Shown here in pieces: positions 1-64,000 of a DNA stretch of 64,000 nt. Source of the DNA: Mesostigma viride. Its lineage: Eukaryota > Streptophyta > Mesostigmatophyceae > Mesostigmatales > Mesostigmataceae. The stretch covers positions 1 through 64,000 of the forward strand of contig RPFO01001639.1 of assembly GCA_009746045.1 (NCBI GenBank). Direction: 5' to 3'. The translations under genes and the position numbers were made by a program. Under the pieces are notes generated by a model. That model was not told where the DNA came from and ran no database searches. It worked only from the letters and a program-made list of their open reading frames with translations. Position 1 is the stretch's first letter; each line of letters opens with the position of its first letter.

Positions 1-135
1 CTCAGAAGGCGATGGGGAATAGAGGCGAGGAAGATCGGGAGCGTTTTGAAGTATATGGCCCTTGACAGGACCGTCCAGCCACAAACCAGATTTATTTCTC
101 AGCCATCTAGTACTATCGAGGACGATGAAAGTTAA
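1..135 (+). CDS. C-terminal end of an upstream viral ORF (partial)
   Basis: A reading frame is open from the first base and stops with TAA at 133-135, giving 44 residues that end in an acidic tail (STIEDDES). The stop overlaps the start of the next ORF (ATG at 125), the compact packing usual in polinton-like viruses. The rest of the gene lies before the window, so no function can be given. It could be a chance open frame, but the overlap and the viral block that follows favour a real gene end. Confidence 0.4.
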   Translation, partial: LRRRWGIEARKIGSVLKYMALDRTVQPQTRFISQPSSTIEDDES

Positions 136-481
136 TTTTGGAGCAATCGGAAACGTGGCTAGACGCGTGGGAGAGTTTGCCGGCAACGCTATCAAGAGGG
201 TCGGCGACGGGGCGGCCATCGTGTCAGCTGTCAAGAAAGCCGGGCACGTCGCTGGCGAAGTCATCTCAAAAATTGGCGACGGGGCGCGGGCTGCCAAACA
301 GGCGGCGGGCATTGTCGATTCCGCGCTCGGACACATCCCATCCAACATGATCGCGAAGAGTACGCTGCTCGGGAAAGCGTACTCGGTCGCAAACACTGGT
401 CTGAGCGCCTTGTCCAACCTCGAAAGACGGGTTGATGGAGCGAAGGTAAAAAATCCCATACTCGGCCAGCTTCTTCAGTAA
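125..481 (+). CDS. Small basic Gly/Ala-rich virion-type protein, 118 aa
   Basis: Start chosen at ATG 125 (MKVNFGAIGN); the frame also runs upstream to 62. The protein has repeated amphipathic helix-like segments built from Gly, Ala, Val and Lys/Arg (GNAIKRVGDG, EVISKIGDG) and no catalytic motif. Such small basic amphipathic proteins next to the capsid gene of polinton-like and adinto-like viruses are usually thought to be internal or membrane-active virion proteins. That role is inferred from composition and position only. The frame is intact and the gene lies 30 nt before the capsid ORF on the same strand. Confidence 0.5.
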   Translation: MKVNFGAIGNVARRVGEFAGNAIKRVGDGAAIVSAVKKAGHVAGEVISKIGDGARAAKQAAGIVDSALGHIPSNMIAKSTLLGKAYSVANTGLSALSNLERRVDGAKVKNPILGQLLQ

Positions 482-511
482 AAATATCTCATTCGAATGT
501 ATACACAATCT

Positions 512-1803
512 ATGGCTTCGGACAATTCCTGGTACTCGCGCGCTATCCCCAAGTCCATGCAATACCTCGTGAAGGCGCTGGGTCAGCACACGACTCAACG
601 AGTCCATCTCAGCACCCTCTCAGCAAGCGACGGCATCAAACAAGGGTCTGTGGTCGCGGTCCGCCTCCCCACGTCCGGGTTCGTGGACTTGCACTCCTTC
701 GCAATGTTTTTCACGGGGACCCCCACGACCACGGCGGGGTTCGCAAGTTCCCCGCGTACACGTCCTCCATCATCAGGCGCCTCGAGGTACTGGCAGGAGG
801 TCAGACCGTCGACAGCATCAACGACTACTCCCAGCTGTTCCATACGCTGCTCTCGGTGCACGGCGGTGTCGAGTACAATCTCGCGCAGGCTCCCGCTGGT
901 TGGTCGAAGAATAACAACATCGTCATTGCTGATGCGGCTGGCGCTCTCACAAACAACGTGAAGGCAAACACCGCAGTGGACGGCGTCATTGACCACTTTT
1001 TGGGATTCCTGAGTGGCGAGCCTCGGATCGTGGATCTGAGTCTCTTCCCCCCCATCGAGATCCGAATCACACTCATGGACGGAGGGGTGATGCTTCCTAG
1101 CGTGGCGCAAGCAGCTGCTGCTGGTGGCATCGTGGCCGTTGACGCAGGAACGGGGGTTGGTTTCGAACTGAGCAACATCCACTTTAGCATCGACACGTAC
1201 AGGTTCCAAGAAGATATCGTGGGCCAGATTTTCTCGTCCAGGCTTGCCGAGGGTGGAACTCTCTCCTTCAAGTGGCGGACGTGGCAGTCCACCAAACAGT
1301 CGCTCGGGACTCGCACTCCCTATGCCATCAAGGCGTCGCTGTCTTCCGCGTCCGCCAGCAAACTCCTGGCGATTCAGGTTGCTGCCGGCGCGGACGTGAC
1401 CAACGCATCTGGCAATACGATGTTCAATCACATCGCGGATGGTATGACTTCCTACCAATACGACATCAACGGATCCAACCTAGCGCCTGGATACCGTACG
1501 AACGCAACCGAGGCGTGGATCAATCTGTTGTCCGCGTTCGGTGACCAGGGGAATGTCTTGTCCTGTGTCCGGGAGGGCATGACTCCTACCACGTGGCTAA
1601 ACAACAACTTCACGATGGCGTGTCACCTTAATATGCCGTGTGCCGGTCCAGAGTACATGAGCGGCCTTGACCTTCGTGGCACGGCATCGGTGGTCACGCT
1701 GCGAGTCGAGAAGGGAGCAACGGACTGCATTTCCTACATCTTCACGGAATGCGAATCAAAGATGGACATCGCTGCAGGCAGGCAGGCAGCCGTGTACCTC
1801 TAA
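512..1803 (+). pseudogene. MCP: Polinton-like virus major capsid protein, one frameshift
   Basis: Two overlapping frames together read as one capsid protein of about 430 aa. The first frame (from ATG 512, or 497) gives the N-terminus; after a G run near 735-745 the reading moves to the frame ending at 1803. The joined part contains the segment typical of PLV/virophage double-jelly-roll capsid proteins, in which an RRLEVLAGGQ-type strand is followed by an SINDYSQLF-type helix (about 770-840). The shift equals one missing base in a short G run, so it may be decay or a base-call error. The rest, to residue Leu before TAA 1801, is intact. Family assignment rests on motif recognition, not on a search. 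Confidence 0.75.
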
Positions 1804-1817
1804 AAAATATATACGTG

Positions 1818-1822
1818 TGTAA
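1818..1822 (+). terminator. TGTAA poly(A)-like signal after capsid gene
   Basis: TGTAA lies 15 nt past the capsid stop codon. TGTAA is the usual poly(A) signal of chlorophyte green algae. The same pentamer follows the viral adhesin and the last viral ORF. Confidence 0.4.
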
Positions 1823-1831
1823 TGACAAACG

Positions 1832-2002
1832 ATGGACTACTTTCGAGACCCTAGCATCACAGCTAATCCGTTTAACAGGTTGAAGTTGATTTTTGACATT
1901 CCTGAAATGGCAGATTCTGGTCTGTCCATGACAATGCCAGCTAGACGAGCATTGCCCCTTCTCCCCACCTTCAAGTATCCGCTACCAAACCAAAAAAAAT
2001 AA
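1832..2002 (+). CDS. Small ORF between capsid and adhesin genes, 56 aa
   Basis: ATG 1832 to TAA 2002 encodes 56 residues beginning MDYFRDPSITANPFNRLK and ending in a Lys-rich tail. It fills the gap between the capsid stop and the adhesin start, is on the same strand and follows an AT-rich stretch (1801-1822). It is not recognised. The intact frame and tight packing suggest a small virion or accessory protein; a chance ORF cannot be excluded at this length. Confidence 0.4.
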   Translation: MDYFRDPSITANPFNRLKLIFDIPEMADSGLSMTMPARRALPLLPTFKYPLPNQKK

Positions 2003-2021
2003 CGACGATTAGTCTATACAA

Positions 2022-3989
2022 ATGTTGCTGGATAGTGGTATATGCCCCGCTCTTTTATATAAACGACGCGTTCCTAGTACCTCGGTCACGGTTGGGTTAT
2101 CAACAGTGGACCTTACACCATCGAATGTCCCCGTTTTCGTGATGGCGACATTTAATGAAGACGTCACTGGTTTTGATCTATCAGACATTGACGTGACAAA
2201 CGGAACGGCAGTCGACCTCTTTTTAGGTGCACCGGCGACGTATTTTTTTGATATAACAAATATCACAGGTTCGATCCCAACCACGGTTTCCGTGAAAGAA
2301 AATAAGGTAACAGGGGTTTCTGGGGCATATAACGACGAATCCAACCTGTTATCATTTACCTACACCCCTCCTTCCACCACCGTCACACTTGCTACAACGG
2401 CAGGCGCTAATCCTACTGCGAGCCCTATCGCAGTGGCTGCCACTTTCAGTAAGTCCATAGCTGGTTTTTCCATAGACGACATAGTAGTTACCAATGGGAC
2501 CGCTTCCTCGTTGACAGGCAGTGGTTCATCTTATACATTCTCGGTCACTCCCGTCACGGCACACCCCCCACCACTGTTAGCGTGGGAGTGGATGTGGTGG
2601 ACGGTGGAAACGACGCATCCAATACTCTAACATTCACACTGAGCCCTCCACCTATCACGGTCGCTCTATCTACAGCTGCAGGGACGTATCCAACCACAAG
2701 CCCCGTCACAATGGATGTCACATTTGACAAGCCCGTGACGGGTTTGGTAGCGGGGACATCTACGTGAACAACGGAACAGCGTCGTCGGTAACCGGTACCG
2801 GGGCATCATACCAGTTCGCAGTGACACCGACCACTCCATACTCCCAGACGACCGTGAGGGTGGTCGATGGCACGACGGTAGGCGAATTCGGGGTCACAAA
2901 CGCCGAGTCCAACACGGTCGCGTTCACCTACTCCCCGCCGCCTACCGTCACCCTCGCGACTTCGGCCGGGGCAACACCGTCCGCGAGCCCAGTCGGCGTG
3001 ACGGCTACCTTCAGCCGGTCAGTCACTGGTTTTGCGCTCGGGGACATCGTCGTTACCAACGGGACGGCGTCCAACTTGGTGCAGGTAAACGCGGCGTTTT
3101 ACACGTTCGACGTGTCAGGAACCTCGAACACTTGACGACCGTCAGCGTGGGTGCCAACGCGGCGACAGACTCCGTGTCGGGCCATGGGAACTCGGCGTCT
3201 AACTCGCTTACTTTTACGTATACGCCAGTTTACAACCCCGCAACAGACCCCAATCTGTTCGCGTGGTACGATCCGTCCGACAGCGCCACGGTGTTCAGCG
3301 ACACGTGGCACAACCCAGCAAAACACGACAGGTGGGAACGTGATGCGCGTGAACGACAAGGGGCCGAACGGGTACCACGTGACGCAGGCAACTTCCGCCA
3401 AGTGCCCGACACTGGATACGGCGGAGCTGAACTCGAAACGGTCCCTCCGTTTTATTAACTCGCGGTCTGGCTTGTTGGAGTCCGTGAACAATTTCTGGAA
3501 CGCGGTCGGGGTAAGTGCGAGTGTTTTTATAGTCGCCAAACAGCTAACGACTGCAACGTATCCAGTTAGGGAGTTTTACGGGTATTAGAGGATATGCTTG
3601 GATCGTCGAACGGCAATTGTTATCTCATGTCTTATCAGTCAGAGGCAAGATCGTTCTCCTCTTTACTCCCGGTGTCGCGACACCGTGAGCACCAGGGCTC
3701 AGTTCTTTGACAACAAGGCACACGTCTGGCGCTTTCATGCAACAGCAGTACAAACGCCTTTCTCACCCGCTTCGACGGACGACCCGGCTATGACAGAGTG
3801 GGATCGGATCCTATACTTGGTTCAGGGAATCTTTCTATTGGAGGAGACGCGTCCAACGCGAGTCGTGCTTTTGATGGGTGGATTGGTGAGATCCTAATCT
3901 ACAACACAGCCAAGACGTCAGCGGAGCTTGAGGTGATCCGCGGCTACCTCGCATCCAAGTGGGGGGCACCGTTAACTCCTCCAGCATAG
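2022..3989 (+). pseudogene. Viral adhesin/fibre with bacterial Ig-like repeats and LamG-like end, broken
   Basis: The reading continues through at least seven frame changes. It holds four repeats (about 2080-2370, 2380-2640, 2650-2940, 2945-3215) with the pattern of bacterial Big_12 Ig-like domains: a beta strand ending VTGF, then DIVVTNGTAS, a YTFSVTP strand, and an asn..LTFTY end. From 3235 a concanavalin/LamG-type unit follows (FAWYDPSDSATV start, GWIGEILIYN and LASKWG near the end). Phage and large-virus host-recognition fibres often carry such units, so host binding at the virion surface is the inferred role. Frame changes near 2565, 2745, 3122, 3320, 3590, 3690 and 3790 make it non-functional as read. 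Most equal one missing base, several at homopolymers. Confidence 0.65.
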
Positions 3990-4019
3990 GCCTCTATAAC
4001 TAAATATCTATCCATATCA

Positions 4020-4024
4020 TGTAA
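4020..4024 (+). terminator. TGTAA poly(A)-like signal after adhesin gene
   Basis: TGTAA 31 nt past the adhesin stop and just before the next ORF. Same signal type as at 1818 and 5518. Confidence 0.35.
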
Positions 4025-4027
4025 GCA

Positions 4028-4540
4028 ATGGACTATCCAAATTATTACCAGATAGTACTTGACAGCGAGGCCTCATCGAGTGACAGTGACGTTGACAATG
4101 CGGCATTTCGTTTTAAAATTAAACCAGATCCAAGTGCTCCCATCATTGACGGGGATTGGAGAGGCGGGCTTCACTTTGCGTCCATTGCAGGAATCGAAAG
4201 CACCCCCCCTCACGTGCTCATTGGCTTGGTATCCCCCAGTTTCTTGGGTGGTGAGCACAATTTGGACCAGGGGGTTGTGTTGGGATCAGAAATATGCAAA
4301 AAAGCAACAGCAACAACGACCACTTTCGACTATTCTTTGATCAATGATCACGCATATTTCAATTTGAGGAATCCACATCTCTTTAGGAACGGGGGCATTC
4401 TGGAGATAAGGTTGGCCCACATAGATAGGGACGTAGGAGACACGGAATATCAAAACGTTGCTGCATACGATTCTTTCGTCTGCGTGTTACAATTTGAGAG
4501 GGTGCGAGGTTTTAATAAATGCAAATGTCATGGCAAGTAA
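4028..4540 (+). CDS. Putative minor virion (jelly-roll-like) protein, 170 aa
   Basis: An intact frame starts MDYPNYYQIVLDSEAS and ends near FVCVLQFERVRG. Proteins with a YxIVLDS start, a central HFASIAGI-type strand and a C-terminal hydrophobic strand ending LQF recur next to capsid genes in polinton-like viruses and virophages, where a minor capsid (penton) jelly roll is expected. That gives a tentative role as minor capsid or other structural protein. No catalytic residues are seen. It follows the adhesin by 38 nt and overlaps the next small ORF by 11 nt. Assignment is by pattern and position only. Confidence 0.5.
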   Translation: MDYPNYYQIVLDSEASSSDSDVDNAAFRFKIKPDPSAPIIDGDWRGGLHFASIAGIESTPPHVLIGLVSPSFLGGEHNLDQGVVLGSEICKKATATTTTFDYSLINDHAYFNLRNPHLFRNGGILEIRLAHIDRDVGDTEYQNVAAYDSFVCVLQFERVRGFNKCKCHGK

Positions 4541-4733
4541 TTTCTGCGCATCATATATGGGTGGTTGCTTCGGAAAATTCACTCTCGTGGACACTCTAGA
4601 ATCTTCGTTCAGGCGCTTGACAAGTGACCCAGTTGATTACTCGCACGCTTACGAGTCTTTTTACCTAAATTCACGTCCCAGAACTCGCCACGTGGTAGAG
4701 GCCACCTTAGACTTGCATCGCTCCGAAATTTAG
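4530..4733 (+). CDS. Small overlapping viral ORF, 67 aa
   Basis: ATG 4530 lies inside the end of the preceding ORF (11 nt overlap, different frame), giving 67 residues beginning MASNFCASYMGGCFGKF. The product is not recognised. Overlapping starts are common in compact viral genomes, which is the main support. The frame opens further upstream to 4458, but that would overlap the preceding gene by more than 80 nt. Confidence 0.35.
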   Translation: MASNFCASYMGGCFGKFTLVDTLESSFRRLTSDPVDYSHAYESFYLNSRPRTRHVVEATLDLHRSEI

Positions 4734-4883
4734 CCAAGTTCGACACTTGTACAAGTCCAGCCACCTTCGCGTCCTGTCCAGGCCGTGCCAGCAGACGTAA
4801 CGGACCTTGGCACATTGTGCACAAATAGGCAAAATCACGTGCAAGTCACGCATCTCACGTTGCCAAGCTCTCTGCCGGTAGCC

Positions 4884-5510
4884 ATGGCTTCCCGAAACGC
4901 AGGGCCTTGCGAGAAGGCGTTGGCAATGCTTGGAAAAATCCTCGATGGTCTCGAGGACGGCCAGACAAAGATATCTGACCAGCTCGCACACCTGACGCAC
5001 AAGGTCTCCCTTCTTTCCGGAAACGAAGGTGCTGTTGGAGGCACCGGACCTACCTGCGAGGTCTTCAAGATTCACGACGCCGGATATGACGATGTCGACC
5101 GCAAGACGCCAAAAATTTGCGTCGAGTGGGTCTACGAGAAGAATGCGGCAAAGCCGAGGAAGGTCGAGGACCGCTGCGAGTGGATTCGCCTCGACCAAGC
5201 CGACGGGTGCGTTAAGATGGTTGACGATTTCCTCAATGGCTTCTCCAAGTCCAAGCGCCAGCCAGGCATTTCCCCCATTGCGCTCTACAGGGCATGGGAG
5301 GAGGTAAAGAAGGGTTTCGAGGACGCAAAGACCGCCACTTCCAATGGCAGGAAGAGGAGCCGCGAGGAGCGTCAAGCTCCCACGGCCATGGCGACAAGAA
5401 GCTCCGCCTCGTACGTTGAAGAGCCTGACTGGACACTCCAAGGACAAGGAGTAGATTGTCGTCTTGTTGACGACGGCAACGAGCTTGCCATTTCGCTCTT
5501 GTTGAGCTGA
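4884..5510 (+). CDS. Uncharacterised viral protein, 208 aa
   Basis: The frame is open from 4785, but ATG 4884 (MASRNAGPCEKALAMLGKIL) is preferred because the stretch before it is low-complexity. The protein has an N-terminal amphipathic helix-rich part (LDGLEDGQTKISDQLAHLTH, coiled-coil-like), a central basic/acidic region (VDRKTPKICVEWVYEKNAAK) with WVYEK and CEWIRLDQ segments, and a basic tract GRKRSREERQ near residue 165 that could be a nuclear localisation or nucleic-acid contact. No known domain is recognised. It is the last ORF of the viral block and is followed at once by TGTAA (5518). Confidence 0.5.
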   Translation: MASRNAGPCEKALAMLGKILDGLEDGQTKISDQLAHLTHKVSLLSGNEGAVGGTGPTCEVFKIHDAGYDDVDRKTPKICVEWVYEKNAAKPRKVEDRCEWIRLDQADGCVKMVDDFLNGFSKSKRQPGISPIALYRAWEEVKKGFEDAKTATSNGRKRSREERQAPTAMATRSSASYVEEPDWTLQGQGVDCRLVDDGNELAISLLLS

Positions 5511-5517
5511 TAACGAA

Positions 5518-5522
5518 TGTAA
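5518..5522 (+). terminator. TGTAA poly(A)-like signal at end of viral block
   Basis: TGTAA starts 8 nt past the stop codon of the last viral ORF and is followed by an AT-rich tail (5525-5545). It fits the chlorophyte poly(A) signal. Confidence 0.35.
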
Positions 5523-5781
5523 ACGTGTTATATTTTTTAATGAATTCGTTTATGCAGTATAAAACGCGTCAATGCATGCTGAAAACAATTTTCATTTCGT
5601 CTCGAATTGCAGTTCTAACTGCAGGTTAAAAATCCAGAGTAAACCTCTTATGCATCGACACAGGTCGTGTGGGATTCTTGCATAGGTCGTCTGAGTTTCC
5701 AGAGGTTACACAGGGTAATAAAATGACACTCTGCACACCCCGCCGCGCGGCCCTCGCCGGCTCCCTCACCCTGCGAGGCCA

Positions 5782-6156
5782 TGGCGAAAAATTGGGCGGT
5801 CTTTTCTTAAGAGTAAGTACGTGCAATTTTTCGCCACATCCAACAACCCACGCCACCTCAGCGCCGGCCAGTGGGGAAAGGTGGCGAAAAATTGGGCGTT
5901 CTTTATATAAGAGTAAGTACGTGCAATTTTTCGCCATCACTCTCACACCTTGACAAACACCTCCTATAACCCGCGCCAAGGGGTGGCAGGGTGGCGAAAA
6001 ATTGGGCGTTCTTTTCTTAAGAGTAAGTACGTGCAATTTTTCGCCATCCTTGTCACACCTTGACAAACACCTCCTATGACCCGCGCCAAGGGGTGGCAGG
6101 GTGGCGAAAAATTGGGCGTTCTTTTCTTAAGAGTAAGTACGTGCAATTTTTCGCCA
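5782..6156. repeat. Four tandem hairpin elements, 55 nt each, 100-110 bp period
   Basis: Copies lie at 5782-5836, 5882-5936, 5992-6046 and 6102-6156. Each begins TGGCGAAAAATTG and ends with its exact reverse complement CAATTTTTCGCCA. The arms extend imperfectly to about 20 bp round a near-constant centre that contains AAGAGTAAGTACG. The spacers are also similar (CCGCGCCAAGGGGTGGCAGG before copies 3 and 4), so the true unit is about 110 bp. No ORF is plausible here. They could be a tandemly amplified MITE or a structured regulatory or terminal region of the virus. Confidence 0.85.
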
Positions 6157-6271
6157 TCCTTGTCACACCCCCAACACACCATCACAACTGCCGGGGTGGT
6201 GACAGATGCCAGCCTAAATGTCACAACCTGGTGAGCAGTGGTGGCAGGGGGGCACTTCTGTTTTTGCAAGT

Positions 6272-6303
6272 GGTTTAGGGTTTTAGGGTTTAGGGCTTAG
6301 GGT
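6272..6303 (+). repeat. Interstitial telomere-like TTTAGGG repeats
   Basis: Four degenerate units of the plant/green-algal telomere repeat lie just past the hairpin array. They may mark an old break repaired with telomeric DNA or a telomere-like viral end. Up to 6420 nothing else is visible apart from short direct repeats (GTCACTATAGGG, GATGACGGAAT). Confidence 0.8.
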
Positions 6304-6424
6304 GAGACCCATCCTAGGCCGCGGTCACTATAGGGTCACTATAGGGGTGGCAGATGCCAGCATAAGGGTGATGCACTTCTCCTAGTCGCGATGACGGAAT
6401 GATGACGGAATGATGATGGAAGCT

Positions 6425-9160
6425 ACTTAATTAATTAATTAATATCTGCATTGGGAGTACGTACATGTAGCACATATCCTGGAGAATGGGCACATGGCTT
6501 TTCATACATTCTAGGCTACTTCCTGCAAGCTAGGGTGGAATGTTAGCCCCTAAATGGGCGGAAATGCTGCCGATAAATCGGCAGTAACTCACCTATTTTG
6601 TAAACCAGCCCCTGTACAACCTAGCAATATCCAATGGCTGTCCTTGGGGGGCAAGCATGTCCATGAGTTGCCCTAAGCCGTGATATATCACAACCTCACA
6701 TATATTCATCGTAGGCCATGTATAACTGCCGTCAAAGTCAGGGGGGTCAAGACGAGCGTTTTCATTTTTGGTAGAATGTGCATTTTGAATTATGTTGTAA
6801 GAGCTAGGCACCTACCACTTCAGGGATGATAAACAATTAGTTGCTGAACAGTTTGAGCCATTGGGGTCATCATTTGGGTGGGTATACCAGCAGTTACACC
6901 CAGTACAGCCCATAGGAGTACCGTTGGTAAAAAGCAACCAAGGGGGTAGGAGTGGGCATACTACCTACTAATACCTACTAATATGGCCCCCAACCATGCC
7001 ACACAATACATTTCCCTTCCACAATGATGGGGAAACATAACTGCATCATCACACTGCCCTTACATGGCACCTATGTGCAGGTGCCACCTTGTCCATGCAC
7101 GTAGGTAACGTGGTACGGATACCCTACGCAAGGCATGCATTCTAGGAGCCGGCAGCCACCAACAAACTAGTGATTTTAAGCCTATTTCAGTTTGCCCTAG
7201 CAAGGATAAACTAGGCCTAAGCTGCTATAGCTTGCCAGGTGATGGCCAGCACACCTGGTGGCACATGCTGACAATGGGAAGCTTCTACTCACCGGTTACA
7301 TGCTTGATGATGCCACAGAGACCAGCCAACTGCCTCACACTCATGCAATATGTGTGTGGGAAATGTATAACAAACATATATGGAGGTATTCAAACCCATA
7401 CAGCCTCTAAAACTTATCACCATCACCCTGTGGCAGGTCAACTGACTGAGGGAAGCATCTAAGAAGGGTGTTTTAGAAAGGGGCCAGGCCAGGGTCAAGA
7501 AAGAGCATGAATAATGCAAAAAGAATGTGCTACACAAGCTAGAACGTATATATAAACGTCAAACATCGATAGGAAAACGATGCTTAAGCTTTACCAGGCA
7601 TGGATGGCGTTACCTTGGCCCAGGCGGTGGCCGCAAAATGGCGCATTTCGGCACACCAAAGTTGTGCAGCATGGTCGCTGGATTCGGCGATTTCTGGCCA
7701 CCCTTGCACGTTCACGACTACCATGTATCATAAAAAGTACAAAGAAACCAATATGTCCTTTAAAATACGCCGGAAAGGTATTGCTGTCAACGTTTCTATC
7801 GTCCGGCCTGATCGCAGTTTTTTCCAGCAAGAACGCTGCCGAAACCTATCAAATGGCATTCCCGCGAACCAAAAATTGGCCTGTATGATCTTTAGGACGT
7901 ATAAAATCAATATCCTAAGTTTGGCCAGAAAATTCCAACTCAAACGTAAATGCCATGCGTGGGCGCAAGCCGCCATGGCCAGGTCGTCGTTTTCCGGAAT
8001 GCACGTTGTACGTGAAAAAGTACCCTGACCCCTTGTACTTTGACCGGCCAGAACACCTCCATAACTTTGTCAAAATATAGCAAACCCTAGTATCATGTTC
8101 TGGAGAAACTTATAAACTTTCATTCTTCTCAGCTAAACGTTTCCTAATTCCCAATGGTATTCTAGCAAACTGGTCCCCCGAGTAGGTGCCGACAAATCGG
8201 CTGTAAGTCACTTTTTGGCGGAAAATCGGCAGCAAGACCATTTAGGGGTTAGCAACACTTGCTCTAGGTGCCTCAAGGGCACCGGCACCACCATGCTGTC
8301 TCGGGTTCAACCCAACTAAGGGGCCGGGGGTACCAGGACCTTAAACAGGTCCTGTTTCTCTAGCTTGCCCAAGGGCTTGCGCCACAGGGCCCTGTATTGA
8401 CGTAAAGCGTGCCAGGCAAAGGGAGATATGGTGGTCCAGATAGGGTTTGCAGCTCCAGGGAAACCAGCAACTTGACGCGGTCCCTATATTGGACGCGAGA
8501 GCCATCAAGGAGAAAGAGGTCAGTCGGGCGGTGGCTGAGTGAGCCCAACCGCCAGGGCCTCTGTCTTCTTGCTGACCAGCTTGAGCCCCACCACTCAGGC
8601 CTCGATTGCGAGGCAGTCAAGCCACGTCTGCATGCACGGGCTCAGTACGGTCCTCGAAGAGGGTGGTGTCGTCTGCATAGATGATTTCCGCAAGCCGAAT
8701 CCATGTGCTCCGTGTTCGCCCTGCCATGTCAGAATTAGTTGGCGACCTTCACCTGTGGTTCCCTACCCACAATGCGAGCAAACCGCTTGCGCGCCTGAAT
8801 CATTACGTATTCGGCGACCACAGTAGAATGAACAGTATGGCGAGAGCACGTGCGCAGCCCTACCACACACCCTTCTGTAGAGGGCATGGTGGCGTGGACC
8901 CGGGTAGGAAGTGCGCACCGAGGTGGTGGACCCTTCATACAGTTTGCGGATGACAGCTAAAAGGGGGAGGGGGATCCGGAACAGAACGAGGATGTCCCAC
9001 ATTGCAGACCAGAAACCGGAATTAAAGGCTTTGACATGAAGTCCACTAGCACAAGGTGCAGAAGGGACACACGTACAGTTCCTGAGCTGCATCACACCCA
9101 GAAACGCAGGGCGGCGCAGCTCCTCGGCAAGTGTGCTTGCTGTCTCATTGAACAATGGCG
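6425..9160 (-). mobile_element. Degenerate LINE, minus strand, split by a DNA transposon
   Basis: The low-coordinate end has a TAAT/TTAA tail (6425-6443) and the 3' end shared by LINE copies elsewhere in the window (near 28924 and 41663), in minus orientation. After the inserted element at 6547-8248, the reverse transcriptase resumes at 8249-9160. On the minus strand this shows DDTTLFEDR-type and WLDCL segments near 8600-8690 and an RT palm segment with RKLYEGS near 8990, both matching the plus-strand LINE at 26750-27700. Many stops and frame changes show it is dead. The 5' limit is uncertain and may include the ORF at 9449-9808. Confidence 0.7.
6547..8248. mobile_element. 1.7 kb DNA transposon with inverted ends and TTAG target duplication
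   Basis: The left end (6547) reads CCCCTAAATGG and the right end (8248) is its exact complement. Further in, the arms share GCTGCCGAT and a small inner palindrome of the TGCCGATAAATCGGCA type (right copy diverged). TTAG flanks both ends (6543-6546 and 8249-8252). Removing the insert rejoins the LINE sequence to match the uninterrupted copy near 29030-29060. A TTA-type duplication suggests a PIF/Harbinger-like element, but the 4-base duplication leaves this open. The longest inner frame, 7600-8028 (142 aa), resembles no transposase, so the element looks non-autonomous. Confidence 0.8.
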
Positions 9161-9448
9161 GTCAAGTTCTTGCCGGTAACGTCGGCAAACTTGGTAGGTT
9201 TGGCGGGGGCTGCTGCAGGGCTTCTTCAGCTCCAGCAGTAAGGCCGTCGTAGCAGCAGACGCCTCCGCCATGGCCTTGATGTCGCCCTGCACTGAGACGT
9301 AAGAGACTGTGTGAGGATCTGCAGCAGCACGGTAGCTTCGTCCGCGGGGGCTGGCCTGGCGATGGCCGGCGCCGGCAGCTCGACGAGTTCAGGGCAGCAC
9401 GAAAGAAGACAGGCAAGTCGGCAATCTTTGGGCTCCCACTGAGGCCAC

Positions 9449-9808
9449 TCATCCGAAGCAGCCTCCATAACCTGGCCGCTGCGAGGGTGGCGAATCGGGG
9501 CCGGCGTTGTGTTCGTTGCGGAGCTTCAGCACGCTTAGCACAGCGGCGTCGCTGAAGTCGAGTAAGGCAGCGATGTCGTCCAGGCTCAAACGCTGGCCTG
9601 GCGTGTAGAAGGATGCAGAAATGGCGTCCTGCAAGGAGGATTCAACCGCCATTGGGGCTGCTTCCGAAGTCTCGGGTCGCTTGTGAGCGACGTTCTCGGC
9701 GGCGACAATGTCGTTGGCGATTTCGTTTTCGGCAAGTTTGGCATCAAGAGATTCGGCTGCAGGAGCTGAAGACGATGCGGGAGCCTCCATATCTACGTTC
9801 AATAGCAC
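9449..9808 (-). CDS. Uncharacterised ORF, 119 aa, possible LINE ORF1 or gene relic
   Basis: On the minus strand, from about 9808 (an internal Met at 9790 begins MEAPASSSAPAAESLDAKL), an acidic, Ala/Ser-rich frame runs to a stop at 9449. A second frame just downstream (WPQWEPKDCRLACLLSCC, about 9300-9450) looks like its continuation after a frame change. No domain is recognised. Its position directly 5' of the minus-strand LINE reverse transcriptase makes a LINE ORF1 possible; a host gene fragment is the alternative. Confidence 0.3.
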   Translation of the reverse strand: MLLNVDMEAPASSSAPAAESLDAKLAENEIANDIVAAENVAHKRPETSEAAPMAVESSLQDAISASFYTPGQRLSLDDIAALLDFSDAAVLSVLKLRNEHNAGPDSPPSQRPGYGGCFG

Positions 9809-10642
9809 CTAGACGATGGCAGGGGGCGCAGGCGCACTGATCACGTGCGTGGTGCCGCCATAACGTGCAGAAAAATAGCGAGATCTGCTGGGCAGGCCGA
9901 TGTCGATAGCTTGCGAAATCCTGGGCGATGACTGCCGAAAATTACATCAGCGTGTCCAACTACATGGCCCGTGCGTGCAATACAGCAATAGGTAGGCTGA
10001 AGAAAAGCAGATGCTGTAAAGGTGAGGTGCGGTACGCGTCAAGACGCAGTTGCAGGTTTGAGCTCCATCTCAATCCTTCCAGTGCTGGGCACCATCAAAC
10101 TGACAGTAGATCTATGTCGGTTGGCAAGCTAGTACAAGAGCTGAATGTGCACATGTAGGAACACACATGGCTCAATTAACACGGCTAACATACCCTTGTT
10201 TTTGTCATTTACAACTACCATGCATCCAGTTCTATGTGTATGCTTATGTGATCAGCATGATTACAAATTTAAGCCACAGAAAAAATTCCCACACGTGGAT
10301 GGGAAGACAAAAGGCCTACCTTGCTATCACATACTGAGCTGGCAGTACGTGGCTCCCATCCCCCTCACCACTGGCCATTCACCATCAGCTTCTTTTGGCC
10401 ACAAATTGATTGCCTAGAAAGGTGAATATCGACAAAACCTACTTTTGCCGAAACATTCTGTGGTACCGAGTGACCTATCGAGTGGCATGAGTAGCCGGAT
10501 CTAATGCATAAGCTTTGACCAGAAATTCATCAGTTCCCCTTGCCGCAAAAGTGAAACTAGAGATTATTTCAACGATAGCCTGGTTGGTATATAAAGGCCT
10601 CCAGCACATCACGTGACGCTGTCCACGGCTCAGCACATGTCC
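9809..10642. other. Non-coding stretch
   Basis: No coding-like frame, RNA gene or clear repeat was seen. The low-coordinate part may belong to the old LINE. The end near 10590 is the 3' flank of the LRR gene. Confidence 0.4.
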
Positions 10643-13177
10643 CTACCGCCGAATCGACACAGACTTTGCCCGTGCTGCCTGCAAACAGCTGTCCTCTACC
10701 TCGATGCCTCGAATGTCCAAATACTGGAGCTGGTCGCAGCATTCCGCGACCACTCTCAGCGAGCATCCGGTCATGCCGTCACACATGGCCACTTCCAGAT
10801 GCCGCAATTGTGGGCAGTTACGAGCAAACATGCTAATGCTGGCATCCGAGACATCCAGCCCCCACATGTTCAAATGCTGCAGCTGGCGGGAGTGCTGCGC
10901 CACCAGGCTAAGACTAGCATCCGTGACCCCCGTGCACCCACCCACATCCAGGTGCTGCAGTTGCCGACAGTCCCCCGCAACAAGCTGCATGCTGGCATCA
11001 GTCACACCCAAGCAACCCCCCACGTTCAAGTGCTTGAGCGCCTCACAGTGCCCCGCGATGATGCCTACACTGACATCCGTGACCCCCAGGCACCCGTGCA
11101 CGTTCACGTGCTCCAGCCACCGACAAGCCGCGCCGACCTTGCTCACGCTTGCGTCGGTAACCGCGGTGCAACCCCACACGCTGAGGTGGCGTAACCGCGG
11201 GCAGTGTCCCGCCAGCACACTGATGCTAGCGTCTGTCACGGCCGCGCAGCCCCACACGCTGAGATGCTGCAACCGCGGGCATGCCTCGCCCACGGCGGTA
11301 ATGCTCTTATCCGACACCCGGTGGCAGCTGCCCAGGTTGAGATACTGTAGGCCTGGGCAGCTTCGGGCGATGCATTCTATGCTGGCATCCGTGATGAAGT
11401 CGCACACGCCCACGTCGAGGTGCATCAGCCCTCTACATCCCCCGGCCACCTCGATAATGCTCGCGTCCGTGACACGGCTGCACTCGCTCACGTTCAGGTA
11501 CCGGAGCTGCGGGCACGACCGGCCCACCGCGGTGATGCTTGCATCTGTCACCCCGCAGCAACGGTGCACGCTCAGGTGCTTGAGGTTATGGCAGCAGGAC
11601 GCGAGAGAAGTCAAACTGGCGCCCGTAAGAAGCACCATCTTGTCCAAGTGGACGTGTTCCAAGGTGCTGGCGCTGGCTGATGACAGCGCCGACAGCGTGA
11701 CGTCGTCCAGGTCCCACTTTCCAGAGCCCAGCCGGCGGTTGTGTGTGCCAGCGCTAACGTTGGGGTCGTTGGGGGCGACAGGGCTCCGTTGGGGAGATGG
11801 TGGAACGGCTGCGGATGACTCCACCGGCCGAAGCCAGGCACAACACCCATAGAAACCAACACACTGCCCTGGCCCCACCCCTGAATAAAGACCAGCACCA
11901 CTCCCTGTTCCTGCTACCCCACAGCACCCTACAGCAACCCCACTTGCGCTCGTCCCTGCTCCTCCCTGCTGTGATACCGCTTCGCAGGGTGGCCCCTTGA
12001 CTAGTGACCCACGTCCCGATCCACCGCAACGTTCCGCCACCGCCTCGCCCGCGTCACCTTCCTCGGCCACGGACACGTGGGGGCCCTGGCGGCTCGACAG
12101 CAGCCGCACGCTAGAACACGTTGTGGCCAGCCAGCGCAGCGCCCCCCGCACGTCCCTCACCCCAGCGAGCGCGTCCGCGTCCAGCACCGGCTGCGCGGCC
12201 AGCGACTCGTCCACTGCGGCACGGAAGCAGCGGGAGAGGGCGCGCAGGCGCACACGCGCGGGGAGCCAGGTGACGTGTGAGAGCAGCTGCGCGCCAAGAC
12301 CAGGGACCTCGATGAGCTGCTGCAGGGACACGGGTGGCTTGTCGGGGGTGGTGAGCTCGGGGGGGGGCACGGAGCCCTCCATGATAGGTGGGCCCTGGTT
12401 GGGGTCCCGCACCAGATCCGCGCACGGGATGAGGCGGTCGGTCATGGATGGGCCACCCAACGACGGTGCTGCTGGCCTCGTCGCAGCTGGCTGCCCGTAG
12501 AGAGGGGCTGTACTCCTCCATTCGGGTGCGCATCGGGCAAGGCTATTGCTAAATGATGGGCCAATCAACAATGGGTTTGCCAATAATGGGTCTGGACGGC
12601 AGGGGTTAGAATCGCCCATCCCCACAGAGGAGGGGATTACGTTGCCCATCACCCCAGGCAGCAAGGGGTCATCGCCGCCCGATGCAGCAGGGGGAGGGTC
12701 CGCCGTGTCATGACGAGCGGGGACGAGGTTAGGACCGTCCGACCCAGTGGGGGAGGGGTCAGCACCACCTGGCCCAGCAGTGGGGAGGCCTGGCCTCACC
12801 GAGTAGTGGGAAAGCTGCGGATCGGGCCATCGTGGTTGGTCCGGGCATCCCTGGGCGTCTCCCTCCCCCTCCGGCTCATGCTGCTGTCTCGGTGGCGCCA
12901 GCTTGGGGTGCTGGTGGGGGAATTCCTGTGATTCTCCATCCCTGGCCGGGCCCCCCTGCGATGTCGGCTGCTCCAGCTCTTCCTGCTGGGTCCCAGGCGT
13001 CGCGAGTCCAGCCCCTTGTTGATGCCGTGTCAGCTGCTCCGGCTGGGCTGCCAGTGGTGGGTGCTCCGGTGGCTCAGGCGGCTCCGACGGCATGCTGGGG
13101 AGAGGAGGATGAGAAAACCTGATGGAAAAGAGGAGGATGGCAGCGACAAGGACGATGATGCCTCGTGCCGGCTGCAA
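10643..13177 (-). CDS. F-box-like leucine-rich repeat protein with N-terminal membrane anchor, 844 aa
   Basis: One uninterrupted frame. Residues 1-28 hold a basic start then a hydrophobic stretch (GIIVLVAAILLFSIRF), a signal anchor or signal peptide. Residues 30-280 are Pro/Gly/Ser-rich and low in complexity. Around 282-335 lies an F-box-like helical unit (LQQLIEVPGLGAQLLSHVTW with ARVRLRALSRCFR). From about 505 to 830 come some 13 cysteine-containing LRRs of the AMN1/FBXL type, each with CPQLRYLNV...C..VTDASI. F-box/LRR proteins select substrates for SCF ubiquitin ligases; a membrane anchor before the F-box is unusual. It is intronless while neighbouring genes are spliced. Start chosen at the first Met; a later Met at residue 29 would remove the anchor. 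Confidence 0.75.
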   Translation of the reverse strand: MQPARGIIVLVAAILLFSIRFSHPPLPSMPSEPPEPPEHPPLAAQPEQLTRHQQGAGLATPGTQQEELEQPTSQGGPARDGESQEFPHQHPKLAPPRQQHEPEGEGDAQGCPDQPRWPDPQLSHYSVRPGLPTAGPGGADPSPTGSDGPNLVPARHDTADPPPAASGGDDPLLPGVMGNVIPSSVGMGDSNPCRPDPLLANPLLIGPSFSNSLARCAPEWRSTAPLYGQPAATRPAAPSLGGPSMTDRLIPCADLVRDPNQGPPIMEGSVPPPELTTPDKPPVSLQQLIEVPGLGAQLLSHVTWLPARVRLRALSRCFRAAVDESLAAQPVLDADALAGVRDVRGALRWLATTCSSVRLLSSRQGPHVSVAEEGDAGEAVAERCGGSGRGSLVKGPPCEAVSQQGGAGTSASGVAVGCCGVAGTGSGAGLYSGVGPGQCVGFYGCCAWLRPVESSAAVPPSPQRSPVAPNDPNVSAGTHNRRLGSGKWDLDDVTLSALSSASASTLEHVHLDKMVLLTGASLTSLASCCHNLKHLSVHRCCGVTDASITAVGRSCPQLRYLNVSECSRVTDASIIEVAGGCRGLMHLDVGVCDFITDASIECIARSCPGLQYLNLGSCHRVSDKSITAVGEACPRLQHLSVWGCAAVTDASISVLAGHCPRLRHLSVWGCTAVTDASVSKVGAACRWLEHVNVHGCLGVTDVSVGIIAGHCEALKHLNVGGCLGVTDASMQLVAGDCRQLQHLDVGGCTGVTDASLSLVAQHSRQLQHLNMWGLDVSDASISMFARNCPQLRHLEVAMCDGMTGCSLRVVAECCDQLQYLDIRGIEVEDSCLQAARAKSVSIRR

Positions 13178-15105
13178 GAATTCACTGGTGGTGCTTAACC
13201 GTGAATAGTTAAGAGTTGAACGTGGGATCCTGCATCACTAAGATATTTGCCAACATCCAGGCAGGAGCATGTGGCATGCATGGCGGCATGCCGAGGTACT
13301 GTGGCTGGCTATCTAACGGTCCAGGTATATGAGTAGAGAGGCTATCGTGACCATCTGTCCGCTAAGGCATATGCAGGGGGCTCATGGGCATGCTGCAGGG
13401 AGATGGCTGGGATCCGTGAAGGGTATAAGCCACTAGGGGCACGGTATCACTGCGATCTCATTTGCTGCAAGTTACATGGCGTAATCCTGGAGCCGGGGCC
13501 TTTGAGGTGATTGATGGCGTGTCAATCGTTCTGCGTCCGCAGGCGAAGCACGCCCCCAGATACCCTGTCAGCCGCGGCTGATGCAAGGAGCAGACTGCGC
13601 GCCAGCAAGGGCGAAAGATAAACACGAACATGATTCGAGACGCCGTGTGCCAAGGTAACACGCTCGCGTCAGCGTCGATCATCGCATGCCAGGGCAGCGC
13701 GAACTAATGACAAGAGTGTGCATGGTGGGCGCTCTTCATTCACCTGGTGCACTGGCCTCGCGGCAAGGTAGCAAGGTCGCTCGATAGCACTGCATAACTT
13801 GCACGATACTAGCACAACAAGCTGGGCAGCCACGGAAACCAGAAAATGGCAGGCGGTGTGTGTAATAGCCCAGGAATTGTGATGTATCTACCTTGGGCTG
13901 TCGCCGGCACTTACCCAAGCCTACACGTGCAAAGGCACCAGCTGGATCGGTTTCATGCGTCCTCCTCACACCCAGGCGGCTACCTTGCCAGCTTCACAAA
14001 ATTCCCCTTCGTACGATGAAATTATTGAATTTCCCAACGTGACCTGGCCTGCCTCGTTCAATGCGCTGTCATTTCTTAGGCAATTCTTCTGACAGGACGG
14101 TGGAAAAGACTCCAGGGGTCAATGCCAGACGAACATTCTTCCAGTGCGCGTGTGCAACGATTGCGTAGAGCCTTGGTAAAACAAGGGCGAAGCTAGAAAT
14201 TGAAACGCGAAGCTAAACAACACCGTCAGCAGGCAACCGACTACAGTAATTACTCACTAATTTGGCATCGGATTCGATAATGGCCCTAAAAGAATGACCA
14301 TGTGATTTTGTGGTGCTAGCCTGGTGCTAGTGGCAAACTCGCGACAACGCGTTAGGCCTGCTGGCTTGCTAAGGCTACGCCGCTCTTATGCTGCCGGAGA
14401 ACCCCAATGACGAAGGCCGATGATTGTCATTTGTCGCAGTATTGTCGCGGCCTGTCGCGGCCTGATGTGCCCTGGCTACAGTAATACGATGAGGATTTAG
14501 GGAAAAGTATTCTAATTTCTATGTACCTCAACAGGTAGATAGTGTTCTGGGAGTTCATGATGTACTGGGTCGGAACTCGGATTAGGCAAGGACATGAATG
14601 CGCAGCCTATCTACCTTCAAGCACTGAGCAGCGTGCTAGATGCTCCCGGCTCTACAGTACTGCTTTTGTAAACCGGGCATCTGAGAGAGGTGTGACGACT
14701 GACGGGTACCGTAATTTTAGGGGTTTGGCATGTGAAGCTGCCACGTGGGCATCAGGAATTGCGTCTGCCATCAATAATTGCTGCATACCCCCGGCAAACC
14801 TACATATGCGTGGGCTCAAATTTGATAATGAGACATCTTGCAACAAGTAGTTCCGCCGCAATCCCAGAGAAGTGGGGTAAATGACCGCGTAACCAAGCAC
14901 TGCCCTTATGTCGAAGCGAATGCCGAAATTCGTTGGGTTAATCGATGGTAGCGCCTTCTCGAATTAACTTGTGTGCCTAGCGATAGGCAGTTCGACGCAT
15001 TGCACTAAATGTCTGAGCAGCAGCATTGTCACTAGATTTTTCTAAAACGTAGACTGATGATAGCTGAGGATAATTACCCGCATACGTAATAGCATAAGCA
15101 AGGAT
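13178..15105. other. Intergenic stretch without a visible gene
   Basis: Only short, non-conserved frames are present on either strand. No telomere motif, LINE end or satellite is seen. It separates two genes transcribed away from each other (LRR gene minus, next gene plus) and so should hold both promoters. Confidence 0.5.
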
Positions 15106-18100
15106 GTGAGTCCTGCTTTTGACCATGGTTGGCTCGCAATGCCGGAGACCTCCGCGGGATCGGCGTCGAGCTCTCGGCAAAAAATCAAGGCAGAGTATTT
15201 AAAGGAACACAATGTGGAAAGGACGCTGGCAGTTGCTATTGCCGACGTAATCTCTCGGCAAGAAATATCGTGGAACCCGTACTTTGCCATTGCCGAATCT
15301 GTTACCTTGTTAAGCGGACATGCCGCACCGGACGACATCTTCAAGCGGAGCAATGACGAGCTATTTCAAGCATGGCTTGATGCAGGCATCGAGGTTGCCC
15401 ACCGGCGCACATTCCTCTGCACCCTTTCAGGTTCGGCACACGCCTGGGGTCTCCCACATCTCCTCGTCGCCATCGACCCACGTGGCATCGAGCTTCTCTG
15501 GCAACTTCTAAGCAGCGCGCCCAGTGCATTTTTCCCGCCCGCAAGGAAGCGGACCGCGCTCTTCCCCCCCAAGAAGCTTCGTTCTGGCCAAATTATCGGT
15601 GCCATCGAAGCGAGGCTGCTTCCCTCACTATCTTCCGACAGCCATGCCTTGTTCTGGAGACCTGATGGCCCGCCCGAGCATGCCCCCACCCAGTTCCCAG
15701 CCAGCCTGTCCACCGGCTGTGAAGCCGTACTCTACGGGCCCGACCTGGACGATGCGCTGGACCGATTCCTCGACATGGTCCTTGATGACACGCTTAAGAT
15801 AGCCGGCCGAAAGCTGACAGCACGCTCCGCAGTGAGACATGATGAGGACGACCAAGCCCAAGGGCTAAGCCTGGTGTTGGGCGTGGAGCTGGAAGGGGGG
15901 TACACCTCCCGGAGCGACCTCACGTCGGGCGAACACGAGTTTTGGAGTCTGGATCAGATCTGTGAGCAACCGCTACGCTTTCAGGGTGAGCATGAATCGG
16001 TGTATAAGAGAGACGTGTTGTTGGAGACTGGAACTCCTCTTTGATGGCGCTGGGTTGCCCACCCCTGCTCCCCCACCCCTGCTTGCCCACCCCTGCTTGC
16101 CCACCCCTGCTCCCCCACCCCTGCTTGCCCACCCCTGCTCGCCCACCCCTGCTCGCCTACCCCTGCTCCCCAACCCCTGCTCCCCCACCCCTCTTGCCCA
16201 CCCCTGCTCGCCCACCCCTGCTCGCCCACCCCTGCTTGCCCACCCTGCGTGCCCACCCCTGCTCGCCCACCCCTGCTTGCCCACCCCTGCTTGCCCACCC
16301 CTGCTTGCCGACCCCTGCTCGCCCACCCCTGCTCGCCCTAGAAAGGCAAATACAGCGCCTTATAACAGGGGTTGCACAACAGGGGTCGCCTTGCCAAGTG
16401 CTTGCCCACCCCTGCTGTGCTCACAGGGGCAGTTATTTGCTCCGTTTGGCGATAATTATGTTAGGGCCCATGGACCCACGTGGTCGCCCTGCCCTGTCAT
16501 TGGCTCATGGGAAAAGGTCTGTCGTGTATTTCCTCTTTACCTGATTCTCCTTTCCAGACGCATCTCCTTGTCTTCATTCCTCACCAGAGGCACCTTCGCA
16601 CCTTTGTTCACTACTTGGGCCCCTGGTTGCCTCCAATTCGAAACCACTCGTACATGCATCACGGCCAGCTGCCCTGCGACTCGCCACAGTCGGCCACCGC
16701 CACGCCCGTTTGCACACGATTCTGGCGCTACGCACCCCATGGGGCACCAGCCAGCATGACCATGGCAGCCGGCACAGCAATCCCTTCCACTCTAGCTATG
16801 CTCCAGGGACTGCTAGGGGCCTGCCCGGGTTCCCCTCTCGAGGCTTCCCATCAAGTAGCCTTGGTGGAGCGTGGGGGGATGGAGCCCAAAGGGGCCCGGG
16901 TGGGGGGGATGTATTGCCATGGGATATCGCCACATCAGCATACCTGTCGCTGCAGGGGCGGCGCTTTGTGCGGGCATCCAAACGGTACACGTTCCATTTC
17001 GTGCGCCGAGGGGGCACGGTGGAGAAACAGGCGGGTCAGCTGGCGGGTCAGCTGGAGCGTGCAGTGACGTTTGCCAGCCTGCCCTTTGAGGCGCTCTACC
17101 GCGGCGTGTTCCTCGACGCCGGAAGTGCCAAGCGCTACGTGGCGCTCTTTGGTGAGGGCAAGCGGTTATGCTGGCGCACTTTGGTGAGAAGCAATTGTTG
17201 AGTTCATGGAGCGCTGGTTGCTAGACTAAAATGGGGAGCATCCTGAAGGCATGGTGGGCCTTGGAGTGTGTGTTTTTTTTACAATTACCCCCCAAAACTC
17301 CTGCCTTCAATGGTGCCACTATACCGCTTTGCATACAGCCAGCCAGGCCTAATGCCAGAAAGCAAATGAGGCTTTGCGGTTTGTCCCTATTGTCATGCAT
17401 GTGGTGCAACCAGTTGTTGACCCCTGACGTTGCAGGTAGAGGCAAGGCCAGGGCCGAAACCTTGCCTCTGCGCAGAAACGTATAAGCACCATGCCAGATG
17501 CGCCGGAGGATTGCTCGGAGCCGACCGAGTTGAACTTGCAAGCTGCTTTTATGGGGCAGCGAGCCTACAAGGGGAATCATTCCCCTTCATTGTTACCTTC
17601 TCTCCTGCCCCCTCCCCCCTTTCCCCCTCCCCTCCCCCCATTCTCCCTCCCCCACACACATTTTCCCTCCCTTCCCCGGCCCCTTTTCCCCCCCCCCCCC
17701 CCCATTTTCCATTCGTATCTCCCGTCGTCACTCTGGTTCTGTTCCCCCTTGTTCAAATGGCCTCCGCCTTGTGCCCTTTGTCCTGTTCCACGGACCTTAC
17801 TCCGCCGCCTGCCATTTGTCCTACGTTGGTCGTTAACCCTGCCCAACTCTGCCCCGCCTGATCGTTGCCTCCCTGCGCTGCTTGCGGATGCCCCCTCCCC
17901 AGGCAACGCGCTGACAACCCTGTCATCCGCAGCCCTCGAGCCGGCCCTTTCCGTGATGCGGCAGCAGCTAGTGGAGGCGTGGACCAGTGGCAGTCGAGGG
18001 CACGGGGCGGGCATGGCTGACGCGACCACGGACGCCCGCGGGGTGCCAGGTGGCAGTAACGCTGGTGGTGGTGCGGAGCAAGGTTCCGAGCAGGGCCGTG

Positions 18101-21032
18101 TGGCGGACCAGGACAGGTTCACGAGCTGCCCTCCTCGCCATCATCCTCAGCCGGACCATGAGACATTGCTGCTGTCGACCGCACCGTCCCTCCTGGCCCT
18201 GCTCCTGCTCACAGCAGCGGCCGACCCGTATCGGGGCCGGTGGAGGCCGTGGGCACTGGGGGCCAGCGGCAGGCAGCGGTGGGCACGGCAGGAGCCGCCT
18301 GTGGGAACCGGGGGCGCCCCGAGCGTGCCAGCGGTGGCGCCACCAGGGGCCAGCGTCGGGGATCCGCCCGCTGGCGTAGCTGCATCCCTTGCGCCGCGTG
18401 ATGGTTCAGCTCGGGGAAGAATCACTCCCGCAGCAGATGGGCACGTGCCGGGGAAGGGCGCGGTTCCAAGCCCTGCCCTGGATGCAGGGAGAGATCCGGG
18501 AAGCACGTCCGCAGAGAGCACGAACGACCAGGGTCCCAACGAGGGAGCCGGGGATGGCCCAACAACCAAGGATAGTGGCACCGCGGATGGCAGTGCTAGT
18601 GGCACAGCGAGGGGGGGGGCGGATGGGTCGGTGCCCGGGGCCCCTGGGAATGCTGCCCAGGGTCCCACGGACCCCGCCGCTGGAGGACCATCCCAGGATA
18701 CGTTGGCGCAGGGGGGGGCGGATGGTAATGGGAACGGCCAAGGTTTGCAAGTGGTGAAAATTGAGGGGGGCAAGCCGGCGGCTGTAAGCACTGCCGGTAC
18801 CACGGGCACCACTGTGGGTTTGCCTGCGGGAGGACCGTCCCCTGCTGCGCCTGTTGTTTCCCCTGCCGAGCCCACAACGAAAAACACAGCAAAAGCATCG
18901 CGGGGTAAGACCAGCAAGATCGTTGCAGGCGACAGCCTAGCGTCACCCCGCCGTGGAAAGGCCGCCAAGGAATCGTTAGAGGGGTTGCCCGCAATGGAAC
19001 ACGAGGGCGCGGCGGAGGAGCAACGCATGTTGCCAGAGGAGGCGGGCGGGATCGCTGCCGTGCTGCGATTGGTCCACGGGGGCGGGGCCGTGTCCCTGTG
19101 GGTGGCTGAAGAGTGCGGTGTGCTTGCGGAAGTGATGGTCCATGTGGGTGTGCTGGCACAGGCAGCCGGTGGGCCTTATACTGGCGACTTTGTGGACATG
19201 GTCAGCGGTTTTGTGCCTCGTAACAGGGGAATGGGGGCGCAGGCGCACAGCTTTGTGCATGGGGATGGTGAGGGGGCCAGGAAGGTCCGTTGGGGTAAAC
19301 AAGCAAATAATGGAAGTAGGGGACATGCTGGCACTTTTAAAGGGGGAGATGGAGGTGTTCTTGATAGTGCAGAGGATGGTATTAGCAGCAGCAAGTTGGT
19401 GACCCCCGTTGGGGAGGGCGGCGGTGCAGAGCCCCGCCGAAAAGCGGATCATGGCCTGGCACGGCCTTTCATCACGGTGAGCCATGGGGATGAGCTGGCC
19501 CCAGGGGGGAGCGGGTGGAAGCATTACAACGGCGACGCCCTGCGCATGCTCCTGGTGGCCAGCCACCACTACGCGGAGCTGCGACGCGCACGGCTGCCGT
19601 CTCTACTGCGGGACCCCGCGGTTCTCTCCCCCCTGCACGTGGACGACCTGAACCTGCCAGGGTGTGCAGGCTCCCCGTGGGAGGCGGCGAGCGAGCGAGC
19701 GGGCGTCCAGGGGGTGACCGGTGGCGGGAGGGTGCCTCAGGTCGCTGGGTTCGGCTCACGGGATCATGACCCGGATTCCGTGTTCATGCCAGCAAGAATG
19801 GGCTCGCTGGATTCAGTCTGTTGGCCAAAGCACGGTGTGGCATGGCATGCGTTGAGCTACTACCTGGCGCGCCTGGAGCGTGCATCATCTCCGTTTGTCC
19901 TGTTGGAAGCGGGGGGTGAGGCCGTGGGGGCGGATGCAGAGGCATGGGCCGCACGGGAGCTGCCGCCGCTTCTGCTGCCGACCGACGCAAGTCTGTCAGG
20001 TATTCTTAGAAGACCCATGAATAGGATTATGTTGACTGGTGTTCTTAGAAGACCCATGAATAGGATTATGGTGACTGGTGTTCTTAGAAGACCCATGAAT
20101 AGGATTATGGTGACTGGTGTTCTTAGAAGACCCATGAATAGGATTATGGTGACTGGTGTTCTTAGAAGACCCATGAATAGGATTATGGTGACTGGTGTTC
20201 TTATTAGAACGCTCCTCCTGCCGACAAGGCAAGCCTGTCAAGTGTCAGTTATTCGAGTAACGACCCTATGCATGCTTATTCTGCATTCTGGCTAATTTTC
20301 ATTAGACCGAGCATGGTAGGCACTCTGTGCACTTAGCCTGCATCCGCATCCTTGGTGGCAGTCTCACTGGTCAGTTGGTCATGCTTGTCTGCTGTACTCC
20401 AAGGCTTCTGCTTGCTTTCTCCTGCTTGACAGCTCCTGACCGCGCCTTCTAGTTTGCTCCCGCTGGGTTGCCAGTGGTTGATTGTTCCTGGTCAGTTGCC
20501 CCTGCTTGTTGCGCGTCGCTGACCGCGCCTGATAGGTTGCTCCCGCTGGGCTGCGTTGGTTGACAAGGCCGGTGACCCGAACCCTAAACCCTAGACCCTA
20601 AGCCCTGAACCCTGAACCCTGAACCCTAAACCTGCTGTGCTTGGTTGCCCTCGGTTGGCTGCTCCCTAGTCAGCATGGCGGTACGAGCTGGCAGATGCCC
20701 CCCTTCCCCACAGGCAGCCATGTGCTGGATGCGACAACTACTGTGGATGCCCAGGGTCGCTTTGTGTTGGTGGGCTGTTTCCTAACAACGTCAATTCAGG
20801 GTTGTAATGCGATTGCGACTTTGGGGTGAGGTTTGGCACAGCTTTGTTCATTGCTTCCCGCATAGCTCCTGTGATCGCGCTTCTGCAATACACGACGGCT
20901 GGTCTAGCAGAGATGGGGCACCTGCAGATGTTAATGCAGCAATCCGCACAGGCCAGAAATCTGGGGTGGTTCCGAGGTGGAATCGAGCGCGGCCGGCTCT
21001 ACCGTGTTGCATCGTGGGGGAGGAGTGCATGA
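15106..21032 (+). CDS. Large spliced gene, possibly enolase-4-like with DPY-30/RIIa-like start
   Basis: Exons deduced from frame and splice phase: 15106-15985, 16558-17151, 17903-19999, about 20714 onward, and a last one ending near 21032; donors GTGAGC, GTGAGG and GTATTC, acceptors CCAG and CACAG. The phases of the first three junctions agree. Residues about 29-72 (YLKEHNVERTLAVAIADV and WNPYFAIAES) resemble the DPY-30/RIIa dimerisation-type helix pair that also opens the flagellar enolase-like protein ENO4. The predicted C-terminus has FRGGIERGRLYR, like the enolase GG..RGER segment. Between them lie long Gly/Pro/Ala-rich stretches. The enolase link is weak and inferred; 17491-17902, although open, is intron by splice phase. 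The last junction is not settled. Confidence 0.5.
16054..16339. repeat. 15-bp minisatellite in intron 1
   Basis: About 19 tandem units of CCCACCCCTGCTYGC with small length changes. It lies between the donor at 15985 and the acceptor at 16557, so the open frames across it are not expected to be translated. Confidence 0.85.
17164..17194 (+). repeat. Copy of exon 2 end plus donor site inside intron 2
   Basis: CTGGCGCACTTTGGTGAG (17171-17188) repeats the real exon end and donor GTGGCGCTCTTTGGTGAG (17139-17156), 32 nt downstream. The second GT would be a usable alternative donor. Confidence 0.7.
17580..17720 (+). repeat. C/T-rich tract in intron 2
   Basis: An almost pure CCCTCC/CCCCTTT stretch ending in a run of C. 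It lies upstream of the acceptor at 17902 and is too far to be its own pyrimidine tract. Confidence 0.6.
20000..20204 (+). repeat. 39-bp tandem repeat starting at the intron 3 donor
   Basis: Five units. The first begins with the donor itself (GGTATTCTTAGAAG); the others begin GGTGTTCTTAGAAG and continue with CCCATGAATAGGATTATG. Each unit thus carries a new GT start like the donor. Confidence 0.9.
20212..20254 (+). repeat. Copy of exon 3 end inside intron 3
   Basis: CTGCCGACAAGGCAAGCCTG with TCAG TTATTC (20218-20254) repeats the exon 3 end and donor CTGCCGACCGACGCAAGTCT with GTCAG GTATTC (19975-20005), just past the 39-bp array. Confidence 0.6.
20576..20632 (-). repeat. Interstitial telomere-like CCCTAAA repeats
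   Basis: About eight degenerate units (CCCTAAA, CCCTAGA, CCCTAAG, CCCTGAA) lie in an intron of the preceding gene, in the orientation opposite to those at 6272. Confidence 0.8.
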
Positions 21033-21341
21033 TCTGGTGAGAGGTGGCGTGGGATAGAGCTTAATAATAAACTCTTAGTTCTGTATGGGTACAGAGCTGA
21101 AGTAAACAACTAGGTGAGCATTGGGCATGGGCCAGCAAAATCTTCTTGGCTTGGGTACACGTGCTAATTAATTCATTCATTAAGTAATATAAAGATCAGG
21201 GCCCCGTTGGTCCCCAACCGCCGGAAGTGGTCATCGACTGTTGAATGCGTGTGCCATGCCTGGAACGTGCCTGGAATGCGTGTGCCATGTGGCATTTTAT
21301 GACTCGGCCACGTCGGCCCATCCCGTCCCGCAGCGTTACGG

Positions 21342-24300
21342 ATGGCAGCAGCGTGCGCGCGGGGGGCGGCGCTCACGATCAGCGAGGGGCTGTGCCGTCG
21401 CTGTGATGACGTCAGCGCCGTGATTTGCCAGGTGTCAGCCGTGCACGCCGCGCGCAGCGCCAGGACCGCCTCGGGGTCAGGCCCTCGGACAATGTCACAG
21501 GCACCAGCATCAACGAGCAAGGGCTTTGCTGGGGCTGGTAAGGCGACGGGATCGTCAAACGAGGCGGATGCAAGAGTTAGTGCACCGATCTCTGCTGGAC
21601 CAGTCGCCAGTGTTGGTGTCATGGGTGGTTGGCCGACGGCCGCCGCGACCCACCGTGGCAACCCCCACCACCTAGGCCTGGCATCCGGCACTCATGCGGT
21701 AGTGAATGCTCGGGGTGTTGATTCGTCTGCTCTGGGGTCGGAACCTCTAGATTCCATCTACTGGCTGGTCAGAAACAGCCCCGATAGGACTCTTAGGAGG
21801 CCGAACCCCATGGCGGCACTTGCGGCCGCGGTGTTCGCGGGAGCCCGTGGCCTGCTGCATCGGACACAAACAAACTCGAGTTCATGCAGCTCGAAGTGCC
21901 AGCCTGTGTATGCCCCCAGCGTTGAGGCGGGGCAGGCAGGCCCTGATGATGCTCTGGTGGCGGCGTGCCTGGACGACTGGTGGCTGCGAGGGAGGGATGC
22001 GGACCCCAGCCACGTGGCGGTGGTGAATGGTGGGGCAGGAGCGGCTGATGAGGTGCCAGACGCCAGCAGCAGCGGTATCCCTTACGCCAGGGACGACGGG
22101 GGTGGGGGACTCTCTGTTGTTCAGGATGATGCTGGCATACGCGCGGATGCCAGTGTGACGCGTGTGCCTGGCGAGGTCATACCGGGGAGAGTCGGGCACC
22201 CTGTCGACCTGCCAAGGGTACCTGGCGGGGCCTCCAGGGAGGCCCGGGCACTTGTCGTGCTGGCGAACGCGCACGTGGGTCCCTGCCTGGAGGTGGTGTA
22301 CCGCGCGCTGGTCGGGCCGCCCCTGGCCCCGCGCCCGCTGCCCCTGGCCGCGGCACTGCTGCGCCGCGCTGGCATTATTCTGGAGACGCAATTGTGGCGC
22401 GGCTTGCCAGCCTATGCAGGTGCCAGCGCGCAGTGGCAATGGCAAGCGAGCACCACTGGGCAGCGGATGCCCGGCCTTGCAGGAGGGGGGGCGCAGGGGG
22501 AGGGGCGGGGCCAGGGGGGCCGAGCAGGGCAAGGGGACATGGTCAGGCGTGACATGCCAGCAGGGCAACTTCGTGGAACCAAACTAGGCGAGGGTGAAAT
22601 GAAACGAAGCACTTCATCGGGTGTGGGGCCCGGACCGCTCCTGCTCAATGAAGTGTTTCTGTCCCCCCACTGTCCGATCCTGTATGAGGTGCGTGAGGCA
22701 TTCGCCCCCATGACTGCCAGCGACCATGCACCAGGCCGCACAGCCAGCCCAGAGCTGGATCCGAGGCAGCCACCAAGGGAGAGCGGTGCAGGGATGCAAC
22801 GTGCGGATGTCAGAAATCCCCACCTGGCCCCTGGCCATGGCTCGCATGGCCCCGCCACGTGTCGCAAGCTGTTTGGGCTCTACTCGGCGCTGTCCCTCGC
22901 GCACACGCAGCTGGCATTGATGCTGGCCGATGTGCTGTCCCCTCTCCTGCCCCCCGAGCCGCGTTGGTGGCAGGACGACACGCGCGCGTGCCGCGGCGTG
23001 GTCTGCTCCTCCCTGGCGGGCGATGTAGGGATCGCGCGGGCGTTTCTCCCGCCCGACGTCTGCAGCGTGGGCGATGACCAAAGGGGCCCCGGAAACGCAG
23101 GCTCGCACATGCGTGGGTCAGGATCAGGAGCCACCCCAGCAAGTAGCATCCTCCCCACGGGGGCAGCGGACGGTAGCCAGGGTGGCCCGCCGGACGCAGC
23201 GACGCAGGGAAAGGGGTATCCCCCCTCCCATGGGCCGCACGCACCGCAGGAGCACGGGGCAAGGGATGCGCTGCCGCGCCCATGGAACCATGCACACCCT
23301 AGCCTACCCCTGGGCCCCGGTTTATACCTCGACATCATGGTGGAAGATGTCGTGATGACGGTGGGGATGTCGGCGGCATTAGCTGCGGCGGCGTTTGCTG
23401 AGAGAGTGCTCCAATACACCGCTGAGCTGGCGTGCACTTTTGCGGGCCAGCCGATGGCAGGAAAGACCGGGTTTCAGAATTCTAGCACCGCGGTGCCTTT
23501 TTTGGGCGGCGTTCCATCACTCCCCACGGCTCTCAACGGCCTAACCTCCGGTAAGCCCAGCGGCACCAGCGTGTACGCTGGCAGGGCGGGGCTCATCGTG
23601 GCGGTTGGGACCCTGCAGGCGGTCGGTTTCCCCTGCAGCTTCCTCCAGGAGAAGGGGGGGGGCTCAAGTCACGTGCACGCTGGCTTTCAACGAGGGATGG
23701 TGCGGTGCGGGCAAGGGGGCGTGACGTGTGAGCGCCGCTGCCTGAGCCGCACACGCAAGTTTCCCGTCGCGGATGTGGTGAGGGAGTGGAGGGAGGTGCT
23801 GGAGCGGAGGGCGCTCCACTACAATCCCCATGCGCACTCCCCTGCTGGGTCCAGGGCTAATCATGGTGGTTCTGTGCCTATGGGGAGTAATGCTTCTGCA
23901 GGGTCGCAGGAGGGGGGCAATCATCACCACAATGATATCGATAGTCCGAATATTAAGGAGGGGGCAGGCACCAGTCATAATCTCATATCACGAGCGATTG
24001 CCAGCAAACTCCTGGCCTGCAGCGACGCCGGCAGTGGGTATGTAGACGTCTCCTTGGTCTGCTTCTCGCCTGCAGTGGGCGGCTATTGGCCGCTGCGCAA
24101 GCGCTTCCGATGGGAGCACGACAGCGAGGGGGCCACCCTGCGGGCTGGCCAGGGTGGTGGTGGCGGTGGCCGCGCATCGGTTCCCTTTGTTGCAGCGGAA
24201 GCCGCCGGGGGTGCTCCTTTGTTGCCGCCCCAGCCTTGTTGGAATGAGGACGCGTATATGCGGGTGTTTGTGTCGGAGAGTCAGGCGTTGACGTGGGCGC

Positions 24301-25806
24301 GGTGGGAACTCGCTCGGCGGGTGCCGAGTGAGATGGGTGATAATGCTGGCGACCCGATACCGGTCACCGGGGGAAGTTTTGGTACAGAAAGAGTCGGTTT
24401 TTCTGCTACGATGGGCCCTGTTGAGAGTGACCCGGGTCACCGTGTCCCCGCACTCACGTGTGCGAACAAGCTCGCGTGCATGGCTGCAGAGTGCCTGCGA
24501 CGGGCGAGCGGCCGTGGGGTGGTGGCTGCCTACAAGTTCGTCCTGTGGAGCCACGTGCTACGACAGGTACAGCCAATGTGCCGCGTGTGATGGGCCAATG
24601 TGCCACTTGTGATCGAAGAAAGTAGGCTGGAATGTGCAACCTACAACTTGTATGCGCGGGCAAAAGGGTTCTAAGCACTGACACGAGAACCGTATGCACG
24701 GAAACAAAGATTACGGCGCCACAATGGCCTTGGCTGGTGATGAGGGTTGGGCTGCCTGTTAAGGGTAAGGCCCCTTGGAGCGCACTGGCAATCGTTGTCG
24801 CAGCTGCTATACTGTCATAACAACAGTTTTTGTGTATTTGGCTTGTGCGATACGGAGCCACTGTGCCGCATGCACAGCCACGGTGTTGCTTGTATGCGTG
24901 CCGTTCGGTGCTTTTCAACCATCAAGAACAGGAGCCCCTGCTAGCGCATGCGCAGACCCCTCTAGCAGGCGCCAGCACACTGACAACCCCTGCTCACTTG
25001 CTTTTCAGTTCTGCCCTCGTTTTCGTTTCTGCCTGCCTCTCGACCTGCATGGAGTCCCTCAGGAATTCTGCCGCCTGCCACCCGTGGTCTTCCCCATCCT
25101 ACGAAGCCCCCATGTCCTGCTGCTGACTGCGCTTCGCCGCTCCACCAAGGCCATGGCTGCTATAGTCACGCCCAACTGTGCCGCGTGTCAGCAGCGTGCC
25201 CTGGTGGCATGCGGTGCCGTGGCCGGGAACCCCCTTGATTTCGCAGGGACCTCCCTGCCACGCAGGGCTGCTGGCCAGCTGCCTGGCCGGCAATTCAAAG
25301 GCTGCCCCAAATGGCACCGAGTCTCGTGGGCGCATGCTCAGAATTTCTCCCGACGTCACGCGCCCCCGGCGGAAACAACAGCATCCGTCACGGATGCAAC
25401 AGAAGAGGCGCTGTGCAGACAGCTTGAGGTGGCCGTTAGCCCCCTGTCCTTACGCTTGCATCTCCAGGGGCAGTTGGTGGCGCACTGCGCTGCACTGCTG
25501 TCCGCCGCACAGTCCCCCATGTCAGCCGGGAACTTGGCTGGCATCCGGCGCTCTGTTCTACATGGTGCGCAGGAGGTGGCCAATTGTGTGCTGTCAGCTG
25601 TCAGCGACACAAGGGACTGGCGCCACGCTGATCCTGGCCATGACGCGTGGCTGTCTTTGATTTGTTGCACATCCTCGTTCCACCCAAGTGGGGTGGCGCA
25701 TCAGGCCGGAGGAGGCGCGGGATTCCTCCCTCGTGCGGACCAGTGGGTCAAGCTCATGTTGAGCATGCTTGCGTGGGAGTTTCACTCGACAGGGTCGAGC
25801 TCGTGA
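21342..25806 (+). CDS. Large uncharacterised protein, two exons
   Basis: A frame of 1,075 codons (21342-24566) ends at a good donor (CGACAG then GTACAG, phase 0). A last exon ends at 25806 and begins in phase 0 either at 25009 (acceptor TTGCTTTTCAG) or at 25192. The protein is Gly/Ala/Pro-rich with several compact segments of mixed composition (LDSIYWLVRNSPDRTLRR, SLAHTQLALMLADVLSP, YVDVSLVCFSPAVGGYWPLR, NEDAYMRVFVSESQALTWAR). These suggest folded parts separated by loops, as often seen in volvocine-type algal proteins. No domain is recognised. It follows the preceding gene on the same strand by about 300 nt; both could be parts of one longer gene. Confidence 0.4.
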
Positions 25807-25959
25807 ACCTCAGCAGCCGAAGCAAGCACACCCATGCAACTCTCCCAAGGCATTGTCCTCTGGCATTTCTAATGGTCACATGACCATTATGCTCGTGTGA
25901 CGCAGTTTGTTTAAATTAATAAATTGGTTTCTGCAGTTATCTGTCTAACCGTGTTGTCT

Positions 25960-28562
25960 AATAGCCTTCCGGGTGTCCCCTTGGATTAAAGACCTCAACG
26001 TCTGCACATATAGTGGGATCAGTGGCGCGTTGCAGACACATTTCAGTTCCAAACCTTGCATTCAAGGCGCCAAGTACAACTGTAGTACAAGGTGGGGAAC
26101 CGGTGCCGACTGGAGTACCTGTCGCCTGTCGGCCCTGGACGCCCGGGCGGACGTCGACGAGCTGGACAAGGGTGCTCCCAACGCCGCCATTTTTGCGGGC
26201 TTCGCAGCCCGTGCCCCGTTGCTGGCGGCCCGGCACCTGCCAGTCATGCCCCGCCGCCGCCCCGGCCCGCTCTACCGCCAGGACCCCAAGGTCTTGGCCG
26301 CCCGGCACCGCCTCAAGCGTAACCGGGACCCGCTGCAGAAACCGGTGCTCAAGGCCGCCCTCGTGGAGGCCTACGAGCACGCTCAGGACGCAGAGGCGGC
26401 CCAGTGCATCGCAGATGCCAAGGCCTGCCAAGCTCGCAACCAGGGCAAGGACATGTGGTACCACCTCGACCGGCTCGGCGGCCGGCGGCAGCGCACCCCG
26501 GTGGAGCACACGGGGGACGGCACGGCGCCGGTACGCCTTGACCGCTGGTTGGCCCACAATGTTTCCTTGACAGGTGGGGCTCGCGCCCCCCCCCCCGCCG
26601 CTTCACCCCGAGACGGCCGCCCGTCTTGGGGTCGCCGGACCCCCGCCGGCGCCCCCCTCCTCGGCCGCGGACTACCAAGTCCCCGCCTTGCAGGAGGGCT
26701 GCCTTGCCACCTACGACGTCGTCCACCCCTTCACTTTGAAGGAATTGGACGGCGCCCTTGCTCGCCTGCGGTACGACTGTCGCGGCGGTCGGTGCCGACC
26801 GCCTTTCGGCTGAGCTGCTGAAGACCCCTGACCCGGCGGTTATTAGGGATCTTCTGCTGGCGTTCTGCAACCGTGTCCTGCTTTCTGACGAGCCTCCGCC
26901 TGCTGAGTGGCAGACGTCCATCCGTGTCATGCTGTACAAGAAGGGCTCTGCTGCTGACCCCGGTAACTACCGGGGTGTCTGCCTCCAGAGCGCCGCGCTG
27001 AAGGTCTTCATGCGCATGATGCTGCACAGGCTCCGCGCCGCGCTGGACCCACACCTGGGTGAGTCTCAGATGGGTTTCCGTCGTGGTCGTAACACTGTCA
27101 TGGCTGTGTTTGTCACGCGCCGGTTGATGGAGGAGGTGCGTCGCCTTTGCCCTGACAGTTTGCCGCTGGTCTTCATTTTTGTTGACTATATCAAGGCCTT
27201 TGACACGGTCCTCTGGGAGGCTCTTTGGGCCATCCTAGCTTTGGATCGGGTGCCACCAGCGTTTATTGCTGCCATTCATCGACTGTATGAGGGCTCACAG
27301 GCAGTAGTGCGGACTGCGGAAGGCACCACCCCACCATTCCCCCTTCACCACGGGGTGTGGCAAGGTTGTGTCCTGTCCCCATATACCGCTGTTCATTATT
27401 GTCGTGGATCACGTCATGCGCCCGGCACGTTCGCGCTTTACTGCTCTTAAGGGGTTCGAGCCAGGCTTGGACATCCTTAACGAGCGCGAGCACGGCAGGG
27501 TTAGCCCTGGCTACCGCCTGGCCGACCTGATTTATGCGGATGACACCACCCTCATCGCGCGCCCCGAGCACATTCAGACCTGGCTGGACTGTCTGGGCCC
27601 GGAGGCGAGGGCGGTGGGGTTGGAGATTAGTGTCAAAACTGAGGCGATGGTGATTGCATGGGGCCTCCAGTACACCGCCGCTGCCGTGCCTGCTCGACGG
27701 GACTTAGGTCCCGTTCCACGATCGCTTCAAACTGTTGGGGAGTTGGCTCCCTGACACCGCAGACGATGTGGACACCCGCATCGGCCTGGCCTGGGCCAGG
27801 CTCCGTTCGCTCAACACCTACTGGCGCTCCAAGGGCCTGGGCGAGCACCGCAAGCGCCTGCTCTTCAAGGTCCTCGTCCTCACGGTGCTCACGTATGGCG
27901 CCGAGGCGTGGACAATCACACCCACACTGGCAGCTAAGCTCGACGGCACGGTTGACAGGATGCTCCGACAGGTCCTGAATGTAGGGTTTTCCCAGCGCCC
28001 GTCATTAGAGTCTTTGTATCAGGGTATGCCTCGTATTTCGGACGAGATTAGGCAGCGTAGGATAGCATTTGTAGGACACCTTGCTCGCACCAGCCAGGTC
28101 GACACCGCCCTTGGTCTGGCAGGCCCCCAGCGGCTTGGCCAGCCAGGGCGGCATATTCTGTCAGACCTGGCCTGGCCCCAAGGGGATGCATTCCTAAAAG
28201 GGTAGGGAAACATGTCACGAACTACATCCAGATGTTGCTGGACGACCTAGTACGCGCATGGTCCCAGCCCAGTTTAAACACCGCATCCACTCTCTCTCCC
28301 TTCTTTGGACTGCCATGCAGAACAAGACGCGGTGGCAGAAGATTGTCAAGGCTCACACGCCAGCCCCTGTGGGCAAGCCACCTCCCCCCAAGAGGAGGAG
28401 GCGTTTTGATGAGTAGTGTACTTAGGATTTTCTAGACTAGATAGCTTAGAGTTAGGTTAGTTCGAGTACGCGGCTCCCTCCACTCCACCCATCCATCAAG
28501 GAATATGTGCTACATTATCTCCCAACGGAGGCATGTTATAATTTAATTTAATTTAATTTTAA
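25960..28562 (+). mobile_element. LINE (non-LTR retrotransposon), 5'-truncated and frameshifted
   Basis: The reverse transcriptase can be followed through four frame changes: an N-terminal part (about 26000-26570), the fingers/palm with KKGSAADPGNYRGV and MGFRRGRNTV (26940-27100), FVDYIKAFDTVLWEALW (27175), HHGVWQGCVLSP (27350), the catalytic IYADDTTLIA (about 27530) and a thumb with YGAEAW and GHLAR (27890-28080). The C-terminal basic tail PPPPKRRRRFDE ends near 28416. A 3' UTR ends CTCCCAACGGAGG and a (TTTAA)n tail at 28539-28562. No endonuclease domain is visible, so it is 5'-truncated. The frame changes are mostly +1, unlike those of the last gene. Confidence 0.85.
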
Positions 28563-28587
28563 GGCGGGGATTTTGTGACATGCAGGG

Positions 28588-28614
28588 GTTAGGGTTTAGG
28601 GTAAACCCTAAATC
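28588..28614. repeat. Head-to-head telomere-like repeats
   Basis: GGTTAGGGTTTAGGG runs directly into TAAACCCTAAA, placing G-strand and C-strand telomere units face to face just past the LINE tail. Confidence 0.75.
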
Positions 28615-28923
28615 CTTTATATAAGGAGGGCTTTTGAGATTTTTTTTCTTTGTGCGTGTGGCCTGCATGGTGTATAAGTACTAACTAGTGCCACAGACAG
28701 CTAGTTTCGGAATTGAAACCCATGACCTCTCAGTCTATATAGCATCATGATTAATTAATTAATCCTTGATAAGCACGTGATTGCGTCATGTGGGTGCCAA
28801 TACAGAGTAAAGGAACCTTCAACCCTATATACACAGCCGCGAGAAGGAGGGAGGGCGCCGGCCCTAGCTTCTCTCACTGCCGCAAGTGGGCAGGCCACAG
28901 AGCGCTCTCTCCACAGCATGGGG

Positions 28924-29300
28924 CTCTAATTAATTTATTAGGAACATAAATCCGTTGGGAGTATATGTAGCACATAGCCCTTGAGAAGTGGCATATGGCC
29001 TATAATACATTCTAAGCTACTTCCTGCAAGGGTCAGAATGTAAACGACACTTGCTCTAGTGCACCAGGGCACCTGCATCCCCATGGTCTATCAAGCTATG
29101 CCCAGCTTTAAGGGGGAGCCTGTCATGGGGGGGAAGATCATTATATACAAAAGCTAGAGCGTGGCATCGAGATCAGCAGAGAGCAGCTCTCTGCATGGGC
29201 ACAGCATACCTAAATAAAGCTAGTAGGCGTCATCTGGAGTGTGGCACATCATAGGCACACATGTACATGGCTAAATAATGCTCGTGAATCAGCATGGTAT
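28924..29300 (-). mobile_element. LINE 3' fragment, minus strand
   Basis: It begins with a TAATTTATTAGG-type tail, then CGTTGGGAG TATATGTAGCACATA and CATTCTAAGCTACTTCCTGC. The same order is found at 6425-6546 and 41663-41780. It continues with AGCAGAGAG..CTCTCTGCATGGGC, which is shared with 41915-41940. Confidence 0.65.
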
Positions 29301-29379
29301 AATGCCTGTAGGAGGCGTACATGTACATAGCCACGGTCTATCTATCTACACTACTATTGCTGTATTCCCCTAAGCTGGG

Positions 29380-29851
29380 GCGTCTGGAGTCGCTGGGGCC
29401 GCGGCGGGGGTCGCATGCCAGGGCTTGTGGCCGACGTAGATGGCGCCGCCCCCCTCCAGTACACCGGCTGCCCCGCCTTGGTCTGCCGGCCGGAGCTGGA
29501 GGTAGGTCGGCCATAGCTCCCGTCGCCGTTGTTGCTGCGCCAGGGTCAAGTCGTCGTCAGGGGTGAAGTGAGTCTTCTCGAGCCGCTTGCGGCGTCTGAG
29601 AAAAGAAATCTTGTCCGCCGGGTTCTTAAAGGTGAGAAGGAGCGGGGGCGCCCCAGTGCCTTACCCCGCGCGCGGGGGAGGCGGAGGGCGACCAGCTCGA
29701 TCTCACCGTTAAGGCCCATGCGACCAAGGATTTCTCTCTCAAACGCACGCGTAAGCTTCTCGGAATTCTCACCTTCCTCCATGGGGCATGCCGGGGCGCA
29801 ACACTGTGGGTGCAATACAACCAGTGCAATGCCATAGGTAGGCTGACGCAT
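29380..29851 (-). pseudogene. LINE ORF1-like protein fragment
   Basis: On the minus strand, MEEGENSEKLTRAFEREI (about 29780) leads through an RRM-like strand part and, after a frame change, to KNPADKISFLRRRKRLEKTH and DDDLTLAQQQRRRELWPTYL, ending with a GGGAIYVGHKPW strand near 29420. This order (RRM strand, helix with LTxxQQxxRRxLWP, and a WRGG..IYV end) is typical of L1-type ORF1 RNA-binding proteins. It is broken and has no start context. It may be the 5' part of the LINE family whose 3' end is at 28924. Confidence 0.55.
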
Positions 29852-29984
29852 AGCTTATGTGCTTGTTAAGGAGGCATGAACCATCATGGCGGTGCAGGTG
29901 CACCTAGTGCACCCAGAGCAGGTGACAGTTGTACATCCTCCACCTGCAGCTAGGTTGTAGCCCTGATTGTATTACAAACCCATA

Positions 29985-30061
29985 GATGCCCCTTTCTCAG
30001 GGCTATGTGTTACATATGCTCCCAACGGAGCTATGATTTTAATTAATTAATTAATTAATAG
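29985..30061 (+). mobile_element. LINE 3' end fragment with (TTAA)n tail
   Basis: CTCAGGGCTATGTGTTACAT, then GCTCCCAACGGAG and a (TAAT)n tail at 30033-30060. This matches the end of the complete 3' end at 28495-28562. Confidence 0.6.
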
Positions 30062-30119
30062 CTTATGCCGGGCCCCCTGATGTTAGACGCCGCAAGGCCC
30101 GCACCTTCAAAGAACAGCT

Positions 30120-30452
30120 AGTAGAGGACATGGGGGGCCTATAGGCCTCTCCGTGATTTGGAAGAAGATGATGGACAAGGCCAAGTGGGCCCAGGTCATA
30201 GAGGACAACGAGCCCCCCCCTGTGGGGAAGCGCCCGCGTGTGCAAACCCACGGGAGGTACGCTGTATAGATAGATGTTGTAGTTAGTAATGCTGTTAAAT
30301 AGATGTCGTAGGTAGCTGATGTAGATAGCTTAGACCGGTAGGACTGTTTGCACCCACCCATCCATATCCATCGGGGTTAATGCTCCGTGACTCCCCAACG
30401 GGAGCACGAGTCTAATTAATTAATTAATTAATTAATTAATTAATTAATAGCT
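30120..30452 (+). mobile_element. LINE 3' fragment with C-terminal coding remnant
   Basis: It encodes a remnant with DNEPPPVGKRPRV (about 30205-30245), matching the C-terminal PAPVGKPPPPKRRR of the LINE at 28440. A 3' UTR with ACCGGTAGGACTGTTTGCAC and CTCCCCAACGGGAGCACGAG and a long (TTAA)n tail (30411-30450) follow. The 3' UTR is nearly identical to that at 40195-40327. Confidence 0.7.
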
Positions 30453-30624
30453 TATGCTACAAAGGTGAGGTGGGCTCAAGACGTCGGCTAAGGCGCAAGC
30501 TGATGACCACAAGGCGCCAGAGCTAATTGAAGGTACTATGACGCTGTGCATGCGCGCTAATATCATTTCAAGTGCTGTAATGCCTAAGCTATCCCATAAT
30601 CGATTGCCCCCATCTAGACGACTA

Positions 30625-30720
30625 GCTTGAGTGCTCTATCCCGGGGGAGCCCGGGGGGGCTTCCACAGTTTCTTGTTGACATAAAGGTCCCCGCCCCGCC
30701 AGTACACTTGGGGCTAGCTT
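30625..30720 (-). pseudogene. LINE ORF1 C-terminal remnant
   Basis: On the minus strand one frame reads VYWRGGDLYVNKKLWKPPR. This is the same WRGG..LYV end as at 29420, and a stop follows. Only this end is left. Confidence 0.5.
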
Positions 30721-32351
30721 CTCGGGGTTGGTCTTGTGGCGGATGTAGCATCATGATGTGCGCTGCGTATATACTAGCTGTTCTTTGAAGGTGCAAAGGT
30801 ATCTAGGGGCCCATGGCCCCATGACCACCAAGGCCAGGTCAAAATGTCTGGCCCCTATATTCAATGTAGGGTCCATTATGCCAACCGCCGGAAGGAAACG
30901 CCTCCTGGGCCCCTACATGCTAGCCCCCGACTGGGGGGGCGCCACCGTGGCGCCGAGAGCCGGACCCTATATTATGACCCCCCCCCACAGGCATGATTTA
31001 CAAACAGGCCGTGCTATATGGAAGGCAAACGCAGCAACCAAGGCGGAGACGTTATGCACGCGTGAACTCGGCCGGCCCCTTGCTATGTCGGATAACCGCT
31101 AGGCTATGTCGACATGAAACATGGACGAAGAGGGCGAAGCCAAGGTTCCATCCGGCGGCCCGGATGTGATATGGGCTTTTTACAGATATGTTAAGGTAGG
31201 GCCCGAAAAATACAGATGGCAGTAGGCGTCGATCTATGCAGATATGTTTCTTAATTACAGATTCTTACGTAAGCTCCGACGTTAGCCTTGCGTCTTCAGC
31301 CGGGGACCCAGGTGCAGGCCGTGCGGCTACAAAGGCCAGGGACTAGTCACTCCATGGCTTAACGTAAGCTATTGGAATTTTTAAGGCCCAGGGGGTAAAA
31401 CCTATTATGAGAAGCTATAAGCCCTGAGTTCTCCCGCTTGTATCTAGATTGTTTGCTTTCTCCAATCTCCACATCACTATTTTGTTCGGGCGCATTGTGC
31501 ATTATCACGGGCAGCATAACAGTTCAACAACTGAATGTCGGTCGACACACGGGAAGCCTCTACTCTGTTTAGGTAAGGTATTTGGCCGCGTTGCCGCTGC
31601 ATGGAAATTGGAATCACAGGCCAGTGCCATGTTCGGCACTAGTGTGCACGCGCGGAAATAAGGCGCCGTCACGTTAGATAGCCGGCTGGCCGGTGTGGCT
31701 GAGTTGCGCGCCTGCCTGCCCATACTTACCGATCGCACTTCATAATTGCTGCCTTTATGCCCGACCGACTTGTCGAGGAACCGTTTTGCCGATTAATTGC
31801 TGCAGCAGCGTGCGTGGCTCCTGCCCTTTTCCATGGCAATGTAGGCAATTTTGCACTTTATCGGGGTCAGACTATTTGGCACATAGGGCCATGCACATGA
31901 CATACTGCATTATAACGTCGCAAAGTTAGGCATAGTTCCTCTTTGTAAATCATGATAAATCGATGTAGGTCATCTAGTCGCTATACACGTAAGCCAGCCG
32001 GCCATAATTTCGATGCACAAGGCTAGTACACATTTCAAACACCGTCCATATTCATCATCCTGAACTGTGACGACTCGAAGACGCGGACAAGATGACGGCA
32101 GGCTCGAGCTACCATGTTCCGGATTCTCCCGATTTCTGGCCTGCGCTGGTTGTCTCCTTGATATATCGATGTGCTCGCTTTAGACGCGTTCAGTTTCCAT
32201 GCGATGAAGCCTCAAGGACTTGGCCGAAATTCCGCGCCAGAATTTCGCGCATGTTCCTTGCATGTTCCGAGAATAAACTCCGTCCACTCCGCTCACTCGC
32301 AACGGCGGAAGCCGTGCAAAGGTGACTCCAGGAGTCCAGGTTGACACGGTT

Positions 32352-32795
32352 GTCAGTCAGTCAGTCAGTCAGTAGTGAGTCAGTCAGTTGGAACCCACGC
32401 CGACCATAGCCAGACAGAGATTTCAATAAAGGCCGAGTTGACCACGGCTGTCAGTCAGTCAGTGAGGAAGTTTGGATCCCACGCCGGTCATAGCCAGCCA
32501 GAGATGGTATTGCGGCCATCGGCCGTTATAGAAATCTCCTCTTAATGACAGGCGTGGGATCCAACTGACTGACTGACGGACTGTCTACTGACGAAGGCCT
32601 TGGGCCGGAACATATAAACTCAACTCAACTCAACCATCTCTGCTGCCCATGTGCGGCGTGGGCAACAACAACAACAACAACAACAGCGCAACCATCCGAT
32701 ATAATACAACATACCGGCCCTGAGCCCTCGGCCAGTCTAGACTCTCTGTGGCCCATGTGCGGCGTGGGATACAACTGAACTGAACTGAACTGAAA
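32352..32795. repeat. Microsatellites each joined to the same CCCACGCCG motif
   Basis: (GTCA)n at 32352-32390 and 32450-32463 each lead into CCCACGCCG plus CATAGCCAG. An inverted (ACTG)n at 32560-32578 follows GGCGTGGGATCC. (CAA)n at 32662-32683 and (CTGAA)n at 32773-32792 each follow CCCATGTGCGGCGTGGG. A sixth, (TTG)n at 33388-33404, runs into CCCACGCCGCAC. Confidence 0.75.
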
Positions 32796-32811
32796 GTTGA
32801 AGTTACAACAG

Positions 32812-33355
32812 CACGCGCACGTTAATGGACAACAGTTACATCCTGATTCCGACTGCTGCGAACGGCCATGTAGCGCTGACAGCAGATGACTAATGTCGTC
32901 ATCGGTGCCAATTGCAGTTGCGAGACCTGAGCGTGTCAGCATGCGTAATCATTACGTATCGTACCATTTTCAGATACTAAGCCATGGTAGGAATTGTGAA
33001 CTGACCTGAACACTGTACTCGGCGCTGTATTTATTGTTGGATCCCAAGTTGCCGCGGGGGAAGGTCAATGTCAGACGACAGTACATTGCGCCGAATTCTG
33101 GTATAACGTTAAACTTGCAACGCACGCGCACGTTAATGACAACAGTTACAACCTGATTCCGACTGCTGCGAACGGCCATGTAGCGCTGACAGCAGATGAC
33201 TAATGTCGTCATCGGTGCCAATTGGAGTTGCTAGACCTGGGCGTGTCAGCATTTGTAATCACCACGTTTCCTACTCTTTTCAGATGCTTTAAGCCGTGGT
33301 AGGAATTGTGAACTGACCTGAACACTGTACTCGGCGCTGTATTTAGGTTGGATGA
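32812..33355 (+). repeat. Diverged direct repeat, about 234 bp, 310-bp period
   Basis: 32812-33045 and 33122-33355 share long near-identical blocks, for example CTGATTCCGACTGCTGCGAA and GTACTCGGCGCTGTATTTA. Confidence 0.85.
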
Positions 33356-33900
33356 CGACAACAACAACGAAAACAACAATGGTACTTGTTGTTGTTGTTG
33401 TTGCGTCCCACGCCGCACTTTGACAGCAGAGATTCTACAGTTGTGGCCGACAACACTTGATCGGTAACGACAACAACATTGTTAGCGGCCATAATCTCAA
33501 GATCGCACATATTCATGCGAGGGATATTTGGTGTCGAACGCCCGGATATCGTCTGATTTTGGACGACACCATAACATTCTCGTGATTTTTTTTTTCTATC
33601 TTACGTAATTGCATCTGCCGCGAAACTGGGAGAAATAGTCCGCTAGGCGCTGGCGCAATGTTAAACCGTTCCTTGAATTCAGCCTTGCCCTTGCCCAAAG
33701 AACGATCTACTGTTTGTGTAAAGTCTCCAACCGACCATGGAGCAGCCATTGAGCTGGACACGCGTTTCCAATTGGAATGACTCGCTTGCTTGAACATCGG
33801 CCGAAGGACCATGCGTCGCAGATACTAGGTGCCCTGCCCGTGTCATCTTCTTCCGTCAGCAAGAGTTGCGTCTGCAGCACATCTACGCGCGCAAACTAGC

Positions 33901-36900
33901 ATGGGGAATCCGACTGGCGGCACCCCTTGCATTCTCGATTACCAGGCGGCCTACCACGCCCTGGATTTTGAAAACCGGAGCCTTCGACGCGAGTTAGCCA
34001 TCCTTCAACAGCATCTGGCGGAGGGTAGCGAGAACAGCCCGACGACGTTGGGCCAAGGCCCAACCTCACAGCGCCCACGTCGGAGGCTTGAGCGATGGGA
34101 GCCTGACCTCGAACCGTACCGGATGCCGCCGCCGTCCGACGGCGTCTCGCCGTTCAACCTGGAGCGTGGGTGCGCTCAGCTGGGGACCTGGGAATGGAAC
34201 CCGCAGACCGACGAGATTATGTTCGACCAGAGCTGGGCAAAGTGGCTCGGTTACGAGCAGCGTCAACTAGATGTCCGCGAGGCCGACGCCGCGTGGCAGC
34301 GGGTAAGCTGATGCTAGTATCCCCTCCGTGGTCCGGCACCTACCGGCAGTGAGCTGTGAATCTGAATTGTCGCAAATACCTGGCCTTTGCAAGCTGCTAT
34401 TACCGTGAGACCATGCGGGTGGAGGATAGCAAGTGGTCCTCTATTACCCAAGTGCAAAGGAAAGGGTCAAGCGCTAGCAGGGCACCCATCGATGCTGAAC
34501 AAAGGGTCTGGGACCCAACGGGTGGCAGGGATAGGCTGACGATCAAGCAGCGTGCGTCAGGCGCCCTTGCTCCACTGTCAAACTACGGCGATAAGTGGAT
34601 CGCCAGCCCACTCAGCATCCCAGCTGCCATGACGGCTATGGTCATCTCGTTTATCGCCCAGGGCTGAAGTAGCGCTTGCATTGGTGCAGTTGAGCGTGGT
34701 GGCACCTGACTGTTTTTTTATATGCCAAACAGTCAGTTTTTTGGTGCCAGCAAACCGTGCTGGCACCAATTCCTCTGCACTTCTGTTGCACACTGATGCT
34801 GCAGATTACCTCTGTCATATGCGTTGATATGGACCTCTAAGCAGAGCCCTAAACACAATCCCCTCCTACTCGCCCTGCTGATTTACTCCCTTGCTGCCGC
34901 TCTCTCTGACACCGACTTGGTTTTTTGTTGGCGATCATTCGCCCCACTACGGCTGTGCATGTGGGCTGTATCCTCGTGGGCGACAGCTGACCCACCCCGA
35001 CGACCTGGTTGAACTGAGCGCCAAGCTGGAGGAGCACCTGGCAGGGAGGTCCCCTGTGTTCAGTGCGGAGCATCGCATGGCGCACAGGGACGGTCACTGG
35101 GTGTGGGTGTTCACGGCAGGTCGCGTCGTGGAGTGGGATGCGCAGGTGCGTGCTGGCGATGGCTCCCTCCATCAGGTGCACCACACCTAAAATTCATGCA
35201 TGCTGTCTCGGGTGGATTGGGATGTGCAGGTATGAGGCAATATGGTGGCAATATGGTTGCAGTACGACTGCAACATGAGCGCACTATCATTCCTTCACAC
35301 ATTACCACCTGTGAAACGCTTGCCCTTGTAGCGCGCAAATTTGAGGGGGTTCCCATGCATGCAATGATTCCTTCACACGCCACCCACCGTAGAGAGTTTC
35401 CCTTCTTATGATGCGCAAGTTGCCAGGCGGTTGGTTTACCAGCCATTCTCTCTTCGACCCGCGTCCCGTGGCAGATCTACGGACCTCCCATCCGTCACGC
35501 ACGGAGGTTGCCTATCCCTCCTGTCGCGGTGCCCTATGCTTGCACCCGCTCACCCCTCGTGTGCAAGCGACTGTTGCCAACTTCCACCGGTCCCCGCACC
35601 CTGGCAGGGCAAGCCGCGGCGGGTCTCAGGCACCCAGCAGAACATGGGCGCGCGCAAGAAGTGGGAAGAAGAGCTGCTGGCGGCGTTGGCTGCGTCGCAA
35701 AGCGCCGACCGAGCCAAGAGCGCCTTCCTCGCCAAGTGAGTGCCTGACACTATTTCGTTATCAATAGGATCTCCTTGATCCATAGGACTTGTCTTTAAAA
35801 TAGTTCCAATCATCCATATGTGTACAGCCGGCCCAAGGGCACCTTTCTTGCCAAGTGAGTGCCAGGATTTTTTATGAAATAAAAAAGTAAATTGCTTCAA
35901 TCATCAAGCGCATTGGAGACAGGGGGGGGGGGGGGGGGGGGGGGTTGACAGGTCATCTGCGTCTCTTCTTAAGCAACTTACCATCTCCTATAGTGTCATG
36001 TATACTGTAGCGTTTTTTTTTTTTTTTTTTTTTTTTCTCTCTTGTGGCAACAGCCTCATAGCAAGTCGCATGAGGTCCGCACACCCTCTTTCTCAGTCTT
36101 CACACTTCCATGTATTCACTATACCTTGTACGATCCACGTTATCCTTCATGCTCCCTCCTCCCAACAGCATGTCGCACGAGATCCGCACGCCCATGGCAG
36201 GCATCCTGGGTGCGGGCGCGCTCCTCCTGGAAACCCCCCTGGGGTGCGACCAGCGCGAGCTGGCGACCATGATGGTGGACAGCACACAGCTTCTGCTGTC
36301 GATCGTCAACGACATCCTCGACCTGAGCAAGATCGAGGAAGGTTTTCTTAAGGTGGAGACTGTCCCCACTGACGTCAACGAGGTGTTGGCGCACGTGCAG
36401 GAGCTGTTTGGTCCCAAGGCGCGAGAGAAGGGTGTCGCGTTACAGGTGAGCACGCCAAAAGTTAATACCAAAAAAGTTTTGGGCTCGTGAGTCAAACATT
36501 GGGCTTGTAAGTCAAGCATTGGGATCATAATAACTAACCAAAAGCAAATGGGTGGCGTGAAGTGCCGGCAAAGAATGAGCTTAGCAGGGGAGCTTGAGGC
36601 CAAGAGCCATTTCGCATTTATTGCAGCTTTGCATTGCACAGGCGGTCTTTCCGTGACGTTGTTTGCATTTGTGGTTCTGGTCTCCCTCATCGCGTTTGAA
36701 CAACAGGTACAATGGGCAACCGAAGAGGTTAAACAAACTAGCCAATTCCTTCTAATCATGATCAGTTGCATGAGCGTTTCCGTCCCTAAGCATCTGGGGC
36801 ACTCGCTGATGTGTGCTCTCCACCCTGCAGGTGGAGCCCCTGGCCCAGGAGCATGGCCAGTCCTGGATCATGGCGGACCCGACGCGGCTGCGCCAGATCC

Positions 36901-39240
36901 TCCTTAACCTGTGAGTGGGCGGGATGTGGTGCCCCCTTCAGACACAATGGCATTTTCCTCTTCCTTTTTTTCAAGCACACGTTTGGAGGCGCTGCCCATA
37001 AAGCGTTGGCATGGAACGCTTGCCTTTGCCACCACATACCTTGGTGCTGTGTGTTCTGATGTCGGGTATACTTTGTCATTCGGTTCATCCTGGTGTTGGG
37101 TATGATGATGACTCACGCAGCGTGGGCAACGCGGTCAAGTTCACGCACCAAGGGCAGGTGACCATCTCCGCACAGCTGACACCCAGCAGCCACGCATGCG
37201 GTGCCGAGTGGCGGCAACACCACAACGGCAGCAACGGAGCAGGCTGCCTCAGCCCGGTGGAGCAGGCGGCGATGGATGCTGGCGTTTGCCACGACCTGTG
37301 GGACCTGCGCATTTTCGTGGCTGACACGGGCATTGGCATGTCGCCCGACATGGTCGCGCGCGTGTTCGACCGCTTCCAGCAGGCGGAGGGGGGAGCGTTT
37401 GCGCGCACGTACGGGGGTTCGGGTGAGTGTTTTTGTTCATACTGTGTGTGGTTTATCAGGTAAGGTTTTCTCAGAATGGGCGAAAGACCTTTTTAGGGAG
37501 GCACGCAGCAAATTTAAACGAATGGCAGGTTGGATGATCTGTTGTTTTTAAGCGGATCTCTCACTTGCACTGGCTTGTGTGGTTTGCACAGGGTGCATGC
37601 ATGTCTCACGGAATCGGACAGACGCCTCGAATAACCTCTTGCTTCGTTTCTTTGGCTGGCAGGCCTGGGCACAACGACCGGCGATGAGTTATCGGATCTT
37701 AATCATATTTCGGAAATACTTGTATCTGCTTGTATCTGCCACCCATGCAGGCCTGGGCACCACGATCAGCAAAGAGCTGGCCAAGCGCATGGGGGGCGAT
37801 GTGACTGTGGAGTCTGAGCAAGGCAAAGGGAGCACGTTCGCGCTGCGCCTGCCCGTGATACGCGCGCCGGCAACACACAGCGCGCCGCAACGGCCGTCGC
37901 TCGCTGATACGCCCCCAACGGCATCCTCCCCAATACCCTGCACCAACGGGGAGGGCGCGGGCAGGAACTACGGGTTCACCGCCATCCTCGCCGAAGTATG
38001 TTTGTGTGTGATGTGTGGCGGTGGTGGGGGGTTCAACCCTATCTGGTCATGTGGGGGGGGGAACGGCGCAAGTACCTATCTTACAAGCAAAAGGGTTTTT
38101 CATGCGAATGAAATGGATGTCCACGTGCTGAAGCTTCCCTTTGACCACGTGCTCTAGCTGCTGACAGTTAGTGCACAACCTGGCATGGCAGTGGCTGTAC
38201 ATTTGGCACACGCACACCTTGAATTCTGCGTGCAGTTCAAAGGTCTTATGAGCGTGCTATGGTGGTCTGCGCGCCCTTGCCCACCCCAGGACAACCACCT
38301 TAACCGGCGCATCCTGGAGAAGGTGCTGCAGACGGTGGGCATCACGATCATCCCCGCGCCCAACGGACAGATCGTGCTAGACCTTGTCCGAAGCGGCGTC
38401 GACCACCAGCTCATATTTATGGTATGTTGGACTACTGGGCTTGTAGGTATGGTACCTTTTTTGTACCTACTTTTTGCAGCTTCTTTCCGTGGGCTTTGTA
38501 GCGCACAATGCGTACGCGCGATTTTCTACACATGCCCTCTGACACCGCCTGCCGGCGGATCCTTCTCCACATCTCCCGACATGGGCGTCCGATGCATGAA
38601 TAGTTGTTTCTTTTGTCATATAGTGAGACAATCGATACCGAGTTCGTGGCAAGGTGCCCATGTTACTACGATCGTCCTCATCCATAACAGGGCACAACAC
38701 ACGGAATCATCCTGACACTGTTGCCTGTACTCATCCGTCACCATGTTTTCTGCTCAACTCCTGCTTCACCACGAGCAGGACATCCAAATGCCTGTCTGCG
38801 ATGGCGTGACCGCGACCAAGGTGCTGCGCGCGCAGGGCTACCACCGCCCCATCCTCGCGCTTACGGCCAATGTGATGCCAGCGGACCTGGCCAGCTACAT
38901 CGCGGCTGGCATGAATGGGGCGCTGCCCAAGCCCTACACGCGCGCGCAGATATGCGACGAGATCGACCGGCTGATGCTCACCCACGCCGTGGCCGGGGTC
39001 ACAGATGAACTCATGATCGCCAGGGCACTGATGGCGGTGGGGCCACCTAGGGCCGCAGCCAACCCTGTTTTCTTCGCTCGGTCATTCTCGTTTGAGCGAT
39101 CAGGGATGCCCCCAGAGTCCAACCCAGAAAACCCCGACAGGGCCAGGCGTCGCAGCACCGAGGCGTGGGACTCCCGTCTCCCGTGCCCGGCGTTATCCAG
39201 CCTCTGCGACATGGCACCTGCGGCCAGCGTGATAGCATAG
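33901..39240 (+). CDS. PAS-domain hybrid histidine kinase, nine exons, 728 aa
   Basis: Exons with consistent phase: 33901-34302, 34987-35145, 35608-35735, 36169-36445, 36831-36910, 37121-37422, 37751-37995, 38290-38421, 38779-39240. Residues about 80-215 form a PAS/PAC sensor ([30 protein letters not shown]). HisKA follows with the phospho-accepting His233 in SHEIRTP; the ATPase has the N box (VGNAVKF), G1 (DTGIGMS), F box (FDRFQQAEG) and G2 (GGSGLGTT). The receiver starts ILAEDN, has phospho-acceptor Asp576 in MDIQMP and Lys in LPKPYT. No membrane segment is seen, so a soluble sensor of the two-component phosphorelay is inferred; the ligand is unknown. A Met at 33829 would add 24 residues. 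Several junctions cut conserved motifs, and introns 2, 3 and 6 carry exon-edge copies. Confidence 0.92.
34706..34769. other. Two adjacent hairpins in kinase intron 1
   Basis: 34706-34736: CTGACTGTTT pairs with AAACAGTCAG. 34741-34769: TTGGTGCCAGC pairs with GCTGGCACCAA across a 7-nt loop. Both stems are perfect. Confidence 0.7.
35210..35234 (+). repeat. Copy of kinase exon 2 end inside intron 2
   Basis: GTGGATTGGGATGTGCAGGT (35212-35231) repeats GTGGAGTGGGATGCGCAGGT at the true donor (35128-35147), about 84 nt downstream, including a GT in donor position. Confidence 0.8.
35827..35863 (+). repeat. Copy of kinase exon 3 end and donor inside intron 3
   Basis: ACCTTTCTTGCCAAGTGAGT followed by GCC (35841-35863) repeats GCCTTCCTCGCCAAGTGAGT followed by GCC at the true donor. 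An acceptor-like GTGTACAG stands just before it, so it looks like a tiny relic exon. Confidence 0.8.
35922..36036 (+). repeat. Long G and T homopolymers in kinase intron 3
   Basis: 23 G at 35922-35944 and 24 T at 36013-36036. Exact lengths are likely to be uncertain in any assembly. Confidence 0.8.
36047..36085 (+). repeat. Copy of kinase exon 4 start inside intron 3
   Basis: AGCAAGTCGCATGAGGTCCG then CACACCC (36059-36085) repeats AGCATGTCGCACGAGATCCG then CACGCCC at exon 4. It would encode SHEVRTP, a variant of the phospho-accepting motif. Confidence 0.8.
37654..37680 (+). repeat. Copy of kinase exon 7 start and acceptor inside intron 6
   Basis: GGCAGGCCTGGGCACAACGA (37658-37677) repeats TGCAGGCCTGGGCACCACGA at the true acceptor (37746-37765), 88 nt upstream of it. 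Confidence 0.8.
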
Positions 39241-39850
39241 CTCGGGTTGCCCACTTTGAACGGCTAACCTACAATTTTGTGTGGCACCTATTCTTTCCTA
39301 TCCATATTGCTGCGTGTCTTCGAGGGTGATCCGGAGGATTCACCCGGAGTGAGCTGGCAAACCTCTAAATTATTCGGCAAACACATTTTTTCGAACACAT
39401 CCAGCAGCTTCGGCTGTGGATACTGGTCAATTGTTGTTTTAACTTCCTGCTGACACTCGGTCCGTCGATCTTACCAGGCTTTTCTGTGTGTTTCTGAAGA
39501 TGGATATGCCATAGAAGACAGCGGGTATCAAGCCCCCATTGTACATAATTATACCAGTGTCCTGGTGTGCTTATGCTGCATGCATGTGAGCGCACGTCAA
39601 TCAGCCAAATTCCTTGATGATCATGGGTGTTGAGTTACATAGGCTCCGGCTGTCTTGGCATGGGCAGGGAAAACAGCTGGTGCCAGCAGAGGCAACTGGT
39701 CCATTTCTTGTGTTTACTCCTCACACCGCTTATATGATCTGCATGCAATACAAGCTTCAGCCTGCAGCATGCAGACTTCCTATGGTCGTTCATTCGTTCA
39801 TTCGTTCATTCATTCATTCAATCATTCATGTTCCTCCCTCCCTCCCCCCC

Positions 39851-39902
<52 letters not shown>

Positions 39903-40134
39903 CTGACGGAGAAGTTTCAAATACATAAGTGACACTTTTTCAACATGTCGGTGCGGACCTCATTCCGGTCGCGTACGTGTGAGTCGGAATTGAATTGAAC
40001 TCTGAACTTTGAACTCGGTTAGTGTGGGCCTGTGGGGTCGGTGAAATAGTTCCATATATGCTGCATATATTCTTGAATTAAGACAACCGTAGACCAGAAG
40101 GCCGTCATAGTGAAAGTGTGCAATCCCGCGGAAG
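39241..40134. other. Intergenic, with (ATTC)n and a 49-nt C run
   Basis: No gene is seen. A TTCG/TTCA microsatellite lies at 39787-39830, followed by C/T-rich sequence and an unbroken run of C at 39852-39900. The homopolymer length is likely approximate. Confidence 0.6.
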
Positions 40135-40330
40135 GCACGCTAGATAGCTCCCCCTAGGGCAGCGTGCGGCGCGGCCTAGATAGTTAGCATGCTGTTAGAT
40201 AGATGTAGTATATCGCCAATGTAGATAGATTAGACCGGTAGGAATGTTTGCACCCATCCATCCATCCATCGGGGTTAATGCTCCGTGACTCCCCAACGGG
40301 AGCACGAGTCTAATTAATTAATTAATAGTG
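40135..40330 (+). mobile_element. LINE 3' end fragment with (TTAA)n tail
   Basis: ACCGGTAGGAATGTTTGCAC, (CATC)n and CTCCCCAACGGGAGCACGAG followed by (TAAT)n at 40311-40327, almost the same as 30330-30450. Only the 3' UTR is left. Confidence 0.75.
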
Positions 40331-40623
40331 AAAGTTAATGCCAGCCTGGACTGGCGCCCGACCGCCCGTCAGTTAGACGTACTACTAATAAGTATAGACA
40401 ATTTCTGCCATTTTAATTGGACATTGCATGATCCCTTGGACCATGCATTTGTGCGGCAAACGTTTGCATGGGCCTGTACCATGTAAAGCACCCACCAAAA
40501 AGTTGTAAATTGCACCCACATGTGTGCCTGCCCGTAGGGCTGCGCGGAGCTCGACAATCTGTGGCCCACTATCCCGGCAGTGACAGAAGCTTGGGCGCGC
40601 CCGCCCTGGACTCGGTGCATAGA

Positions 40624-40625
40624 AG

Positions 40626-40656
<31 letters not shown>

Positions 40657-40663
40657 GCGGGTC
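40624..40663 (+). repeat. G-rich GGGGT tandem, possible G-quadruplex
   Basis: Repeated GGGT/GGGGT units with several G runs of 3-7, enough for a four-stranded fold on the plus strand. Confidence 0.6.
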
Positions 40664-40868
40664 GATAGGAACCAGTACTCACATGGCGGGGGAGGTTCTG
40701 TGCCTCCTGTAAAAAAGTTTCTCAATTAAAAAATTAATCACCTCTCAGTTTAAAAATATGCACAGCACAGCTTTATACCTCAGGCTGATGACATCCGGTC
40801 ATTCATGAAGCACCTTGACACCCTGGCGAGGTCACGATGTGCACACTACCTTGACCACAAGATGTTCT

Positions 40869-40873
40869 TTACA
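40869..40873 (-). terminator. TGTAA poly(A)-like signal of the RING gene
   Basis: TGTAA on the minus strand, 43 nt past the stop codon of the RING gene. Confidence 0.45.
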
Positions 40874-40915
40874 TAATGCGGACATTATATCCCCCCCCCG
40901 CACACCCAACAGCTT

Positions 40916-43900
40916 TTACATGTCATCCCAGCCTCCAACATGGGTATCTTCGGCCTCGCCACGTGCCGGTGACTCAAATGGGGGAGAAGACTCGGCTGCA
41001 TGTTGGGCCAGCCGTCTCCCTCCTCCTGCGCTAAAAAATGCCGTGAACTCCTTCACAAACTGCGGGGCATGCAGGCCCACAAACGGCTGCACTGCCGCCA
41101 TGACCGCATCACTCCATCCTTGGCTGCCTTCCCTGTAGACCAAGTGCGGTAGGTCCCATGAGACAAAGAGAGCAAACACAAGACCAAAGGGCGCAGCCGA
41201 CAACAAGATGTGCAAAGGGTTGGCTTCAAACTGCAAGCATACGCATGCCTGATGTGTGATTGATAAGTGTCTCATGGACATGCATGTACCTACTGACAGT
41301 ATCTGCATGAGGTTTGTCTCAATTGGTATTTTGGGTTGCAAATCATCATGCCACAGCTGGACAGTACTAGATCGGGTGACACAACTCGAACCGTTCTTGT
41401 GAGGCTAAAAGCCAGAACCCAGTCATCACGATACTGCTTTAAACGAACAAGGGAACAAAAAGGGAACTATACCTGAGTCCCCTAGGAACACAGGCACCAG
41501 CAGACCCAAGTGCATGCATGCGTGGGCTAGCTCAGCCTCTCACCCTGTGGGTGCTGCGCGAATGCACGCCTCCACATGGGCCACCACCAGCTCCACGTCA
41601 TAATCCTGCCAGGTGGCGCGTCCACGGTGCCCAGGGCAAAGACCACCAACCAGAAGATGGGATTAATTAATTAATTGACTAAGAACATACCTCCGTGGGG
41701 AGGATATGTAACACATTAATCCTGAGAAGGGGAATATGGTTTTTAAGACATTCTAGGTGACAACCTGCAGGTGGTGGGTGTAAACTGCCACCTACTCGGG
41801 GTTCACAACTGAGGTGCACCTGCACCACCATGTATTCCAGCAGCTCTGCAAAGTTGCGGACATGGGGAGGAAGATGATCATGGCTAAGCAATGGCTAGAG
41901 CATGATGGCGTCTCAGCAGAGAGTGGCTCTCTGCATGGGCAAAGCATGGCTGACTCATAGCGGATGCAGTAAGGCTGCCCCATGGTCCAGAGCCCACAGT
42001 TAGGCTTGGAACACATTTAGAGGCGCCGGTTTGGTAGAATATAAAGGCCTCTCCCGGAACCTGAGGGGTTTTAGGGAGAAGATGGGATGCATGTTTGAAA
42101 CTACGGTTCCCTGGTACCAAGGTGAGTATGGAAGTATTACTACCATTAACTCGTACGTACAACAATGCCATACAAACTTAAGTTCAACCTGGCAGGCACT
42201 GTACTTCCCACAGCGCAAACATGACAAGGAAGGCAAACAATTTGACTTTAAATCACTCCAGGATTCCAAAACAATCAGCACAAAAGATGCTTGGGCAAAT
42301 GTAGCGATGGCACAATGGGCACACACGCATTCTAGAACCGTTCTCATTTGCACAAACCTGTGAAATGGTGAGCTGTGCAAGAAGATTGGCCAGCAAGAAA
42401 GCCCTATGCACCTTCAGGGCCAACCTGACAATGATTGGATTGGCTGCTAATGCCAGCCATCCTCCCCCCCATGCCCTTGTTATTTTTCTTGGGGGCTCTC
42501 ATTTGCATGGAAGCATGCATGCCTAGTGCTCTCGCTTCCCCCCCGCCCCCCCCTATGCCCCGGAACCTCGCCCCCCGCCTCGCTCACATGCACATACACC
42601 ACATGTGCATGCACACGCAAGCCTGCTTACTGCCCCCTGGCATGCTTACTGCCATCCGTGCAGGCATGGCCGGCACATGAAAGGTGAACCGTATATCTGG
42701 GCAGCACATATGAACAGTAACTTTGGACGAATTTTGGACAGCATCCTTGGACAGCGCCGTCGGACAGCAGAGTTGGTCTGGACATTTGGGCAGCAGAGTT
42801 GGACGATTATTAGTATCATAAGATAATTAAATATGTATTAAGTTTATTAGGTATGTTTAGCCAGCATCAAACCCTCCCTCATACCAGCATCAGTGCTTGA
42901 AGCTCGATAGTCAACCAATCATGCACCCTGGCAGCCCTGGTGTCGTTGGCGCCATACGACAAGCCAGGCACAGCAGCTTCAGGTGCAGGTGCCCCTGCCA
43001 GATTCAATAATGCACACCACCACCCACAAATCCACAAAGCAATATAGCCACGATGTACATGCCATGACAGTTGTCATGTGGAAATAGTTTCGACACCAAT
43101 TCCTCTGCAAAACCATGCAAGTTCAAAATCCATCTGTGCCCCAAATCGAAAAGTAAGCTCCCTGTATGGCCAGTCGTGGTGCCCTGCCAGCTGAACTGTG
43201 CTGTTTATGCATTGTTTTGGCCGGTAGGAAAACTAGTTACCAACCACAGTAACCAGTCCATGAAAGACACAACTTACCTGCCGATGGGGCGGCACCTCCT
43301 GTGTACGCCAATCGCCGCTGCTTGTGCGCTTCTGATGGCACAAACACGACCCGCTGCTGCTGCCCTCCGCGACGCTGGCTGGACGAGGGAGGCAGGTCCC
43401 AGGGTTTGCTGCAGGGGGGCAGGGGGGATTTTTGTGCCATGCCCAGCAGCACGTGCGTGTGGCCTCAGCAAGAGCGCGCTGCGTGCCTCTGCACCCTTGG
43501 CCGCTTGGGCAGCTTTGTTCGCAGCCCAGGCTAGACGACAGCAGCAAGGGAACAGCCATAAGGAGCCGTGAGACTATACAGCCGCGAGGGACGCAGCAAC
43601 AAGGGACGCCGGGCGCCGGGCAGGGTAGGAGGGGAGGGGCATCACGCGCCACGGAGCTGCCAGATGTCACCACCAGAAAGGGCCTAACCTTCGCACCCCC
43701 TCCTTTCTTAATCCCCAGAACTCCATCGCCAGCTACTGATAAAAAGAGAGGACCCAAACACATGCACAATTCCACCACCAAGCCTGGCTGAATGCCACAT
43801 TTACATCCGCCTACTTGGCGTCATCCAGTCCTGAGCGAAGCTACGCGTACCGCAAGCTCGGCGCATCCGCATGGACGCAGTGGAACCACCGACACACGTG

Positions 43901-45795
43901 CGCTACAAAATGCATGCGGAATGTGGGGCAAAAACCAGAACTGTGGGGCAAAATGCGAGCGGATCCCAAGCCCAAGGCCGTCCTAGGACTAGTGGGTGCC
44001 GTTGCCATGTCGATCATTAAAAATAGAAAAAACGTGCAAGCCCCAAACAAGCCCCCCTGGAGGCAACCATGGCAAGGGGAGCCCCCTCAGCAGGATCATA
44101 CCCACGGCACCACATGGCAGGCAGCAGATTGACATGCAACCGATTGCTTGCATCAGACCGCAGACATGCATTCATGCACACATGCACCCGGGCCAAGACG
44201 GGCAGGCACCAGACTGCACACACACGCGCACACGCATGCACGCACACGCCAACGGAGAACTCGGACACAGGGAGGCGGTCAAAGTGCCCCCCCCTTTGAA
44301 CGTTGTGGATGACCGAGGTGTAGGGCGCCTGTGGGCCACAAAGAAAACATCGGCAATGATCCCATCCCACAAGCGATGTGAAACACTGCATCAGCATCAG
44401 CACTCGTACTGAGATATCCCTCCCACCAAGTGGATGATCCTTCGATGTGCGATGGAGGGATCGATAAGCACGTGGATGGCAGGATCAGACAGCAGAACCG
44501 AGTTGCCAATGGAGTGAACAACCGGGCTTGCCAAGGCAGGGTTGGAAAGCGGGGGTAAAAGGGGAAATATTCCACAGAGCACTTTCATTGTAAGGGTAAA
44601 GCGAGGTAGCTCCCATGCCTGTTGAACATCTGCTCGCATGCTGCAGCGACTGAACAGTGCAGGAGCGCAGGTGTAGGCGATGAACGGGCTAAAGAACTCC
44701 AACGCGGCCACACCAAAACGATGTACGATGGCAATTGCACCGTACCGGCTGAAATGCTCCGTTTGCAACAAAATGTGCCACAGATTAGCTAGCAAGACAA
44801 ATATTAGGTGGAAAAGTTCAGCAAGTCCTGGTACACCTACCCCCAATACATTCCAGACGTGGCCGTGACAGGCGAACCTAGAAGTAGCTTCATGCCTAGT
44901 TGTCCCAGTGTCCGTCAAGACTGACACCTCAAGTGGACAACTGGTGACAAGGTGATTTCAAGAGAAAGAAAGGGATGCATATGTTGTTAAAAGCCTCCCA
45001 GGCAAACCGTCTCCCTTCCTTACTTTGCAGATTGGGCAGGCGGGAGGGTGGCCGATGCGGGTTTCTGACCATTGCAGCATGCAGGGGAAGCAGAAACGGT
45101 CTGTTTTGGGGCGAAGAAGACACAAGGGACGAGAAACATTGCAAAGATAATCAGTGTGGTAAACATACTTCTGCACACGCTTGAATGCCACGTAAAACCA
45201 TTTACCTGTCAGAACCAGTCCGCATGGATTGTGATTGGATCATTCGCTTGACAGCCAGCTGAGTAATTACAAACTGGTGAAAGGCATGCTAGGCTTCACG
45301 AGTGCGTGATGGAATGCTTACCTTATGTATAGACCACACTCGTACAGTTTTGCATATAACCCCGTGATAACTATTCTAACCCGTGCTGGGTGTCGCGTGG
45401 ATGCGGCAGGGGCTATGGTTGCGCACAATCGGGGAAACCGTCATGAAAGGAACGACAAAATTGTGATCGCAATCACTTTATAATCGACCAGCCCAAAACC
45501 ACTGTCCATCACATGCAAGGAAGGGAAGCAGTCTGAATTTCCATAAACTTGCTTTCGGTGACATCATCAGCATGATATCACGTCAACAGCCATGCTCGCA
45601 ACTGCCCTTATGTAGGAGCGGCACCAGAAGATAACTACATGGAAGAGAGAAAACAACATATACTATTCGTATGTTACTAGCGGGGAAGGAGCATGCAAAT
45701 GTACGCTTACGGAAGCATTGATCGAGGTAGGCCTCCATCTCCACGCGCTCCAAGCATATTGGGCATGCGTCCGGGGATACTCCTCCCTTACCCAT
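40916..45795 (-). CDS. RING-type E3 ubiquitin ligase (TOPORS-like), seven exons, 254 aa
   Basis: Minus-strand exons with matching phase: 45711-45795, 45024-45100, 44246-44328, 43278-43408, 42885-42994, 41544-41605, 40916-41132 (765 nt, 254 aa plus stop). A C3HC4 RING fills residues 11-53: Cys11, Cys14, Cys27, His29, Cys32, Cys35, Cys50, Cys53 (CPIC, CFHRFCFPC, CPIC); His29 is formed by the first splice. After it come YTSVIHNVQ, RLAYTGG, WLTIELQALML and VAAVQPF-type helices in the order of plant/animal TOPORS-like ligases. It should transfer ubiquitin (perhaps SUMO) to unknown nuclear targets. The start is MGKGG at 45795. It diverges from ORC2, and intron 5 carries a LINE fragment. The open frame 44397-44927 is intron. 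Confidence 0.8.
41663..42010 (-). mobile_element. LINE 3' fragment inserted in a RING-gene intron
   Basis: A (TTAA)n tail at 41663-41679 leads into CCTCCGTGGGGAGGATATGT and CATTCTAGGTGACAACCTGC, matching the minus-strand LINE ends at 6425 and 28924. It lies between exons 42885-42994 and 41544-41605, in the same direction as the gene, with its tail 58 nt from the acceptor. Confidence 0.65.
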
Positions 45796-46596
45796 GATCA
45801 CCTAAGAAACCGCCAACAATCCCAATTGTGGTGGCGCATCCATCAAAGTGCGCGTCATGAGGCTAACGCGTTGCACGCAGCAAACGGCACACAGTGCCAT
45901 CTCCAGCGTCACGCCGGCAAAATTCTCAGAAACAAGGTATTTAATTAGCGGCCGAGAACAAACATCGTCTACTTGATTACTGCTGAGAGGTAAGCGGAAT
46001 TATAAATTAAGTATCTTAGAGCGAGCGTAAAAAATGGACGTCCTTCCCAAAAGCGAGAACCCCGTAACTCGAAGCCAAATGTTAATGACAACGAAAATAT
46101 TGGTAATAATGTGGGCTTTAGTTCAATCGAATCATTCAAGGCTTTTCCTAGGCATGGCGTTCCGGTAATTATTATACCAGGGGCAATATTACCAAGACGT
46201 GCTGTACATGTATTGCTCAAATGAGCACAGATGAGGAGCTGATTAATTAACTGCTGCGGTTCCATGGCGGTTCTGTCATATTTCAGCTCACATTTCTACC
46301 CGTAAGCGTGCATCTGTGTCGCCCAACCTCGTCCACAGACGTCCACTGCTGGCATCCTAATGCCTCGCAGATGCACAGATCCTTCGTGGCTCGTGCTGGA
46401 CTTGCTAGTTCGAGGATGGTACGGACATTGTATTTTTCTGACGGAAGAGCGCTTTACATTCGCAAGATTTTGTGATCCGTACTTCGAGGATTGTAGTTCG
46501 TACTCAGTTTATACTTTACAAGGAGGTGACGGCCGTTAGCCACGGTAAACCTTAAGGTTACAGTAGTGTGCTGGTGAACATCAGGGTAAAAGTTTG

Positions 46597-46658
46597 TTCC
46601 CGCCAAACGAAGCTTTGGCGCCAAGTTTGCTTGACCCGTGCGCGCGCGTTCGCCAAAA
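46597..46658. promoter_or_regulatory. Cluster of three E2F-like sites before ORC2
   Basis: TTCCCGCCAAA (46597-46607), TTTGGCGCCAA (46614-46624) and TTCGCCAAAA (46649-46658) match the E2F/DP consensus (TTTSSCGC, either strand), 224-285 nt before the ORC2 start. Replication-licensing genes are standard E2F targets in plants and animals. A perfect 16-bp palindrome, ATGCCCGCGCGGGCAT, follows at 46664-46679. The same region must also serve the RING gene transcribed the other way. Confidence 0.6.
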
Positions 46659-46881
46659 TACCCATGCCCGCGCGGGCATATTTGTGACCATGCCTTCACG
46701 CCTCCTTGACGCATTTCCATTCACGCATTTGGGCTCTCCATTCACGCATTTGCAAGGGTGTAATATATGTTGGCTAATCGCGTGCATAAGTATGCAAACA
46801 CCTACTTAGTTTTGTCTTCCAAGTATTCTATGTCCACGGTAAACCTCTCGACAGCCCGCTTGCTAATGGGAGCTGCTTAGA

Positions 46882-49800
46882 ATGGGGAAGCTAAGCACAG
46901 TTTTCAAGGCGCAAAAGCCCTCCAGAAGTTCGGTGAAACGCGCAGCCAATGCTATAAACAAAGACATCATATGTGTTCCTGCTTTCGATGTTAGAAAGCC
47001 CACCGCTCAGCCGGTTTCTGAACCTGAAAGGCGCTCCGCCGGGGCGCGGCAGTCTACCGAGCCAGTAGGTTTTTGTTCATATAACTGTCGCCCTTGTAAT
47101 CCGCCTAATGCCTTGCTCAGATCATTCCCATAATTCCCAAGTTGCGCGCCCACTTCTCGGGAAAGAAGCGGTAACTTCGATTGAATAGAACCTTCACTCG
47201 TTCTGCGTTTGCTGGGGACTCCATACCGTGTCATCCTGACGACAGCAGTCTGAGAATGCGACAAGCGCTAAGAAGAGGCGTGTTGGACGCCCGCTAGGCC
47301 GCAAGGCGCAGGAAACTAACCCGGAAGCTTCGCAGGAGACAAAACGTCAAGACAGGCTCGCCGAGGCCGCCACCCACCTGGACGCACCGGAAGGTGAAGC
47401 CGGATGCCCATTGGCTGAAGCGACCGATGCCGACGATGCCCAGGACGCGGACGGTGCCACCCAGCAGAGTGGGCCCCAGCAGGGAGCCGGCGGTGGCAGA
47501 CCGAGGCGCCATGCACAGAAGCATTTCAAGCTTGAGGACTTGGATCTACTCAGCGATGATGTCAGTGCGGTGGCGTGCTGTGGAGAAGAAATGACTTTCT
47601 GTCGAAATGCTGTTACTCTAGCCGCTTGTCTGTCATTGATCCGTAAAGTGGCGAGGTTGGTGTCATAGTGTGCACATCCATCGTGCCATGCTGCATGTCA
47701 GGCTTGCTGTAGCTGCATGTCTTAGTGGACTCCTACTGTAAACAGTGCCGAAGGGGAAAGCTGGCGTATGACTCCTTGGGTGTGTTGCATGCTAGCGTAC
47801 CCTGCATGCATGCCCCGCCCATGCACCACAACCACCCCCCATGCTTCATGGCATCCCCTAGCGCTTGATAGGCCTTGTCTGACCAGCTGTTAGATAGCCC
47901 ATTGCTAGTCAGGAGGCAGATTGACTCGGCCACAACATTCTTATGGGGATGGCTTGTGACACTGTGGGTAGTCAAGTCAGGCCTCAAGCCCGATTCAGGT
48001 TGGTAGCCAGTGCTGGGTTCAATCAGCGCCAAGTTCAGGTTGCTCCCGATTCGGGTTGCTACTCACGGGTATGGTGAAGTGTTCCTTGTCAGATGCGGTG
48101 TCTCATGACCCGGGGTACGCCGCTTGCCTGCTCCCCCCCCCCCCCCCACGCCCTTCCAGGTGGTGAAACAGGAGATGGAGGGAGCGGAGGCGCGCGTTGC
48201 CAGCATCGCCACTGTGTGCGACCTGACATCCGCCACGCAGCTGGATGCCGCGTTTGACATGTGGTACTCGGAGATCAGGTACGGCAAGGCACTAGAAAGA
48301 CCTATTCGTGGCCAAGGGTACTACAGACGCTTATTCGTGGTACTCGGAGATCAGGTTTGATAGGGGTTCACAGAATGGTATGGCTCTACAGAAGCACTTA
48401 GTAGCATGATAGGGCGGCCGAGGTTCCTGTTCTGGTACTCGGAGACCAGGTTTGATTGCCCCCACCCCACCCCACCCCACCCGCCGTCTTCCCACCCTGC
48501 CCCCCCCCCCTTTTGTGAGGGCCGGTGCCTTTTGTTTGCGTTCAGAGGTTGTCGCACATTCTACAACATGCGTACGCAATTGTGCAAGTGTGCAAGTGTG
48601 CAAGTGTGCAAGTGTGCAAGTGTGCAAGTGTGCAAGTGTGCAAGTGTGCAAGTGTGCAAGTGTGCAAGTGTGCAAGTGTGCAAGTGTGCAAGTGTGCAAA
48701 TGTGCAAGTGTGCAAATGTGCAAATGTGCAAATGTGCAAATGTGCAAATGTGCAAATGTTCAAGTGTGCAAGTGTGCAAATGTGCCACTGTGCCATTGTG
48801 CAAGTGTGCAAATGTGCCACTGTGCCATTGTGCAAGTGTGCAAATGATGCAAGTATGCAAATGAGTCCATTGTCAGGGGAAGAGCTCCCTCCGCAGCCGC
48901 CGGTGTATGTCCATGCACTTGCAAATGTGTATTGTGCGACCCACGACTCCATGGATCGCTTTTTGGGTGGGATACGCGCGACCATGTCAGCAAGGGGCCA
49001 CGGCCCAAGAGATGCTATCAATGAGGACGTGGCAGCAGCCAAGGTTTACACCCTGCCAGCCATCCTGTATGATTGGCGTTTAGGAAGTTACTGGCACAGT
49101 CTAAACCCTAAAACTCGACATCCTTTCCTTGCCCTCTCGCCCATGAGCTTCCCTTCATTCTTGATGTGGGTACCGACTTGTTTGCCGACGGTTCAGTCAC
49201 GGGCGCATGAATGTCTTGGCCACTAGTCGAGCGCTACCTGCGTATGCCTTGGTTGCATGCCTGTTTGCCGACAAAACATTTATGTTTTTGTTGCATGCGT
49301 GTCCCTATCAACTTGCCTCCCTTTCTATCTATCCTTTGCAGGGCCGGCTTCAACCTCCTGTTTGCGGGTCGCGGCTCCAAGAAAGCTCTCCTGGACAAGT
49401 TTGCAGCCGATAGGCTGCGGCGGGAGGCGGCGGTCGCAGTGGTGCATGGGTACCACCCGTCGACGACTCTCAAGAGTGTGCGTGCTAGGGCAGAAAGGGA
49501 ACAGAGCAGATATGATGAAGGGGTAGCACACAACGAGTAGCTATCCACAATGCTCAACTGTTTGCGTGCAAGGGAAAAAGGGAGTGGACCAGACAGAAGC
49601 GTGATGACGAGCCATCCGCCCCTCTCAGGAGGCTGAGTGCTGGGCAGGCACCGGTGGGATGTAGCAGGGCAGGTACAACTATGACACTACTCTACTTATA
49701 ATATAATTCTACTGCTGATGCGGCTCGATGGCATGCTTACGTTGATGCAGCGCGATGGCATGCTTACGTTGATGCAGCGCAATGGCATGCTCGGGTTGAT

Positions 49801-52090
49801 GCGGCTCGATGGCATGCTTACGTTGATGCGGCGCAATGGCGTGCTCGGGTTGATGCGGCTCGATGGCATGCTTACGTTGATGCGGCGCGATGGCACGCTT
49901 GGGTTGATGCGGCTCGATGGCATGCTTGGGTTGATGCGGCTCCATGGCACGCTTGGGTTGATGCGGCGCGATGGCATGCTCGGGTTGATGCGGCGCGATG
50001 GCATGCTTACATTGATGCAGAGCGATGGCATGCTCGGGTTGATGCGGCTCGATGGCATGCTTACGTTGATGCGGCGCGATGGCATGCTTACGTTGATGCG
50101 GCTTGATGGCATGCTTTGGATTGATGCGGCGCGATGGCATGCTTGGGTTGATGCGGCTCGGTGGCATGCTTACGTTGATGCGGCGCGATGGCACGCTCGG
50201 GTTGATGCGGATCGATGGCATGCTCGGGTTGATGCGGCGTGATGGCATGCTTGGGTTGGAGTAATCGCATCACTTATTAACCATGCTTTCCTGGCTAGGG
50301 TGCCTCTTCTGCTTTGTAAGATTTGGCAAAGCAAATGGGTACGCTAGCTAGAGAGGCATGCTCAAGCCACTTAGGTTTCTTCCGCTCGTTCAGTCTCCCC
50401 AAACTTTCTTTGGCACCCTGTTGTAATCTTTCTTCCTTCCTCCCCGCTCTCCCCTCCCCCTTCCTTATATCCTCGCGTTCTCTGATGCTTTTCTCTTCTC
50501 ACGCCCCAAGGCTGGTCTAATTTGGCTCCCCTTCTCTCCTCTTCTCCACCCCCCCCCGCCTACTTCCCACTATTCACCTCCATGCCCCTCCTGGGTTTTA
50601 ACAGACTCTGGGCACTGTGGTGGATGCCATTGCAAGCGTCTCGGAGGGCAAAGGCGCTGGCACCCACAGCAGCAGTGTGGCGGGCATGCTGGCGTACATC
50701 ACGAGGAGACGCGACCCGGCGCCGCCACCTGTCTACCTGCTCCTCCATAGCATCGACGGCAGCAACCTGCGCGGGCACGAGTGCCAGGTGGCGCTCAGCG
50801 CGGTGGCTGCGAGCAGCAACGTGCGCGTTGTGGCCTCCATCAACCACGTTAACGCATCCTTACGTGAGTTGTTGGATGGGCTTGCACCTCCTTGCTAGCT
50901 TGAGCGAGGTCCCTTTATGGAGGTCCCCTAATGTTGGGTACTTGTGCATGATCATCCATGCACCCCTGTCCGGTACAGCAGTATTGTCACCTTTCAAGTG
51001 TGGACCTTGGTTTCCCATCCCCATAAACACAGCTTCCGTCAAACCTCACTAACTTTCTCCGCTATCTTCCCCATGCTTCACGCCGCCTGCCCATCATCAC
51101 TGCCACCCGCCACGACCGTGATCGCTGCACATCGCCTGTGCAACCGCGACGCCTCATTGCTGCCATCGGCCACGTACCCGACCAGTGTGGGACGGCGACA
51201 CATGGTCCAACTTTGGCTGGCTGGGCCACACGGTCGACACGGGCATGCCCTACATTGCCGAGGGGGCGCACAGGCCACGCGCGCTCAAGCAGGAGGCCGG
51301 CGGCTGCCTCCACCGCAGCGCGCCCGTGGTGCTGCGCTCGCTCACACCCAGCGCGCAGAGGGTGTTCCGGACGCTAGCAGAGATGCAGCTGCGGGCCGAG
51401 GAACAAGGGGGGGCCAAGGGGGGCGCCGCGGAGGGTGGCAGTAATGCAAGCACAGGTACGTGGTTGGCTTTGTGGATGCCGCGTTTCTGAGCATGAACTT
51501 CCCCCGATTCGCTCCGGAGTATGAGATAGAACTAGCCAATCATGAGCTTCCACCCAACGTGACGCTGGTCTTGGGATCTGGTAGAAGACTGCAGAGGGTA
51601 TTGGTGCTTGGTTTTGCCATGCATGTGCTGCAAAGTATCGTGCCATACACAGCGCATAAACCTGATCAAGTTTCATATGCACGTTCATTGTAGTTTGGCG
51701 ATTGTAGGCTCTCCGTTCCTCTATGTAGCTTCTTGATATGTAGTGCCCTTGCCATCTTTTTGTTAGTTAGGCAAGGCCTCCCTATGCGTCTTTTCTAGAT
51801 GGGGCTTTACAAAACTATCTCCATCTCTATTGCTATCTATCTGTGCTGAACCATCGTCATGCTCTCACCCCCCAGGCATCAGCTTTACGGCCTGGTACAA
51901 CCGTTGCCGGCTCAGCTTCCTTGTCAGCAGCGAGCTGGCGCTGCGCTCGATGCTGACCGAGTTCAAGGACCATGCGCTGGTGACGGCTGCAGCAAGCAAC
52001 CAGCGGCACGGTGCTGGGGGCCAGCATGAGCTCCGTATTCCACTGCCTGCAGATGTGCTGCGCGGAATACTTGCTGGGATGGACCAGTAG
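46882..52090 (+). CDS. ORC2: Origin recognition complex subunit 2, seven exons, about 497 aa
   Basis: Exons: 46882-47064, 47249-47560, 48160-48278, 49342-49477, 50605-50863, 51186-51455, 51876-52090; all phases agree from exon 3 on, and the first two boundaries are less sure. An AT-hook-like KKRRVGRPLGRK (about residues 69-80) is followed by acidic and low-complexity sequence. The ORC2 core shows GFNLLFAGRGSKKALL (about 207-222), VVHGYHPSTTLKS, VYLLLHSIDGSNLR, VVASINHVNASL, FGWLGHTVDTGMPY and LRSLTPSAQRVFRTLAE. The C-terminal winged-helix part has WYNRCRLSFLVSSELALRSM and LTEFKDH. ORC2 is the ATPase-dead AAA+-like subunit that with ORC1-6 binds origins and loads MCM. Length fits the family (360-580 aa). 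Introns 3 and 4 hold minisatellites, and intron 3 has two copies of the exon 3 end. Confidence 0.92.
48336..48460 (+). repeat. Two copies of ORC2 exon 3 end inside intron 3
   Basis: GTGGTACTCGGAGATCAGGT at 48337-48356 and CTGGTACTCGGAGACCAGGT at 48432-48451 repeat the true exon end and donor GTGGTACTCGGAGATCAGGT at 48261-48280. Spacing is 76 and 95 nt. Confidence 0.9.
48581..48855 (+). repeat. 8-bp minisatellite in ORC2 intron 3
   Basis: About 33 units of TGTGCAAG, drifting to TGTGCAAA and TGTGCCAC toward the right end. The open frames across it are repeat artefacts. Confidence 0.9.
49712..50262 (+). repeat. 27-bp minisatellite in ORC2 intron 4
   Basis: About 20 units of the type TTGATGCGGCTCGATGGCAT GCTTACG, with two main ends (CTTACG and CTCGGG or CTTGGG) interspersed. 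It lies wholly inside the intron. Confidence 0.9.
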
Positions 52091-53120
52091 CTGGCGGCTG
52101 TCCTGTTGGGTGATCCTGGGCCCATGGCAAGCCTGTTAGACAAACTTGCTACAGAGCTAGATATCGCAATACCAAAACTTTTTATTGAATTATAAAAGCA
52201 GCTAGTGTCGCGAGCATGCTACTTTACGTCGCTACTCGCCACAGCCTGGCTGGCATAGGCTGGCATTATCAAAGCACGATCCCTGCCTCAGTGGGATACT
52301 CTGCAAGCTCAAGACACATGGCTATGCAAGCACGGCATAGCTATGTACGACAGGGCCCATATGCACTTGACTGAAGGTAAAGAAGAGATAGTGCTATGCC
52401 TCAGCAACCACCCTAGCTAAATGCCGAGCACCGTGCCGACCTTGATTCGTCACAACCATATCAAGGAGACAGGCCAGAAATCGGGAGAGTCAGGACCATG
52501 GTAGTCACAACCATATATTCATGATGCCTAGCATAACTTGATGGTTCCACGCTAGAGAGTTCACTACGTACGTGACAACTATGCCTGGACGACAACAGGA
52601 AGAAAGGGCAGGGGGGGGCCCACAATCAATCTACAATACCCATGCCAAATTTTATTACTTGAGGAGACGCCATTTCAACAAATACATGACAATTGATGCT
52701 CATTGTGAATGCGTTTCCACATGAAATCATTACCATTTCATGCCATTTGGTCACTGGTGCGCTTTCCGCGTGCACTTTTCATTACTAGATTGCTTAAATT
52801 TATTAAAATTTATTAACATTTATTAAAATTTATTCAAGTCGGGGTAAAATTGGCTGTTTTTGTCATAGTGTCATGCACTCGGAGGGTAAGCAAGTGAGAC
52901 AAGTTGTAGATTATTTACAATTGCACAACCCTCTCCACGACCCCGCGAGTTCTATTTATAGAACGAATTATAATTATTGCCAAAATTGTGCACAAGCCTG
53001 TGCACAACCCAACCAGTAATTCCCACTTGAACTTTGAATAGTCAAGTGAATGCTCCAGATGGAGACAGATGTACAGATCGATCTTTACAAATGTACACGA
53101 GTTCAGATCAAGTAAGCTAT
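52091..53120. other. Intergenic between convergent genes
   Basis: It holds the 3' flanks of ORC2 (plus) and the last large gene (minus), a TTTATTAAAA-type AT-rich repeat at 52795-52838, and a segment near 52470-52510 shared with 32100-32160. No gene is seen. Confidence 0.5.
53085..53089 (-). terminator. TGTAA poly(A)-like signal of the last large gene
   Basis: TGTAA on the minus strand, 32 nt past the stop codon at 53121. Confidence 0.45.
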
Positions 53121-56100
53121 CTAACTACCTACTAACAGGCGTTTCTTTACAGGTGCCCGTCCGCTGGGCTTCTTTACACCCCCCTCCCGCACATCTGCGC
53201 CAGCCTTCCCTTGAGGTTTTCGTTTGCCCTGCCCTGCGGCTTGGTCTCCCCCCTTCTCTTGGAGTCGTGGGGAAGATCTGGTCGCTGGGGAAGATCTGGT
53301 CGCCAGGTACCCCTTGTCCATCCACCACTCCAAATACGTTCCCTCAGGTGGCTTGAAACAGTTCCGCATCTCGTCTTGTTGTACCTTGAAAATTATGTTG
53401 GGCATCGTCCCCTTCTCCCCATTAATCCAGATTCCCTTTTCGTCACACCCTTCTGCCCAAAATTTAACGCACCACACGCCCGTTTTATCCACCTTTCGAA
53501 CGACTCCATGCACCAGGAACGTGTCGACGTGGAAATCAGGCATGTGTGCCAGCTTCATTGGGTCTGCATTGAGTTTAGCCACCGAATCAGCAGCCCACGT
53601 GGGCTTCCACAACGTATCAAGGCGCTGGAGTTGGTTCTTCCGATACTGGCAAAATTCACCGCCGTGCTTGCACAATACCGAAACCGGACATCCAACAGGC
53701 GAGCGGGGCACGACCCGTTTCCCCCCCCACACACCTTCCAGATTCTCCATCCACGGCTGCCAACTTGGTGGTGGCACTTTCTTGTCTAGTGGCTTGGGCT
53801 GGGTTGCGGTAACTGTGACACGTCTTTGTGGCGCTGGATCCTCCGGTTCCGATTCTTCCGATTCTTCCGAATCTTCCACAAACCCTTTGGGTGGGCCGGC
53901 ATGCATGACATCCTTTGGCGGCTCCTCTTCAGACTCGTCACCTGTGGGTGGGACAAGCAATGACGAGCGGCGCAATTAGTTATCATTACATTCGCAAATC
54001 AAACTTGGGAATATGCAAACATCATAATTTAACCGACCATATTCACTCAGATTAACTTACCCTTTGACAGATGACTAGCCGTTGCTCTTGATCGAACGTG
54101 CCCGCCAGGCGAAAGGAGCTTTTTGCAGTAGTCGACGGCACGCCCCAGCATCCCCCCCCCGACGCCCCCGAATTCCCCTTCGAGCCTCCCTCCCCTCCCC
54201 CCCCTCCTTCCCCCCTTCCCCCGATGCGCCGGTCGACCCGCCCCCCTCTCCGCCCTTCGACCCGCCCCCTCTCCGCCCTTTGACCCGCCCCCCTCTCCAC
54301 CCTTCGACCCGCCCCCCTCTCCGCCCTTGGACCCGCCCCCCTCTCCGCCCTTTGACCCGCCCCCCTCTCCACCCTTCTCTCCGCCCCCCTCTCCGCCCTT
54401 CGACCCGCCCCCCTCTCCGCCCCCCTCTCCGCCCTTCTCTCCGCCCCCCTCTCCGTCCTTCGACCCCCTCCCCTCTCCGCCCTTCGACCCGCCCCCTCTC
54501 CGCCCTTCGACCCGCCCCCCTCTCCGCCCTTCGACCCGCCCCCCTCTCCGTCGTTCGACCCCCCCCCTCTCCGCCCTTCGACCCGCCCCCTCTCCGCCCT
54601 TCGAACCCCCCCCTCTCCGTCCTTCGACCCGCCCCCCTTATCACCACCCTCATTCCCGCCCCCCTCATCACCGCCGTCACCATCATCACCAACCTCCTCC
54701 CCATCATCACCCCCCTGTGACCCGACATCCTCATCATCCCCCTCCGGCCGAACGCCGCCATCATGAGGGTAGGGCGTCCCCATTGAGACGTCTTCGGCCG
54801 CGGGGGTCTCCGAGGCGGCGCGCTTCCGGCGTTTCTTTTTGGTGCCAGCGCCTGCCGTCTCCAGCTGACGCTTCTGGGCTGCACCCGCAATTTCCTTGCC
54901 CGAACGGCCGTTGGGATTGGAAATATCCTCCCCCTGTGGCCGCTTCCCAAGTACCTTCAGAAGGACCTTAAACCCATCCACCTGCTCCTTTGACCCAATG
55001 AAGATCACGGGTGGGTTGAAGAATCCCGTGAAATCGCTTAGGTACGACGACCAGTCGTCCTTCACACCATTGAAATCTCCACAATCCTTCGCCGCCTTCC
55101 AGTCCCTTTTCTCCACCCACGAACCCGTTCGACCCTTCAACAATTCCTCATCATTCCACAGCTTGGCGTGATGTTCCAAATTCAGCAGCACTACCCCATT
55201 CTTGATATCTGGCTGGTTCAACCCCTTCCTCTTCGCAACAAATTCGAACCCCTCCATTGCATTAAGTACCACTTGAGCCAACCGTGTCGGCCCATCGCTT
55301 TTCTCCCACGCGAAAGTCTTCATCATGAACTCACAGGTCTCTTCCCCGTCAGACGTGTAAACTTTCTTAGAAATCCACGGGCCCTGCTGCTCGATTTCGG
55401 ATGCCATCTCCTCCGACCCAAACTTCCGCGGGGGTTCCCGCTTCTCCCCCCCTTTTTTTGGCGACCCGACTGGACGTCCTCTGCCTCGGCATGTTCGGCT
55501 TGGCCTTCCTCCGGCACAGCCCCCGTCACCACCACAGCCCCCGCCACAGGCTGTACGGGTTGGGGCACCACAGCCTGTTCGGTTGGGGGTTCGGGCGCAA
55601 TCAGGACCCACCATTTCGTTTCCTCCTTGTGGGTCGTCCAAAAATCCGTCCTCTCCAGCAGTGCAAGTGGGAAGGTGGAATCGTCCCTCCCCGTTGGCCT
55701 GATAACCGCCCTTATTCTCTTGGCAGCTACAGCGACCGTATCGACCACCCTCTGAAGGGCGCTGTCGGATTCCGAAGGCTGCATCGGCAACCAGCCGAGG
55801 TCGCGTGGTTCGGGGTATTTCCCCAAATCGCGGTTGTAGATCATGAAAAGCTGGACCATCACCTCGCAGAAGATCTTGGCCATGTATGTCAAGTCATACA
55901 AGCACTGAGGAGGAACGTGTTTGGCCTTCACGGTTGCCATGATAGACGGCCAGAATCGAAAGCGGGCTAGACTCCTCCACCCTTCCTGTTTGATCCCCCC
56001 CCCTTCCTCATCACCCTTCCCTCCCCGTCCAGCTTGTCCGCTGCCACGATGTCCAGAAACTCTGCAAGCTCCTTGGCCAGCTTGTCCTCAATCGGTATTC

Positions 56101-59100
56101 CACATCTACTGTCGTCGTTCGGAGCGACCGTTTCATCCTTCACAGCCGAGATGAAGTCGTAGACTTGGGTTTTCTCCGATTCGGACAAACCACCCTCGTT
56201 CAATCGCCCTCCAACCCGCTCCTCACCACCCTCCTCCCCCTCCCCGTCCTTCCTTGCCTTCTCAGTGCTGCTTGAGACCCCATGAATCAAATTCCATATT
56301 TCTTTCTGGTCCTGAAGGGGCACCTCCGGCTTATCCCAGGATTCCTCCATGTGCGTCTTGAAATAGTTGTGCACTTCCAGCAGCGCCGTCCCCCTCGACT
56401 TTTTGGAAACGGCCTCGTCTTCTGCATTCAGCCCCCCTCCGATCAGGGCAACCCTCCGATGCGCCTCTCTCCCCTGCATGCATGAAATGTGAATCAGTGT
56501 TTGAGACAAAAAACGGTCATACAACACACGACCTGACATTTTTGTCCTTACACTTTGGAAGATCGGCCGTTCCCGAACAAAAATCACACCCTAATTTCCA
56601 GGTTCCAACGGCCGTTGGCGCAAGAAAAATCACACCCTAATTTCCAGGTTCCAACGGCCGTTGGCGCAAGAAAAATCACACCCTAATTTCCAGGTTCCAA
56701 CGGCCGTTGGCGCAAGAAAAATCACACCCTAATTTCCAGGTTCCAACGGCCGTTGGCGCAAGAAAAATGTCGACCGAATTTCCAGGTTCCAACGGCCGTT
56801 GGCGCAAGAAAAATATCAACCAAATTTCCAGGTTCCAACGGCCGTTGGCGAAAGAAAAATCACACACTAATTTCCAGGTTCCAACGGCCGTTGGCGCAGG
56901 AAAAATGACACCCTAATTTCCAGGTTCCAACGGCCGTTGGCGCAAGAAAAATCACACACTAATTTCCAGGTTCCAACGGCCGTTGGCGCAAGAAAAATCA
57001 CACCCTAATTTCCAGGTTCCAACGGCCGTTGGCGCAAGAAAAATCACACCCTAATTTCCAGGTTCCAACGGCCGTTGGCGCAAGAAAAATGTCGACCGAA
57101 TTTCCAGGTTCCAACGGCCGTTGGCGCAAGAAAAATATCAACCAAATTTCCAGGTTCCAACGGCCGTTGGCGCAAGAAAAATCACACACTAATTTCCAGG
57201 TTCCAACGGCCGTTGGCGAACAAAAATCACATCTAGTGCCTAAAACGTTCCCACACCCGATCCGTTATATTTACCTTTGGCGTCCGCATGTCCTTCATGG
57301 GCGGGATCAGTGCTTCCCCCTCCACCTCCCAGCCCTTGAGCACGTCCAGATTGGTGTACATGAACTTGTCCGCGTCCCTCACCAACCCCCTCCACAAATC
57401 AAACGCCTCCTCGGTTGTCTCCACGTACTTGCCCTTTTGTTTACCCGCAATCTCGCCAGCTATCGCAGTCCTCACTTGCTCGTCTGAGCCCTCAAAAATC
57501 ACGGACTTCAACATCTGCGTGTAGTGGTTGCCGTCCAGCACGGCAAACTGCGCAAACACGAAAGGCTTCTCGTAGTCGAGCATGTAGTCCAACGCGGTGT
57601 TCGTGAGCTCCAGTACTGCCTCACGGTCAGATGCATCTGACCACTCGGACGAATTCAAGTCCATGGTAATCAACTCCTCGGAGCACGCGGCCGCCATATC
57701 CTTCTTGGAGTACGTCCGGAGAATGGCCCTCCCTTCCTCGGCCGTTGGCGAACGAAAGTATCCGAACCTCTGCACGGCACGGTCACTGTCCTCCCCCGTC
57801 AGTTTTTTAATTTTGTCAGAAAACCCTGGATTCTCTTCCAGCCAGGCATTGTAAGAATCGGGCTCCTGGTCTGCCAGCACCTGCCACGCAAACCGGAAGA
57901 TCAGCACGGCACATTTTGCCTTCGTCAGACTTGTGCCGGCCCCCACGAACCACGGCGCGAGCCCCTTACAATTCCGCACCGTCACCGTCCGATGCCTCAT
58001 TAGTTCCGGGAGTTGGCACAAGTTGCTACTAAGGACCCGTACTTGAGTCCCAATCGCGGACCCCCCCACGAGGTCGACATCGTCTGGCACTAGGCGTATC
58101 TTCTGCCGCAGATGAAACGCCGCCTGTATGGTGTCGGTTAGATTCTTGTCGTGCACTTGAGAGGACGGCGCTGGCTCCCAGGAGTCCAAAATGCTGGGCT
58201 TCGCATTTCCAGCACGTGTCGTCAGCAGCCCCTTCCTCTCAAAGGTCTTCACAATCCCCGACCATAAGTCGGTGCCCGGTGCTCGTTGGCGCCATTCCTC
58301 AAAAAATGTTGTGAGATGCCTTTCCGCCACCCCATGTTCAATCTTGTAAGCCCACCTCCTCCGCTCTTCCTCCGTTCTCTGCCTTGACGGACGCCCCTGA
58401 TCACATGCAAAAAACATACAGATAGCCGGAAGGTCAGTACTATGTTCCAACGGCCGTCGCCGGAAAAATAACACCCTAATTTCCAGGTTCCAGCGGCCGT
58501 TGGCGCATGAAAGTCACACCCTAATTTACAGGTTCCAACGGCCGTTGGCGCATGAAAATCACACCCTAATTTCCAGGTTCCAACGGCCGTTGCCGACAGA
58601 AAAATCACACCCTAATTTCCAGGTTCCAACGGCCGTTGGCGCGAGAAAAATGACACCCTAATTTCCAGGTTCCAACGGCCGTTGGCGCGAGAAAAATCAC
58701 ACCCTATTTTCCAGGTTCCAACGGCTGTTGGCGCGAGAAAAATGACACCATTTCCAGTTTCCAACGGCCGTTGGCGACAGAAAAATCACACCCTAATTTC
58801 CAGGTTCCAACGGCCGTTGGCGCATGAAAATCACACCCTAATTTACAGGTTCCAACGGCCGTTGGCGCATGAAAATCACACCCTATTTTCCAGGTTCCAA
58901 CGGCCGTTGGCGCAAGAAAAATGACACCCTAATTTACAGGTTCCAACGGCCGTTGGCGCATGAAAATCACACCCTAATTTCAAGGTTCCGACGGCCGTTG
59001 GGCAAAAAAAAATAACACCCTAATTTCCAAATTGCAACGGCCGTTGGCGCAAGAAAATCAAGCAAGAAAAGGACAAGGACAAGGTGCTGGCACAAGGACG

Positions 59101-62100
59101 AGGACAAGGACAAGGACAAGGACAAGGACAAGGACAAGGACAAGGACAAGGACAAGGACAAGGACAAGGACAAGGACAAGGACAAGGACAAGGACAAGGA
59201 CAAGGACAAGGACAAGGACAAGGACAAGGACAAGGACAAGGACAAGGACAAGGACAAGGACAAGGACAAGGACAAGGACAAGGACAAGGACAAGGACAAG
59301 GACAAGGACAAGGACAAGGACAAGGACAAGGACAAGGACAAGGACAAGGACAAGGACAAGGACAAGGACAAGGACAAGGACAAGGACAAGGACAAGGACA
59401 AGGACAAGGACAAGGACAAGGACAAGGACAAGGACAAGGACAAGGACAAGGACAAGGACAAGGACAAGGACAAGGACAAGGACAAGGACAAGGACAAGGA
59501 CAAGGACAAGGACAAGGACAAGGACAAGGACAACACAAGGACAAGGACAAGGACAAGGACAAGGACAAGGACAAGGACAAGGACAAGGACAAGGACAAGG
59601 ACAAGGACAAGGACAAGGACAAGGACAAGGACAAGGACAAGGACAAGGACAAGGACAAGGACAAGGACAGGACAAGGACAACGTGCTGGCACAAGGACAA
59701 GGACAAGGACAAGGACAAGGACAAGGACAAGGACAAGGACAAGGACAAGGACAAGGAGAAGGACAAGGACAAGGACAAGGACAAGGACAAGGACAAGGAC
59801 AAGGACAAGGACAAGGACAAGGACAAGGACAAGGACAAGGACAAGGACAAGGACAAGGACAAGGACAAGGACAAGGACAAGGACAAGGACAAGTGCTGGA
59901 CAAGGACAAGGACAAGGACAAGGACAAGGACAAGGACAAGGACAAGGACAAGGACAAGGACAAGGACAAGGACAAGGACAAGGACAAGGACAAGGACAAG
60001 GACAAGGACAAGGACAAGGACAAGGACAAGGACAAGGACAAGGACAAGGACAAGGACAAGGACAAGGACAAGGACAAGGACAAGGACAAGGACAAGGACA
60101 AGGACAAGGACAAGGACAAGGAAAAGGACAAGGACAAGGCTGGACAAGGACAAGGACAAGGACAAGGACAAGGACAAGGACAAGGACAAGGACAAGGACA
60201 AGGACAAGGACAAGGACAAGGACAAGGACAAGGACAAGGACAAGGACAAGGACAAGGACAAGGACAAGGACAAGGACAAGGACAAGGACAAGGACAAGGA
60301 CAAGGACAAGGACAAGGACAAGGACAAGGACAAGGACAAGGACAAGGACAAGGACAAGGACAAGGACAAGGACAAGGACAAGGACAAGGACAAGGACAAG
60401 GACAAGGACAAGGACAAGGACAAGGACAAGGACAAGGACAAGGACAAGGACAAGGACAAGGACAAGGACAAGGACAAGGACAAGGACAAGGACAAGGACA
60501 AGGACAAGGACAAGGACAAGGACAAGGACAAGGACAAGGACAAGGACAAGGACAAGGACAAGGACAAGGACAAGGACAAGGACAAGGACAAGGACAAGGA
60601 CAAGGACAAGGACAAGGCTGGACAAGGACAAGGACAAGGACAAGGACAAGGACAAGGACAAGGACAAGGACAAGGACAAGGACAAGGACAAGGACAAGGA
60701 CAAGGACAAGGACAAGGACAAGGACAAGGACAAGGACAAGGACAAGGACAAGGACAAGGACAAGGACAAGGACAAGGACAAGGACAAGGACAAGGACAAG
60801 GACAAGGACAAGGACAAGGACAAGGACAAGGACAAGGACAAGGACAAGGACAAGGACAAGGACAAGGACAAGGACAAGGACAAGGACAAGGACAAGGACA
60901 AGGACAAGGACAAGGACAAGGACAAGGACAAGGACAAGGACAAGGACAAGGACAAGGACAAGGACAAGGACAAGGACAAGGACAGGACAAGGACAAGGAC
61001 AAGGACAAGGACAAGGACAAGGACAAGGACAACAAGGACAAGGACAAGGACAAGGACAAGGACAAGGACAAGGACAAGGACAAGGACAAGGACAAGGACA
61101 AGGACAAGGACAAGGACAAGGACAAGGACAAGGACAAGGACAAGGACAAGGACAAGGCTGGACAAGGACAAGGACAAGGACAAGGACAAGGGGACAAGGA
61201 CAAGGACAAGGACAAGGACAAGGACAAGGACAAGGACAAGGACAAGGACAAGGACAAGGACAAGGACAAGGACAAGGACAAGGACAAGGACAAGGACAAG
61301 GACAAGGACAAGGACAAGGACAAGGACAAGGACAAGGACAAGGACAAGGACAAGGAGGACAAGGACAAGGACAAGGACAAGGACAAGGACAAGGACAAGG
61401 ACAAGGACAAGGACAAGGACAAGGACAAGGACAAGGACAAGTGCTGGACAAGGACAAGGACAAGGACAAGGACAAGGACAAGGACAAGGACAAGGACAAG
61501 GACAAGGACAAGGACAAGGACAAGGACAAGGACAAGGACAAGGACAAGGACAAGGACAAGGACAAGGACAAGGACAAGGACAAGGACAAGGACAAGGACA
61601 AGGACAAGGACAAGGACAAGGACAAGGACAAGGACAAGGACAAGGACAAGGACAAGGACAAGGACAAGGACAAGGACAAGGACAAGGACAAGGACAAGGC
61701 TGGACAAGGACAAGGACAAGGACAAGGACAAGGGGACAAGGACAAGGACAAGGACAAGGACAAGGACAAGGACAAGGACAAGGACAAGGACAAGGACAAG
61801 GACAAGGACAAGGACAAGGACAAGGACAAGGACAAGGACAAGGACAAGGACAAGGACAAGGACAAGGACAAGGACAAGGACAAGGACAAGGACAAGGACA
61901 AGGACAAGGACAAGGACAAGGACAAGGACAAGGACAAGGACAAGGACAAGGACAAGGACAAGGACAAGGACAAGGACAAGGACAAGGACAAGGACAAGGA
62001 CAAGGACAAGGACAAGGACAAGGACAAGGACAAGGACAAGGACAAGGACAAGGACAAGGACAAGGACAAGGACAAGGACAAGGACAAGGACAAGGACAAG

Positions 62101-63982
62101 GACAAGGACAAGGACAAGGACAAGGACAAGGACAAGGACAAGGACAAGGACAAGGACAAGGACAAGGACAAGGACAAGGACAAGGACAAGGACAAGGACA
62201 AGGACAAGGACAAGGACAAGGACAAGGACAAGGACAAGGACAAGGACAAGGACAAGGACAAGGACAAGGACAAGGACAAGGACAAGGACAAGGACAAGGA
62301 CAAGGACAAGGACAAGGAAAGGACAAGGACAAGGCTGGACAAGGACAAGGACAAGGACAAGGACAAGGACAAGGACAAGGACAAGGACAAGGACAAGGAC
62401 AAGGACAAGGACAAGGACAAGGACAAGGACAAGGACAAGGACAAGGACAAGGACAAGGACAAGGACAAGGACAAGGACAAGGACAAGGACAAGGACAAGG
62501 ACAAGGACAAGGACAAGGACAAGGACAAGGACAAGGACAAGGACAAGGACAAGGACAAGGACAAGGACAAGGACAAGGACAAGGACAAGGACAAGGACAA
62601 GGACAAGGACAAGGACAAGGACAAGGACAAGGACAAGGACAAGGACAAGGACAAGGACAAGGACAAGGACAAGGACAAGGACAAGGACAAGGACAAGGAC
62701 AAGGACAAGGACAAGGACAAGGACAAGGACAAGGACAAGGACAAGGACAAGGACAAGGACAAGGACAAGGACAAGGACAAGGACAAGGACAAGGACAAGG
62801 ACAAGGACAAGGACAAGGACAAGGACAAGGACAACAAGGACAAGGACAAGGACAAGGACAAGGACAAGGACAAGGACAAGGACAAGGACAAGGACAAGGA
62901 CAAGGACAAGGACAAGGACAAGGAAAGGACAAGGACAAGTGGGACAAGGACAAGGACAAGGACAAGGACAAGGACAAGGACAAGGACAAGGACAAGGACA
63001 AGGACAAGGACAAGGACAAGGACAAGGACAAGGACAAGGACAAGGACAAGGACAAGGACAAGGACAAGGACAAGGACAAGGACAAGGACAAGGACAAGGA
63101 CAAGGACAAGGACAAGGACAAGGACAAGGACAAGGACAAGGACAAGGACAAGGACAAGGACAAGGACAAGGACAAGGACAAGGACAAGGACAAGGACAAG
63201 GACAAGGACAAGGACAAGGAAAAGGACAAGGACAAGGACAAGGACAAGGAAAGGACAAGGACAAGGACAAGGACAAGGACAAGGACAAGGACAAGGACAA
63301 GGACAAGGACAAGGACAAGGACAAGGACAAGGACAAGGACAAGGACAAGGACAAGGACAAGGACAAGGACAAGGACAAGGACAAGGACAAGGACAAGGAC
63401 AAGGACAAGGACAAGGACGAGGACAAGGACGGACAAGGACAAGGACAAGGACAAGGACAAGGACAAGGACAAGGACAAGGACAAGGACAAGGACAAGGAT
63501 GGCGCAAGAAAATCACATCCTTGTGCGTAACACCTACCCGGACAGCTGGCAGTGTGGGGTGGGTTGCTTTTCCAGTTGCTGCCGTCGCGGCATCGGAACC
63601 CGATGACCCAGAAGCCGCCGATTTCCTCCGCTCCTTCGCCGCCTTTGCTGCATGAACGCCGCGCGCCTCTTGCCCGACGATGGTGCGGGGGGAGGGGGCA
63701 TTTGCTGTGCTGCCGCTGCAGCTTCCGACGGCGCGGAAGGGGCGGCGGCGGGAGGGGGCAACACCGGTGGCGGCGGAGAGCCCGGCGGCGGGGGCGCGGC
63801 GGCGGGGCGCCGGCGGAGGGGAACGCGGGTGGTTGTGCGTACAAGCACGCTGTGACACGCAGACGACAAAGAAGAAATCCGCCGAATATGTTAGCAAGCG
63901 GTGCGGTGCAGCTGGCATTTGCTGTGCTGCCGCTGCAGCTTCCGACGGCGCGGAAGGGGCGGGCGGCGGGAGGGGGCAACAA
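53121..63982 (-). CDS. Large nuclear-type gene with AT-hooks, 5' end outside window
   Basis: Minus-strand exons: A, from beyond 63900 to 63538 (KAAKERRKSAASGSSGSD then donor GTAGGT); B, 58396-57275 (374 codons, phase 0); C, 56473-54061; D, 53941-53121. Exon B starts GRPSRQRTEEERRRW and has AVLDGNHYTQML, a weak ParB-like look. Exon C has a second AT-hook (RGRPVGSPKK), a segment NPPVIFIGSKEQVDGF, an 8-aa repeat (EGGGSKGG) and AVDYCKKLLSPGGHV, loosely like a methyltransferase fold. Exon D is acidic then compact. Exon C needs three frame changes (near 56000, 55510 and within 54150-54650). Each equals one missing base, and the first two are at G runs. Function is unknown; a chromatin- or DNA-acting protein is guessed. 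Confidence 0.6.
54190..54650 (-). repeat. 24-bp coding minisatellite in exon C
   Basis: About 19 units of TCGAAGGGCGGAGAGGGGGG CGGG (minus strand) with length changes; each encodes eight residues, EGGGSKGG-like in one frame and RRAERGAG-like in another. G runs of 5-6 make the frame uncertain. Confidence 0.85.
56570..57232 (-). repeat. 46-bp satellite array in intron B
   Basis: About 14 units of TTTCCAGGTTCCAACGGCCG + TTGGCGCAAGAAAAATCACA + CCCTAA (plus strand). Each holds the perfect palindrome CCAACGGCCGTTGG. It fills nearly the whole intron between exons B and C. Confidence 0.95.
58440..59060 (-). repeat. 46-bp satellite array in intron A
   Basis: About 13 units of the same satellite as at 56570-57232, more diverged (CATGAAAATC, GACAGAAAAATC variants). 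It adjoins the GGACAA array. Confidence 0.95.
59072..63499. repeat. 4.4 kb GGACAA hexanucleotide array
   Basis: About 735 units of GGACAA, broken only by rare variants (GTGCTGGCACAAGG, GGCTGGACAAGG, GGAAAAGG, GGGGACAAGG). The hexamer has no stop codon in any frame, so six very long frames (GQ, KD, TR, LV, SL, CP dipeptides) cross it. By splice logic it lies in intron A of the minus-strand gene, where the transcript would be (CCUUGU)n. Confidence 0.95.
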
Positions 63983-64000
63983 CCGGTGGCGGCGGAGAGC
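63698..64000. repeat. 85-bp direct repeat in GC-rich first exon region
   Basis: GCATTTGCTGTGCTGCCGCT at 63698 and 63915 begin two near-identical stretches of about 85 bp, 217 bp apart. The second is cut by the window end. Confidence 0.8.

Follow-up and report, generated by a model that had tools for sequence, protein, structure and literature searches.

Exon-end copies in a histidine kinase gene and in ORC2

The window, a 64,000-nt stretch of Mesostigma viride DNA, contains a hybrid histidine kinase gene (W), whose Pfam domains PAS_3, HisKA, HATPase_c and Response_reg follow the order PAS-HisKA-HATPase-receiver, and an ORC2 gene. The kinase junctions are exact, as taken from the open frame, and several exon ends of both genes recur inside the adjacent introns.

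33901..39241, + strand: hybrid histidine kinase gene, 9 exons, single open frame
34302, 35145, 35735, 36445, 36910, 37422, 37995, 38421, + strand: kinase donors follow these positions
34987, 35608, 36169, 36831, 37121, 37751, 38290, 38779, + strand: kinase exon starts
35128..35145, + strand: end of kinase exon 2 (parent)
35212..35229, + strand: copy of the exon 2 end followed by GT, 16/18 identical, 66 nt into intron 2
35709..35735, + strand: end of kinase exon 3 (parent)
35828..35854, + strand: copy of the exon 3 end followed by GTGAGTGCC, 21/27, 92 nt into intron 3
36062..36086, + strand: copy of the exon 4 start preceded by AG, 21/25, 107 nt upstream of the true acceptor
36169..36193, + strand: start of kinase exon 4 (parent)
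37663..37688, + strand: copy of the exon 7 start preceded by AG, 21/26, 88 nt upstream of the true acceptor
37751..37776, + strand: start of kinase exon 7 (parent)
47246..52090, + strand: ORC2 gene (Pfam PF04084, E 6.1e-52), its uncertain first exon left out
48160-48278, 49342-49477, 50605-50863, 51186-51455, 51876-52090, + strand: ORC2 exons used
48261..48278, + strand: end of ORC2 exon 3 (parent of two copies)
48337..48354, + strand: ORC2 copy 1, in intron 3, followed by GTTTGAT, 18/18
48433..48449, + strand: ORC2 copy 2, in intron 3, followed by GTTTGAT, 16/17

In all four kinase copies, the exon border is the exact end or start of the copy. Comparing each edge with its own intron gave scores of 14 (intron 2) and 15 (intron 3) for the donors and 17 (intron 3) and 16 (intron 6) for the acceptors, against at most 9 for the remaining 12 own edges and at most 10 for 112/112 mismatched edge-intron pairs. 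The spacers on either side of the intron 3 donor copy have a decayed 17-nt segment in common (p 0.027), and the exon 4 start copy has a counterpart in the paralog L035, with non-exonic flanks common to both. For ORC2, a 22-nt pattern was searched with up to three mismatches through 440 Mb, and the matches listed were three, namely the end of exon 3 and both of its copies; a phage collection searched with an ORC2 exon gave no match.

The initial annotation had listed eight such copies in three unrelated genes. The six in the kinase and ORC2 genes are solid, and the two assigned to an ‘enolase-like’ gene are weak:

17172..17183, + strand: weak candidate copy (annotated as site 17171) in a gene without confirmed identity, 11/12, score 10
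19999..20203, + strand: 39-bp minisatellite, 5.3 units, beginning at the previously annotated donor
20210-20225, + strand: weak exon-end copy after the minisatellite (annotated as site 20218), 14/16 ungapped, score 12

The score of site 17171 is reached by 19/483 mismatched donor pairs. Two long ORFs of this gene matched no Pfam family at E<=0.01, and one further piece compared with PDB sequences gave nothing better than E 0.1; therefore both the ‘enolase-like’ label and the count of three genes are unsupported, leaving two, the kinase and ORC2. Sites 17171 and 20218, the ORC2 copies and a piece at locus L016 came from a scan with a hand-trained gene-finder model.

Frequency of copies among exon edges

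Our survey sample comprised 39 introns of identified genes, that is 78 edges, with a score of at least 12 counted as a match. For the main counts, junctions were taken from protein comparison (kinases, tblastn) or from continuous translation followed by eye (ORC2 and AAA genes). A direct copy of the edge’s own exon end was present in the neighbouring intron at 22/78 edges, compared with 0/78 for inverted and 1/78 for reversed sequences and 4/1012 in foreign introns. About one quarter of the examined M. viride exon ends, together with their splice site, have a decaying copy inside the neighbouring intron. The copies are not confined to the window, since they also occur in genes on other contigs, at 14/42 edges of four kinase paralogs and at 3/12 edges of AAA-ATPase genes, neither group having been selected for copies. 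The claim that matches exceed chance is thereby borne out, and the proposed refutation test, own against foreign edges, gave the same answer for these 39 introns. An effect of chance, of low-complexity sequence or of a hand-picked sample, as might be suspected from the original cases, chosen by eye and weak in two of eight instances, is already contradicted by these controls and by loci picked regardless of copies (17/54 edges), and we give it practically no weight.

The 22 copies analysed below come from 21 edges, with the ORC2 edge contributing two; the L036 intron 7 acceptor (13/13, 14 nt off the junction) counts among the 22 edges and was left out of the 22 analysed copies. Measured exon parts span only 15-39 nt (36 nt in a proteasome-subunit copy), the copies lie 55-281 nt from the true site, and 16/18 kinase copies reach to within 1 nt of the junction. 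When the exon window was set at 30-60 nt from the edge, copies were present in 1/78 cases, against 22/78 at the edge itself; at L016, one exon-interior copy stops short of the junction. Genome-wide searches with four patterns returned 30 matches, with none for the backward controls. Six of the 30 were intronic copies, all at most about 215 nt from their own exon, and four of the others were left unassigned.

Direct repeats close to intron borders might also be expected from introner-type mobile elements, if their target-site duplication repeated an exon end. This origin is extremely improbable: exon edges seldom match foreign introns, two copy patterns had no other match in 440 Mb among the matches listed, and repeats of this length and spacing are unlike the target-site duplications of introners, given as 3-9 bp in the excerpted text of PMC9860276.

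Tandem units, decay and a probable route of intron growth

A live stage is seen at L038, where a 55-bp unit present in 10.1 copies (93% match) contains the donor of exon 6; this array begins about 20 nt inside exon 6 and runs across the donor. A few units are preserved in full in decayed form. The exon part in L036 intron 3 matches its own exon at 34/39 positions (87%), and the 80-nt spacer, more decayed than the exon part, aligns with gaps over nearly its whole length (z 10.6). The duplicated unit includes both exon end and intron sequence in the L038 array and in L036 introns 3 and 7. Across the 22 copies, spacer homology was significant (p<0.05) in six, with a median z of 1.1 and a mean of 2.1 that is driven by two cases, and not significant in 16. 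Identity on the intron side is 0.89 at the splice dinucleotide, followed by 0.64, 0.48 and 0.37. Near-intact exon parts next to an unrelated intron side are found in ORC2 (18/18), the L035 intron 8 donor (15/15) and the L035 intron 3 acceptor (23/24); judging by their exon part, these copies should be young.

Many copies are short pieces without a recognisable intron flank, as would result from templated insertion during end joining, with short nearby pieces, exon ends included, copied into intron breaks. We nevertheless regard this as improbable, given that no inverted copies occur, that L038 and L036 hold full tandem units and that exon-interior pieces are not in excess.

For 7/9 kinase donor copies the most similar exon is their own, so that they probably arose after the paralog split; on the same grounds, most donor copies were judged not to derive from a paralog. 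For 4/17 kinase copies, another paralog’s exon is the closer one, and we read these as putative fossils of an older exon.

The best explanation, and in our view a probable one, is that in M. viride frequent local tandem duplication makes introns grow, with some units spanning a splice junction. Such duplication, by minisatellite-like slippage or unequal exchange, would lengthen introns, and a unit that spanned a junction by chance would leave an exon-end piece with its GT, or an exon start with its AG, at the observed depth inside the intron. The outer splice site would stay in use, so that the protein would be unchanged. The copy would then decay. Its intron part would diverge through changes on both sides, whereas in the exon part only the copy would change, the true exon being under constraint; old copies would therefore seem to end exactly at the junction. 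Duplications bringing more than ~40 nt of exon would be removed by selection, because their inner site would resemble a real exon end. Copies other than the full units presumably had the same origin. Local direct duplication at splice junctions that lengthens introns, as proposed in the initial annotation, is supported by these data.

This reading is favoured by the exclusively direct orientation of the copies, the L038 array, L036 intron 3, the spacer homology in 6/22 copies, the falling intron-side identity, the closeness of the six intronic copies from the genome-wide searches to their own exon, the direct copies of ordinary intron windows and the unproductive inner sites: as computed from sequence, splicing at the inner site would give a frameshift or stop in 21/22 copies. 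Against it stand the 16 copies without significant spacer homology, the unrelated intron side of the apparently young copies, a mismatch with simulation, the clustering on paralog edges and the L016 piece. GT or AG is retained in 18/22 copies, in agreement with the earlier description, and 4/13 inner donors lie above the 75th percentile of real donor scores in sequence strength. The claimed shift of borders is not supported, introns being at the same positions in five kinase paralogs wherever present (L038 is without intron 4). Because AG precedes the copy in kinase intron 3, the copies were also considered as microexons, but this reading was abandoned: other copies looked at are without AG and the frame is mostly lost.

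Duplication is also common away from junctions. With short-period repeats masked, direct copies were found for 143/727 ordinary intron windows, 140 of them within 300 nt, compared with 9/727 in the reversed control, so the process is general; the rate was 273/900 unmasked (reversed 107/900) and 62/683 with all arrays masked. A first comparison, with edges far above introns, was rejected since masking had stripped intron arrays, and was recomputed. Outside arrays, edges matched about five times as often as intron windows (19/70 vs 30/560). Our own simulation of neutral uniform duplication gave an edge to intron-window ratio of 1.5-2, with exon windows at 30-60 nt matched 0.55-0.76 as often as those at 0-30 nt, and a ratio of only 0.4-0.7 with exon parts capped at 40 nt. 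Earlier settings, with two-way intron windows, gave chance-corrected ratios of 0.2-1.2, apart from two settings whose rates were close to chance (3.3 and 4.0). The neutral uniform model yields neither the short exon parts nor the roughly fivefold edge excess; the options are that long parts are removed, that junctions are preferred targets or that copies are retained.

Targeting or retention, in which duplication would affect junctions more often than the rest of the sequence, or copies would be kept as decoy or competing sites tuning splicing, is possible, though we consider it unlikely. It would fit the edge excess over intron windows and simulation, the narrow range of exon parts, the recurrence of copies at equivalent edges in several paralogs (p = 0.002), the intron 3 copy that W and L035 have in common with its non-exonic flanks (38/46 identical, vs 60% at paralog fourfold sites) and the strong inner donors. 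However, retention of GT or AG is near what decay alone would give by our own estimate, use of the inner site would nearly always be unproductive, with the frame not preserved, most kinase donor copies probably postdate the paralog split, intron-internal duplications are common too, and the sample is small and largely one gene family. We are similarly doubtful of a scenario in which 15-39 nt of exon plus splice site is repeatedly copied into introns, some copies being selected as decoys, with about a quarter of edges self-mimicked.

Significance and relation to known systems

Duplication across splice junctions has so far been described case by case, and its frequency in M. viride (22/78) permits its study as a process, one that would account for part of intron lengthening. 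The copies form a natural series of putative competing splice sites of similar sequence and differing exon context. If genome-wide, the ~40 nt limit on exon parts would gauge the exon length that the splicing machinery needs to discriminate a true site from its copy. Both a genome and a transcriptome of this alga are described in PMC6947507. M. viride would thus offer a natural experiment on intron growth and on the choice of the correct splice site.

The closest counterpart is the potato RdRp gene, in which an intron was gained via tandem duplication across an intron-exon boundary (PMC4974935). There too, the tandem duplicate spans one splice junction and an exon piece lands inside the intron, the splicing signals being explained by a GC contrast between exon and intron and by enhancers. 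That case concerns one locus and made a new intron, whereas in M. viride many junctions in several genes are affected, an existing intron is lengthened and the outer site is presumably kept. In the Rogers AGGT or segmental duplication model, as outlined where it is cited (PMC4974935, PMC8469720), an exonic segment is duplicated to give a new intron, and the duplication similarly places a second AG/GT-bearing exon piece beside the first. The direct kinship to this model that had been suggested is not supported: its unit is wholly exonic, whereas M. viride units contain intron sequence and cross an existing junction, at intron positions conserved among the five paralogs. In Drosophila, tandem duplication around splice sites is likewise a source of intron change; the excerpted text of PMC2891723 reports it as a rare origin of novel intron positions (5/31 cases) and does not describe decayed junction copies within existing introns. 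Finally, the live stage at L038, a 55-bp minisatellite, resembles minisatellite arrays in genes, from which it differs in that its unit contains a splice junction.

Exon-edge copies in the window

Mesostigma viride is a unicellular streptophyte alga. The genome searched here is a 439.9-Mb eukaryotic assembly of 2243 contigs, with the window lying within contig C1905 (65,386 bases). The published assembly (PMC6947507) has 2363 scaffolds that add up to 441,847,188 bp, and its introns average 1141.87 bp.

Each 30-nt exon edge at a splice junction was slid over introns, ungapped and with +1/−1 scoring, pairing it either with its own adjoining intron or with foreign ones. The hybrid histidine kinase gene (33901–39241, plus strand) has nine exons joined through a single open frame, which encodes a PAS/histidine kinase/receiver protein according to Pfam. 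Across its eight introns, four own edge-intron pairs scored 14–17 and the other 12 at most 9, while all 112 foreign pairs scored at most 10. Each of these four matches breaks off precisely where the exon does, next to a GT on the donor side or an AG on the acceptor side, bearing out the proposal of the initial annotation that exon edges are copied into neighbouring introns with GT or AG in splice position. The same holds for the ORC2 gene (47246–52090, plus strand; identity supported by Pfam), where the end of exon 3 is repeated twice inside intron 3; for a 22-nt pattern with up to three mismatches, the exon end and these two copies were the only matches listed in 440 Mb. In the third gene put forward, described as enolase-like, the two sites (17171 and 20218) are weak; no Pfam family was found in its two long ORFs.

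The window also contains the following features.

10643–13234, minus strand: 863-aa frame with leucine-rich repeats
20575–20632: telomere-like internal repeat of the CCCTAAA type, within the initially annotated intron 3 of the third gene
26742–28205: reverse-transcriptase-like frames (RVT_1 E 7.4e-6 for 26742–27135, under the curated cut-off)
56564–57231 (14.6 copies) and 58444–59060 (13.7 copies): two arrays of one 46-bp unit, adjoining minus-strand open frames
59069–63499: AAGGAC hexanucleotide array, ~742 copies, nearly 4.4 kb

An open frame at ~57740 contains CGGCCGTTGGCG, which is part of the 46-bp unit of the two arrays.

Frequency of copies across genes

A first wider sample of 100 introns came from a hand-trained gene finder run on the window and on loci L002–L034. 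Counting copies at a score of 12 or more, donor edges matched in 9/84 own versus 3/483 foreign pairs, and acceptor edges in 5/85 versus 1/490. Strong matches were found in three AAA-ATPase genes, which from their translations we take to be CDC48-like (L016), proteasome-subunit-like (L026) and FtsH-like (L025).

The final count covers 39 introns with 78 edges from the window kinase, four kinase paralogs (L035–L038, obtained by protein search; L037 and L038 covered in part), ORC2 and AAA-ATPase genes obtained by Pfam search. A copy was found at 22 edges (window kinase 4/16, paralogs 14/42, ORC2 1/8, AAA-ATPases 3/12), including 17/54 in the paralog and AAA-ATPase sets, which were picked without regard to copies. 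The own-versus-foreign comparison proposed in the initial annotation thus comes out in its favour over these 39 introns, at 22/78 versus 4/1012 foreign introns, with 1/78 for the reversed edge; inverted (reverse-complement) copies of an own edge were found at 0/78 edges. A set of 22 copies, made up of those at 21 of these edges and the second ORC2 copy, was analysed individually. Their exon parts measure 15–39 nt (median 25.5, read from alignments), and they lie 55–281 nt (median 118) from the true site.

Genome-wide pattern searches with up to three mismatches gave, as lower bounds, at least 15 matches for the kinase H-box edge, at least 10 for the kinase exon 7 edge, at least two for the proteasome-subunit edge and at least three for the ORC2 edge; backward-control patterns gave none. 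Among the 30 matches listed, six are intronic copies, all within ~215 nt of their own exon. The other 24 comprise 16 on known kinase exons (9 and 7 from the two kinase patterns), two inside paralog genes on contig C2178, the proteasome-subunit and ORC2 exon ends, and four with 2–3 mismatches each (C987, C1567, C1713 and C1912:3932265).

Probable tandem duplication over splice junctions

Paralog L038 carries a 55-bp unit in 10.1 copies (93% match) that begins ~20 nt inside exon 6 and runs over the donor. Each full unit holds the exon end and GT, with GTGAGT in 7/10 as counted on the sequence, showing that the duplication process is alive. An older case with two units is seen in intron 3 of L036, where the exon part is 34/39 identical and the 80-nt spacer between edge and copy aligns with gaps over nearly its whole length (z 10.6). 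Spacer homology is significant in 6/22 copies (mean z 2.1, median 1.1), including two further donors (intron 7 of L036, intron 3 of the window kinase) and two acceptors (introns 6 and 8 of L035). Intron windows of the same genes likewise have direct copies (143/727 with short-period repeats masked, 140 of them within 300 nt); for one-way intron-window matches, 80/110 fall in four array introns. From these units, the exclusively direct orientation of the copies and the intron-window copies, we conclude that local tandem duplication is general in these genes and that junctions are probably caught up in it.

Identity is 0.85 in the 8 exon-side nucleotides adjoining the junction, a value inflated by selecting matches of score 12 or more, and 0.64, 0.48 and 0.37 moving into the intron. 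The stop at the junction probably arises in part because the exon part of a copy decays on one side only and the intron part on both.

L036 introns 3 and 6 hold further degenerate edge copies (offsets 213 and 528; 1345 and 1460), resembling repeated duplication rounds. In the CDC48-like gene L016 (reverse strand, 870–892 and 1005–1027), a piece of exon lying 48 nt away from the junction has a copy in the intron (21/23); this copy stops short of the junction and is the one clear exception to junction anchoring.

Possible neutral origin or retention, and known systems

A simulation in which tandem duplication is neutral and uniform, and which also allows substitutions, small indels and deletions, was run at a few settings of our own choosing. 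In the final settings, the copy rate of exon-edge windows was 1.5–2 times that of one-way intron windows; for exon windows 30–60 nt from the junction it was 0.55–0.76 of the 0–30 nt rate. Outside array introns we observed copies for 19/70 edges, by hand count, versus 30/560 intron windows, which is about 5 to 1. In the full set of 78, exon windows at 30–60 nt had 1/78 copied versus 22/78 at 0–30 nt. ORC2 and the AAA-ATPases alone gave 4/20 edges versus 6/123 windows; two of the 20 edges are in an array intron that contributes no windows.

Random breakpoints would often yield exon parts longer than 15–39 nt. The short limit is already sharp where the whole unit is visible (~20 nt in L038, 39 nt in L036 intron 3), and therefore was set at birth or soon afterwards. 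A longer exon part might supply enough exon context for use of the inner site, the GT or AG of the copy, so that the duplication would be lost. When exon parts are capped, the simulated edge/intron-window ratio falls to 0.4–0.7, and an excess at junctions is therefore still left over. It would come from targeting or from retention; this part of the analysis is suggestive, since the windows are non-independent and the sample is mostly one gene family with repeatedly matched edges.

Edges with copies in kinase introns 2, 3 and 6 recur in most of the five paralogs examined (p = 0.002), and no edge copy was found in introns 1, 4 and 5 of these five. L038 lacks intron 4, exons 4 and 5 being fused. 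Nine kinase donor copies best match their own paralog's exon in seven cases, with one tie and one closer to another paralog; the eight acceptor copies divide into one own-best, four ties and three closer to another paralog. The L035 intron 8 acceptor copy matches its own exon at 19/26 and exons of two paralogs at 22/26 and 23/26, by which it appears to be a fossil of an older exon. The intron 3 copy common to the window kinase and L035 is 38/46 identical including non-exonic flanks, and fourfold sites of the two genes are 60% identical (random 33.5%); being a best-of-many alignment, this hints at constraint and is no proof of it. The splice dinucleotide is retained in 18/22 copies. Use of the inner site would cause a frame shift or stop in 21/22, the sole exception lacking its GT, and the sequences of the 22 copies gave no signs of in-frame isoforms from inner sites.

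Among the titles and abstract openings listed, chiefly of open-access papers, none describes junction copies as widespread, whether in Mesostigma or in other organisms. Related reports describe introners as mobile-element families, some with 3–9 bp target duplications (PMC9860276), and fungal stwintrons as carrying inverted repeats (PMC8469720), which were not found at the M. viride edges scanned. In the AGGT model, as told in PMC4974935, the duplicated segment is wholly exonic. The same source describes a single potato gene in which tandem duplication over an intron-exon boundary created a new intron, whereas in M. viride the junction copies lie in existing introns of several genes.
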